A DNA stretch of 64,000 nucleotides from assembly GCA_030272155.1 (NCBI GenBank), contig CP126203.1, positions 2,728,001 through 2,792,000 of the forward strand, given 5' to 3'. This document shows, piece by piece, positions 1 to 64,000 of this stretch. Position 1 is the stretch's first letter. Each line of letters begins with the position of its first letter. This DNA is from Tetradesmus obliquus (Eukaryota > Chlorophyta > Chlorophyceae > Sphaeropleales > Scenedesmaceae). The notes under the pieces were generated by a model. It did not search any database. It was given only the letters and a program-made list of their open reading frames with translations, and was not told the origin of the DNA. Position numbers and translations under genes: made by a program.

Positions 1-66
1 CTGATCCTGTTCCTTGACCTTTTAAATTTCCTAACGTAACACAAGTATAACATGTAACACTCTCAC

Positions 67-2262
67 CTTGAGTGCCTCTGCCCACTGGCCAGTCTTGCCG
101 TGCACGTCGATGAGCGTGTTGTAGGTCACAACGTTTGGTGAGCAGCCCTCTCTCAGCAGCTCGCCATACACCTCGAGCGCCTTCTGCAGCTGCCCGCACT
201 TGATCGCCACATTCATCAGCGCACTGCAGTGCAGCGGTTTGAACACAGCAGCATTGAGTGGTTATGTTTGCAGTGGTCCAACAGCGGCAGGAATGGGGCG
301 CATGAGTGCGACGGAAGGGGTACAAGGCAGGCAGAATGTGGGGTGCGTTGATGCAGTGTCTCGGTTGCTGATTAAGTGAAGATTATGCCAGGGCGAGCAT
401 GCTGAATAGAGTCAACTGCTGGCAGCTGCATTGATACAGCAGAGACACGCCTCAACGCAGCCCGCTTTTCCATCTATACATACATACACAGGGGCAGCTG
501 CACCAGCCAGCTGCTCTCACGTGTAGGTGTGCACGTTGCGTTCCACGTTGCGCTGCCTCATCTCTGACACGAGTTCAAACGCGCGCGACAGCTCCTGCTG
601 GTCAACGCAGAGGCTGACCATGGCTGTGTATGTGAACACGTCGCACAGCTGCGACAGCTGGTGGTCAGGCGGCAGGGCCCGCAGGAAGTCAAACAGCTGC
701 GTGTACACGGGTGCGTGCAAGCAGAGGCAGCAGGCGGGCAGCATTTGCAGTGTTGTTGATGGGGCGTTGACTACGGGGTATGCCGGAAGTCTACTGCAGA
801 CTGCCAAGGGGCGTTTGCCCAGCCGCTGACAGGCTGGCAGAGCTGATAATTGCCGCCTGTAACTGAATGTGCACAGCTCTGCGTGCAGCAACACGTGGTC
901 TCCTGCAAGCTGAGTCAATACGTGCAATGCGTGCTCTGTGCAACTACGCTCTGCTAGAAACTGGCAATGTGCCAAGAACGTACTGGCAGGACGTTCCACC
1001 GGCAGCTGTCAGACATTTGAACTGCCACCCGCCATGTTTGACCGCCAACTGCCATGTTTGACCGCCGCCGTTGACCGCCAACTGCTGCTGCTCACCTCGC
1101 GTGCCCTGCGGCCGTGGCGGCCCCTTGCCAGCTCCTTCAGCAGTGCTGCCAGTCCCCTGCTGTCTAAGTTCAGCAGGCCGTCTGACAGCATCTGCCTGTC
1201 CAGTGCCTCGCCAGCTGGAGAGCGCCGCACAGCCCATGCAAACTCCTCTACTGCAGCGTCTGAGAAGTCGCCTGCGACAAACAACACGTGAAACAACCAA
1301 CCTAATCTTGTGTTGTATGCATTGCAGCGATTAGTTTAGACGGGGCACAAAGCGAGTTACAGACCATAAAGCGCGCACAGAGGCACGGCAGCAGTTAGGC
1401 AGCAGTGTTGCGGCAATCCTCCTTGCAGCAAGCCAGACAGAGCTAGGTGTCGTGTTGGTGTGCAATTACCCGCAGCCTGCATCATCAGCGTCACACTTCA
1501 GCACTCCGCAAATTGACGACTACCTTGGATCCCATCTGCTGCTTCCGCGGACTTCTGCATCTGCTGCGGACCATGCCCGACAATGCACAGCCCTGTACAC
1601 GCTGCTGGGCGGTCAGTCTGCTGCTCACCAGGCTTAGTGTTGAACACAATGTTCTTCCTGCCTCTGCCGCGGCCGCCACTGTTGCCGAAGAACTGCTGCT
1701 GCTGCCCTCCAAGCATGCCGCTGCCGCTGCCGCCGCTGCCCTGCCTCGTGTGCATGCCGCGCCCGCTGCCGCTGCTGTGACCGTTGCTGCCCCTGCCGCC
1801 ACCGCCGCTGGCAGGCCAGTTGGGCTTAGCGACCATATCTTGGCTGACCATGTGGCTGCTGTTGATGCCGTTGGTAGGCGGCCGCATGTTGGGCATCACA
1901 TGCTGGGGGGCCCAAGTCATCATGAGCTCAGGAGCTGCTGCTGCTGCTGCGTTTTGGGACTGCTGCACCATGCCTATGTGCGTGCCTGGCATCATGTGGT
2001 GCTGTGGCTGAGCTAACATGGGGTGTCCCATTCCATGGGCAGCTGCTAGGTGAGGCTGCAGCATGTGGGTTGGGTGACCCATGCCTCGGTTGAGAGTGAC
2101 GTACGCCTGATGCTGCTGCTGCGCCACGGCCCAGCCCTCGAACCCCGCTGCTGCTGCGGCATGCGCGTACATATCGCCAGGGGCCGCAGCATAGGGCTGC
2201 GCCGTGTACATAGGCATGCTCACATGAAGCCCTGACTGGTGGGTAACCGTGGAGGGCCACAT
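67..2262 (-). CDS. Pentatricopeptide repeat (PPR) protein, 5' part, runs off the left edge
   Basis: Four exons join in phase: 2262-1524, 1271-1096, 696-521 and 223-67. The last ends at a GTGAGA donor, so the gene continues outside the window. The first 246 residues are low-complexity (Met, Gln, His, Gly, Ser) with a short GGRGRGR stretch. Exons 3-4 encode three P-type PPR units, recognisable from VFTYTAMVSLC, VHTYTALMNVAIKCG and VVTYNTLIDVHGKTG. PPR proteins bind organellar RNA one base per repeat and control its processing, stability or translation, so a plastid or mitochondrial role is likely. No targeting peptide is obvious at the chosen start, so a further upstream exon is possible. The specific RNA target cannot be read from this part. 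Confidence 0.88.
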
Positions 2263-4019
2263 TATACTCTGCCTGCGTAGAGGAGGAGGGGCATCCGTGC
2301 AACACAGGTGAGTGATCGAAGGTCAACATATGTTTTGGGACACTCGCTGGGCTTGCGATGCTCCGTAGTTGTTGGGTGATGCTGAGCTGAAGCAGGCAAT
2401 GATTATTTTGTTGCGCAGCGCTGGCATCGCTGTTTAGCACACCTTAATAACGTAACTTTGCATTGTCCACGCCCGTTTGAAGGGGATGCTGCTGTCACAT
2501 GTCTATGAACTTGAAGCTGGTGGGCAACAGTGCTGGTGTAAAGCTGACCTCCGTCCCATCTAGACACAATGCACGCAGAAAAATGGTTGTGTATCTCCGT
2601 TACCTTGAACCAAATGCCTGGGCAGGAGCCTGCTTCTGGTTATCCACTGTCTGGTTCTCTGTTGGCACTCAGTGCTCAGCACGAGGCTACATGCATCGTC
2701 AGGCGCTGCAGCTACCAGCCAAACGCTTTGCACAGGTTAATCCTTTGTTGATTTTCCGGCTGCACGGTCGTGCCTCGCCACTGCTGCTTTCACTTGTATG
2801 TCTGTAATGCTGCCGAGCAAGCCTCACGCATCAATTCAAACCCGCATCGAGTACTTGATCCAGCTGTTCATAATGTAGGTGTGCATCACAGTCCCAGTAG
2901 ACCAACCAGAAATTCTACCGTAAAAGGTGACTGGATTAAAACACGCAATGTGGATTCGTTCGTTCAGGTATACAACCCTTTCAACATCGACAGCCGGCTG
3001 TATATTCTGCTTGCAGCGTTGACGTGCCGATCTACTCTATGTCAAGTTGCCTAACTGACTCACTATGGCACAAAGTAACCCCGGAATTATGCAGTGTCGA
3101 GGGCAGAATGCACATCACTCATTTCATAAAGTAAATAGTGTAAACAATCCATATTGGTATCAAGAGTTCAGCAGTCCTCAAGGTGTGCCCTGCCAAAACA
3201 AACCTCTGCGCGTTTGAGCAGTGGCTTACTCGCTTGCGCATCGTCTTCATGGCGTTTCCAGCCGCGATTGGTGATATACGAAGACATATATAATGGAATA
3301 AGCGTTCTAACTCACCACAAAAGCTGCGTGATGACAGATAGTGCCACCGGGCATGATGTTCGCCCCCCTGTACCTGCACCAACCGAGGCCTGCAGCTGTA
3401 GCTACGGCTGCAGGGCCCAGCAAAATGTTAAACAACAACGACCGACAGCTGCGTCAGCGGCTTTCACTGGCTTCTGTCAGCCTCCCCACTCGGTGCAGTG
3501 TGATGACAAATGACACGCCCCACTCAGTGACCTCAAGCACGCAACACTAGCCTTATGCTTTCAACCCAGCGGTCTGACAGTACCCCAGTGCATGATCTGG
3601 CCTGCTGACTTCTTGAATTCGTACAAGTGAACAGCAGGCTGTGGGTCTACCTCCAGGCTGATCCAGTAAAACTGGGATAAGAAAGCCGCAGTACTACTTG
3701 GCAACCGCTGCAACCGCTGCAACGCAGCGATGCCTGCCCTGAAAATCTATCACTCTCTGACCAGCTCATCTGCCGTAACTGGCTCCATGACTTCGATGTC
3801 CCTGCAAGTCATTCAAAAGCACCAGCACAGCTTTTAGCTATCAGCTGATTGCAGCTGTAACCACCACCTCCTTGACTCATTGAATGACGCAGTCAGCTAT
3901 GTTCAAGCCCCAGCAAGCCCTGAATCACACACTATCGTAAAAACTGATGAGTGCGCCAAGGCGCCAAATGCTGACAAGTGCTGCATAGCATGACTGTGGC
4001 AGCGCTGCCAGTGACACTA
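2263..4019. other. Intergenic stretch between the PPR start and the STR14-like stop
   Basis: It should hold the PPR promoter/5' leader (right of 2262) and the 3' UTR of the STR14-like gene (left of 4020). Open frames here are short and show no family motif. I see no RNA gene or mobile element. Confidence 0.4.
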
Positions 4020-4826
4020 CTAGTAGGCAGCTGCTGAGAACACGCCTTGCCAAGCGATAAAGAAGTGCATGCCAGCTTCCATCGCATGACCCTGCTGCTG
4101 CTGCTGCTCCTGCTGCTGCTGCACGCACCTGCCAGCGTTCACCCATTCTGTGTAGCCGCCCTTCATGACGCTAATGCTGTTGCCCACACCCTCCTGCATG
4201 AGGTCGTATGCTGCTATAAGTGACCTGCAGCAGCAGCGGCAGCAGCAGCAGCAGCAGCAGCAGCCAAATTTAGCAGATGGGTTGCTGAAGCTAGCTGAAC
4301 GCAGCTTGCAAACCACAGGCAGCACAGACCACAGCGCGCCAACTTTGCATCTTTTGATCCGCATGCTGGTCAGTGCATGCATTTCAGATTGTTAGTAATT
4401 ACCTGTGTTATAGCACAGGCTGATGTGTGCAGCCTTGAGCATGTTCAAATGATTGAAGCAGCCACGCTGCCGGTGTATCCTAAACAGCAGCAAGCCAGCA
4501 GGCACACACTCATGCAAAACATTTTGTATAGGCTACAGCACGTGTTGTGCAACACTCTCCTGGTTCAGCGTTGCCTGAAGGTGCGCAGCCTTGCATCAAC
4601 CGTATGAACAGCTTGTTTTGTTATCCAATGGTGGCCTTCATTTACTGTGTGAACAGCTTCCTTGTACTCGATGGTGGCCTGCCAGTGGCAGCAAACAGGT
4701 GCAGACCACACGCACCTGGTTTGCCAGCCCTTCCTATAGTTGTCATTCGGCTCCAGTACTCCCCCTTGCGAGCAGTACAGGATCACCTGCTGCTCTGCAT
4801 CCTGCACCAGCTGCTTCACATCTGCA

Positions 4827-4869
<43 letters not shown>

Positions 4870-7380
4870 CCAGATAACAGTCGCTGCATGGTTGACCAAG
4901 CTGTGTGGATTATGCAAGTAGGGTGCAGCCGCTCAACTGCCGCATGCGCAGCCATGTTGCGGATGCTCAATAAGACGATGCCGAAGACGACTTGCAAAGC
5001 AGATGAGTATATTCACAGCTAATGCCCCTGTGAGTGCAGGTGCCACCTTGCGCAAACCAAATGAGTGCATGTGTCACCTTGTGCAAAGCTGGGGTTGACT
5101 TCTGTGCCATTGATCACTCCAAACATTGCGTAGCCCACTCGCCGCGCAACCTTCATGGCACTCCTGCAGCGACAAACACCCATACCCACACCCACACACA
5201 GGTAAGTGAGAAAGAACCACAAAGAGAAGGTTGACTACACTTGAATGACACGCTCCGCAGCAATGTCACAAGCTGCGCTGCCACAGCAGCACGCGATATG
5301 CTTTGGCGGCGTTCTGCTGCAAAGCTTGCATGCTGCCCGTCTAAGCTGTAGGTCCAAGGGGTCTAACTGAGCTCATGCCAGATGTTCTCTGGGCCTGTTG
5401 ACCTGGTAGCAGCTCTGAACAGTCATGCAGCACCCGCTCATCCATATCACAAAGTTGTTAACCAAGAGTGTCAACCGCACCAGCAGATAACACCTGATAA
5501 TGGAAGTGCTGTGCTGTCGCTTCACAGACACAGCATGCAGACTGCACAGCTGTGTGTTGCTGCAGCAGCTGCGCCAGCAACCTCACCAGCCAGTGATGGG
5601 CTGGTAGAACGGCACATTCTGCGCCCCAGGTACATGGCCCTGCGCGCACATGCACAGGGCAGCAGCAGCAGATAAGGGTAAGCTGCCAGGTCAGACCAGG
5701 AAGCACTCGAGACACAGGTTGATGAAAGCGTGCTGGCCATGCTGTACATTAGCTGGTGTTGGATGCTGTGGTATGCATGCTACCTTCTGGCAAGGGACAC
5801 TTACTGCTGACAACGTTCAAGTACCCTCATGCTGAGCACAACACACCCTCGTCATTTCTCTGCTTGGAGCCTTTGAAATCCTTCCTCACTTCATGCCTTC
5901 ACTTCATGCCTACATAAAACTATGCTTGAGCGCAGTGCAGAACTGCTGCAGCTGATGTCATCACATGCAAGGCAACAGACCACATGTCAGGCCACCACCA
6001 AACAAGGAAGAGCCATGTTTATCACCCGGCTGTGCATCACAGCTGCTGCCATCCATTTGATTCCCCCAAATACGGAAATGCAGCCGGCCCCACTGTTTGC
6101 AATAACCAGCTGGCATCATAGCATCACAACACTGCTGCAGACCATTTGCCAGCAGACTGTACGCTGTACCCACAAGCCCTTGAATATCACGGCAGCGTAC
6201 ACTGCTGGAAATCGCATCTAGTGTGCATAGCAGCTGCTGCTGCTGCTGCTGCTCCTGCTGCTGCTTCTGCTGCTGTTTCCGCTCTCACCGCATCATAGTC
6301 TGCCTCCGGCCGCACGTCCACTACCAGTGCTTGCCCCCTTTCACATGCAAACTGCACCTCCTGCGGCGACACCATCTTCACCTGTGGTGCAGCAGCAGAT
6401 GGCCAGCACAAACGTGATTTCAAGCTTTAAGCTGACTGCAGTCGCTGGGTAAGTGATGTCCGTATGATAGATTTGTGTGTGGCAAGGCGAGTGACCTGAT
6501 GGGAGCTGCTCTTGCGCTGCATTGGGAAGGGGCAGTTAAGCCAAGCTGCTCTGCTGCTGCTTCACAGGAGCACAAAGCAAGCATAATAAGCAGCGGCGGG
6601 CCGATTCAGGGCTGCTGCAGGCCTGTGAATCTTTGAAAGCATTGCTCTTCAACACCTGCCCCCCAGCTGCTGCACGGAGCACACGGGATTACTCCTAGAG
6701 CAGACACGTATTGTACCTGGCTGACCAGTACATCAAACTGCTGGAAGTCACAGACACCACCAACAATTACTCACATTGCCTGCAATGAGCGCCAGCCGCA
6801 TTGTCTCCCAGCCTTTGGGGCTGGTAGGGCTCTGGCCCCCTACATGCAGCCCACTGGGCCCGCTGCGCTCCCTGGCCTGTACACACAGCACAGTCCTGCA
6901 AGCACACAGGGAATTTTTGAAATATTTTGACTGAATGATGCTTGCTTGCAGGAGCAGGGTGTGGCTGGCGTCGATGGCCAATGGATGCAGGCAGTACATG
7001 CATGCAAATGCCAGCTTGGCTGTGACAGTGCTCTGCAGCTGCTGTTCTTGTGAATATTGCACAAAACAAGCTGCTAATTGACATAACCTGTGGCTTTTTC
7101 AGAAAGCTGTTTGCAGTTGGCAGGTTAGAACAGCATGCATGCTGCAGGGTGTATGGATTGCAGTGCTGCAGGACAGCTTGACACGGTGATGTGAGCTAGG
7201 ATGGCAAACCAGGAGTTCGTGCCAGGATCTTGCCCTTATGCGGCGTCAAGTAGTAGTGCTGTACAATGTAGGCATTTTAGATGTCGGTGCCCAGCCACAC
7301 TGCTGTGAGAGCACCCACCTGCTGCGCCTGTTTGAGCCTAGGCACCTTCCCGCCTGGTGGTACCGTTGCTGTGCGAGCAT
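4020..7380 (-). CDS. STR14: Chloroplast rhodanese-like domain protein, STR14 type
   Basis: Seven exons keep phase throughout: 7380-7319, 6895-6775, 6381-6289, 5639-5587, 5163-5078, 4821-4716 and 4224-4020, giving 241 aa. The start MLAQQRYHQAGR with a basic, Ser-rich stretch and VLCVQA resembles a plastid transit peptide. The rhodanese fold shows VVDVRPEADYDA, GHVPGAQNVPFY, then ARRVGYAMFGVINGTEVNP, and the active-site loop VILYCSQGG with the catalytic-position Cys near residue 155. It finishes with SLIAAYDLMQ and ISVMKGGYTEW. The order and wording match plant STR14 (At4g27700 type), a thylakoid/stroma protein of unclear substrate. The last exon reads on into a Gln-rich tail that ends at TAG; an alternative tiny terminal intron there looks too short. 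Two introns have CTG runs abutting the acceptor. Confidence 0.9.
4829..4867 (-). repeat. (CTG)13 before the STR14-like exon 6 acceptor (minus strand)
   Basis: Plus-strand (CAG)13. On the gene's strand it is (CTG)13 followed within a few bases by CTGCAG and the exon at 4821. Confidence 0.96.
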
Positions 7381-7663
7381 CGTTATTGCAGTAGAGTTGA
7401 ACACTTTCGAAATGAAAACCTCACAAACGCAAGGACACGCCAACCGGGCCGGTGTGTCGTCTGCTTGATATTTGCCGGACACTGCAGAAGGAGATCCCTT
7501 GGTGTCGCACACGGTTTGAGCGTTCTAGTATCACATACGAGTCTGCCTAACGAAGAGGACGCCAATAAACAGGTGGCATAACACAAAGTGACACCTTCCG
7601 GTTCAAACTGCTTGTAGACCATTACAATTCACTGATTTCACCTACTGGACATGCTTCTAACGA

Positions 7664-7671
7664 CTCTATAA
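7664..7671 (+). promoter_or_regulatory. TATA-like element ahead of the 7713 gene
   Basis: CTATAAGG lies about 42 nt upstream of the ATG at 7713, inside the 332-bp gap between two divergent starts (STR14-like on the minus strand, 7713 gene on the plus strand). The role is inferred from position and sequence only. Confidence 0.3.
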
Positions 7672-7712
7672 GGCAGGTTTTAGAACAGAGTACCCTGGCG
7701 CTTTCCTTCACC

Positions 7713-8291
7713 ATGACTTCGTTCTTCACCAGGTGAGAAGCGTTTCACGCGCCAGTCTCGGTCTGGCAGCAGCACTGCTCCGATTGGCGTGCTATATCTG
7801 CAGCATGCTTTAAAACGGTCAAATAGGAGTGGCACCACGCGGTTCCTGACAAACCACTGTCTGTTTGGGTGCTAGGCTAGCACTGCCTAGCTGTGAAACC
7901 CCTCACCTCACCGTTCCTGCCATCAGCCACTGCTGTGTACTAATGACACTTGCATGTTTGCAGGTACTTTTCTCTGCGCGTTGAGGCAGTGGCACGCCCC
8001 AAGAAGCAGCAGGCACCACACAGCAGTGCAGCCAGGCAGCTGACCCGCGCTCGCTCTTATTCCTCAGCTAGCAGCACACCCCTGCCTGGGGTTGTTCCTG
8101 CAAGTGCTCAAACAGCTACCAGGAAACAGCAGGACGCAGAGCAACTGGTGCTTGACGCAGCAGAGACACATGCGCACAACAGCTACTATCTGCCCGCACA
8201 CACCTGGTCTGAGGCCATCCTGGTGGTGCACAACAGCAGCTGGACGTGCAGCGAGCTGGGACCAAGCTGCACCACACAGTATGGTATGTGA
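7713..8291 (+). CDS. Unrecognised small protein with a targeting-like N-terminus (3' end uncertain)
   Basis: A 20-nt first exon (7713-7732, MTSFFTR) splices by GTGAGA to an acceptor CAG at 7961-7963. The second exon reads RYFSLRVEAVARPKK and then a basic, Ser/Ala-rich stretch typical of organelle targeting. Read to the first stop the protein has 115 aa. The sequence AGTATG/GTATGT near 8280 is a good donor, and a partial duplicate of this junction lies at about 8465, so the gene may continue into unrecognised downstream exons. I do not recognise the family. It is divergent from the STR14-like gene, so the two may share a promoter. Confidence 0.35.
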
Positions 8292-8640
8292 ACAGCAATG
8301 CTAATGTCCTGCAGTGTGCGGCCAGCATGATTGACTACTGTACTGCTGGTGGTGGTGTGTTACTGTGTGCACGGTCAGCAGCTGGTGCAGTCGAGATCAG
8401 TTGGCCACACTGCATTGAAGGGTCTAGTGTCTGCCGCCACAGCAGGCTGTGGAAGCTAGTGGTTGCAGTATGGTATGTGAACCGCAACCCTCTCTTCTGC
8501 AGTGTGCGGCCAGCATGTGTGACTGCTGCTGGTGGTGGTGCGTTGCTGTGCGCATGGTCAGCATGCTGTGCTCAGTTGGCCACACTGCATTGAAGGTCCA
8601 GGGTCTGCCGCCAGAGAAGGCTGTGGCACCCAGGAGTTGC
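8278..8640 (+). repeat. Diverged tandem duplication, unit about 190 bp
   Basis: The block beginning AGTATGGTATGTGAAC at about 8278 recurs at about 8467. Both copies carry TGCAGTGTGCGGCCAGCATG and TTGGCCACACTGCATTGAAG in the same order. It begins at the possible donor of the 7713 gene, so it resembles the exon-edge echoes elsewhere in the window. Confidence 0.75.
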
Positions 8641-9864
8641 AGCTGCAAAACAGGCACGCACGGCATTTGTTTGCGTCAATCATGCAGTAGCATTGGTGCT
8701 GCATCTCCTTGTATTATCACCCCTTGTATCATCAACACGCGCACTTCCAGCCCCTGTACATCTACCCTTGTATTATGAGATTGAACAACTCGGCCCTGAT
8801 GTCATTAGCAGGGCCAGGACTCAGCAAGTGTAAAGATCCTGCACCCCCTGCAGTCTGTGAGGGGCCTGTGCAGACTGTGCTGCCAGCCTGCCTGTCTGCT
8901 GCATGGTGCAGAGCAACTTCCATCCTTATAGGGGAACCTGCTGTGATGCAAGGGGACATCTGACATGCATATTGTTGTTCTGTACTAGGCCTCTGTGCAG
9001 TCTTACACCTGCTGTGCATGCATGACACTCAGTGTACAGGCTGTACGTGTATACACCTGCCTGCGCTGCCAGCACCAGCGTTGGCGCAGGTGAGAGTGTG
9101 TTGCTGCGCATTTGTGGACAGCATTGTTCCATTCCCACATGTTTGTCATGGAGTTGGAGTTGTCTGCATCAGCAATGCTGTAAGCACCTGATGTACATCA
9201 AAGTTGTACAATGCCAAGGTTATGCACTGGCAGTGTCACACGGCGTTGTGTTTTGTCTGAGCTGAATGTGAGCTGCCAACCGTTGGCACTGCAGTGCAGT
9301 GTGTGCGCATATCACTTCCTTGTGTTTGGGTTGGGGTCCTGTACGTTGGTGCAAGCATGCCCAGCTTGAGCTGTGTACAAGCTTAATAGCAGTGCCAATG
9401 AGACACGAGCTAGCACGTGTTGCAGTTCAACTGCTTCCATGTCATCTGCTGGTCCACTGGTCAGCCTGCAGGAGGGGACTGACCTTTTTGTTACCCACCA
9501 TGTATGATGCTGGCGGTGAGCCAGCGTGTCGATCTACTGCTATCACGCAAGCAGTGCTATCAGCTTTCACTGGCAAGTGATTGTCCCCCTGCTGCTAACC
9601 ACAGTCACTGAGTGCTGTACCCTACACCTAGGGTTCTTGTAGTCTGCTTGTAACGGTTGCGCTGGTAGCTTGTGCTTCAGCGTGTGTGACGTGTGCCAGC
9701 AGTAATAGCAGCAGCAGAAGTAGCGGCATACGAGCGACTGCAGGCCGAGGACACCAAACAACCTTGCACCTAGAGTCGAGAACTGAACACCCGCTTGCCT
9801 GCTTGCTGCGCTAAACACTATTTAAGGTTCCTCAAATACATATTTAAATCAACACTAGCGAGAT
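8641..9864. other. Gene-free stretch upstream of VTE4
   Basis: No open frame with a family motif is seen. It presumably holds 3' sequence of the 7713 gene and the VTE4 promoter. Confidence 0.35.
9820..9827 (+). promoter_or_regulatory. TATA-like element of VTE4
   Basis: TATTTAAG lies about 45 nt before the VTE4 ATG (9865), followed by a second AT-rich patch near 9840. This is a positional inference. Confidence 0.35.
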
Positions 9865-11274
9865 ATGGCTCTACTGCTCAACAGACAGGGGTGTCAGCTC
9901 CAGCCAAGGCCTAGGTCCAGTCACAGGCCAAGGATCTTCCTGCAGGCCACCAAAACAACCAGCACAGCCACTTCTTCCCCGATCGCTTACGACTTCTTGA
10001 AGCCAGTAACCTCGGCTGGGCAGGTAAGAAGTGCAGCAACCTCAACAAGTAGCTGCTGCTGTAGCAGGGCAGGACAAACACCTGTCAAACAAAGAGCTCT
10101 GAGATATGCAGACTCTGATCCACATGTCACGAATTATCTTACAGGTTATCATTTGTTGTTGCAGATCAAGGAGCTGAAGGAGGGCATTGCTGCCTTCTAT
10201 GACGAGTCCAGCGGCCTGTGGGAGAATATGTGGGGCGAGCACATGCACCATGGTGGGTACTGCACTGCCAGCCCAGCAGCTCTGCACTGCTAATCACCTG
10301 CTGCTCAGTTTTGGATTTGTTAAAAGCTTTGTAGCAGCGGCCAACGGACATGCAGGCTGCAACGAACGCTTGAACAATAGCATGTGCAGTCAGCATGGCA
10401 ACTGCCACGTGGTAGCCGCGTCATCTTGCAGCAGTTCCTGCAAGCATACTGACAGTTATTGAGTAACATCCGAAAGCTTTGACTACTCATGCAGGTAGAT
10501 TCGGCAGCACAGCAGCAGCAATTCTAGCAGTATGCACAACCACTTGCCACGACCTAATGCCATACCTTGGCACAACAGCCTCACTACAGGGCAGGGAACC
10601 TTGCGCTCCGCATGCTGCACGACTGGCCGCACGGTCTTGCAGTGCATGACTATTTATAGGACTTACAGCCACAGCACAAGTTGATTGATCTCTATCTGCC
10701 TTGCTGTTGGGCTTTTCCTGCAGGCTATTACCCGGCTGGCTCGCCACCCAAGAGCAACCAGCAGGCGCAGATAGACATGATCGAAGAGGTGCTCAGCTGG
10801 GCAGGCGTGACAGCAGCAACCAAGGTGCGGCGCACAAGAGGCAGCAGCGGCAGTAGCAGGCTCCACAGTGATTTGGCGCAGGTTGCACCAGCTGATCAGC
10901 ACAGCAGGGTACAAGCTGTCTAGGACACACGCATACTAGTAGTGCCTGTGCCGGCAAGCAACTTCCCTTCAACGCCGCAACTTACAGCAGGGTACATGCA
11001 GTACGGCAAACTAGGATCGAGTTGCCTGCTCTGAATGTGCGTTTGAGTGCCACAGCTGCTAGTGCCAGCTTACCACTCTGGCGTCCCTCAGCCATCAACG
11101 GCTTGCAGTGACCGCTCGGGCAGAGCCACCGCTAAAGCCTCACCTCATCACTGCTTAAGGTTGTAAGCATAAGAATGCTTGTTACAGTTGGTGTCAAGCA
11201 AACTCATTACTGCTTGCGTGTTACTCTCATCATCACAGTACCTCACGCTGCGCTCCTGCACACACACTCACACA

Positions 11275-11333
<59 letters not shown>

Positions 11334-13789
11334 GCTTTTGTCACCGCAGATGGTGGACATTGGCTGCGGCGTGGGCGGCAGCAGCCGCCACATCTCGCGC
11401 AAGTTCAGCTGCAGCGCGCAGGGCATCACGCTCTCACCCGTGCAAGCCGCGCGCGCGAACGAGCTCTCTGGCCGCCAGGGCCTTGGGGAGTCCTGCAGCT
11501 TCCAAGTTGCTGATGCGCTGCAGCAGCCGTTCCCGGACGCCTCATTTGACTTGGTGTGGTCCATGGAGAGCGGGGAACACATGCCCGACAAGCGCCAGTT
11601 TGTGCACGAGCTCGCGCGCGTGTGCGCGCCGGGCGGCGCCGTTATTATTGTTACGTGGTGCCACAGAATTTTGGGCCCTGGGGAGCAGGGTTTGAAGCCG
11701 GAGGAGGAGTCGCTGCTCGACAGGATCTGTGAGGCGTACTACCTGCCTGCCTGGTGCTCTGTGGAAGACTATCGGCGGCTGTTTGGTGAGCAAAAGCTTT
11801 TGCTCTGTATTAGACACTGCTGGGCTTGAGTTGTTGCAGAAGATTGAGTTCTGGTGGAGATGCCGGCACTGTGGCTGTGTGCGCGCAGTGATGTTTGCCT
11901 TGCGTCCTTGTGTCCTGGTGGGAGTGCACCGGATGTATGCACGCATGTGCATGCTTGCTTGTGGAAAAGCCGGAGGAGGCGTCGCTGCTGGACAGGATCT
12001 GTGAGGCGTACTACCTGCCTGCCTGGTGCTCTGTGGAGGACTACCGGCGGCTGTTTGGTGAGCTGTGTGGTGCTTGTGTTCCTTGAGTGTGATAATGAAG
12101 ATGAAGTCCTGGTGGAGTCCTGGAGGGTCTGGTTTGAGTGTGGCTGTGTACGTCCGGCTTACTCAGGACTACCGGCGGCTGTTTGATGATCAGCAGACAC
12201 TGCAGGGCTTGAGTGGATGTGAAAGCTGGAGTCCTGGTGGAGGTTCATTTACCATTCTGCCTCGCAACCTAGTTGGAGTGCACTGGATGGATGCACGCAT
12301 GCACACGCTTGCTTAATTGCGCAGAGGCGCAGGGCCCAATGGAGATAGGTGGCCGAACAAAGTTCTTTCACATTGAACACATCGCATTGAACATAATGTC
12401 TTTCATTGCATTGCGCGCTGCATGTGCGCATGCCATTTTTAACCGTTTTGCAGAGGCCGAGGGCCTTGCGGACATCACAGTCAGGCTGCTGCATTTGCAA
12501 GGTCACATAACATGTCTTTTTAACATGTCATATAACATGCTGCCACGCTGTGCTTGGCCTTGCCTGTGCAGAGGCTGAGGGCCTGGTGGACACCTCTGTG
12601 GCTAATTAAAGTTGTTCTTCTCTGAACTTTTGATCTCATTTGCTATTTGCACGCCGAGTGTGTCCTTGTTCCTTCCAGAACATTTTCATCAAAGCAAAGC
12701 GTCATCCCATTTGCATGCTGTGCAGAGGCTGAGGGCCTGGTGGACATCAAGGTGGCTGGCCTACGTTGTTTCCCATCAATTTTCTTATCTCCTTTCTCCG
12801 ACCGAGGCTCACTGTGCGCTGTTTGATGCTTCTGCCAATGCTGTGCAGAGGCTGAGGGCCTGGTGGACATCAAGGTGGCTGACTGGTCAAACGAGGTGGC
12901 ACCTTTCTGGGCAGAGGTGAGGCGGCAGAGGCAGCAGCAGCAGCAGCAGCAGAGTGGCACAGCCTACAAGTAGCTGTGCAAGTAGCTGTGCAAGACAGCA
13001 GCCCTGCCAGGAGGATGCGCCACAGATATGCACGGCAGCAGGCTGTTCAGCAACAGCAGCAGATCACCGTGCGCGGAGGTGACTGCACCGCAAGTGTTAT
13101 GCTGTAGTACTGCAACTGAGGGTGTAGCGTACTATGCATACATTCGCTTGCGCATGGATGCTCATGCCTGCCTGCCCGGCTGCGGCTGCCTGCTGCTGCA
13201 GGTGATCAAGAGTGCGATGACCAGCACAGGCATCATGGGGCTGTTCAAGGCAGGCTGGACCACCATCAAGGTGAGGGCAAAAGGGTGCCATTACAAAGCT
13301 CTTGGCTGCAAGGCAGTACCGTAGGGTGTTGTTGGAGGTATTCTATGCGCACTGTTCGTAAATGTGCACACGCGATGACCAGCACAGGCGTCAAGGGGCT
13401 GTTCAAGGCAGGCTGGACCACCAGGTGAGGGCAAAAGGATGCCAATATCAAGCTCTTGGCTGCAAGGCAGTATACTTTCAGGCGTTGCTGGAGCGTTCTA
13501 GGCGTGCTGGTGAGTGAGTTTGCGTGCCTGCGGTGGATTTTGGTTGCTGACATACTTTTCTGATGCATTTGCATGCGTGCAGGGCGCGCTGGTGATGCCG
13601 CTGATGGCCCAGGGCTTTCGCCGATGCTGTGCACCTGACTGCCTCTGGTCAACCTGTTGCATTGTCTCGTATGTTTGCTGCGTGCAGGGTGCGCTGGTGA
13701 TGCCGCTGATGGCCCAGGGCTTCAAGATGGGGCTGGTCAAGTTCAACCTGATCACCGCACGCAAGCCAGCTGCTGCGCAGCAGAACTGA
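9865..13789 (+). CDS. VTE4: Gamma-tocopherol methyltransferase (tocopherol O-methyltransferase)
   Basis: It methylates gamma- to alpha-tocopherol with S-adenosylmethionine in plastids, the last step of vitamin E synthesis. Exons 9865-10023, 10165-10252, 10724-10824, 11350-11785, 12849-12916, 13202-13270 and 13688-13789 keep phase and give 340 aa, close to the plant enzyme. Residues 1-50 look like a transit peptide. Family marks are IAAFYDESSGLWENMWGEHMHHG in the N-terminal part, the SAM-binding VDIGCGVGGSSRHI at about 118-131, ITLSPVQAARA, and SMESGEHMPDK. The C-terminus GALVMPLMAQGFKMGLVKF is typical. (CTG)18 stands before the exon 4 acceptor. Introns 4-6 hold partial copies of exons 4, 5, 6 and 7. 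These are left out of the model because the chosen exons alone give the family-like protein. Confidence 0.96.
11278..11331 (+). repeat. (CTG)18 in front of the VTE4 exon 4 acceptor
   Basis: Eighteen uninterrupted CTG units on the coding strand end 15 nt before the CAG acceptor at 11347-11349. They occupy the place of the polypyrimidine tract. Confidence 0.95.
11966..12195 (+). repeat. Downstream echoes of the VTE4 exon 4 end
   Basis: About 100 nt (11966-12065) repeat the last 90 nt of exon 4 plus its GTGAGC donor. A shorter piece recurs near 12165-12195. In the long copy four codons differ from exon 4: three silently and one Glu to Ala. Confidence 0.9.
12320..12766 (+). repeat. Upstream echoes of the VTE4 exon 5 start (four copies)
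   Basis: The acceptor plus GAGGCTGAGGGCCTGGTGGA motif of exon 5 recurs at about 12448, 12565 and 12717, with a more decayed copy near 12320, all before the exon used in the model at 12849. Each copy keeps its TGCAG acceptor. Confidence 0.88.
13375..13619 (+). repeat. Echoes of VTE4 exon 6 end and exon 7 start
   Basis: 13375-13440 copies the end of exon 6 with its GTGAGG donor, including GACCAGCACAGGCGTCAAGG. 13572-13619 copies the acceptor and start of exon 7 (GCGCTGGTGATGCCGCTGAT). The first lies downstream of its exon, the second upstream of its exon. Confidence 0.9.
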
Positions 13790-15938
13790 GGCGCGGCTGC
13801 TGCCTCAACCTTCGGCAGTAACAATGTCATTGCAGCGACCTCTTTATTGCTGCTTGTCAGCCAGAGCAATGCATCATAAGAAAAAGGTGGTCTGCGCTGG
13901 ACGCATTGGTGCAAAAACCCTGGGACGTGATGTGCACTGGGTGATGTGCTGTATGTGATGCATGCGTCACGGAGCCGCAGCTGCGACTGCAGTCATGGCT
14001 GTGCAGTCTGGTGTTGCAGCATAGGGCAGTGCCTGCGCACTGTGCCAGGGCTCATTGTTGCATCTCGGTGCAGAGGGGTTGCATGTCAGGTGCATGCCAG
14101 CAGCCTAGCGGCTTGGTCCGCATGCTGTGATCATGTCAGGAACAATCAGCTGGGCTTACTGCTATGCCCAGCCCAGTCTGCAGGAACTACCCGATTGGGG
14201 AGTTGATATTGGCCATGGTGTTGCACTGGTGCTTGAGGTTGGGCCAGCATTAGCGCTTGTGAATGAAGATGCAGTTGTCTCGGTAAGAGGTGGCTAGAGC
14301 TGCTGACTGGTGTCGCGGCGCCAATGTGCACAGCACCTGTGTGCTTCGCACTGCAAAAGGGGCAGCCGCACACCGCAATACCTGCACCTGTGCTTTGGCT
14401 GGCTGTATGTTGGCACGGTGGATGCTAGGCAAGCTTTGCTACCTGCTGTGTGGCAGAAGCATCGAATGGTTGTGTGTCAGGTTTTAGATAGCACACGTTG
14501 GCTAGCAGCTTGGATATTTCAAGCTGGCAGCTCACCAGCCAGCAGTTGAGTTCTACTCACCTTTGCAGGGTCAGGCGTAGCTCCTTTGCCACTCGGCAGG
14601 TTGCTGCACTTGCTTTGGGTGAAGTGCTGCACTTCAGACATTTTCCATCCCAGTTACTGGCTGATGCATATCAGTCTTGCACATGGGCTGCGTTCAGGTG
14701 TGTGTTGCTTGTGTGGCTGCTTCTTTTTGATTTGGCTGCGATGTCAGGATGACTGACCTTAGGTTCCATGTCGATCCATGCAGAGTGGTGCCTCTGGCAG
14801 TGGCTGTCGGGCGTGGCTGTGATCATTCATGCTGCTTTTCTGGCTGTGCTGCCACCTGGTGACAGGCTGTCAACCCAGCATGAGTAGTTCTGCAAGTGCC
14901 AGTGGTGGAGCCAGCATCCGGGCACATGGTCTCGTTATGCTGTTGCTATCTGATAATCTTCAACCAGACAACTGGCAGTGTGCAGAAAGTTCCAACTGGA
15001 GGTGCCGCAGCAAGTCCCTTCAAGGGCAGCAAGGCTGACCGAGCCAGCACTGCAGTACTTGCTGGTACAGTTGGTGGACTGGTGCCAGCTGCTGGGTAGC
15101 ATTGACAAACCAACGCCAAATTCTGGGGTACTGAAAAAGTGATGCCAGGCATCTGGCTTTGAAAGTTTTTGAAGCAGGGGCGCCCCAAGCCCCTGCTTCA
15201 AGCAAGCCCCAATGGGGTTCAGTGGACACTGACAAAGTCAGGCATGGTGTCGCCGCGCTCGGAGGGGCAGCTCGAAACTGTTGTGGCTTATAACATTCAG
15301 TATCAGCGATCTTGAGCTTTCCTTTTGTGCCGTGCAACCGATCACCAGGCCGTGTGCGAAAGCAGACCCACATCTCAGCAAGCCTGTTGAAGCGATCTAG
15401 GTATGTTTTTTGAATGTATATATGATCACATCCTGCAGCAGGCCTTACGCATGCAGAAAGCCAAGGGTAGCAGGCCCAGTGCAAGCCCCAGCTGCTGGTG
15501 CTCGGTGCTGAATGCTCTGATCCCCGTTATCCACTGTTAGAACGGCCTGCTGCTTGCATGCAGTCGCTATAAACGGCACTCCCGCAACTCTGCTTTACCA
15601 CCCCTCTGCCTGGTTATGCTGTTCACTGCAGCTCCCGCAGCTCCGCATTCGTTGCCACATTAGCTCGATCGGCAACGCCCAGCAGCTCAGAGCAGCTCGT
15701 GCAGCGAGGCTATCGCTACTGCCATCACGTACTGCTGGGCAACACTCTGCAGAGAGTGCCTTTCGGTGCTGTGGGCACTGCAGCACAAGCAGCTGGCAGT
15801 TTGAATGTCAGCTGCGTTATACCAGCAGCCTATCCCATCAGAAAGCTGGGCAGCAGCGTTGTGTAGGGCTCCCCAAGGGGTCGCAGGGCGGGGCAGCGCT
15901 GGCAACAGCAGCACACCTCCGCTTGTGCGTGTTAGGCT
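13790..15938. other. Gene-free stretch between VTE4 and the ankyrin gene
   Basis: No recognisable protein domain on either strand. A 154-codon minus-strand frame (15484-15020) has no family signature. A strong hairpin lies at 15170-15200. The 3' UTR of VTE4 and the promoter of the ankyrin gene should lie here. Confidence 0.35.
15170..15200. repeat. Perfect 12-bp inverted repeat (hairpin)
   Basis: TGAAGCAGGGGC, a 7-nt spacer, then GCCCCTGCTTCA. The function is unknown. Confidence 0.85.
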
Positions 15939-16548
15939 ATGCCTTCTAGCGCCGCAACCAAGCACGCCAACAGCCGCACAGCAGCAAACACAGCAACATC
16001 CACCCTCAACGCAGCAGGAGCAAAGGCTCGCAGCAAATCTGGAGGCGCAGGCGGCCCTTCAGCTGCTGCTGCTGCAGACAGCCACCATGCAGCAGCAGGA
16101 GCAGCAGTTTGCATGCCTGCCGGTCAAACCTCAGGAGCCAGTCAGCTTGGCAATGCTTCAGCAGCTGGGTCCAGCAGCAAAGGTAGCAGCAGCGCTCGTG
16201 CAGCAGCAGCAAGTGGTACCAGCACTGCAGCTGTTAGTCCTGCAAGCGGTTCAAACAGCAGTGGACCTAGCAGCACAGATGCTGGTCAACAGAGTAACGC
16301 AGCACCTCCAGACACAGCAGCGGTTGCTGGGAATGATGCAGCAGCAGCACAGCGTGTATCATCGTCAGCAGAAGCAGCTGCTACTGCAAGACAAGATGCT
16401 GCATCCACAGCAGCAGCAGCAGCAGCAGGCGACCCCCAGCGTGTCAACGGCAGCGATGCAGCAGCTGCAGCAACAGCAGCTGGTCAACCTGACACAACAG
16501 AAGCAGCCGGAGACAAGCCGCAGCAGCAGCAGCAATTTGCAGTCGGGG

Positions 16549-16579
<31 letters not shown>

Positions 16580-19500
16580 GTCAGGCCAACAAGCAGCTGC
16601 AACAACAGCCGCCGCCGCTGGCAGCGGCAGCAGCAGGCACGCCAGCAAGCGCAAGCAGCAGCAGGCGCAAGCCAAGCTGGGGCTTCAAGCAATGCCGCTG
16701 CAGGCGCTGCTGTCGCTAACTTCAGCGCCGATTGCTGTAGAGTGGGCAGATGCGCAAACGGGTGGCGCATCTCCTTCAGCGCAGGTGGTGCAGGCGGCTG
16801 TGGCAGCGCATGAGAAGTGCAACGACAAAAGCTGCCCTTTCTGCTCTCTTGACCCTGGCTCAGTGCAGCAGGCAGTGCTCGCATTCAAGCAAGCGCTAGA
16901 AGCAGCAATGAAAGGTCAGGGCCCGCTGCCTCTGATCGAGATTGCGCAGGATGCATCCGTCATCTCTGCTGCTGCTGCTGCGATCGCCGGCGGCAGCAGC
17001 CAGAGTCTGCTGACAGCTGGCGCTGCTAGCGGCGGCGCTGCGAGTGGTGCAGCTGCAGACGGCAGCCCGGCATGCAGCAGCAGCAGCAGCAGTGCGAAGC
17101 AGAAGCAGGCGGCAGCCGCAGCAGCAGCCGCCGCGGCCAACAGCCAGCAGCTGTTTGCGCGTGGCGGCTGGATGGAGGTGTTCAGAGGGAAGCTTGGCAA
17201 AGCAGCAGCTAAGCTTGCAGGCCCTGTTGCTGCTGCTCCCGGCAGCAGCAGCAGCGCAGACGGCGACCGCCAGGGTATGACCAGCAGAGATCTGCTTGAG
17301 GTTTTAGGGGTTAGGAGCGCCGGCGGGCTTGCAGGAACGCCGGAGGGGCAGCAGCAGGTGTGCCCTGCTGGGCAGGGCGTGCTGGAAGGGGCTGCAGGGC
17401 AGGAGCTGCAGCTAGCTGGCCTGGTGAGCCGTGTTTCTCTTCTGATATTTAATAGCATTTCTGGCTGCGTTACCTATTGCTGGTATGTTGGTTGAAGATG
17501 CAGGCCAGATGCATGTACTGTGCTCCTTGAAATTTGATTATGCGTGCTGCGCTGCGCGCATAATCAACTGCCTTGTGCAACTGGCACCGTCGCAGCAGGC
17601 CGCAGCAGCATCAGTTCTCATCTTCATCAGCAGTACTGCATGTTTTTCACCTTCCTACATTCTGGTCGCGTGCTTTAGCAAGGACCCCAAAGTCGTCACA
17701 CGTGCATGTTGTGCTGTATCGCTGCCGCTGCCCGTCACCCCTTCTTTCAATCCTTAATCAGTCCCTGCAAGCACCCAGGGACGAGATTTTAGTTGCGTTC
17801 TTCAGCAAAGACCTCAAGTCCTCACAAGCCTCAGACCGTGAGCTGGTACTGGCAGTAGCAGCGCAGGACGCAGCCGCAGTTGCTGCTGCGCTGGCTGCCG
17901 CAAAGCCAGGTGCAGTGAAGCGGCTGGTGGGACCTGGAGGCTTTACGCTGCTGCACATGGCCTGTGGTGACAAGACGCTGTATGCGACGGCACACACTGC
18001 GCTGTCGCTGATGATGGGAGGCTTCTACCACCAGCAGCGGCTGTGGGGCACGCAGGTGGGCATTTGATATGTTTGGCTGCAGCACATGCGGTCAGAGGTG
18101 GCAGCCACTGCGAGGTGCAGCCAGTGCATCTGCCACTGTTGCCAAACCTGCGTTGCTGCTGCTCGCTGCTGCACCACCTTCCTGCATGTGGGATTCTCAA
18201 CTACTAAGGCTGCTGATTGTTCCTGTTGTAGCTCCTGTTGTAAACAGAAAGCATAATCACATGCAAGCAGGCTGATTATCCCTGCTGTTGACTATTCTTG
18301 TGTGTCTGTGTGCTGGCGGCGTGTCCCTTGCGCTATGCAGGGCCCTGGCAGTGCAGAAGTGGTGCAGCTGCTGCTGGACGCCGGCGCTGACGTGCACGCG
18401 CGCACAGCCAGTGATGCATCCACGATGCACATTGCAGCCTGCAGCAACAGCGGCGCCGTGATCCGCGCGCTGGTTAAGGCGGGTGGCAACGCACGCGACA
18501 ACCGGGCCTACAAAGGTGGGTGGCGGCTGGCGCAGGCACAGCAGCAGCAGCAGCAGCTGCTGCTGTGATCAGAAGAGTAGCAGGATGAGCAGGCCGTAAA
18601 GCAGGCAGGCGTAATGTGATGCAGCAGTTCCTGGCATTTGCTAGCATGCCAAACCACCACTGGTCTAATACATGAGCTTGAAATTGTCGTTTGGGCACAC
18701 AAGTCAAGGCAGGCAGCAACGCACGGGACCACCGGGCCTACAAAATTCTTCAATGGCAGGCGGCGCAGCAGCTCTGACAATGCGCTGACTTGCTGTTGTC
18801 TTGCTGTGTTCACTGTCTCATTCATTTTGCTGTGCCTGCATCCCCGTGTTTTTTCAGGCGTGACGCCGCTCACGTGTGCCGCGTACAGCGGTCACTATGA
18901 TGCTGTCAAGGCACTGCTAGAGGCCGGCGGCGCTGGTCACTGTTCTGCTCAACAATGCCTGCCTTGCTTGCTGTCTTGCTCTTTGTTTCCTGTTTCCAGG
19001 GAGGCTTGCGCCGCGAACGGGCCGCACAGCACGAATGGCACTTGCATGCGCTCGCAAATCAACATACAACCCACCGCGTTTCTCTGCTTGCTGGTCTTGC
19101 AGGCGAGACGCCGCTCACGTGTGCCGCGTACTGCGGGCATTATGATGCTGTCAAGGCGCTGCTGGAGGCGGGCGGCGCAGATGTGAATGCGGCGCGCCAG
19201 GACGGCACCACGCCGCTGAACCTGGCCGCGTACGCGGATGCAAAGGTGCGTACAGTGCAGCAGACAGTTCTTTTCGACGATGAATGATGGTGAAATCAAG
19301 TTTGTTCGGTCTTTCTCGCAAATCGTGTCTGTCCTGCGAGCTGTTCCTTCCTGCATGGTCACCATGTCGCTTGGATCAGCCTTGGCACATCTTGCTGCTT
19401 CAGAATTGGCGTCGGCACATGCTGCTGCTCTGAAACTGGTTGCGCCGTGTCGTGCTTCTTTGAGATCGGCCTCCCCGAGTGCTGCTGTTTCAGCCATGTG

Positions 19501-22500
19501 TTCTACTGGCTGTGCTGCCGCTGCCGCTGCTTGCTGTTTGTCCTACGCAGACCGCGCTGCTGCTGCTTGACCACGCACACATTCTGACTGACTTTCTGAG
19601 CTTGTCACAATCAACATGATGCACATGTTCCTTTCGCTGTCACTGCTTGCACCCCTTTCCGCAGACTGCGCTGCTGCTGCTGGACCATGGCGCCAAGCCA
19701 GACAGCAGCACCAGCCGAGCCAGCCCCTTCCCGGTACCCCTGGTCATGTCAGCAGCACGGGGCGATGTGGAGCTGTGCAGCAGACTCATCCAAGCGGGAT
19801 CAGATCCTGATGAGCTGCACCCTACGGAGGGCTTTGCTCCGCTGCATGCTGCTGTTTCGAGCGAGGCGAGCCGGACAGAGGTTATACGGCTGCTGCTCGC
19901 AAGTGGGGCCGACGTGAATCTGCTGCGGAGTGCAAACCCGATATGGAGCCCGCTGATGTATGCGGCTACGAGGGGGTCATTGGAGCACCTGCAGCTGCTG
20001 CTGGGTGAGTTGGGGCTAAAGGGTTGGGCTGCAGGTGTACTGGGTGCAAGCTGTACTGCAAGTTGCACTGTCTGAAACACATATGAGTTGTTGATTACTG
20101 TACTGCCAACTGTACAAGCGTGCACTACATATTGCATCATAGTGTGTGCGGCTATGAGGGGATCATTGGAGCACCTGCAGCTGCTGGGTGAGTTTTGAGT
20201 TCAGGGTTAGGCTGCAGTTGTACCGGAGTGTGCAAGTATCGGCATGTTGTAGTGCATGTTGCACTGCAGGCTGTACTTTTCTGTGCTGCAGGGAGTCGTA
20301 TAGACCCTGGTATTATGATTCTACCCCGCGGCCTCTAGCCGCATACCTGTTTTTCTGCATTCTTATCATTGTGTCTGCTGTGCATTGGGACGTCGATGCT
20401 GCAGCCGCCGGTGCCGATGTGCACCTGCCCGACCCCAACACCGGCAATGCAGCTCAGATGGCCTCTGCCGTCACTCTGTGCGTTATTATGTAACTGACTG
20501 CTGCTGCTGCTTCTACTGCTGCTGCTGCAGCCGCTGGTGCTGACGTGCACCTGGCTGACCCCAACACCGGCAATGCAGCTCAGATGGCTGCCGCTGTGGG
20601 CCACATCGAGGTGGTGGAAAAGCTGGTGGAGGCTGGCTGTGCTTGGCCGCACGGCAAAAAAGCGCACAGCGGCCTGGGGGCCCCAGTGGACGTGGTGGCA
20701 CTGCTGGCGCAGAAAAGCGGCGTGCCGGTGAGTGTTGTGCTTCTCTCTTGTTGTTCCAATATTTTGCATTGGGTTTTACAAGCACACTCTGTGGATATGG
20801 TGGCTGAAGTAAAGTGGAAGAAACTGTGGTGGTTCGTGACAAGGTTAAGGCCTGGCCACATTGAGGTGGTCGAGAAGCTGGTGGAGGCAGGCTGTGCGTG
20901 GCCGCATGGCAAGAAGGCCCACAGCGGCCTGGGCGCGCCTGTTGATGTGGTGGCGCTGCTGGCGCAAAAGAGCGGCGTGCCGGTAAGTCATGTTTGTTTC
21001 TTTTTTGAATCATTTTTGCACGCACTCCATACACACTCTGTGGATGTGGTGACTGGAAAAGCGGAAGAAAGATGGAAAACCAGTGTGATGGTAAGTTATA
21101 AAACTCAGTCCTGGCCACATCGAGGTGGTGGAGAAGCTGGTGGAAGCTGGCTGCGCGTGGCCACACGGCAAGAAAGGCCCACAGCGGCCTGGGGGCCCCA
21201 GTGGACGTGGTGGCACTGCTGGCGCAGAAAAGCGGCGTGCCGGTGAGTGTTGTGCTTCTCTCTTGTTGTTCCAATATTTTGCATTGGGTTTTACAAGCAC
21301 ACTCTGTGGATATGGTGGCTGAAGTAAAGTGGAAGAAACTGTGGTGGTTCGTGACAAGGTTAAGGCCTGGCCACATTGAGGTGGTCGAGAAGCTGGTGGA
21401 GGCAGGCTGTGCGTGGCCGCATGGCAAGAAGGCCCACAGCGGCCTGGGCGCGCCTGTTGATGTGGTGGCGCTGCTGGCGCAAAAGAGCGGCGTGCCGGTA
21501 AGTCATGTTTGTTTCTTTTTTGAATCATTTTTGCACGCACTCCATACACACTCTGTGGATGTGGTGACTGGAAAAGCGGAAGAAAGATGGAAAACCAGTG
21601 TGATGGTAAGTTATAAAACTCAGTCCTGGCCACATCGAGGTGGTGGAGAAGCTGGTGGAAGCTGGCTGCGCGTGGCCACACGGCAAGAAAGGCCCACAGC
21701 GGCCTGGGGGCCCCAGTGGACGTGGTGGCACTGCTGGCGCAGAAAAGCGGCGTGCCGGTGAGTGTTGTGCTTCTCTCTTTCTGTTGCAATATTTTGCATT
21801 GGGATTTACATGCACACTCTATGGACATGGTGGCTGAAAAGCGGAAGAAAGTGTAGTGGTAAGTGACAAGGCTAAGGGCTGGCCACATCGAGGTGGTTGA
21901 GAAGCTGGTGGAGGCTGGCTGTGCGTGGCCGCACGGCAAGAAAGCACACAGCTGCCTGGGGGCCTTGGTGGACGTGGTGGCGCTGCTGGCGCAGAAAAGC
22001 GGCGTGCCGGTAAGTCATGTCTGTTTCTCTATTGAATCATTTTGACACGCAATCCATACGCACTCTGTGGACGTGGTGGCTGGAAAAGCGGAAGAAAGAT
22101 GGAAGACCAGTAAGGTGGTAAGTTATAAGTTATATAACACTCAGGTCTGGCCACATTGAGGTGGTGGAGAAGCTGGTGGAGGCAGGCTGTGCGTGGCCGC
22201 ATGGCAAGAAGGCGCACAGCGGGCTGGGCGCGCCTGTTGATGTGGTGGCGCTGCTGGCGCAAAAGAGTGGCGTGCCGGTGAGTTGCTTGGGCCTGCCGTC
22301 CCGCTTTTTTAGACTGTTTTCCACTTTCGTATACTCGGTGGATGTTGTGGCGCTGCTCACAAAGAGGCGCGTTGGTGTATGACATTGTTGGTCCTGGGCC
22401 GACAATGTCTCTCACCAACGTGCCTTTTTATTGCCGGTGCCGGTGAGTGTCACTCTTTGTGTCAAAGTTTGATTCAAATCTTGTGTCATTCTTTCTATCT

Positions 22501-25500
22501 ATTGTTTGTGGCGCTTTGGGCGCGGTGCCGCTGCTGGCGCGAAGCGCAGCGTGCCGGTCAGCAACATGTGAGGCCTCTCGGGCCACTCCCACTCACATCC
22601 AGCCCCTCTCACTTGCTGACTCTTGTTCTCTCTGCCTCCAGTGCTCAACCTCGTGCTTCACATGTGCTTAACCTGTGCTGTTCTGCTGCGTGCTCCACTA
22701 CGCCACGCAGGCCGAGGAAGTTGTCAAGCGGCTGAAGCGTGCAGAGCGCCGTGGTGCAGACGCGCGCGCCAGCAGTGGCGGCGGCGCACACCACGGCAGC
22801 ACTGCCAGCAACCGCAACAGCAGCAGCAGCAGCACCTACGCCCTCACCGCAGCAGCAGCAGCAGCAGCCTCTGCAACCGCTTCTGATGCAGCCACGAGCG
22901 ACGCAGCAGCAGCCGGCGGCGTCGGCAGCAGCAGCAGCGGCGGCGACGGCGGCGGCAGCCAGGGCAACAGCAGCAACGGCGCGGCCGGCAGCAGCAGCAG
23001 CGGCGGCCAGGGCGCCGGCGGCGGCGGCAGCAGCAGCAGCAGCAGCAGCGGTGCAGCAAATGGCTGTAGCAGCACTGGCGGAGCTAGCGGTGCTGGTGGT
23101 GCTGCTGGCGATCCTGGTGGTAATGGTGGCGGGGGTGGCCGGCAGGGGCCCAATGGCAATGGTAATGGCGGCGGCAGCAGCGGCAGCAAGGCCGAGGGTG
23201 GTGCTGCTGGCACTGCAGCTGCAAAGCAGGCGGCGCCGGCTGCCAAGCGCAAGACCACGCCGCTGCATGAGGCTGCTCAGCGCGAGGAGGTGAGGGGGCC
23301 TTGTGTGTATGTTCAGGGGGTGCCAGGTTGCTGTGTGCAGTTTCAAGGGGTGCCTGCGCCGTGTCTTCATGGATTGGACCGTGCTGGTGCATGATGTGGT
23401 GCAACGGGAGGAAGTGAGGGGAGGGGGGGCATCTGCATGTGCAGGGGTTTCCTGCCTGCATGGCGTGTCGAACAGATCTTGATGAGCTGCTGGTGTTCAG
23501 TTGGGTAGCGAATGTCCAGTGTGTTGCAGCAGTACGCTGCCGACATCGACTGTGTGGACGTCCCTTGCAGGTGAACCTGCTGATCAACATGGTGCTGATC
23601 AACCCATTGCTGTGTCTGCTCTGCAGGGGCTGATTGACGCCGCGCTGCTGCAGCAGTATGCTGCCGATATCGACTGCGTTGATGAGGCGGCCAAGTGGGC
23701 GGCGCTGCACTACGCGGTGGCGGGGCACAAAGCGGCCATGGTCAAGCAGCTGCTGGACGCAGGTGAGGGGCGGCGGCAGCAGCATACATAGGCATTGTGC
23801 TGGCCTTCTGTCTGTCTGTTTGCTATTGTGTACCTTTGAAGTATTGGCGGGTCACAAGGCGCCCATGGTCAAGCAGCTGCTGGACGCGGATCAGGGTTCG
23901 TTTGTGTGGTGTTATTTGTGTGTTGATGAGGCGGCCAAGTGGGTGGCGCTGCACTACGCGGTGGCGAGCCATATGGCTGCCATAATCAAGCAGCTGCTGG
24001 ATGCAGGTGCGGATGAAGGAATTTTTATCATGTGCTGGCTCCTCTATGTGTGGCAGTGTTTGTGTATGTTGTAGCGGTGGCGGGACACAAGGCGGCCATG
24101 GTCAAGCAGCTGCTGGATGCAGGTGAGGGGCGGCGGCAGCAGCGTACAGAGGCATTGTGCTGGCCTTCTGTATGTGCACTATTGTGTAGCTTTGTGGGTT
24201 TGGCGGGTCACAAGGCGGACATGGCCAAGCAGCTGCTGGGCGCGGATTAGGGTTTGTTTGCTGGTCTGGTTTTGTGTCAAAGTGTGGTGTTGGTTTTGTG
24301 TGTGGATGATGGCGGCCAAGTGGGCGGCGCTGCACTACGCTGTGGCAGGGCACAAGGCCGCCATGGTCAAGCAGCTGCTGGATGCGGGTGAGTTTGTGGC
24401 AGCAGATACACAGTTGGTGTGCTGGCCCTTTTGTCTGTATGCTGTTGTTAACGGAGCGATTGCATTTTGCATCTAGTTTGCACACAGCTTCACACAAAGC
24501 CAATTTCTCCCACTGTGCACGTTCGTTACTGCTGCTGCTGCTGCCTGTAGGTGCCTCACCCGACGTTGCAGCACCCGGCGGCATCCGCCCGCTGCACCTG
24601 GCCTGCGTGTTTGCACTGTTAAACGTTTGTGCACGTTGGTTGCTGCTGCTGCCGCTGCCGCAGGCGCCTCGCCCGACGTCGCCGCGCCCGGCGGTATCCG
24701 CCCGCTGCACCTGGCCTGTGCAGGGCCCATCACCAGCGCCTCATCCCGCAGCAAGGTCTGCCTCTCCCACTTCTACGACCAGCAGCAGCTCTGGAAGAAA
24801 GCAGGCCCAGGCAGCTCAGCTATTACAAAGCTGCTGCTGGCGGCTGGCGCAGAGCAGACCAGCCGGACTGCGAGTGGGGCCACGGGGCTACACATTGCTG
24901 CGAATAGCGGCAGCGGGGACGTGGTGGCGGACTTGCTGGAGAGCAGCGAGGATGTCGACCCTGATGACGACGGCGCGTACAACTGTGAGTTCTTTGTGGT
25001 GATAAACCTTTATGTTAAGTTGCTGCTTAGGCAGCTATATAGGTTGTATAGCTAGGCAGCTATACAGCTTGTATAGCTTCAGCTTGCATGTGTTGCGGAT
25101 CAGCCGCACTGCGAGTGGGGCCGCGGGGCTGCACATTGCTGCGAATAGCGGCAGCGGGGACGTGGTGGCGGACTTGCTGGAGAGCAGCCAGGATGTTGAC
25201 CCTGACGATGACGGCGCATACAACTGTGAGTTGTTTGTGGTGTGGTTATAAACTGTTATATTGGATTGCTACTTATGCAGCTATATAGCTGGTATATTCA
25301 GCTTGCATGTGTTGCAGACCAGCAGGACTGCAAGTGGGGCGACTGGGCTGCACATTGCTGCGAATAGCGGCAGCGGGGATGTGGTGGCGGACTTGCTGGA
25401 GAGCAGCGAGGATGTGGACCCTGATGATGACGGCGCGTACAACTGTGAATTATCAGCGGTTGTATGTTGTCTAATGTTGGGTATTGGGGGTGTTTGTAGT

Positions 25501-28500
25501 CATGCAGATTTGATTAGTCTCGGATTTGTGCTTGCTGCTTTTGGGGCGATGTGGTGGCGGACTTGTTGGAGAGCAGCGAGGACGTTGACCCGGATGACGA
25601 CGGCGCATACAACTGTGAGTTCTTTGTGGTTATGAATCGTTATGTTGGGTTGCTACTTATGCAGCTATATAGCTGGAATATTCAGCTTGCATGTGTTGCA
25701 GACCAGCAGGACTGCGAGTGGGGCTACGGGGCTGCACATTGCTGCGAATAGCGGCAGCGGGGATGTGGTGGCGGACTTGCTGGAGAGCAGCGAGGATGTC
25801 GACCCTGACGACGACGGCGCATACAACTGTGAGTTGTGTTTTAGCTAGCTAGAGATTATGTGTCGGGGATATCAAGCAAGCATATGGAATGTGTATTTGG
25901 TGCTCTGTTTCATGTTTGCTGTTGTTTGTGGTGGCATGGTGGCGGACTTGCTTGGTGGACGTGCACTGCTGCTACTGTGGCTGTTCTGAGCCCTTCGCAG
26001 GATGTCGGCTCAGACCCACCTCATCGCCTGTGGCTATTGTGCCTTCAATGCGTCCACACATCATTGGCTCACCGCCTGCTGCACCTGTTCATCGCCTGAC
26101 TGCAGGCGAGACGCCCATGACGTGCGCCGCATACTACGGCCATACAGCAGTCATCCGCGAGCTCATTGAGAGCGGCGCAGGTGCGGCGGAAAGCAACATG
26201 TATCTCTGTAACAAGTGTACGACTTGCGACAGCTAATGAGAACAGAACAGTCTGCAAAACTGCATTCACGCTAGTTGCTTGAGCGTATGTTTGCAGCAAG
26301 GTTGAATTCAAGGTTCAACATTTGACTAATCCATTGATGATGCCGATTCCGCAGACGTCAACCTGGTGCGCATGGACGGCACCTCGCCCCTCTGGCTCGC
26401 CGCAAATGCCCCCGATGACGGAGGCGAGTCAGCAGCCCTGGAGCTGCTGTCAAATGGCGCAAAAGCCGACATCGTGGGCTCAAGGGGAGGCACAGCTCTT
26501 CATGGTGCTGCCTTTCATGGCCGGGAGCAGCTCGCGGCGCGGCTGATTGCGGCGGGGTGCCCGGTCAATGCGGTCAACAGCAAGACGAGCTACACGGCGC
26601 TGCACACTGCTGCGGAGACAAAGCACCCCAAGGTGGGTGGGTTTAGTTTTCGATGTGCATTTTTGTTTGTATGTTTGTTGGCTAAGTTGAAAATGTGGGT
26701 GCGTGTAGTGTATTGTGCATGCCGGCAGCACAGAGAAGGCGCTTAGCGCTGGGTGGATGTGCAGCGCTGTGCGTTGACGGGTTGCTGCGGGGTGCCCGGT
26801 GAATGCGGGGTGCCCGGTGATTGCGGTCAACAGCAAGACGAGCTACACTGCGCTCCACACGGCTGCGGAAGCAAAGCACCCCAAGGTGGGTTGGTGTGTT
26901 GTATGTCTGTTATTTTGTGTTTTACCTGTGTGGTCAATGCGGTCAAAAGCAAGACGAGCTACACGGCGCTGCACACGGCTGCGGAGACCAAGCACCCCAA
27001 GGTGGGTCAGATTGTGTATATTCGTGCAGATGTGTTGTTTTCAGCAGACAAGCGTTGTCAGCTCGCTGTCGATGCTGTTGGCTCTCCTTGTATGCGTGCC
27101 AGCGTGTTATGTATAAACCGCGTACGGTTGGGCGTTGCTGGTACTGTGCAGCATTCCTTGGCGTCTCACCCACTGCAATTGCTCTTTTCCAGCTGTCGCT
27201 AGCTTGTAACGAAATGACAAGTAAGACTATTTGTAACACTGCATGCAATGCGTGCAGGTGGTGCGCGTGCTGGCGCTGACCTGAACCTGCCTGAGAACAG
27301 CTCCCGCCGCTCCTGCCCAGTTGTAACAAAATATTAAAAACGTCAAACTAACAAGCAACAACATTATAATTATATGTAACACTTCCGTGCAGGTGGTGCG
27401 CGTGCTGGCGCAGGCGGGCGCTGACCTGAACCTGCCTGAGAACCGCGGCTGGACGGCCCTCATGATCGCCGCCAGCAGGGGCTGCGTGGAGTCCATCGAC
27501 GCGCTGCTGGGTGAGCATTTTCAATTTAAAATTACTTGGATCGTGTTACATTGGTTAAACTTGCTTAGTCATGCTGTCGTTGAGTACCACAGCACATGAC
27601 ATGAACCAGGGCCACTTCATCGTGCACCTCCTCTGACCCTGGTGCAAAACTATCTTTTCCTCTCCTACCAGCTGCATTTTATGCTTGCCGGTTTCACGGC
27701 ACACTGAGCTGTCCTGACTCATCTGCCGATTCATCTTCGTTTGTGTGCAGCTGCTGGCGCAAGCTTCGAGGTGACTGACCCAGACAAAGGCAACCCTGCA
27801 CAAATTGCCGCCTACTGGGGCCACCTGCCCAAACAAACCCACCCTTCATTTACTCAGTGTTGTAACCCAAGCTCATTGCATCCTGGTTGTCAATATTCAT
27901 TTGTGCAGCTGCTGGCGCAAGCTTCGAGGTGACCGACCCAGACAAGGGCAACCCCGATCAAATCGCCGCCTACTGGGGCCACCGGCCCAGCACACAACGA
28001 TGCATTGAGTCTTGCTTCAACTCATCTGTTGCTCAAGCTGCTTGTTGACTGCCTGATTGCCGTGCACTGCAGCCGCTGGTGCGAGCTTTGAAGTCACTGA
28101 TCCAGACAAAGGCAACCCCGCACAAATCGCTGCCTACTGGGGCCACCTGGAGGCAGTGGTGCGGCTGGTGGAGGCGGGCTGTGCATGGCCGCACGGCAAG
28201 AGCGCGCGCGGCGTGGCGGGCGGCGATGTGGTGAAGTGGATCTGCAACATCACCACCAACAAGGTGAGCGTCGCACTGTCAATGACACCAATCAATAAGA
28301 AATGAGGTTTTTGCATGCTGGCGAGTTTTGTTTGGATGATAGTTGCTGGTGTTTTTGGGTGAGGGCATGTTGGTGGGGTCACCTGGAGGCAGTGGTGCTG
28401 CTGGTGGGGGCGGGCTGTGCCTGGCCGCACGGCAAATCAGCTCGCGGCGTGGCTGGCGGTGACGTGGTCAAGTGGATCTGCAACATCACCACCAACAAGG

Positions 28501-28911
28501 TGAGTGCGACACTGTCATAACGATTCTGACTGATACCAGATGCGATATATGCCCGTTGTTGGATTGTTGGTATGGTAGTTGCTGGTGTTTTGCTGTGAGT
28601 GCATGTTGCTTGGGTCACCTGGAGGCGGTGGTGCGGCTGTGTGTTTGCGGTACGCCGTCAAGTGGATCTGCTAGTTATTGCTGCTCTGTACCTCTGCTGC
28701 TGCTCATGCTGCCTGCCTGCTGCTGCTGCCTGCTGCTGCTGCTGCTGCAGCCGTCACACGTCGAGTGGCGCCTGAAGCTTGCGGAGCAGCGGGGCCGCAA
28801 AGTGCGGGCCAACTCCAGTAATGCACTGCCGCCACCCTCGGGTGCTGCCGGCCTGCTGCTGCGGCGAAGCAGCCCTGTCCGCGCTGCAGACGGGAGCGGC
28901 AGCAAAGGCGG

Positions 28912-28946
<35 letters not shown>

Positions 28947-29553
28947 GCAGCGCAGCTGCTAGCAGGCAGGCGTCGGATGCTGCGGACGGCGGGACTGCTG
29001 CCGCTGCTGCTGCTGCTGCAGCGAATGCGAATGCTGCTGCTGCTGCTGATGTGGTCAGTATAGATGACATTGAGGCTCTAGCTGCAGAGATTGATGCTTT
29101 GGGTGCGGAGCCTGCACCTGCCAGCGCCAACAGCAGCAGCAGCAGCAAGAAGAAGAAAAAGAAGGAGAAAAAGAAAGCCAAGCCTGCTGCTGCTGCCAAG
29201 CAGGGCAGCCGGGGAGGGGCCACAGGCAGTGCCGATGATGGCAGCAGCGATGCGGAAGCATCAACAGCAGCAGCAGCAGCAGCAGCAGATAAGGGCAAGC
29301 TGCGGCGGCAGCAGCAGCAGCAGGACTCTTCTGAGGAAGAGCAGCAGCAGCAGCAGCAGCAGCAGCGCCAGGTGCTGGATCGGCAGCAGCAGCAGGCGCG
29401 GCTAGAGCAGCAGATGCAGGCACGGCTAGAAGAGCAGCAGCTGCAGCAGCAGCGGCAACGGCAGCTGCAGCAGCAGGAGAAGCAGCGCCAGCAGGAGCAG
29501 CTGCAACAGCAGCAACAAGCAGCGGCAGCGGCGGCGGCTAAGCAGCAGCAAGC

Positions 29554-29603
<50 letters not shown>

Positions 29604-30087
29604 CGGCCGCTGCAGTGCTGAAGTCGCCTGTGGCCAATAGCCAGGCTGCAGCAGCAAACAAGCAGGCCTCAGCTGTAGCAGAGCAGCCGCCACAAGCCAT
29701 TGACTCATCACCGAAGCAGCAGCAGCAGCAGCAGCAGCTCGAGGAGGTGCCAATCATCAGCAAGCGGCAGCAGAAGAAGCTGCAGCATCAGGCTATGCTG
29801 AAGCAGCAGAGAGCCCTGGCCGCAGAGCAGGCAGAGAGCGAGGCAGCAGCAGCTGCAGCAGCAGCAGCAGAGGAGCGGCTTGGAGTGGTGCAGCAGGACT
29901 GGCAGCAAGCTGGTAGGAAAGTAAAGAAGCAGCAGCAGCCACCGCAGCAGCAGCAGGTGCAGCAGGCAGTGCAGCACGCTGTTGCGCCGCCGCCGCCGCC
30001 TCCGCAGCAACCCCAGCAGCAGCAGCAGCTGACTATGGCAGAGGTGCTGCAGCATGGGGCTATGACTACGTCCCGATCTGCTGCATC

Positions 30088-30125
<38 letters not shown>

Positions 30126-31788
30126 CGCGGGGCTGGGGTGTGCAGCAGCAGCCTGCTGTAACTCCCGCACCCTCTCAGCAGCAGCAGCAGCAGGCAAGGA
30201 CTAGGCCACAGCAGCAGCAGCAGCTGCAGCGCCAGCAAAGTGCAGACGCTATGCCGCCTCCTCCTCCTCCTCCTCCGCAGCTTGCCGTTCGTGTGCCAGC
30301 ACCTGCACAACAGCAGCAGCAGCAGGGTTCGCTGTCTGCAACAGCCGCCGCTGCAGCAGCAGTGCAGCAGCAGCAGCAGATGCTGCCGCCGCCTGCAAGC
30401 CCTGCTCGCTCTGACCGCAGCTTCCAGCACCTGCAGCAGCCCGGCTCTGCAACAGCAACAGCAGCAGCAGCAGGCGTGCTGTCGCCTATCGGCAGGCAGC
30501 AATCCGGTCCTCGGCAGCAGTTTGACCAGGTGCTGCAGCTTGACCAGCAGCAGCAGCAGCTGGCAGCAGCAGTTGCGAGCCCGCGGCAGAAGCCGATCCA
30601 GCCTCCATCACAGCAGCAGCAACAGCAGCACCTGCTGCTGCCGCCACAGCAGCAGCAGCAGCAGCAGGAGTTGTCGCCGCTGACTGATGAGGTAGTTCCG
30701 GCTCCTTCAACAGGCATGTCTGAGCTTTCACCCCTGCTTGATGTACAAGTGCCTGCACCTTCCTCCTTAGGGCTCGCATCCCGCGTGGCAGCAGTAGCAG
30801 CAGCAGCGCCGGGCACGCTAGTCGGCGCGGCAGCAGCAGCGCCAGGTGCAATCGGCAGCGGCATGGCAACAGCCAATGCGAATCAGCCCAGCAATGCTGG
30901 AGTGAGCACGCTTGCAGGACCAGCAGCAGCACCGGGGCCTCCTCCTGGCCTATCCAAAGCTGCTTCCGCTCCTGCACCATCTGGCAGTAGCAGCAGCAGC
31001 AACTTGCAGCAGCAGCGCAGCCAGCAGCAGCAACAGCAGCAGCAGCAGCAGCATGTCAGCAGCTTGTGGCAGGGCAGTATGCCTGGTGGTGCTCAGTTCT
31101 GGTTCAACCATGGCAGCTCTGGCGATGTGGGATCGGCTGGCAGTAGCCCGGCTACAGGCGGCGGTAGCCTAGGTGCTGCTGGTGCTGTTGGATCTGCTGT
31201 TGCACGCAGCGGCAGCGGCGGCAGCAGCAGCAATGCTGGCAGCGGGCCTGGAGCTCGAAGCAGCACTCCTCAACAGCAGCAGCAGCAGCAAGGTAGTGGA
31301 TCGTCTGCAGGTCCTGCTGCTGCTGCTGCTGCCGGAGGTGGTGGTGCTTCTGGCGGCTCTGTGTACGGTGCTGCAGCAAGGGCAGCAGCAGCAGGCCAAG
31401 GCAGCGGCATGACAAGTCCTGCTGTACCCCCAGGTGTTAGACCCCCAGGGGTTAGTGCCATGAACCCTAGGCAAAGCCAGTCAGGCGCACCTGCTGCTGC
31501 TGCCGCTGCTAGCGGTCAGCCTGCTGGTGCTGGTAGTATGGCAAACCTGTCGCATGTGGCAGCGGTCGCTGCGCGCGATGCAACTGCAGCAGCGGCGGCA
31601 GCAGCGGCAGCAGCAGCAGCAGCAGTGGGATCGCAGCAGAGCCCTGGAGGGGCTGCAAGTGGAATGACTCCGCTGCTCAATGGCCCCAGTGGAATGATGG
31701 CAGTAGCACCAGGCTTAGGCGGGCTCACCCCGCAGCAGCTGCAGCAGCTGCAGATGCAGCAGCGGCAGCATGCCGCAGCCGTCGCTGT

Positions 31789-31828
<40 letters not shown>

Positions 31829-32236
31829 ATGTGGCTGCAGCAGCCGCTGCTGCAGCAGCAGGTGCTGCGTGCGCAGCAGCCGCTGCACATGGTGCACCCA
31901 CACCAGGCAAGCCTCATGCAGCCTGCTGCTGTGTTATCCATGCACCAAGCAGGCTATGCGCCTGCGATGGCAGCTGCCGCAGCAGCTGCTGCCGCCGCCG
32001 CCGCCGCAGACGCGGCCGCCCAGCAGCAGCAGCAGCACCCGCAGCAGCAGCAGCAGGACATGGAGAAGCAGCTGTGCATGGTGTGCCGCCGGCAGCAGCG
32101 GCGCGTGCTGCTGCTGCCCTGCAAGCATTTGGTGGCATGCAGCGGCTGTGGGGAGGCTTTAGAGATGACTGGAAGTGCTTGCCCGCTGTGCAGCCAGCCA
32201 TTTAACCGCAGGGTGACTGTGCACCATGCAACTTAA
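15939..32236 (+). CDS. Giant ankyrin-repeat protein with C-terminal RING finger (probable E3 ubiquitin ligase)
   Basis: Fourteen exons stay in phase: 15939-17423, 17762-18055, 18341-18515, 19103-19245, 19665-20004, 20531-20727, 22711-23289, 23627-23762, 24664-24984, 26106-26180, 26355-26632, 27393-27510, 28073-28263 and 28751-32236. They give about 2605 aa. Residues 1-495 are Ala/Ser/Gln-rich with a small Cys patch (KCNDKSCPFC, about 293). From about 545 to 1444 there are many ankyrin units (PLTCAAYCGHYDAVKALLEAGG, ALHYAVAGHKAAMVKQLLDAG), interrupted by a Ser/Gly-rich insert (about 890-1060). Exon 14 is Gln/Ala/Ser/Pro-rich with long CAG-coded Gln runs. The end has a C3HC4 RING (CMVC, PCKHLVACSGC, CPLC; about 2553-2596). 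Known RING proteins of this kind ubiquitinate targets bound by the ankyrin part; that is inferred here. The start codon is the first in a long frame, so upstream exons are possible. Confidence 0.85.
17656..17703 (+). repeat. Upstream echo of ankyrin-gene exon 2
   Basis: TTTAGCAAGGACCCCAAAGTC matches the exon 2 segment TTCAGCAAAGACCTCAAGTC (from about 17800) with scattered changes. It lies in intron 1 before the exon. Confidence 0.75.
18705..18938 (+). repeat. Echo of exon 3 end and near-complete echo of exon 4 start
   Basis: 18705-18745 copies the end of exon 3 (GGCAACGCACGGGACCACCG). 18848-18938 copies the acceptor and the first 80 nt of exon 4, with TTTTTCAG and in the same phase, encoding TPLTCAAYSGHYDAVKALLE. 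No good donor follows, so the exon at 19103 is preferred in the model. Confidence 0.85.
19540..20195 (+). repeat. Echoes flanking exon 5 of the ankyrin gene
   Basis: 19540-19575 repeats the acceptor and start of exon 5 (ACCGCGCTGCTGCTGCTTGA). 20139-20195 repeats its end and GTGAGT donor (ATCATTGGAGCACCTGCAGC). The first lies upstream of the exon and the second downstream; the exon itself (19665-20004) sits between them. Confidence 0.85.
20392..20463 (+). repeat. Upstream echo of ankyrin-gene exon 6
   Basis: About 70 nt reproduce the start of exon 6 (GACCCCAACACCGGCAATGC) shortly before the exon begins at 20531. Confidence 0.9.
20728..22277 (+). repeat. Six-copy array of the exon 6 end plus donor; includes a recent 515-bp tandem duplication
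   Basis: Copies of the exon 6 end (GHIEVVEKL to LLAQKSGVP, then GTGAGT or GTAAGT) lie at 20854-20982, 21113-21242, 21369-21497, 21628-21757, 21881-22009 and 22149-22277. Blocks 20728-21242 and 21243-21757 are nearly identical 515-bp units. The first copy differs from exon 6 at 17 codons of 43, all silently. Copies 2 and 4 carry a 1-nt insertion (GGCAAGAAAGGCC) that shifts the frame. More decayed pieces follow near 22333-22360 and 22496-22560. Confidence 0.95.
22370..22421. repeat. Imperfect hairpin in ankyrin-gene intron 6
   Basis: GTTGGTG-TAT-GACATTGT faces ACAATGTC-TCT-CACCAAC, arms of about 22 nt with a few mismatches and a short loop. The function is unknown. Confidence 0.7.
23394..24390 (+). 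repeat. Echoes of exon 7 end and of exon 8 start and end
   Basis: 23394-23425 copies the exon 7 end (GGGAGGAAGTGAGG). 23518-23562 copies the exon 8 start (CAGCAGTACGCTGCCGACAT), differing from it only at silent positions over the matched part. After exon 8, copies of its end with donor-like GGTGAG lie at about 23840, 23923, 24073, 24198 and 24307. The last is silent-only relative to exon 8; the second has several amino-acid changes. Confidence 0.9.
24540..25960 (+). repeat. Echoes of exon 9 start and end
   Basis: 24540-24606 copies the exon 9 acceptor and start (GCCTCACCCGACGTTGCAGC). After exon 9, copies of its end (SGATGLHIAANSGSGDVVADL to DDDGAYN, then GTGAG or GTGAA) lie at about 25097-25228, 25317-25447, 25540-25617 and 25697-25835, with a decayed piece near 25924. 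The copy at 25317 differs from exon 9 at eight codons, all silent. Confidence 0.92.
26790..27303 (+). repeat. Echoes of exon 11 end (two) and exon 12 start
   Basis: 26790-26887 and 26932-27003 copy the end of exon 11 (GTCAACAGCAAGACGAGCTA and its GTGGGT donor). 27246-27303 copies the acceptor and start of exon 12 with one small internal deletion. Confidence 0.9.
27743..27990 (+). repeat. Two upstream echoes of exon 13
   Basis: Copies begin at acceptor-like GTGCAG near 27743 and 27903 and read AGASFEVTDPDKGNPAQIAAYWGH-like sequence; the second has small changes. The first differs from exon 13 at nine of 25 codons, all silent. Confidence 0.92.
28372..28665 (+). repeat. Two downstream echoes of exon 13 end
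   Basis: 28372-28505 copies the exon 13 end through VVKWICNITTNK and GTGAGT. 28607-28665 is a shorter, decayed copy. Confidence 0.9.
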
Positions 32237-32517
32237 GCGGCACGTGGCTGCTCTTTTTCATCAGCTGGTGTTGCCGAGCTCGCTGCTGTGGTTGATGGGG
32301 TCGGGGTAATGCTGCGACTACGGCACGCGTGCACGGCTAGGGTGACTGCGTAAGGCGCGATTAGTCGGCTGGGTCTTCTTGCAGCGGCTAGGGCGCAAAG
32401 TTAGGATGTGATACGGTCCTGGCGGATATTTGCACAATGGAGGTTTGCAGAGGGACTTTGATATGAGCCATTCAAGCTCATAGATCATCTGCACAGCTTG
32501 TGCACGCAGCGCTGAGC

Positions 32518-32522
32518 TGTAA
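32518..32522 (+). terminator. TGTAA poly(A) signal of the ankyrin/RING gene
   Basis: TGTAA, the usual volvocalean/chlorophycean poly(A) element, lies 282 nt after the stop codon. The assignment is by position. Confidence 0.35.
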
Positions 32523-33892
32523 AGTTTGTTTCATTTTGTTGCAGAGTACGGCTTGTGGGGCTGGCTGTTACGCGCAGCAGCTGCATGGTTGCTGCAGTGG
32601 TGCGCCGGCGGCTTCTAAAGGGGGGTCAATGTTATGTTATGTGACAATCACTCCTGCTTGGAGTGTGTTGTACATGTCGGCTCCTGGGGTGTATCAACCA
32701 GCAAGGGAATGCATGCAGAGCTTGTGCTGTGACCTGTGTTGCGTGTCTGCGCCGCGTGCCGTTGGCACTGCGCGTGTTGCTGACCCATCAGTCTTTTACA
32801 GAGGCTTGGCACGCGTGCGCTACATGCTTTTCTACGCTTACACTGCCTGCGTCGTTCGTAGATAGCGCCTGCTTCAGCTGGTATGTAACCGCTGCATCTG
32901 GCAGCTGGTGTGGAAAATCAGGTTGCAGAGATGTGAGGTTTGCTTGCTGCTGCCTCCAGTAGTCAACGGAGCAGCGGCCTGGTTACCTGCCATGTGCTTA
33001 GGTGCTTGGCAGTATCAGCAACAACGGGGGTTGGCTTATCGGGCTGCATTTGCTGAACTTGATGAACTTGCAACACTGCTTTGTGCTGGCTTATCAGTCA
33101 CTACGCAGCGCCACTGCTACGACTGCCGCTGCAGGCTGGGTTTGTTGGCATGCATCGCTGTCCAAGCACAGTGCGTGTCGCAGCGGCTGTGTCAGTTGTT
33201 GGTCCTGCTCCCTCCTCATCTTGCTCCGGTAGTGGGGTGCAGGCTGATGCTATCGGTGCTATGTCTTGTCTGTTTACAGGGTGGTGATGACGGTGAGTTG
33301 CTGTCACCTGCTGCCAGCACTGAGTGCTCGCATGGCACGCTGGCCACGGTATCCTGCATTGCTTTCATGAGAGGGCGGTTACGTGTGGGTCCTGGCTATG
33401 TCCACAGCTTGATGCTGACATGCCTGGTTTAATATCAACCACGTAGGATTTGCCGCCTACGCTGAGACTGCAGGGTGACCTGGCATGCAACCCGGTTGCC
33501 GGAGGCGTCTGTTGGTGCGACAAACTCAATTGTTGTGTGGTTGCACCTTCTGACATCTCAGCTGTACAGCTGGCTGCTGGCAGAATACTGCCTGCCAGAA
33601 GTACAGGCCGGTACAGCAACATGCATGATGCATGCTGGCTGGGTGTTTGATTGACGATTACGTACTGTGATCCTTCAAGGTCAAACATCAACCTGACTTC
33701 AGTATGCGTTACGTAACCTAGTCCTTCGACAGACGTGCACTTGAAGCTCAACTCATCGAAGATCACCCTTTTCAAGAGTGTGACAGTGCTATCAATATGC
33801 CAGTGGCCCTTCCCACACCGTGACGTGAGCACCTGTCACTTGAAGCAACTGTCCAACGGTCAGCCTTCGAATGGTTTGTGTGTTACAGGGCA
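32523..33892. other. Gene-free stretch between convergent ankyrin and PSMG2 genes
   Basis: Open frames, including a 174-codon plus-strand frame at 32908-33432, lack any recognisable domain and look Cys/Leu-rich by composition. Probably UTR and intergenic DNA. Confidence 0.35.
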
Positions 33893-33897
33893 AGAAC
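33893..33897 (-). terminator. TGTAA poly(A) signal of PSMG2
   Basis: TTACA on the plus strand (TGTAA on minus) lies 183 nt beyond the PSMG2 stop. Positional inference. Confidence 0.35.
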
Positions 33898-34079
33898 ACA
33901 GCCACTCAAGAGGTCACCATGGACAATGCCTACACAGCATCGGCGGACCCGACCACCACTGCAGCTGTGCCAGGACACTGGCCAGCAGCCGATAAACACC
34001 AGACCCACAACGAGCAAAGCTGCAGCACAACAGCCGCACAACACAGCAGCTGGCTGTCAGGCAGTGCAACAGCTGTTTC

Positions 34080-35618
34080 CTAAAACAAGCTCTTGTCAAA
34101 GCTGCGGCCGTACAGCCCAACCCACGAGCACGGCACCTGCAGCTTTATCTGCACCTCTCCCTGGCCCTGCTCATCGCCACTGCTGCCAGCAGCAGCAGCA
34201 CCACCACCATCCTCTGCTACCAGCCCCTGTAGCTGCAGCACCCGCAGCAGCCGCCCTGCAAGCGCCAGTGCATCTTCCACATTATCACCCTCAGCAGCAA
34301 AAGTAGCAAGAAGTGTAACCGGCAATGCCTGCTGCTGCGCTGCATCTAACAGCGGCCAGGGCGGCAGCAGCCCGTGAACTTCCCGCTCAGTTTGAATGAT
34401 GTCACTTTCCAGCTGCCGCAGCCCGACTGCGCTGCAGCTTCCTGCAAAGGACCCGCTGTCACCTGCTGCTGCTGCTGCTGCTGCTGCTGGCTGCACACCG
34501 TCAGATCCAGCAGCAGCAGCGCCACTCCTGCTGCTGTCCAGGAATCGCAGCTGTGTGCCCTCAAGCTGCTGCTCCCGGCGGTACTGTGCATCCAGCCCGC
34601 ACAGCAGCAGCAGCTGGGCAAAGCCAGCCTGCTTGGCCCAGGCCATGATGCTGGCTGCGAAGGCTTGCTGCCGGCCTGGGATGGTTGGGGCGCGCTGTTG
34701 CAGCAGGAACACGCGCGAGCCTGCGAAATGACACGGTCAAAGAACAAAACAGAGCAGGTTTGCCTGATTGCTGAGTATGGCCAGCCAGCAGGTTGGAAAC
34801 ACAGAGCAGGGAAGTGGGTGCTGGAATGTGCACGCTGTGCATAGAGCAGCGGTGATGCCTTCCAGTGCAGAGCATGCGCAGCAGATAGAGGCACAGAGGC
34901 CACCGCCATGGATTGCATTGGATGCATGAACCACTTCAAACTGCACCTAAACAAGTAACCAAACACGCGGATTCACTGCTGTTGTTTGCTCCCTGCATGC
35001 TGCATTGCCATTGCCCGGCAGCTCTCTGGTGTAGCTCTGCAGTGCACGAACAACTGCACATCCAGAACAGATGCAGCTGCATCACGTGCGCAAACAAAAG
35101 CCTCGCATGCCTCCCACCTGGCACTTGATACAGCTCCAATGCTGTTGCTAGCAGCCCAGGCGGCTGCAGGGAGTAGGCATTGTTGCCTGCACATGCTAGC
35201 AGATCAGGCTCATCCAGCCTCGCCACTAGCTGCGCCTTGAGTGTGCACACCAGCACATCCACAGTCAGCTCTCCAATGTTGGCAAACGCTACTGCGGGCT
35301 GTTATTTTGGGTTTCAGAAAGGGAAGGACAGCGAAGAGGGAGGAGGGAGGGCAGGAAAGAATGGATGAGGTGATGGCAGCAGCATCAGCAGTAGCAGTGT
35401 CATGCATATAGCACAAGCAGGCACGGCGCTTGCTGTCCACGACATCGCCGATCCAATAGAAGGTGGGTAAGAAAAAAGAAACAGCCTCGCATTGATGCAG
35501 CGGAGCTAGAGCCAGGAGCGTTCCGAGGCCAGTACAGTACAACTAGACGCACCAGCACCAGCACCGCCCCTTGCAGTTCCGGATCAGCATCCCCAGCTTT
35601 GTAGAGTTGCACAGACAT
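34080..35618 (-). CDS. PSMG2: Proteasome assembly chaperone 2 (PAC2 family)
   Basis: Three exons, 35618-35553, 35298-35118 and 34720-34080, keep phase and encode 295 aa. PAC2 pairs with PAC1 to build the alpha ring of the 20S proteasome in the cytosol/nucleus. The start MSVQLYKAGDADPELQGAVLVL joins PAVAFANIGELTVDVLV, the family's conserved N-terminal strand. Then come ACAGNNAYSLQPPG, LELYQVPGSRVFLLQQRAP, the segment AWAKQAGFAQLLLLCGLDAQYR, and near the end PCSWVGLYGRSFD. An Ala/Gly/Ser-rich low-complexity loop, partly CTG/CAG-coded, interrupts the middle and makes it longer than the human protein. The acceptor AACAG before exon 2 was chosen over a nearer one because it keeps the frame. It is divergent from RPA1 with about 980 bp between the starts. 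Confidence 0.9.
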
Positions 35619-36600
35619 AGTTATTGCTTCACTGATAGATCGTGTGGGTATGGGAGCAGCAGGCCTGCTGCTGGTGGTAGCACAGTACCCTCTCGCTTGC
35701 TGTGTGAAGTGGGGGTACACGCTATGTATTCGTTGATGTAGCGGTGTGCGTTTGAAATGTGGTTATCTGCGCCAGCGCTGCACCAGTATCCACCATTGCA
35801 TGCAGTGCAGCTGACAAGTGACGCAGATGACTGTCATCACCCCACTCCCAGGGAATGCAGCACTATGGTGGGGGCTGCTGACAGCAGCAAGCTATCAGCC
35901 AGTAATTCAACAGTCGGTTTAGGTCACTGATGCAACCAATATGGACAGATCTTTGTTTGCCATGTCCCTCAGGGACAACAGGGCCTGTTGTAAGGTGGCC
36001 TGCCAGCGGGCCAGCCTGACTCAGGCTCAGTGAGGAAATGCTGGCTGGTTGAACAGAATGGCGGCATCTGGAGCTCATAGGCGGTGAATGTTTCACTCGC
36101 AGTAATATAAGGGTTGAACTGAGATGTTTACTGCCAGCGCAGCATTCACCACCAACAACGCATACTGCTTGGCCTCATGGCCTGCTCTGCTGACCTTCTC
36201 AGCAGGCTGACGGAGGGCTCAGACGACATCGATGCCATGTCCGGCCGATGCTACAAATCTTTATAATATTGGTGATTGTACTTGTTTCATTGATTGTGAG
36301 TCGTTGCCTTGCTTCGCGAATGCGCTTGACCTCAATTTGGTTTGAACACATGTGACAAGTAACCGCGGATTGTGCAGCACCAAACCTTAGTTACATCTGC
36401 GCCGGTAGTCCTCAAATACTTTTAGAATTTGAATTGCTGCTGATTGTTGAAGTTCACTTTGCTTACAGCTGCTGGCAGCTCATTTGCTCTTCAACTACTT
36501 GACGCACACAGCCGATAACTGGGCATCGCTGTGCCAAACAGAGGCGTTTGTATAGTCCACCATTTAGCCTTCTATTGATTGCACCCAACAGCGCAGCAGC
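35619..36600. other. Divergent promoter region of PSMG2 and RPA1
   Basis: About 980 bp separate the two start codons. An AT-rich TTTATAATATT patch lies near 36260, some 340 nt before the RPA1 ATG. No open frame with a domain is seen. Confidence 0.4.
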
Positions 36601-39046
36601 ATGGAGACACTTACACCGAAAGCGCTTGAGCTAGCAAAAGATGGCCAAACCGAGCCTGTCAACCTCAGGGTATGTGCACATCGGCTTATTAATCGTTTGG
36701 CTGACCGGCCTGAGCTAGTACCGGGCGCAGCGGCAGCAGTGGGCTCCTATATAACACGCAGGAGCAACATCAACATGCTGAGCAGCAGCAGCCAGCTGAT
36801 CCGTGATCCCTGCGCCTTGGACGCACCCACATCATCTATTTGACATCAAGGATGCATATCCATGTTTAGTAGTGCTGCATGCTGCTGTGTGCTGCCCAGC
36901 ATCCCTCTCCTTGTTGTATCGTCTTCAGCAAGCTGATGCTCGAATTTCCAACAACCGCTGCTCATTTTAAAAGCTGCTGACTGTTGTAGCACCACAAATC
37001 CCCTCCCAAATCACTATCTTGTTATTGATTTACATTCGTTTACTTCCTGTGCACAGGTGCGTGACGTGGTGAAGCTGCCCAACGGCAAGTTCTACTCCTG
37101 CACCCTCACTGATGGCACACAGACCATGAAGGGCCGTCTGGTAGCAGCGGTAAGCTTGATCACAAACCGCTTTTGTTCAAACCCTTGGCGTGGCCTTGAA
37201 GGCTTTGAAAGGCCACAGTTCTGCTGCCTGACATGTTTCGTGAGTGTTTTGTAAGGGCAGATTTGGATCTGACCCAGTGTCAGCACAGCCACAGTGCTAG
37301 GGTGTTGACTGGTGCCAGCCCCGCCCGAGCTCCTTGAGTTTGCGCATACTTTCCCTAGAGGGTGCCACGACCTACATGTGACTACCTCTCTCATGAGATC
37401 TGCCGCCCAAGGGGCACTGGTGTTTCCCTACTGCAGCAAAGTGCACTGACCGACATGCGTCGACCTCCTTCCACACCCACCGCAATCACATCGCTGCTGC
37501 TGCTGCTGCTGCTGCAGGTCAACAAGGCGCTGGCAGATGGCTCGCTGCAGCTCGGCAACGGCGACGTCGTGCGCCTCGAGAACTACGTGTGCAACAAAGT
37601 GGGCGACGACCAGCTGCTGATGGTCAGCAGCCTACAGCTGCTGCACAAGAGCAGCAGCAGCAGCAACACAGCAGCCACGGATGCAGCAGGTGCAAAGCCA
37701 GACCAGCAGCTGCCAGGCACACCTGTTGTTGTGAAGCAGGAGATCAAGCAGGAGGAGCAGGTGACGCCTGAAGCAGCAGCAGCACGGCCGATGATGACCC
37801 CTGGCCCTACGCCGTCACCATCTGAGGAGTGAGTGGGCTGCTTGCATGTATGTGTCCTCCAGCCGCCTGCTGCTGGGTACTGCTGCTGCAGCTGTGGCAT
37901 GCTGCTGGTGCGGCATGCTCTTCGCCAGTGCAGTGCACGGCCTACCCTGCTGCAGCTCCTGATCCTGCTCATCATCCCTTTTATTATCCCGCGCAGCTTC
38001 CTGCAGCCATCCAGGCTGCTGCTCCAAGGTTGCACCCATCCACTTGACCCACCTTTCAAACCGCTGCTGCTGTGCATGTTCATACCTGGCCCCCTGCAGG
38101 ATGAAGGCCTCTGCAATGATGCTGACCCCGCAGTCTGTGGCCGGCAGCGCCAAGCCATCCTACACGCCACAGGCGCCACACTCCGCCTCTCCGCTGCCTG
38201 TGGGCACCAAGAGCGGCGTACAGCCCATTGCAGCACTCAACCCCTACGACACCAACGTGAGTTGATATCAGTTGCTGAAAGAACGAGTCGCTGTTGTAGA
38301 AGCTTCAGCAGTAGCAGCAGGCATGCCATGGCTGCCATGTCACTGCGTGACCAAGGTAGCTGACCATCCAGGCTGAGCTGCCATATGACTGGCATTGACT
38401 GCATGTTGACTTCAGCCAGCTGCTCATGACTGCAACGTTTGACTGTGTTTGACCGCAGTGGACCATCAAGGCCAAGCTGGTGCGCAAGGCGCCGCCTAGG
38501 ACCTCCGCTGCATGCCTCTTTCACAGTTACACACTGCCTTCACTGCTGCTGCTGCTGCTACTGCTGCTGCCGCAGTGGACCATCAAGGCCAAGCTGGTGC
38601 GCAAGGCGATGCCGCTCCTACAGCACTTGACTGAATTGAGCTGCATTTGACTGTGTTCGGCTGTTGTTGCTGCTGCCGCAGTGGACCATCAAGGCCAAGC
38701 TGGTGCGCAAGGCGCCGCCTCGGGCCTTCAACAGCCGCGCAGGCACGCCCAGCCGCGTGTTTAACGTGGAGCTGGCAGACGCAGCGGTGAGCAGCAGCAG
38801 CATGATCTGGTTGAGCAAGCAGAAAACTTGGTGCGATCATGCAGGACAGGCTATATGTGTGGTGACAATAGAAGCAATCATCAGGGCAACAACACACCTG
38901 CTTTTGCCAAGGTTGTCTGGCGCATGCCGCAGTTTGTCTGGGCTGCATGCAACTCGTATTGTTTGCTGCGGTTGGCATGTGCATTGCGCCAACTCCCCAC
39001 GCTCTGACAACTCTGCTTGCCCGTGCCTCCTCGTGTCTGCCGCTGC

Positions 39047-39089
<43 letters not shown>

Positions 39090-39908
39090 TCTGCAGGGCA
39101 GCCAGATCCAGGCCACCTTCTGGCGGGAGGCAGCCGAGAAGTACCTGGACGTGCTGCAGGAGGGCAAGGTGGGCGGCTGGGTCATGAGACTGAGGAGCAA
39201 GGGTCTGCTATGAATGCCTATCTGAGCGTACCAATTATCTGTACTACGTGATGATTATAGTGAGGGGTAGTGCAACCTTTCAATGTTAACTATTGCACAA
39301 GGGTCAGGGCTGCAATGCAAGGGCTCATGGGTGTTTCACTGTGCTGGGCGGCAGCAACAACCAGTGGCTCCTGTTCTGTCCTCAATGCGGCTGGCCGGAA
39401 CGCATGCTGTGCTCACCGAACTGGCTTATGGCTATGGCTGACACCACACTTCTGCGGCTGCTTTCCTTGTGTGCTGTGTTTTTGCAACCCCAGGTGTACT
39501 ACTTCAGCAAGTTCCAGGTCAAGGTGGCCAACAAGCAGTACGCCACCGTGCGCAACGACTACGAGCTGCACTTCGACAACAGGTGCGCGGCTTGTGCCTT
39601 TTGTAATGGGCTCATGACACTTTTTGGAACATGCATGTGTTAGGGCTGTGCGAACACTTCATGTTATCAACGATTACGAGCTGCACTTCGACAACAGGTG
39701 CGCGGCCTGCAACTGTTGCAACGCGCAGCTGTTGTGACGCGCAGCTGATGTCATGTCATCTTGTGGTATGAGTCACAGCCAACCCTCAATGCCCAGTTCC
39801 ACCATGCTGCTGCTGCTGTTGTGCTGCTGGACGGAGGTGGAGGCGGCAGCGGACCAGGGCGGCATCCTTCTCAGACATATCAAACATCACATGCATTCTG
39901 ATCTCTCT

Positions 39909-39955
<47 letters not shown>

Positions 39956-40472
39956 AGGACGGAGGTGGAGGAGGCAGCCGACCAGGGCGGCATTGACGGC
40001 GCAGCGCAGGTGGAGCTGGTGCCGCTGGACAAGCTGCCACGCTTTGTGGGACGCAAGGTGGGGACATATTCTTTGATTCCTCGGTTACATTTTGACACTT
40101 CATTGTCATGGCAGCAGCTGTGGAGCTGGGGCGCCAGGCGTGGATGCACTGTTAGGTTGTACCCGACTGGTATCTCGGCTTCTTATTGTCATGGCAGCAG
40201 CGGTGGAGCTGGTGCCACTGGACAAGCTGCCGCGCTTCGTGGGGCGCAAGGTGAGGGCACACTGTCAAACTTCACCACTTGTATTTGAACGTTATGCATT
40301 TTGTGTTTCTTCTGATTTGTTTCCCCATGCATGGTTCTAACTTTATGTATGTTTCATTGCTGTGCATTACGTTTCATGTGTCGCCCTGCCGATGCCTGTT
40401 GACGCGCTGGGCTTGGTCACAAACTACGGGTTTATGGGCACCATCCACAATCTTTTCAACTTGGACACTGAC

Positions 40473-40505
<33 letters not shown>

Positions 40506-40876
40506 GTATCTTGCTTCACATGCCCTGCAGATGCCTGTTGACGTGCTGGGCGTGGTCACGCACTGCGGCCCGCTGGGCACCATCAAGCGCAAGGCGGACA
40601 ACAGCGAGCTGCCGCGCCGCGACGTGACCATCGCAGACAGCAGGTGTGTGCAAATGTGTATGCCTGGGTGCAAGCTGCGAATTTACATTGGCGGCCAGAT
40701 TTTGGCAGCTGTGTTGTTCGCAGTTCTGGCGATTTAGACTTGGTCACAGCGGAAACCAATGGTGTAAAGGCACGCGATGCCTGCATGCTGATAGGAGTCG
40801 AGCTGCAGCACAGGCGTTCAATGATCGACACACTGATCGACACACTGTAAATGATCGACGTCACTGAAGCTGCTGG

Positions 40877-40917
<41 letters not shown>

Positions 40918-43397
40918 ATGTTGCTGCCTGCAGCCGCTGCAGCGTGGTGCTCACGCTGTGGGCGGACCAGGCCAGCCGCGCTGAGCTGGACGGCTGCGAG
41001 GGGCAGCTGCTGCAGGTGGGAGGGGCAAGGCCTCATTTGGTTTCATTAGACCTCACAGTCTATAGCTGCTCTCATGATCCTTGGTAATCAATGCAGTGTG
41101 ACGGCTGCGAGGGCCAGCTGCTGCAGGTGGGGCCGGCAGCGTGCTGTTGGACTGTAATCAGCCTCTTGCATACTTTCTGGCAATGCATGCAGTGTGGCTC
41201 CTTTGTGATGTGTGCTTGATGTCGAGCAGAGCTGGACGGCTGCGAGGGACAGCTGCTGCAGGTGGGCGGTGCAAGACCTCATTGGGTTTTATCAAACACG
41301 CGCAGTTGATAGCTTCTTGCATGATCCCTGGATGCAGTGCGACTCCTTCGTGGTGTATGCCTGATGTAGTCTCCACTTGACGCCTGACTCCTGGTCATGC
41401 TGCCTGGTGGCTTTGCTGTGCTGCTGTTGCTTGTTGTGCTGCAGGTCACGTGTGTGCGCGTAGGCGACTACAACGGCTGCTCACTCAGCGCAGTCACTCG
41501 CAGCCAAGTGAGTCGCGCCAGCAGCATAGCAGCACCACAGTATGCGTACAAGCACACCGCCCGCCAACACTGTGTTCCAATTCTGTTGATGTGCCTTGCT
41601 TGTTACAGTCTATTGCAGCTCTATTGCAGCTTCTTGTGACCGCACATCCATGCACATAACATGCTGCTGTTCCATCCTGTGTCTGCCTGCTCAAAGCCTG
41701 CTTTGCAGCTTGCACGCAAATATATCGACATGCAGCGTGTGCATTGTGCCACAGGTCTCTGTCAACCCGGAGAGTGCAGCAGCAGACGCGCTGCGCAAGT
41801 GGTGGCAGGCGGAGGGCAGCAGCGCGGCGCTCACGCCGCTGGGCCAGGCGTCTGCCGCTGGCGGCGCCGGCGGCGGCCCGCGCAACAACAAGCTGCAGTT
41901 CCTGTCAGACGTCATGGTGAGGGCAAGCGCAATTGTGTGCTTCTGTGTACGTCCTGTCATGTTGTCGTTGGCCTGTTTGATGAACTGGGCTCAGTTTGTG
42001 TGGCTTCATCAGCTGTCATGATAAGGCATGCTGTGTGTGTGGCTGGTGTGCATGGGGCCTTCTGCAGCTGCGTTGATAGCAGTAGATGAAGCCTCCATGC
42101 TTGCTGCTTTGCAATACCCGTGCCTGTTTATCCTTCGGCAGATCCAATAAAGCTCCCCCGTGCCTGCTGCTGCTAACATTCCTCTTCAGGTGGAGGAAGA
42201 CATCCCCTCGCCTGACGCCAAGCCCACCTACCATGACGTGGTGGTCAGCGTGGTGCAGGTGCAGGACTCGCAGACCATGTACTACCTGGCAAACCCGGAG
42301 AACGGCAAGAAAGTGGTGCGTGGCATGCTTGATATACGGTATGCTGTTCTGCAGCGAACGTGGTGCATGACATGTTGAAACAGCCGTGCATGACATGTCT
42401 GCACATGCCATGCCATGGCCGGCTGGTGCAGGGTCTTGCGCGCATGAGATGTACGTTGTCGCTTAGTACGTATGCTGATGCTGTTGTGCTGCTGCTGCTG
42501 CTGCTGTTGCATCCCTGCAGGAGCCGCGTGAGGGGCGCTTCTGGTGCGAGGCGGAATCACGCTACGTGGACGCGGCACAGAACAGGTGGGGTTTGACATT
42601 TGTGCGCTTAATTTGCATTTGCTTCACCGCAGTAATGACGTGTATGCAGCCGGTGCTTTCTGTGCTTTGCTTGCTTGCTGGCATGTGCCCCTTCTGGTGC
42701 GAGGCTGAGTCGCGCTACGTGGACGCAGCACAGAACAGGTGGGGCCACATGCATGTGTACACACACACCCGGGTTGTGCTTGCATTTCGCACAACAGCTG
42801 CACTTTTGGCTGGTAGCTTTGATGCTGCGCTGGCCAGCATGCATGTTCAGGGTGAGCTTTGGTTGACAGCTTTCCTCCTCGCTGTGTGGTTGCCGCCGCA
42901 GGTATGTGCTGACAGCGCGCGTGGCGGACGCGACTCGGGAGACCTACGTCAACATATTCAACGACCAGGGCGTGCAGCTGCTGGGCGCAAGCGCGGACGA
43001 GCTGGCCGCGCAGCGGGGCGCTGACGAGGCGAGCTTTGCTGGCACGCTGGCGGGCGCCAAGTGGAGCGAGTGGCTGATGACGCTGGCGGCGCGCAGCAGG
43101 GAGTACAACGGCGAGCGGCGCATGCGCTACACCGTCGTGCGGGTGAGTGGGGGAGTGCATTGGGGATAGGTCGCTGCATGTAGCTGCGTCACATGCGCTA
43201 CACTGACATGTGGGTGAGGGCGCGGGAATGCACGTAGCTGCGTGTCGTCGCCGTCTGGCACTTCCTATTGCCTGAGAAGATGCGTGTGCCGCATATCGTC
43301 GGCAAGTAAGGGCATGCTGCAAGGTCGCACAATGCGTCGCGCTCTATGAGCAATGCTTCTCTGACCCCTGCCATGCCTGCTTTAACATGGCATCCTA

Positions 43398-43433
<36 letters not shown>

Positions 43434-43521
43434 CACTTGTCTTGCTGTGCTGCAGATGGCTCCGGTGGACTATGCGCAGGAAGGCCACAGGCTGCTGCAG
43501 CTGATCCAGGGCAAGGCATAA
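36601..43521 (+). CDS. RPA1: Replication protein A large subunit (RPA70)
   Basis: It is the single-stranded-DNA binding subunit for replication, repair and recombination in the nucleus. Sixteen exons keep phase: 36601-36669, 37057-37149, 37518-37828, 38100-38256, 38682-38786, 39097-39168, 39494-39582, 39958-40057, 40531-40643, 40934-41015, 41445-41507, 41755-41916, 42190-42315, 42521-42585, 42902-43142 and 43456-43521. They give 637 aa (human 616). An N-terminal OB fold (RDVVKLPNGKFYSCTLTDG) is followed by a flexible linker, DBD-A (WTIKAKLVRKAPPRAF, YYFSKFQVKVANKQY), DBD-B (MPVDVLGVVTHCGPLG, VVLTLWADQA) and DBD-C (TYHDVVVSVVQVQDS, VTLTARVADAT-like, YVNIFNDQGVQLLG). It ends in PVDYAQEGHRLLQLIQGKA. 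The DBD-C zinc ribbon keeps only one of four cysteines. The exon 10 start could also be 40943. Confidence 0.95.
38455..38612 (+). repeat. Two upstream echoes of RPA1 exon 5
   Basis: TGGACCATCAAGGCCAAGCT and the following GGTGCGCAAGGCG recur at about 38458 and 38578 before the exon used at 38682. Both have CAG in front. Confidence 0.92.
39055..39087 (+). repeat. (CTG)11 before the RPA1 exon 6 acceptor
   Basis: Eleven CTG units followed by CCTCTGCAG and exon 6. Confidence 0.95.
39664..40450 (+). repeat. Echoes around RPA1 exons 7, 8 and 9
   Basis: 39664-39704 copies the exon 7 end (GAGCTGCACTTCGACAACAG). 39829-39873 copies the exon 8 start. 40192-40256 copies the exon 8 end with four silent changes and no amino-acid change. 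40389-40450 copies the exon 9 start (GATGCCTGTTGACGCGCTGG), more decayed. Confidence 0.88.
39913..39954 (+). repeat. (CTG)14 ending in the RPA1 exon 8 acceptor
   Basis: Fourteen CTG units run straight into the CAG acceptor at 39955-39957. Confidence 0.97.
41093..41270 (+). repeat. Two downstream echoes of RPA1 exon 10
   Basis: GACGGCTGCGAGGG-CAGCTGCTGCAG followed by GTGGG recurs at about 41100 and 41234 after the exon end at 41015. Confidence 0.92.
42687..42741 (+). repeat. Downstream echo of RPA1 exon 14
   Basis: It repeats FWCEAESRYVDAAQNR with four silent changes and the same GTGGGG donor. Confidence 0.93.
43186..43224 (+). repeat. Short downstream echo of RPA1 exon 15
   Basis: CATGCGCTACACTG-GTGAGG recurs about 65 nt after the exon end. 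Confidence 0.7.
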
Positions 43522-43985
43522 GCCGCAGTGCTGCTGGCTGTGCAGCGCTGCCTGCACAGCTGAGTAGCAGGACCCCACGGTGGTGTGGCGAGCAGCAGTG
43601 GAGGGCTGCTGCTGCAGCTGACCCAGGGCAAGGCGTAAGCTGCTGGCTGTGCAGCGCTGGTTGCACAGCAATCCTGCAGGATTGCGCGATGGTATGGCAA
43701 GCGACAGCGGCGGGCTGCAGCAGCAGCTGATCCAGGGCAAGGCATGAGCCGGCTGCCGCTGAACTGCACAGTGCTGCTGGGGCTTACCAGCAGCACTGCT
43801 GGATTGCGTGATGGTATGGCAAGCAGCAGTGGGGAGCTGCTGCTGCAGCTGATCTTGGGCAAGGCATGAGCCGGCTGCCGTTACAGCTGCACAGCGCCGA
43901 CTCGCCAGCAATTTTGCAGGATTGCGCGATGGTATGGCAACAACAGCGCCGAGCTGCAGCTGCAGCTGATCCAAGGCAAGGCGCT
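43494..43985 (+). repeat. Five-copy array of the RPA1 terminal codons in the 3' UTR
   Basis: CTGCAGCTGATCCAGGGCAA plus the following codons recur at about 43497, 43613, 43726, 43848 and 43964, with a period near 115 bp, separated by related GGATTGCGCGATGGTATGGC-type spacers. The stop context is TAA, TAA, TGA, TGA, then none. The first copy is the real coding end. Confidence 0.92.
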
Positions 43986-45933
43986 GTTAGTTCCCAGGCG
44001 CTGGCTCACCAGCATTAGTGCAAGTGTGCATAGAGCTGTAGGCTCTGTTATGAGCTGCTTCTGCTGCTGCTCCTGCAGCTGATCTGCAGCTGATCCCGTG
44101 GAGGTGCAGCCGCTGATTATTGCGACTGTGAAGCGGCGGTTTTGATTTGCACGGCGGTGCCTGCACAGAGGTACTGTAGGCTTGCAGCGTGCTGTGCGTT
44201 GTAGCAAACTGCAGCACAGAACTAAGCAGGAGGGCATGGCTGCAGGGAGCATGCTGTAGCCAGCAGATTCAGAGCTGCAGCTGTGCGCTGCGGCGCCAGC
44301 ATGCGACGTGCGTAGCGCTGTTAGCAAGGCATACATTGGTGGCCAGCTGTGCTGCCGCCGCTGCTGCAGCAGCTGTGGCTAGCCGTCGTACTGCTGCAGA
44401 TGGCAGCAGTGAGTCGGAGTGCTGACTCAGCACCGCAGAGCAGTGTGGTGCAACGGCAGTCCCTAGGTCACAGAGCGGCGCTTATGTTTTGGCATAATTA
44501 TGCAGCTAGTGCTGGGCTGTGCTGCTGCAGCTGATGTGGCAAGGTGCGCTGTCAGAGCACCAGCGTATTAGCTGTTGTGCAAGCGTGGGCTTTGCTGCGG
44601 CGTTCGTATAGGAGCGCATAGCAACTGTCTTGAAGATGAGTCGGTCGTAATGAGTGCGGTTGATGTTGGGTGCACATCTGCACCCTGGCTGAAGGTCCGG
44701 TGTTTGGAACGGCATGCTGCCGTGTGTGCAACCTGTATGCGGCTTGCATGCGGAGGCAGCCCTGTGGCATGTGTGTGGGACGCCAGGATCAACTGTAGTT
44801 GACGTAGATCAAGGTTGCATTGTCTCGCAGGCAGCTACTTGCATCCAAACCAGCCGCTGGCAGCCTCAGGCTGAGGTTGCACCCAGCCTGCAGACAACTG
44901 GAGGTTCTTGCTCCCAGTGCTACGCGCTGTGGAATGCCAGCAGCAGTGTTTATGCAGCTGACCCGGACTGCTCATGTACAAGCAGTATGTTGTTGCTGTG
45001 TTGAACTCTTTGCTCCCTTTGTAAGTGTGCTACTGCATTTCGTGTTCCCTGCAATTCTTCACACTGTGGTTGGCTCATGGTGGCAGGGGGCGCCTCCTAG
45101 ATGCGTGAGTGAGCAACATGTTGCATGCAGCTATTGCAAACTGTGTTTTCATGCCAGTGCAAGCTTTTACTCAGTTCACTGAGCTGTGCGTTGTCAAGGG
45201 CCCCGAATCATGCCTGCTGTGTCCTGACACATGCTGCGCATGCATCTGAACGGCGTGGATCCAAAGGCGTGCACCGCGTGTGTGTCGACGTGCTAACGCA
45301 CCCCGCCACCGCAGGAAAGTCGAATGGTTTTCAGTGCCAGGTGCCCACATCACTGACCATGCTGACCAGAGCCCCAGCGTGCTCGCATGGCCTTCATCAC
45401 CGTTGATCATGACATTTTCAAATACCTGCATTGCTATACAACGCCACAACCCATTTGATTGGTTTGTCACCGCACAATCACACTCTTTCGAAAGAGCGAT
45501 TCAGTTCGTCTGAGTCGACAAACTTAGTAAACTATTATTTTAGTTGAAGTTCTCGCCGGCTTTTAGTCAGGTGAGTGTGCGTGAAGCCGAAGGAAGCGAG
45601 GCTGTCATGGCTGCAGCAGCTAGCTAAGTTTTCTCCTCTGCATTCTCTGATCGCAGCGCACATCAACAATGATGCTTGTGGTTTTGAAAGGTTTTATATG
45701 TTGCAACGAATGCGCACAGACATCAGTCAGCTGTGCTACCCCGAGTGACGCGATCAGTCAGCAAAGGCTTGATTGTGGACCTGCTCGGCTTGAAACATCC
45801 GTACTAAGACGCCATATTGTGTTTGCTGCGTGTCGGGTGCCTGGTCACTGCAGGTGCCGAGGCAATAGCAGCAGGCAGCACCTGGCAGCAGCAGAGTGCA
45901 GCACAGCTGAGCAAGTGGCGGGACGCAGAAGCC
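43986..45933. other. Gene-free stretch between RPA1 and the cell-wall protein gene
   Basis: No domain is recognised on either strand. Further short pieces of the RPA1 terminal repeat occur near 44075 and 44525. The promoter of the 45934 gene should lie at the right end. Confidence 0.35.
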
Positions 45934-46435
45934 ATGCGCGCAGGGCGCACCCTCTCCCTGCTAGCATGCCTGTTGCTGTGCCTGTGTGCAGCAGAGGCAA
46001 GTAGAGGCGGGCCTTGGCAGGTGTGTGGCTGGTGTCCCAGGCCTGTAGTGACTGCGGGTAGTCAGGGCAGCAGCAGCAGAAGAAGCAACAGCAGCAGCAG
46101 CAACAGCGTGACAGAATGGCCAGCTTCAGTGGCATCTTGAAATGTAATGGGAGCTGCGCCTGCGGCTGAGTTGCTCCCTCGGCCTGTGTTCCTGCAGCAG
46201 TCGATACTAGGATCTCTGATGCTAGCATCGCCAAACAACAAACCATTGTGTGACATGCAGCACTGCAAGGCAACACCAGCTCCAAAACAAGCGTCACCGG
46301 CAGCAACCTGAAGACACATTTCTAGCTCATCGCTTCTTCCTTGTCATGTGTGTCCTTCTCTGCTTGCATATGCATGCAGGACTCACCACGCCACCCGCTG
46401 CGCAGGCTAGCACACCAGCAGCATCAAAACACAGC

Positions 46436-46469
<34 letters not shown>

Positions 46470-47229
46470 CAGCGGCGACGATTACAGCAAGCCAGCCCTG
46501 CCCCCACACCAGCAGACCCTGGCGCTGCGAGCCCAGCCCCTGGCGACCTGCCATATGAGGAGCCTCCAGCAAATGCAACAGATCCAGGAGCAGCCCCTGC
46601 CACCCCTCCTCCTGCTACACCACCAGCAGCAACGCCTGAGCCACCACCCACGCCACCCCCACCAACACCTGAACCCACACCACCCCCAACACCACCACCC
46701 ACACCTCCCCCTGAAACCCCGCCCCCAGCCACCCCACCTACCACACCCCCTCCTACTGACGGTACTGCCACACCCCCGGGAGGTGGCGGTACACCACCTG
46801 TAGTGCCTCCACCGGCTGTACCGCCTGTTGTACTGCCACCGCCTGATGTTACAGCCACGCCGGGAAATAACACAGCCGGCGGTACAACTGGAGGCTTCAC
46901 ACCTGGCCAGGCTGGGAGTGTGACTGGCGGTACAAATGGCACAACAATTGGCGGCAACAAGACGAATGAAGCTAGTGTGAACCCCAATGCTGGCAAGGTG
47001 CCACGCTGCGGCAAGACAGCAAGTGAGTGGGGTATTTTGAGATGTGCGTGCATTGCTTCAAACAGACGGCAGTGCTACAAGTGCAACTGCACATGATTGC
47101 AATGCGTACCATTGCTAGCATTCATCGGCACGAGCATATGCACATACGTGTGCATGTTTAGGCAGCGCAACTACACATCACACCTGCAAGTGATAACCGC
47201 ATGCCTGCTGCCGATGTGCCTGTCCCTCG

Positions 47230-47270
<41 letters not shown>

Positions 47271-49096
47271 AGACGGAGCCATCTGCCCCAAGGGCTTCTG
47301 CTGCACCAAGCTCGACCTGTGTGGTGAGGCGGCAGTAGACCTGAGCTACTGCAGCGTCGGCTGCCAGCCTGATTACTCACCTGGCACCTGCCTGCCAACA
47401 ACCTTCAGCGGCGGCGCCAGCACCAGCGGCAGCGTCACCAGCGGTGGCAGTGTCACCGGCGGTGGCAGTGTAACCGGCGGCGGCGGTGTCACCGGCGGCG
47501 GTGTAACCACAGGCAGCGGAGGTGTAACCGTGCTGCCTACGCAGGGCGTGAATACGGTTGTAGCTCCTGGAACGGCGGTTACGTCAGGCGTCTGGGGCGG
47601 CAACACTTGGGCAGGCAGTGGTGGAAAGGGTGCCCCTGTTTGGACTCCTGGTTACACCACAGTCTACCAGCCGGTGACAACCACTCGGTGGGTTCAGGCC
47701 CCCACTAAAACCACATTCGTGTCAGGCGGCAAGGGCTTTGTGTACAGCCGGCCTCAGGTCAGTTACATCCCAGTGACAACCACAACATATGTTCCTACTT
47801 GGACCAATATGGGGACTAACTCGTGGGGCAAAGGCGGAGGTTCAACTTGGGTTTCAGGTTCTACTGCTACTGCAGGTTCTGGCTCAAGCTGGGTTGACAT
47901 GAGTGATGACAATGACAACAATGACGATGACAGCAGCGATGACAACAGTGATACTGGCCTTGGCAGCTGGTACATTGTGCCAAGTGGGGGCAGTATAGTG
48001 ACAAGTGGCGGCACAGTTGTGTCAGGTGGCAACACAGGGTCTGCCGGCGGAGGCAGTACAGCAGGAGCAGGCAGTACAATTGGAGCTGGTGAAGGCAATA
48101 CAGCAGCAGGTGCAGGCACTGGCAATGGTCTAGCAGGTGCTGGAGGCAGTGTCACTGGCAGCGGTACAATGCCAACGCCTGGCGGTGGTACAATACCGAC
48201 GCCTGGAGGCGGTACAATGCCGACGCCTGGAGGCGGTACAATGCCCACGCCTGGAGGCGGTACAATGCCAACACCTGGAGGCGGTACAGTGCCAACGCCT
48301 GGAGGCGGTACAATGCCGACGCCTGGTGGTGGTACCGTACCAGGCGCAGGCGGCACAATGCAGGGTGCTGGCGGAACAACCAACTGGACTCCAAACTCCG
48401 GCACCTCCGGTGTGAATGTCAATGTGAATGTGCCTGGTGTCGGTGTGGGTGTCACTGCCCCTGTCACTGACCCGGGTGTAACTACCACCACAGTTAACAC
48501 TGGCTTGGGCACAACACAGATAAACCCTGTGGCTGGTGGTGCCTCAACTGTCACTGGCGGCCCTGCAGGTGGCGTTGTTGGTGTAACTACAACAGGCCCT
48601 GGTGGAGTTGCCGGCGCAAGTGAGTGACATGCATAAAGCAGGGACAGCAGGAGCAGCTTGCATGGCACGTCTAATCATTTGTGTAGACATTCATCCAAAT
48701 GCATTGGTTCTGTCAGCGTGGGGATGCAGGATCACACAAACCTGCGTGCATGCGTGTGCATTCCTCGCAGCCCACCACTGATCTGCATGCATGTGCTGCA
48801 CGCTTCTACACGGTATGACCTGGCAATCTCATTCAGCAGCATGCACAGCATATATGATAGCTCAGCTGCGAGGAGTGTCCACCACGTCTTTCCAGCCTTG
48901 ATGTTATTGCTTTTGCTGCACTGCTATTGGCTGCACTGTGCTGTACTGACTCCGCTGCGCTGCTGCTCACTGTGCTGTGCTGCTGCTGCTGTGCGTTGCT
49001 GATGCTGCAGGCGGCTCTGGCGGGACAGTTACCACTAACACAGTGGTCGGCCCAGATGGCAGCACATCATCATCAGTGGTGTCAAGCTCTGGTTAA
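45934..49096 (+). CDS. Secreted hydroxyproline-rich-type protein with a hevein-like chitin-binding domain
   Basis: Exons 45934-46020, 46380-47022, 47273-48619 and 49011-49096 keep phase and give 720 aa. The start MRAGRTLSLLACLLLCLCAAEA is a clear signal peptide. Exon 2 has a Pro-rich (TPPP, PPPTP) rod like pherophorin and other hydroxyproline-rich wall proteins. The domain across exons 2-3 (about 238-285) has the eight-cysteine hevein pattern: CGKTANGAIC, GFCC, DLCG, YCSVGC, then a last Cys. Hevein domains bind chitin or GlcNAc polymers. After that come Gly/Thr/Ser-rich sequence, an acidic patch (DDNDNNDDDSSDDNSD) and eight GGGTMPTP-type repeats. Location in the cell wall or extracellular matrix is inferred. 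Upstream in-frame Met codons exist, but only 45934 gives a signal peptide at the N-terminus. Confidence 0.8.
47231..47269 (+). repeat. (CTG)13 ending in the acceptor of exon 3
   Basis: Thirteen CTG units run directly into CAG at 47270-47272, which starts the hevein-domain exon. Confidence 0.97.
48166..48345 (+). repeat. 24-bp coding minisatellite, GGGTMPTP units
   Basis: Seven to eight copies of a 24-nt unit around GGTACAATGCCGACGCCTGG code for GGGT-(M/I/V)-PTP. Thr-Pro pairs are typical O-glycosylation sites in algal wall proteins. Confidence 0.95.
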
Positions 49097-49299
49097 GCAG
49101 CAGCAACAGCAATGCATGCAGCAGCAGCAGTAGCAGGTGGCGCAGCTGTGGGCTTGCAGTGGCTTCTGCTGCCGGTATGCAAGGCTTGTCAGCGGGCTGT
49201 CTTCAGCAGCTGTTTGTTGAGTGAGTGAGATACTGGAAACTACAATCATTGACATACCTATCTGGGACTAGACTATAGAGCTCATGACCTACTGTACAT

Positions 49300-49304
49300 T
49301 GTAA
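49300..49304 (+). terminator. TGTAA poly(A) signal of the cell-wall protein gene
   Basis: TGTAA lies 204 nt after the stop at 49096. Positional inference. Confidence 0.45.
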
Positions 49305-49578
49305 CGCGGCACTGATCACTTTGGCTTGGTTTTGCTACTTGGGCTGGGTTGTGGCTTGTCAGTGACATGGTGTGCAGCTGACTATGCCTGACTGTGCAGT
49401 GCACTGCATTTGAAGTGCAGTGCAGAGCCGTAACCATGCTTTCCAGTCCAACGGCTGGGTGCTACTGTTATGATGGTCCGCTTTGAGCGGGCTACCTGCG
49501 TGCTGGCTGTATGAAGGGGCGCTGCTGCTCTTTACTTCTGTTACAGAAGAGCATGGCGGCAGCGCTACCTGAACATGT

Positions 49579-49626
<48 letters not shown>

Positions 49627-51582
49627 ACGATTGTTGTGTTACACGACCATTACTGCACAGGCCACCGCAAGGTGCTGCCTTGATGCAGCGGACCATTCCC
49701 TTGGCTATACCAAGGTTAAGCTCTACTGTGTGTGTGGTGCCTGTAACCTTTGCACAGCATGGACCCCATGCATTTGGCAAAACTACAAAGGGACAGCCGG
49801 TGCAAGTTTGTCGTTACGCTTGTGCTGTGGTCTAGTTGTTTGGCGCAGAAGCATGGTGTTTGCAGGGGTCCGCTCCCCTATGCTGGTCGTGTGACTGCCA
49901 TGTGTGGCGTGCTGCAACACAGTCTGAGTTGAAGGTGTGTAACTATCACCGGCTTGTACCACTGCCGCTGGCGCCAGCCTGAAAGTCCTGCATTCACTGT
50001 ATGAATTCATCCTTTTACACTATCGTGCTGCACAGTGCAACGATCATCAATGGACCAATCTGCGCTACAACTGCCATGAGCGGAGGCTTTGCTTACATGC
50101 ACCACCCATCAAGGAGTCGGGACTTGATCAGCAGCCAATGAGAGGCTCAGCCTGTGAGTCACAGAGGCAGTCCAGGCACCGATCTTTGCAGCAATCCTCA
50201 GTCACATACCACGTAGATGATACGCAACAGATCAGCCGCTGATGCGGCACAAGTACTACTAAGCAAACACTACACACATGTGACTACCGGGTCACCTGGT
50301 CATCCACACAGGATCCAGCACTTGACACATCATACGGCAAACTCAACAGTCATCATGCCTTGGAATAATGAGGCATCATGAGGACAACATCACCAGCAGC
50401 AGCTGATGCTTTGCTGACAGCTTTGATATTGTGCTGCGCACCAGCCATCATGTAGCAGCAGTGCTACAATAACATGGCAGCCGCCCAAAGCGCAGACTGC
50501 TGCCCTCTCACAGCATGGCAGCATACACCGGCTGCTGCCGACACCTGCTGCTGCCGTCAATGGCGCAGAAGGCTGTGTACAGCTGGGCCAGCCTTGCACG
50601 GTGCAAACACCTGCATGTCAGCAAGCACTTGCCATAGGTAGGCTGCGCCGCTGTGAAGCTGACAGCGGACAGCAAGGAGCATCTCTGCCAAAAGCTGCAC
50701 TTCTGCGCTGTGGCCATGGTGCAAGCACAGGTTGCGCCACAGGTTGCGCCACGGGCTTGGACAATAACCATAACACTATCACAATGCAGCCAAACATGTG
50801 CATAGAGGAGCAGCTGTGACTTCTCAACATAGCGGCGTCCAGGTCAGCAATCACCCGCCTGCTGTCAAGCCCATAGGAGCAATACAGTGTGACATTTTGC
50901 ATTTCACAGTGGACACATCATGCTGACACAGCGTGAAAAACGCACTGTGCACTGCATGCAGCACGATGACCACACGTAGATCATACAAGTGTCAAAAGCC
51001 ATGCAAGCCGTGTGGATTGGCTTTGGAAATACCATTGGTCGAGCGACACAGCTGCGCAGCACTCTGCAGCTGTCTCTGCAAGCCCACGCACGCTGTTGCT
51101 TTGACACCAATATATGAATGCGTATGCAGGTGTTGTTATGCCACCTTACCTCCCTAACTTGCAACAGCTCCTTACAGGCAATGCATGGTTTAAGCATGCA
51201 CTGCTGTGCTGAAGCTGCAGACCCATAAGGGTGAATGCATGCGTGCAGATGCAGACAGCAACTGGTCACAACACTCCACTGGTCAAAATGCGCTGCGCCC
51301 ACAAGGTTGTCACATACCCTCAACGTCAGGGGCAGTGAGGCGCAGCAGCCAGAGAGCACAACAATCAATCTGGCTAAAGACTGCAGCACAAACAGCACCA
51401 ACGCTGTCAGATGCAGTTGGGTAGGTGTGCTAAAGTACATCCACACATGCATGGTCCACAAGCTTACTCCCAGGGTTTGGCCATGTACATACATACATAA
51501 CTACAAATCCAACTTCGCCCACACTGCACTGCATACCATGCTTTGGGTGTCTCTGAAACAACCATCCGGGCCTGCAGCCCCT
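49305..51582. other. Gene-free stretch between convergent genes
   Basis: No domain is recognised. It contains (CAG)15 at 49580-49624; read on the minus strand this is a CTG run with ATGTTCAG/GTAGC beside it, like the acceptors elsewhere, but no exon could be identified there. Confidence 0.35.
49580..49624. repeat. Orphan (CAG)15 tract
   Basis: Fifteen uninterrupted CAG units on the plus strand outside any recognised gene. Confidence 0.95.
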
Positions 51583-51587
51583 TTACA
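51583..51587 (-). terminator. TGTAA poly(A) signal of the SRPBCC gene
   Basis: TTACA on plus (TGTAA on minus) lies about 120 nt beyond the stop at 51705. Positional inference. Confidence 0.4.
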
Positions 51588-51704
51588 ATGATGATGCCGG
51601 CTGCAGCTTGTCTCCCTGCTTTACTGCTGAGCTGCTGCCAGCCACGCGCAAACAACAGCTGCTGGCAAACCGCACCTCAACCCAATTCCACCATCCTGCA
51701 CAAG

Positions 51705-54315
51705 CTAGGCTGTGACAAATATGCGCTGCTGCTGTGCCGCATTGTCAGCAGCGCTGTCAGCCCCCTGCTGCAGCACACTGAGCTTCTGAGTCAACTTCTG
51801 AACATTAACACAGCTGCGCGGCACTGCATCGGTTGCTTCAGCCACCTGCACACTCACGTCGACATCACTGCAGCTGCCACTCGCATCGCTCTCCCTGCCG
51901 CTGCTGCTGCTGGGGGTGCCAGGACTGTTACTTCCGTTACTGACAGGTGTTACGGTGCCGCTGCTGCTGCTGTCGGCGGCTGCTGCCTCGCGCTCACACT
52001 CCAGGAAGCTCCCGCTGCAGCTGTTACTGTCATTTGTGTTACTTTCCTCGTCAGCATTGCTGTAACACTCAGAGCCGAGCTCCAGCACGTCATCGTCACT
52101 CGCTGCCTCTGACTCAGCATCATCTGAGTCAGCATTGAAGTCATCAACCAGTGCATGGCACTGCACCGCATCTGCTGCTGCTGCTGCTGCTGTGGTGCTG
52201 CTGCTGCTGCTTGAAGACAGCGCCTGCTGCAGTAGTTTGAAGCTGCCGCCTGACAGCTTGCACTCCGCAGAAGCCTGCAGCAGCGCCTGCTTGACGCTGA
52301 CACCCGCGCTCACCTGAAAACAGCACTCACGCACACACGCGAGCAGCACGAGCAACAGCAGCAAGTCCAACTGAGCAACGGCGAGAGACACTGTGCACTC
52401 CAACCAGCTGACCTAGCTAGCTGGCAACACATGCACTGCCAGCCCAGCCCAGGTCAGCTGCTACTTGCAACTTGTTACAAATACAATTTGTAACACAAAT
52501 ATAAAATACATATGACACAAACCCCTGCCGCGCACCTTGCTGGCCACGTAGGCCACCTTGTCCAGCAGCTAGCCGGCAACTCAATTGCCACACAAACACA
52601 GTCAGTTGCTGACCGCAGCCTACCAGTCCAGCCCAGGTGAGCTGTCATTTTCACATGTTTGCTATAAGTTACATAACAACAGTGACCTGCACACCTTGCT
52701 GGCCACGTAGGCCACCTTGTCCAGCAGCTGGCCAGCCTCGCGCCGCACCGCACCCTTCACTGCTTCCATCAGCCCAGGCATAAAGCGCAGCCCAGATGGC
52801 ACACCTGCACATACCACGGCAGATGCAATGCTTCAGATGATGCAATTGACTTTAGATCTCAGACTACCGATTAGCCCTTCACTGCCTCCATAGCCCAGGC
52901 ATGAAGCATAGCCCAGACGGCACACCTGCACACAGCAAAGCAATGACACACATACAGACAGACACGTGAGGTGCTGAAGCAGTTTCCAGAGTGATGCTTG
53001 ACGTCAAAGGCTGCTGATAATGTCACTGGCAGCCATGCGCACCTTTCGGCCACATCTCAAAGGAGTAGGTCACCCTGGTGGCTGGCTGGCCTTCAGGGCC
53101 TGCTGCTGGCAGCTGCTGCAGCTCCCACTGGCCTGTCAGGTGGGACATCAAGTCCTGCATGCAGCAGCAGCAGCAGCGGCAGCGGCAGCGGCAGCGGCAG
53201 CGGCAGCGGCAGCGGCAGCGGCAGCGGCAGCGGCAGCAGCAGGAGCAGCAGCAGCAGCAGTGTCAACAGAGCAGCAACGGCAAGCTGCGAGCTGCGAGGT
53301 GCTCTTCTGCTTACAGACCAGTGAAGCTCGCGCAGCAGCACATCATCAGCACATCATCAGCGGGTGAGCAGAGGGCTAGCTGTCACGCATACTATATCCA
53401 GCAGCAGCAGGTTCACAGCTCATGCTGAGACAATAGCTGCGGCGCAGTTCACTGTGCTGAGCGCCCTGACATACTCTGGACTCTGCTGCACACAGCCTGC
53501 TGCAGCAAGCTCACAACTGCTGGCCATCAAACCTACCGACTGCAGCAGCCGGAAGCTAACGCGCACACACTCCGGGTCGCTTGCGTCGATGTCTTGGTGC
53601 ACGCGCGTGCGCGCGAGCGTCTTCCAGAACAGCACGCGCACTGCTGCTGTGAACACCACCTGCTCATCCCATCTACCAGCGCCATCATCAGCACCATGGC
53701 TGCGGCCCTCCACTCGGAAGATGTCTGCTCCCTCTGAGAAGTGACAAAAATAACACACAATAACATAGTCATGTACAGAAGTGCAGCAGGAGCCGTGTGT
53801 GGCGCAGTGAGTTGTGAGGGAGCTGAGTGCGCAGCTGGCATAGGTGCATCTTTTGCCAATGAGAGGCCTGATAGCAGCTAGCTGCAGCTACCTATGAACA
53901 ACTCTATTTGAACTTCAAAAGCACAGTGTTGGTGCTGCTCTGATTTAGCAGCCGGCATGCTGGCTGAGGCGTTGGTTGGCCTGTGCTTGACAACGTGCAG
54001 AGCATGTGGCCTGCTGCTACTGCTCTGACTGTGCAGCATCAAGGGTGAAGCAATCTGACGTGCACGATCATATTAACAAAATAATTGAAGAGTGTTATCG
54101 TGTCCAGGACGGGGTGCATGCTCTGCCAACGCTTGATCGCCTTCGTGGCTGCAACTCGGCCACACTGCTACCACACAGCAGCGGAACGAAGCTGATGGCT
54201 CACCTGGAAGTGTCAGCAGCTCCCATATCTGGAAAGGAGACAATTGAATGATCCCAAGTGCTGTTGCAGCCACTCGTTTGCTATGTGAAATGCATCGCGC
54301 CTGAATTTCCCACAT
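51705..54315 (-). CDS. SRPBCC/START-like (polyketide cyclase/COQ10-type) protein
   Basis: Exons 53733-53537, 53154-53043, 52804-52695 and 52313-51705 join in phase. A first exon 54315-54204 also fits by phase and gives 379 aa, but its upper part is uncertain: an acceptor TTTCCAG before IWELLTLP suggests another upstream exon, and an alternative start at 54443 (MQALPSWLARSLRS) looks plastid-targeted. The fold is suggested by IWELLTLPEGADIFRVEG, FTAAVRVLFWKTLARTRVHQD, SHLTGQWELQQL, TRVTYSFEMWPKGVP and the C-terminal helix VRREAGQLLDKVAYVASK. SRPBCC proteins bind lipids or other hydrophobic ligands; no ligand can be named. The last 200 residues are Ser/Asp/Glu-rich and probably disordered. Confidence 0.6.
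52530..52935 (-). repeat. Echoes flanking SRPBCC exon 52804-52695
   Basis: On the minus strand, 52575-52530 copies the exon end (GACAAGGTGGCCTACGTGGC and a GTGCGC donor) and lies downstream. 52935-52880 copies its acceptor and start (GTGTGCCGTCTGGGCTATGC) and lies upstream. The polarity is the same as in the plus-strand genes. Confidence 0.88.
53161..53260 (-). repeat. (GCTGCC)n / (CTG)n tract before an SRPBCC acceptor
   Basis: About ten GGCAGC units (plus strand) flanked by CAG units. On the gene's strand this is a GCTGCC/CTG tract ending in CATGCAG directly before exon 53154-53043. Confidence 0.93.
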
Positions 54316-54699
54316 AGCCGTGGCTGGTGATTAGGACCCTCAGTGCACCGCACAATACACACTTTAGACTTTTCAAAAAAATGTTGCTGCTCGGTGGAGG
54401 TAGAACGCAGTGATCGGGCCAGCCAAGAAGGCAGGGCTTGCACCTAATCAGCCGAAAACAACAACTTTATCCTTCACGGTAGCCAACAAATCTTACAAAG
54501 AACGTCAGCAACAACGGTTGTTGGAATGAACGGGCGTCGAAGGCTGGTATGATAGACCACACCTGCAGCATCGCGATGATGACTGGTCGGAGACTCCCAA
54601 GGACCTGCTGCACAAGGTAGGGTAGAGGGTTGTTCATCTTGTGGAAAAGGGTCCACAAGAGCGCATGCAACTGCGACCGGATTAAAATTTGAATTTTGT

Positions 54700-54742
54700 A
54701 TACAAAATTTGCAAAATTTGCAAAATTTGGCAAATTTTGTAT
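54700..54742. repeat. AT-rich inverted repeat
   Basis: ATACAAAATTTGC and GCAAATTTTGTAT form perfect 13-bp arms with a 17-nt spacer of similar AAATTTG repeats. It could be a miniature-element relic or a promoter feature. Confidence 0.85.
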
Positions 54743-55152
54743 GTGATTAAGCTGCATATACTCCATGTGGCGCATCCTTGAACAATGCCATGCTGGAAGA
54801 CTCCACACTTTGGAGTCGGCTTTGAAAGCCTGACTGACTGAGTCCACGGCGGGCCCTGTACACCCCCTTGTCCTGCTCCTGATGTGAGATTTTTTGGCGC
54901 CATAGCAAGAAGGCTTACATTGAACTCAGCAGTGCAATATGGCTTAGTTTTGAGCTAGCCTGAGGCCGCTCTCTCTTCAGCGGTAGTGTTGTTGTTCATA
55001 TGGTTGTCCACATAGTTGATGCATCAACTTGCGTTCCACTAGTTCGCGCAGCCAATGGCATTGGTGGCTCAGCCGCAGAGTGACTCTGACTTTTGAAAAC
55101 GCAGCAAGTCCTGACTTGTGGGAGTCCCACTGGGCCATCGAGCCAGATGGCT

Positions 55153-55170
55153 CCACACCTGCAGGTGTGG
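55153..55170. repeat. 18-bp perfect palindrome
   Basis: CCACACCTGCAGGTGTGG, self-complementary around CTGCAG. It could be a binding site for a dimeric factor; unproven. Confidence 0.8.
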
Positions 55171-56132
55171 GGGGCCCAGCACTTTTGACTGATCGTGGCT
55201 GTCAATGGCTGGAGCAACACTGCACATACTGATCAATGCGTGAAGTCGCGGAGCCAGCGAACCACGTGACTGCTGCTGCATGTACAGTTAAGCAAGTAAT
55301 TCAGCCCGTGGGGCTGCCTCACGACGGACGATGATGGTTTGCGATAGCTGCTGCTCGCAATCAGTGATGCATATGGTTTAAATTCAAAAGGCAATCCTGC
55401 GTACGAGTTCGTGTGCCGGCAATGCTGCGAGCCGTTGGATTATTTCTGGACCAACAGCTACAGTCAGGAAGTAGCGTGCATCTGTCAAATTGCGCTCTTT
55501 TCGTTGATTTTGTTGACTATGTATCTAAGTCTGACAGCTGCTGTCGTCAGGATCTGCCTCTGCACCCTCCAGCAGCTGGCAGTACGGATCAGTTGCGGGC
55601 AAGCGGGTTTGATAAAGCAGCTATGATCCATGTCATGACAGCATAATACTGTTGTTGCCTCAGATTTAATTATTGTCTGCTTGCTGAGCCAACAACGCAG
55701 TGTAGCGCGAGCGGAAGGAACCCAGAAAGAACACTCGAAGTCTGGCAGAAAGGCACTGCAGGTCGGATCGAAGCTCGACACGTCCCAGTAGCATCGGTTA
55801 TTCTGAGCAGGGTGCTTTACCTGCACAGTAAAGGGGAACCACAGTTCTTTGGGCAAGTGACATGCCATTGGTTAGGGGTGTTCATGTCCAGCTGCAAGTC
55901 CTCAAACCGGTTTGCTTTCGTTCGAGAACTGAAGGTTGACGACGTTCAAGCGTATTAGCAGAGCTCCACCGTTTGATAGCCACATTATCAGCTATCAGCA
56001 ACATCAGTGCTTAGCTGCAGTGGTCTGCTAACGCTTTACTCTAGATCATAATCGAAGGATTCAGAATCTTGCACAAGTCTTCAAGGCGTAGTTAAGGGCG
56101 CCCGCCCGCTTGTTCTTCTCAGCAGGACTGAA

Positions 56133-58378
56133 ATGAATCTTGTTCGGCCAAATACAGACGGTGAGACAAACATGTGGATCAGTTCATTTCAAAGCGGGGG
56201 CTTGCAGCACCCCGTGGCGTGGTGCCGGATTTGCTCACTTCACTTGCAAGACGTGGCTAGGCATCAGCCACGCCCGCAGCCCGACATGCTGGCCTGTATG
56301 CATGCATATGTCCAAGGAGTAGTCGAGGCACCCGTAGGTCCCCTGTGTGCCGTTCTTGTCCTGGCCTGACCACAGAGACAGCAGCAGGCGGTCAATCCCC
56401 TTGGACCAGCTTTTCCTGTCTTGTTGGTCCACATGAAGGCAGAGCACAGCAGCAGATTGCATACGAAACTACACAGCCGTGCAGCAGCTGCATGCTCTGA
56501 GTTTTGGCTGACCCATCACATCTTGCTGCTGTTTGACTGCAGATTTCAGCGTGTTTGTGGGCGACCTGGCGCCAGATGTGACAGACTTTGTTCTGCAGGA
56601 GGCGTTCAGGGTGTATTACCCAAGTGTGCGCTCAGCCAAGGTGTGTGGTTGCTAGTTTCAACCAGCAGCAGCATAATTGGTGCCTGCAGGCATCTGCAAA
56701 TAGCGCTGCTGGGTCGCCGGTTACCGCGCACTGCGCAGACAGTCTTGCAATCCATGCAATGCCACATGGCACTGTTTCAAGCAAAATGATGACGCCTGTT
56801 CGTAGTATCATTGGCTGTGGCTGTGGGAATGCAGCCAAAGGAGCAGCTTCTGCAGCAGCTTCTGCAGCAGAGGGCGTTAATGTCTGTGCCGTTGTTGCAG
56901 CGTTGCCAGCAGCAGCGTTGCCAAGGGGTGGGGTTCTTTCACAGTGGAAGGAAATCACAAATCCCAGGCGCTTGCTTTGGCATGCGTATCTATGCATGCA
57001 GCAAGCCGCGCGGGGTTCTGTCCAAGGCCCCCTAATCATGCACATAGTTGGCGACGTTCTGCTGCGCTGCATGCCCCTTCCGCCCAGCTTCCGCCAGCAC
57101 CTGCTGCAGCATCCTCTGCTACACCATCCATGCAGCACAAGCCCCGGCCAGCACACACTGCATGTACATGTTCTTCGCCGCGCCACATCACCACGGGGCT
57201 GCTAACAGCTGCCATATGCCACTCTTTTGGTACTGCTGTCACTCTTCCTGCCCAGGTGATTGTGGACCCAGCCACAGGCCGCTCCAAGGGCTATGGCTTT
57301 GTGCGGTTTGCAAACGAGGCTGAGCGGGACAAGTCGCTCGAGATGCAGGGCTACCAGCTCAGCAACCGGCCCATCCGCGTTAGCCTGGCAACTGCACGCC
57401 GCAGCCCAAGCGCAGGAATACCCGGGACACACCCCGCAGAGCTCGACCCAACCAACACCACGCTGTTCATCGGCGGCTTATCTGCCGGAGTCAGCGAGGA
57501 CGAGCTGAGGGCGATTTTCGTGCGCTACGGAGAGGTGGTATACACGAAGATCCCTCAGGGCAAGGGCTGCGGCTTTGTGCAGTTTGTGAACCGGCCAGAC
57601 GCAGAGGCAGCGATGGCAGAGATGAATGGGCAGATGGTGGGCGCCAGCGCGATCCGCATCAGCTGGGGGCGCAGCACCAGCCGCACAGCCATCCTGCAAG
57701 CGCAGCAGCGGCCTGCGCCCGGCGCGCTGGCCGCATACGGCGCCTTTGCTGCTCCTGCAGGCTACGGAGCAGCACCCGGCGCGCTGGTGGACCCCTATGG
57801 TGCAGTCGCAGCAGCGCCTGCAGGCCTCGCGCCTGCTGGCGCGATGTATGCTGCAGCGGCGCCGGCGGCGGCTGGCATGTATGGCATTGCTGCTGGCGGC
57901 GGCGTGTATGGCGGCGTGCCGGCACTGTCTGCGGGCTTCACAGTCGGCTCCGCAGATGCAGCGCAGTACGTGCTGGCGACAACACAGGTTGGTGTGCAGG
58001 CAGATGTTTCGGGGCGCTGATGCTGGCAGCGTGGCAGCTGGTTGGGCTACGAATGCCGAAGTCAACAGCGTGATGTGCAACTTTGACTTTGCGTCGGATT
58101 GCAACAGTCACAGCAGCACACTCGCCTTATGCATGACATCGTTATGTGGCTGATCCCGACTCGGCTCACCTTGGACTCTGCTGCTGCTGCTTGTACTTTT
58201 CCTGCAGGGATTTGCAGGGCTGCAGGTGCAGCAGCCGCTCGCAGTGCAGCTGCTTGGAGCGCTGCAGCAGCCGCAGCAGATGTATGACCCCATGACCATC
58301 GACGTCAGCAAGCTGAATAGTATCTTTGTGCAGCGGCAGCAGCCAGGGCTCACCGGTGCTTTCATCCGCCAGATGTAA
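56133..58378 (+). CDS. RBP45/RBP47-type RNA-binding protein with two RRMs
   Basis: Exons 56133-56160, 56543-56640, 57256-57987 and 58208-58378 keep phase and give 342 aa. The first exon codes only MNLVRPNTD. RRM-A has RNP2 VFVGDLAPDVTD and RNP1 KGYGFVRF; RRM-B has RNP2 LFIGGL and RNP1 KGCGFVQF, then AIRISWGR. These correspond to the second and third RRMs of plant RBP45/47 proteins, which bind U-rich and poly(A)-tailed mRNA and enter stress granules. The rest is Ala/Gly/Tyr-rich with a Gln-rich tail ending GLTGAFIRQM. The family's first RRM is not found upstream, so either it was lost or its exons lie far to the left and escaped me. Confidence 0.88.
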
Positions 58379-61300
58379 GGGTTGGGCTAAGGGCGTGGGG
58401 TGCAGCATGCAGCAGCCTGATCTGCAGAGGCCAGCCAGCTTGCAGGAAAAGCTGCACGCGCCTTGCAGGAATTGTGTGAGGCAACGGAGCGTGAGGGCGT
58501 GGCACTGCATTCTTGCTGTGCATGCGTGTGCTAGCTGGCTGGCGGCTTTGCTGTAGGAGTGTGGTGTGTGATGCTCTTGGGGTTGCTTCTCCTTTTGTGC
58601 AGCTGCATCAGCAGCTGCAGGGCTACAGTACCTGGTGATGCAGCGGATTGGCGCTCTTGCGGCTGTATGCTGCTCGCTGGGCGGGAAATAATTGGTCAGC
58701 TGACCATACGGCTTGCAACTTGTTGATTTGCACCAGATAAGGCATACACAGCAAGTTGTAGGAGCACACAAATGGGATTTTACCTGCTCGTGTTGTGCTT
58801 GTTATTTGGCGTTGCTTACTCGTGATTTCAGCAAACAGTCCTGGTGTTGGATAGCGCTGCACATCACATGCCTTGTGCTGTGTGGTGCTGCTTGGCGGGA
58901 TTACTGCCTTGCCGAGACGTTTGTGCTCTCAGGCTTTGATGCCAGCTGTTTTGTGTCATTGATTAGGGTTGCTTGATTCTATGAGCGATTGCTGCAGGCT
59001 TTGCATGCTACTACTTGAGCTTTGTCACTCGCACCTTATGTTTAGCACCTAACGCTTTGCCATGCTGTCAACCAATGCACAACTGTTAGTGACACGTGTC
59101 GAATGGCAGGAGCTCGTGGGGTAGAGCCCGGAAACACAGCTGCGAGCATTGCATGATATGTATACACGTTATGTATGTGTATTGTGCGTTGTCTTTGTGC
59201 ACGGACCGGTGTGTCCATTGGCGCGTCAGCATTTATGGGGCAGGTGTAGAATGCATGCAGCATTCGAGGGCGCACTGCTTTGGATGCGCTTGCGTTCAAC
59301 GCGCCTCACCCGGTTTGCGCAGCTGTTTACAGCGCATGGATGCAGTGTGACAGTCAGCACGGCATGCAGGGCATGTGCAAGCAGCTGGCTCTGCAGGAAG
59401 TCTTTCCTGCAAGCAACACCAGCTGCACTTGCCAGCTCAGCGCATTCCCTGCAAGCCTGTTGCTTGCTGTTGTGTGCACACCTGTGAACGGCATCAGTGC
59501 GAACGGTGCGGGCGTGCACACTTTCAGTTGACAGCTGCTCCCACATCAGTCTTGATGGTGTGCAAGCTGCCTCCTGTTACATGGCAAGGGACAGCTGCGG
59601 TGTGCTGCTGGGCTTGTGGGTTGCGCTGCAGTTTGCTGTCCGCGTGCCTCTCTTTGCGGTGCAGCTCACAGGCCTCTTCAAGCACTTGCACTTGTTCAGT
59701 TTACGTTTGTGATGATGACTTTGGAAAGCTCCAGCTTTGCTTTCAGCATACATGCTACTGCACATCTGAGGCGTGCTCATGGGGCACTTTGCTGCAGTTG
59801 TACTGTACAGCCAGCTGGGTGTTGGTAGGGGAAAGCTGAAAGGACTGGATGGTATGCTGTGCATTTATGCATGTTCCTGCCAGCTGCGGCATCCACCGCC
59901 CAGTTTGAAAGGGCTGGTGCGATCAGCAGCAACCAGCGCAAGCTGCGCTGGGCGTGCCGGTTCCCACTCCTTTTTGTGTTGCAACTTAGGGCCTTGACTT
60001 GCAGTGTGTTGTTGCTTCATTGGGTGCAGACCAGCATGAATGCGTACACATCTCTTTGTGTTTCCTGCAAGCTTACTGCATGCATAATACTGTGCCTTGC
60101 TTTTGTCGCGCAGTGGGTGAACAGCCTGCGGGCTGCTGGTGATGATCCTTGCTCTACTGCTGCATGCTTTGCTGTGCTTTGCTGCACCTTACGGGTGATG
60201 GCCTTCCATTGGTCAGGGCTGCAACGGCAGTGCGCTGCTCTTTGACAAAAGTACCCCCCAGAGAGTTGTTGTTCCGCCAGCATGCTTATGTGTTGGACCT
60301 GGGCATTCAGTCAGCAAGAACGGCGTTTGCTACTACACGGAGTCACACGCAATGCACGTTGTCTGTTGCTCTGCTTTCTTCCCAGCACGACTCTACTCAG
60401 CATACAGGTTTGGTGCAGTTACAACCTTGGAGTATTCTATGAATCCTGATACCGGCAACAACCAGGGAGGATCTTCCTTTTGTGATTGCACGCAGAGATG
60501 GCCTGCTCACATGCCCCTGATGCTGCATAATCTGCTGTGCCTGAGTCTACTCTCAGCACAGCTGGTTGGCGAGCATTTGGAGGCTTGTGCGCGGCGCAGC
60601 GGTTTTGGGGTGTGCAGGTTGTTGGCGGCATATGATGCACGTTTATATTTACTCAACAGCGTTTGCTCTTGCATACTTGCGCTCTTTGCTGCTGGCTGCA
60701 CATGTGGCGGGGTGCTGGTCCCGCATGGCGTACGCAGCTCATACAAAAGGGTTGTTTTGTGCGCATGAGACTGCGGCTTTGCTTTTTTCAATTGAGCAGA
60801 GCCATCAATTGACCAAGCCACGATTGCTTGCCCTAACAGCACGGGAGCAGTTGGGGATTGGTTGGGCGTGTCCTGCTGTGCGCTGCTGTCAGCAGATGGT
60901 TTGCTCGCAGGCTGGGCTACTGTTGTGATGTTGCCAGTGGGCAGCATGCACGCCGGGGTTGTCACGCTGTCAGGTTTGCATGGTTTCTGTTTCCTTTTGC
61001 AGCAGCTACAAACAGCACACAGCATGTTGAACAGGTCAGGGTGTTGTATGCTATTGTGGTTGCAGTTCTGCCGGCCTGCTGCAGTGCGCCGGCCCTGCAG
61101 TGTTTACGTGTTGTTCTCAGTGCGCTCAGTGCTTCTTTACGCATTGCTGAGGTTGATATCAGCACCACTCAGCTGGTACATGTATAGTGCGTTGATGCTG
61201 TGTTTGCAGTGTCGGCGCTAGGTGACTCCTGCCCTTTGTGACGGCTGGGATGGTGTGTCAGCAACCGCTAATTTCAAAGAGCTGCAGTAGCGGGGAGTTG

Positions 61301-64000
61301 TGCTGGTGACATGTGTACGCTATCGAGCATGTGACAGCAGCACCAGGGAGGCTGGCATGTGCACAGGGGTTCTGCATGCGCATCCTGCTGCACTATCTGC
61401 AGGGAGGGAAGGTGGGGTCGTCAGCATGCATGCTGGAAGCCAGAACATTCAGATGCCGCACCTGCCAGTGCTGAAAGGTTTCAGAAGCAGCCACTGGTCT
61501 GTTGCAGCTGGCGGGTGTGCTGCTGGTGCAGGTGTGGCTCTGTGGGTGTTGCGAAGTGCTGAGTCTAGCATGTGCAGCGCTGTGGTGCGGGTTGCAGACA
61601 TGATGACGTGTCCGCTGGCACCTCATGTAGTCTGACACACATGGGCTGCTGCACACAGCCTGGCAACAGCATCAGCTGTGCTGTCTGGTGACATGTGGAT
61701 TGTGCTGCTTCAGCGGCTGCGTGAAGACCTGCGGGTGAAAGCAACGTGCGTGCTGAACACATGCATCGTTCATTTGTCATCTCAACACAATGGCGTTGTC
61801 ACTCGTTGGTCAAAACCTTGTTTGCTGCACAATCCCAACTGCCGGAGGCTGCAGCGATGCATTATTGTAAGTATGCTTGGCATAGCAACTGAATGCCATC
61901 GGGAATGCTGCATTCTGGTGCATCAGGTATACACTTACTGCCGTCTCTGTTTTGTCATATGTTCCAGGTGGGCCTGTGCATATGTATGTATGGCAGCTGT
62001 TTGTCGGCAGCTGTGTATTGTCTGCTGTATGCTACATCCGCTGTAGGGGCAGTGCAGTCAGGATTGGAGGCGGCATGTATGCCCTGACAGCCAGCCACAG
62101 GCTGGCTGTGCACATGTTGAAAAGAGTGCGGCGCTGCACTGTGTGCTGTGTTGCAATTGCCCACATGCTTGCCAGTCCTTGCCGACATAATGCATGCGGC
62201 GTGTACGTATGTCATTATGTCATGCAGGGATCGGCTTGCAAAGGGCATGTATGACTCCAGCATGCATGCTGCAGGAGCGTGTGGTGCAATGCTGATGATG
62301 GTCTAGGGAAGCAGGCAGCCGTTCAGTCATGGGTTGATGGGTAGGCCGATGATTTGAGCTGTGCACTGCTGCAAAGCAGCGGCGGCATGGTGTGGTAGGC
62401 GGAACACATATGGACATGTAGTGTTGTGGCTGCGCGGCTGCAGCCGTGCAAGCAGCGGTTGCTGAGCTGTAGGTTGTCAGGGTGCTCGCGTTGCCGTGCT
62501 TGCTGTGGTGGTTTCCCCTGCACGCGCGTGGCCCAAGGTACTGCTGTCAGTTGTACTAGCGTGTCATTGCGTGTTTGTTGTAGGCTGCCTGCTTGGCCTT
62601 TCCCCTGGATGCAGGCTTGAGGTTAGCATTGCATTAGCAGTACTGCCAAAGATGGACCCCAATGTTTGTTAGGTGTGCACGACGAGCATGTCCCATGTTA
62701 ACTTACCCATTGATACGCATCATTACCCCTAATTAGCGGCAGCGGTAAGACCGCTTGCACCACCGCCATGTGGTACAGCACTTAAATCTTAGGACAGTTT
62801 ATACAGGTTATACTGGTGAGCTGGTACACTGCAGTTACTCGGCAACCTATTGGCGTTGCTGCTTATGGTACTGCGAGAGTTGTGCAACGACTCAGCAGCC
62901 TCTGCTGTTTGCAGGTCTGCTGCTGTATTCAGTAGTGGTGCGTGGGTGTAGCAGCCCTGGGCAGGCAGCGATGTCCTTTTGTCACTGCGGCTGCGCAATC
63001 AGCTACTTCAAGCAGCAAGGCAGCTTCTCGTTGGTTACTATGTTACATTCGGCAGCCGCAACACAGTGGCTTCATTGCTATGTCATTTTGTTGTGTCGTG
63101 CCGCTGTGGAGGCTGCGTTACACACCGTGTGAATCTGGTGCTGTCCATGCGGTGCTTGCCGCCAAGCCAACCGTTCTGGCAGTGGTTATACAGGGTGCAG
63201 CTCAGGCGGTTTGACTGTGCTGCGTGCATGCTTGCTGCCGCTTATGTGTGCACGCAAGGCACTGCATTGCAGCGCATCACTTGCCAGATGGACGCTGCTG
63301 CTGCGCGTGTGTAATAGCAGCGTATGCACGAGCGGACGGGGCTGCCACGCAGCCATCATATGCAGGACTGAGGCTGATGCTATGGTTGTTACTGGGTGTG
63401 TCATATGTTACGACCCATGTCAAAATCTTGGTATCTGTAGTGAGCTGTAAGCCTTATGGCAGGCTGGCTGGTATACAGATGTATCTCTATCTTTATCATC
63501 TTTTACTACCCATCCTGTGAGAATCTTGTGAGAATCAACTTACTCTATATGTATCGGCTACGTACAGCAGCGGTCGGCTTTGCATCCGCAGCAATGCATA
63601 CCGTGCCTTCCTTTTTGTTACTGCGCTATGGCGCACAGTATCATGAGACTGCATGTTCTGTTGCTACTTAGTGTGGCTGCTAAGTATGCACTGTGTACAT
63701 GGCTGGTGGTTTCACATGTAACACGTTGTCAATTGGATAACATGTTTCAACTTGCCTTATATTGAGTGGCAACAGGTGGTATCCAGCTTGGTCAAACTCC
63801 CCGCCATGCCCACTCAGCAGTGCTGTGGCCTCTAGTGTGATGGAGCCGGCAGGCCTGCCAGCTGTGTCAGCCAGTCACGTGTGCTGCATGCAAGCTTGGG
63901 CGTGCCTGCAGCGTCAGCATTTCCCAGCCTTTTCATGCTCCTTCCTGCAGGCACCCCTTTGCCAGCAGCAGGCTCAGCCAGCAAGTTGCTGGCAGCTGTG
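58379..64000. other. Long stretch with no recognised gene
   Basis: About 5.6 kb rich in TG and TGC words. It contains many 60-140 codon frames, mostly Cys/Leu-rich, on both strands, with no domain, repeat family or RNA gene that I can identify. The left part should be the 3' UTR of the RNA-binding protein gene. At the extreme right an acceptor-like TTCCTGCAG (about 63950) is followed by an open stretch to the window end, possibly the edge of the next gene's exon. Confidence 0.35.

Follow-up and report, generated by a model that had tools for sequence, protein, structure and literature searches.

The 64-kb window analyzed here, the whole stretch of Tetradesmus obliquus DNA under study, has a GC content of 56.5% and a low coding density, and it contains a methyltransferase gene, an ankyrin/RING gene, and RPA1, whose exons we curated, as well as a gene on the minus strand (Table 1). 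It belongs to an assembly of 104.7 Mb in 17 contigs, from a species whose introns are described as long, averaging 462 bp, and whose genome is only 15.7% coding (PMC5966456). The name RPA1, given in the first-pass annotation, is supported by the family model, as the spliced gene model without the copies described below matches the RPA1 family across its length, and gaps in the alignment of its first 7 exons to the best solved RPA chain span just 1 or 2 residues. The label VTE4 stands as far as a methyltransferase is concerned, the narrower VTE4 identity going beyond what the matches show, and a Pfam scan of 2 exons of the gene labeled SRPBCC returned no match.

Table 1. Exon-edge copies and their source exons in the window (identity to the exon where available)
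Gene	Feature	Position	Strand	Identity
Methyltransferase	End block + donor of exon 11350-11785, source of copies	11695..11791	+	
Methyltransferase	Intronic copy, end + donor of exon 11350-11785	11967..12063	+	96%
Methyltransferase	Second, partial copy of end of exon 11350-11785	12167..12192	+	88%
Methyltransferase	Acceptor + start copy, exon 12849-12916	12449..12477	+	90%
Methyltransferase	Acceptor + start copy, exon 12849-12916	12564..12603	+	90%
Methyltransferase	Acceptor + start copy, exon 12849-12916	12715..12758	+	44/44 identical
Methyltransferase	End + donor copy, exon 13202-13270, extending 40 bp into intron	13372..13464	+	90%
Methyltransferase	Acceptor + start copy, exon 13688-13789	13568..13617	+	96%
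Ankyrin/RING	Copy of last bases but one, exon 18341-18515, counted as interior	18703..18744	+	86%
Ankyrin/RING	Acceptor + start copy, exon 19103-19245	18852..18933	+	90%
Ankyrin/RING	Start copy, exon 19665-20004	19546..19573	+	93%
Ankyrin/RING	End + donor copy, exon 19665-20004	20143..20226	+	83%
Ankyrin/RING	Acceptor + start copy, exon 20531-20727	20397..20462	+	92%
Ankyrin/RING	Six-copy array (units 2-7), last 129 bp + donor of exon 20531-20727	20854..22283	+	
Ankyrin/RING	Weak end copy, exon 20531-20727	22517..22561	+	80%
Ankyrin/RING	Upstream copy of part of exon 23627-23762, interior	23522..23558	+	86%
Ankyrin/RING	Five end copies, exon 23627-23762 (23845-23896, 23919-24012, 24074-24162, 24201-24252, 24299-24424)	23845..24424	+	
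Ankyrin/RING	Acceptor + start copy, exon 24664-24984	24514..24605	+	
Ankyrin/RING	Four end + donor copies, exon 24664-24984 (starts 25095, 25314, 25545, 25698)	25095..25835	+	
Ankyrin/RING	Copies of exon 26355-26632 (26782-26808 interior; 26805-26895, 26932-27007 end + donor)	26782..27007	+	
Ankyrin/RING	Acceptor + start copy, exon 27393-27510	27251..27301	+	82%
Ankyrin/RING	Two acceptor + start copies, exon 28073-28263 (27746-27827, 27904-27983)	27746..27983	+	
Ankyrin/RING	Copies of exon 28073-28263 (28374-28517 end + donor; 28609-28639 interior)	28374..28639	+	
RPA1	Two acceptor + start copies, exon 38682-38786 (38453-38504, 38554-38608)	38453..38608	+	
RPA1	End + donor copy, exon 39494-39582	39668..39709	+	95%
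RPA1	Start copy, exon 39958-40057	39805..39865	+	92%
RPA1	End + donor copy, exon 39958-40057	40194..40259	+	86%
RPA1	Start copy, exon 40531-40643	40383..40445	+	83%
RPA1	Two end + donor copies, exon 40934-41015 (41100-41131, 41223-41292)	41100..41292	+	
RPA1	End + donor copy, exon 42521-42585	42691..42744	+	93%
RPA1	Weak end copy, exon 42902-43142	43186..43218	+	82%
RPA1	Four copies of coding-sequence end in 3' flank; stop codon in 3 of 4	43608..43982	+	
Labeled SRPBCC	End + donor copy, exon 52695-52804	52530..52577	-	94%
Labeled SRPBCC	Acceptor + start copy, exon 52695-52804	52875..52932	-	90%

In the methyltransferase, ankyrin/RING, and RPA1 genes, we curated 27 exons, extended each by 40 bp of flank, and compared it with the introns next to it. 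This search identified 48 copies (7, 31, and 10, respectively), where dinucleotide-shuffled introns would be expected to hold 0.2; the earlier estimate had been about 45. At least 1 copy was found for 20 of the 27 exons, with none for the other 7. A splice junction was spanned by 44 copies, the remaining 4 covering exon interior only. All 44 had the strict polarity previously claimed, with 29 exon-end copies lying downstream of their exon, 15 exon-start copies lying upstream, and none misplaced, and minus-strand exon 52695-52804, with 1 start and 1 end copy, both polar, extends the rule to the second strand as had been proposed. We therefore treat the observation of exon-edge copies as confirmed. 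The copies are local and directly oriented (E ≤ 1e-6): the window has no inverted pairs at distances up to 1 kb, 1 dinucleotide shuffle of the window gave zero local pairs, direct or inverted, and only 2 inverted pairs were seen among 36 other loci, both in L030. End copies preceded start copies in all 16 introns with both kinds. Across the window and 15 samples, 161 of 232 local pairs touched exons, compared with 101.9 in 300 rotations (SD 10.1, maximum 128). Median intron length in the curated genes was 544 bp with copies (n = 14) versus 287.5 bp without (n = 10). Automated exon calls in this analysis took several copies as exons; an annotation-free motif scan was too weak, CAG being common in this genome.

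Further, we took 38 samples from the 17 contigs of the assembly and called their exons blind. Outside the window, 123 of 130 junction-spanning copies were polar (103 of 110 in 30 samples and 20 of 20 in 8 fresh samples). Of the 7 with the wrong polarity, 3 lay on a single predicted exon of L020, and the exon calls behind these cases may be wrong. The suggestion of a genome-wide process thus holds in that the pattern reaches far beyond the window and onto many contigs, but its occurrence is patchy, with local repeats present in 7 of 20 samples from the 6 longest contigs versus 16 of 18 from the other 11. A trend with chromosome size is suggestive only: the pooled Spearman coefficient with contig size was -0.51 when computed on the 38 samples and -0.60 on the 17 contigs, the 8 later samples alone left it unconfirmed (-0.36, P = 0.39), and sample L041 on a large contig, C4, was 73.6% covered. 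A literature search mostly covering papers outside subscription found no account of a comparable pattern across a genome.

Adjacent copies were spaced 100 to 140 bp apart in 81 of 161 cases, some being 200 to 300 bp apart, with no clear frame preference (58, 59, and 44 spacings with remainder 0, 1, and 2). Similarity declines about 6 bp into the intron. Of all 237 pairs, 75 were contiguous, but only 3 of 34 at ≥93% identity, a few of the 31 non-contiguous ones being distant units of one array. The copy at 12715-12758, for example, is followed by a 79-bp spacer without clear similarity and then by the real block of exon 12849-12916. Among the 60 pairs at ≥90% identity, 13 had residual spacer similarity with z > 4 and 20 with z > 3, and in multi-unit arrays the spacers were related among units. 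When 11 spacers were searched against the whole genome, with very common words skipped and only the best candidates scored, 9 matched their own locus only and 2 with CTG runs matched simple repeats elsewhere. High-identity blocks flanking mostly dissimilar spacers resemble a long target-site duplication, as mobile or intron-making elements such as introners would leave if inserted at exon edges, but the 11 searched spacers, matching their own locus or only CTG simple repeats, and the relatedness of spacers within arrays make such insertion highly improbable. Minisatellites and tandem repeat arrays are regular tandem repeats, and some of the algal arrays are similarly regular, with a unit of about 255 bp in the ankyrin array at 20854-22283 in the window and about 121 bp in L027, where up to 12 copies follow one another. 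Unlike minisatellites, most high-identity algal pairs are interrupted by an unalignable spacer, and pairs are enriched at exons.

Mismatches between copies and exons were concentrated at third codon positions (counts given for positions 1/2/3), with 32/31/218 in the curated genes, 117/120/305 in samples from C7-C17, 35/38/108 in the 8 fresh samples, and a weak excess of 22/25/33 in samples from C1-C6. Hand-summed by gene, the counts were 2/5/8 for the methyltransferase, 21/19/190 for the ankyrin/RING gene (a third-position ratio of about 9.5), and 9/7/20 for RPA1, and pN/pS was 0.08 for ankyrin/RING copies, 0.27 for RPA1, 0.35 at other loci, and, from only 15 differences, 0.42 for the methyltransferase, where about 0.5 is expected. 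Among individual loci, the ankyrin gene, L024, and L027 have a strong excess, L023 and L025 a weak one, and L020 none. Substitutions in the array at 20854-22283 are almost all at third positions, which also hold 6 of 6 exonic differences in the copy at 24514-24605. Copies compared with one another differed by 161/164/526, of which the seven-unit ankyrin array alone contributes 28/17/178. Because this excess is found even between copies, and the adjoining introns are often unalignable, much of the divergence seems to date from when the ancestors of the copies were coding. CpG content or base composition was rejected as its cause, the excess remaining at CpG, other G/C, and A/T sites. Pure gene conversion from exon to copy was also rejected, as by reasoning it caps the ratio at about 2, well under that of the ankyrin gene.

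A coding-like divergence pattern would also be expected if the copies were alternative or decoy exons under selection. However, splice-like sites at the inner edges of 76 start and 78 end copies were no more frequent than at randomly chosen positions nearby, splice dinucleotides were kept near baseline (69/77 and 60/77; P = 0.21 and 0.22), and spacing has no clear frame. Indels in the exonic parts were mostly frame-breaking (57 of 67 not multiples of 3), and a copy of a coding-sequence end that lies past the stop codon could not serve as an internal exon. Judged from these features, the copies lack the appearance of functional exons, and a function of this kind is very doubtful.

The copies downstream of the RPA1 coding-sequence end also imply that the edges need not be splice junctions, and the junction specificity assumed in the first-pass annotation does not survive. 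Its broader proposal, serial duplication with splicing kept at the original junctions, agrees with the fit of the copy-free RPA1 model to its family, but simple duplication with neutral decay afterwards is at odds with the non-contiguity of 31 of 34 pairs at ≥93% identity and with differences falling mainly at third positions. Plain neutral tandem duplication, in which no exchange occurs and the exon part looks better kept through the exon's own constraint, would account for polarity, spacing, and ladders; the near-expected pN/pS of the methyltransferase and the lack of a third-position excess in L020 and some other samples are also in its favor. It is strained already by the codon-position counts, by the low pN/pS in the ankyrin gene, RPA1, and other loci, and by the threefold third-position excess between copies that are both non-coding. 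High-identity blocks adjoining spacers without clear similarity, together with a patch in the seven-unit ankyrin array, add to the difficulty. Units 1 and 3 of this array have identical spacers (126/126), yet between their exon blocks there are 7 substitutions, each at a third position, and 1 inserted base, and these all fall inside a 46-bp patch. The exon block is identical in units 3 and 5, whose spacers are 11% apart, and unit types alternate along the array. We consider plain duplication unlikely.

Alternating unit types, the drop in similarity about 6 bp into the intron, and spacers often without clear similarity could also come from an assembly in which diverged haplotypes or strains were interleaved, the exon edge and intron of a second haplotype being placed after those of the first, and the copies do resemble another functional allele with many synonymous differences. 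Such an artefact is nevertheless an improbable source. Arrays reach 12 regular copies in L027, the pattern is found on many contigs of a 17-contig assembly yet is absent from some samples, and the copies decay on their own, as their frame-breaking indels indicate, to which base-level assembly errors could contribute. Concatenation of whole-intron haplotypes was rejected: it predicts that the copy of the following exon's start comes ahead of the copy of the preceding exon's end, and the opposite order was found in 16 of 16 introns. Paralogues were likewise rejected as a source, genome searches using the ankyrin exon and RPA1 as queries identifying no second locus for either.

The reading we favor as reasonably probable is recurrent local tandem duplication at coding/non-coding edges combined with exchange with diverged alleles. 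Short local tandem duplications would be frequent in this genome, half with 100 to 140 bp between copies and some with 200 to 300 bp. A duplication wholly within an exon would alter the protein and presumably be purged, whereas one across an exon/intron edge or a stop codon would be harmless while the outer, original edge stays in use. A tolerated duplication could persist and lengthen the intron or flank, and repetition would build ladders and arrays. Through gene conversion or crossing-over, the exon part of an array would then be exchanged with other alleles of that exon that have diverged, and such exchange would be limited to the exon block, since the introns of diverged alleles no longer align. 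Exchange confined in this way would explain why copies match exons, spacers are often unlike each other, and differences are mostly synonymous. Polarity would follow from tandem duplication and the need to keep the protein, and so is not a separate clue to mechanism. We infer duplication as the birth event of the copies and, as the weaker of the 2 steps, exchange with diverged alleles, which would be uneven between genes. In the ankyrin gene, it would demand alleles with as many as 17 differences among 43 third positions, an extreme level within a single species.

Parts of this process have parallels elsewhere. In the intron-gain model of Hellsten et al., as outlined in PMC3443670, an intragenic tandem duplication is likewise tolerated because splicing removes the extra part, but there a duplicated exonic AGGT makes a new intron, whereas algal introns grow and the original junctions are kept. 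The potato RdRp gene, as presented in PMC4974935, has a tandem duplication across an intron-exon boundary in which the exonic piece of the upstream copy becomes intronic; it is a single case with a new intron, whereas the 3 neighboring algal genes hold 7, 31, and 10 copies on both exon sides with no new introns. Tandem repeats with dual-specific splice sites, such as UBC (as described in PMC10809524), also have units delimited by splice sites, but those units are coding and are included by splicing in variable number, and the algal copies are partial and often out of frame.

Exon-edge duplication offers a specific, countable route to longer introns in a long-intron lineage. The copies can mislead gene finders, and they form a molecular fossil record beside many exons from which neutral decay, synonymous history, and recombination could be measured. 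It is possible, though we hold this only tentatively, that introns archive exon alleles, with edge duplications and exon-confined recombination trapping diverged coding alleles as non-coding copies. If so, a single haploid genome would preserve, for each exon, a record of earlier synonymous diversity, and intron growth genome-wide would be driven by this same process.

Copies of exon edges lie in the introns adjoining their own exons, and their placement in the curated genes is polar throughout. Each of 27 curated exons (6 methyltransferase, 11 RPA1, and 10 ankyrin/RING) was searched, together with 40 bp of flank, against its own flanking introns, with triplet-rich matches removed, and we identified 48 copies against 0.2 expected. 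Of these, 29 matched an exon end and lay downstream, 15 matched a start and lay upstream, and 4 were interior; none was on the wrong side in these introns, and the flanking introns of 7 of the 27 exons held no copies. Self-comparison of the window (C13:2728001-2792000 in an assembly of 104.66 Mb and 17 contigs) at E<=1e-6 identified 53 direct local repeat pairs, 60-1000 bp apart, and no inverted local pairs, and 1 dinucleotide shuffle of the window yielded no local pairs at that threshold.

AG acceptors were present throughout the curated exons and GT donors in all but the last methyltransferase exon. The RPA1 model without copies matched the family TIGR00617 (E 1.2e-98; 331.2 bits vs a cut-off of 334.2), and alignment of its first 7 exons with the best solved chain required only 1- or 2-residue gaps. 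A methyltransferase domain was clear (E 1.1e-21) in the gene provisionally labeled "VTE4," and a Pfam scan of 2 exons of the minus-strand "SRPBCC" gene returned no match. Exons at other loci were called by a purpose-built gene finder, trained first on the curated set and afterwards on exons it had predicted itself. Tested on the 27 curated exons, the final version recovered 18 exactly and 5 partially and missed 4.

With matches on predicted exons and CTG/CAG triplet-rich matches removed before counting, samples from contigs C7-C17 had 115 copies per 131 predicted exons (56 starts upstream, 41 ends downstream, 5 wrong, 2 whole exon, and 11 interior) and those from the 6 longest contigs, C1-C6, had 12 per 129 (6 polar, 2 wrong, and 4 interior). 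The window rescanned in this way had 31 copies (25 polar, 0 wrong, 2 whole, and 4 interior), 1 belonging to a false minus-strand exon over RPA1, and 8 later-drawn samples had 26 per 32 exons (20 polar, 0 wrong, 3 whole, and 3 interior).

Coordinates of repeat features and other observations in the window and at sampled loci elsewhere (L027, L028)
Location	Feature	Description
Window 8277-8642	Tandem repeat	Two copies with a period of ~174-189 bp, located beyond the genes studied
Window 20599-22283	Ankyrin array	Two-unit block of ~514 bp repeated, so that unit types alternate; units 2 and 4 identical across block and spacer
Window 28463-32236	Very long open frame	Rich in runs of glutamine and alanine that stem from CAG repeats, RING finger at end
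Window 43491-43982	3' flank of RPA1	Four repeats of the final stretch of coding sequence, stop codon in three
L027:2584-3974	Exon end	Twelve copies, period near 120 bp
L028:5782-6736	Long tandem array	Period near 205 bp, clear of any predicted exon

End copies preceded start copies in all 16 introns holding both kinds. Neighboring copies had a median spacing of 127 bp, with 81 of 161 spacings within 100-140 bp and no clear frame preference among the 161. In ungapped projection, copy identity was ~80-95% over the last 20 exonic bases and the splice consensus and fell ~6 bp into the intron. Median intron length was 544 bp with copies (n = 14) vs 287.5 bp without (n = 10), as would be expected if copies lengthen introns; long introns also offer more room. 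Across the window and 15 samples, 161 of 232 local pairs touched exons vs 101.9 (SD 10.1) by rotation, and the remaining 71, similarly spaced, lay away from predicted exons. Because the coding end of RPA1 is likewise repeated downstream, copying does not depend on splice sites, and an edge between coding and noncoding sequence suffices.

Splice-like sites showed no excess at the copies' inner edges, splice dinucleotides were retained at about baseline (69/77 and 60/77), and 57 of 67 indels in copies were out of frame. Judged from sequence, the copies appear to have no present function.

Plain decay accounts poorly for the copies, given the noncontiguous high-identity pairs, the codon-position counts, and pN/pS. 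Among pairs of at least 93% identity, 31 of 34 were noncontiguous, a few being distant units of 1 array, and among 60 gapped pairs of at least 90% identity, spacer similarity reached z>4 in 13 and z>3 in 20. Mismatches at codon positions 1/2/3 numbered 32/31/218 in the curated genes; among samples, they numbered 117/120/305 for C7-C17, 22/25/33 for C1-C6, and 35/38/108 for the 8 drawn later, and comparison of copies with each other, both now noncoding, gave 161/164/526 (28/17/178 from the 7-unit ankyrin array); pN/pS was 0.08 for ankyrin, 0.27 for RPA1, 0.42 for the methyltransferase (from 15 differences), and 0.35 for other loci, and neither set of values represents independent events, since copies share ancestry. 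By our own reasoning, a pN/pS of ~0.5 would be expected for a neutral copy whose source exon is constrained. The third-position excess was uneven, being strong in ankyrin and at 2 sampled loci (L024 and L027) and absent at another (L020).

In the ankyrin array, unit 1 (the exon itself) and unit 3 have identical spacers, and their exon blocks differ by 7 third-position substitutions and 1 inserted base, all in a single patch, for which assembly polishing errors could be an alternative source. Between units 3 and 5, the blocks are identical and the spacers 11% apart. Blocks thus differ beside identical spacers and match beside differing ones, so exchange of exon blocks seems to have happened independently of spacers. 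A block arriving from another functional allele would carry synonymous differences only, and on this basis, we infer exchange of the array's exon blocks with other functional alleles.

Local repeats occurred in 7 of 20 samples from the 6 longest contigs vs 16 of 18 from the other 11. Pooled over the 38 samples, the correlation with contig size was significant, but the 8 later samples by themselves did not reach significance. The highest density in any sample, 73.6% of 4 kb inside local repeats, was that of L041 on the large contig C4, counter to the trend. The trend is a lead, perhaps towards recombination rate.

Introns arising by tandem duplication are established in the cases described in PMC3443670 and PMC4974935, including 1 duplication across an intron-exon boundary (PMC4974935). 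The pattern in T. obliquus differs from the cases described there in its density, two-sided polarity, stop-codon case, and synonymous record.
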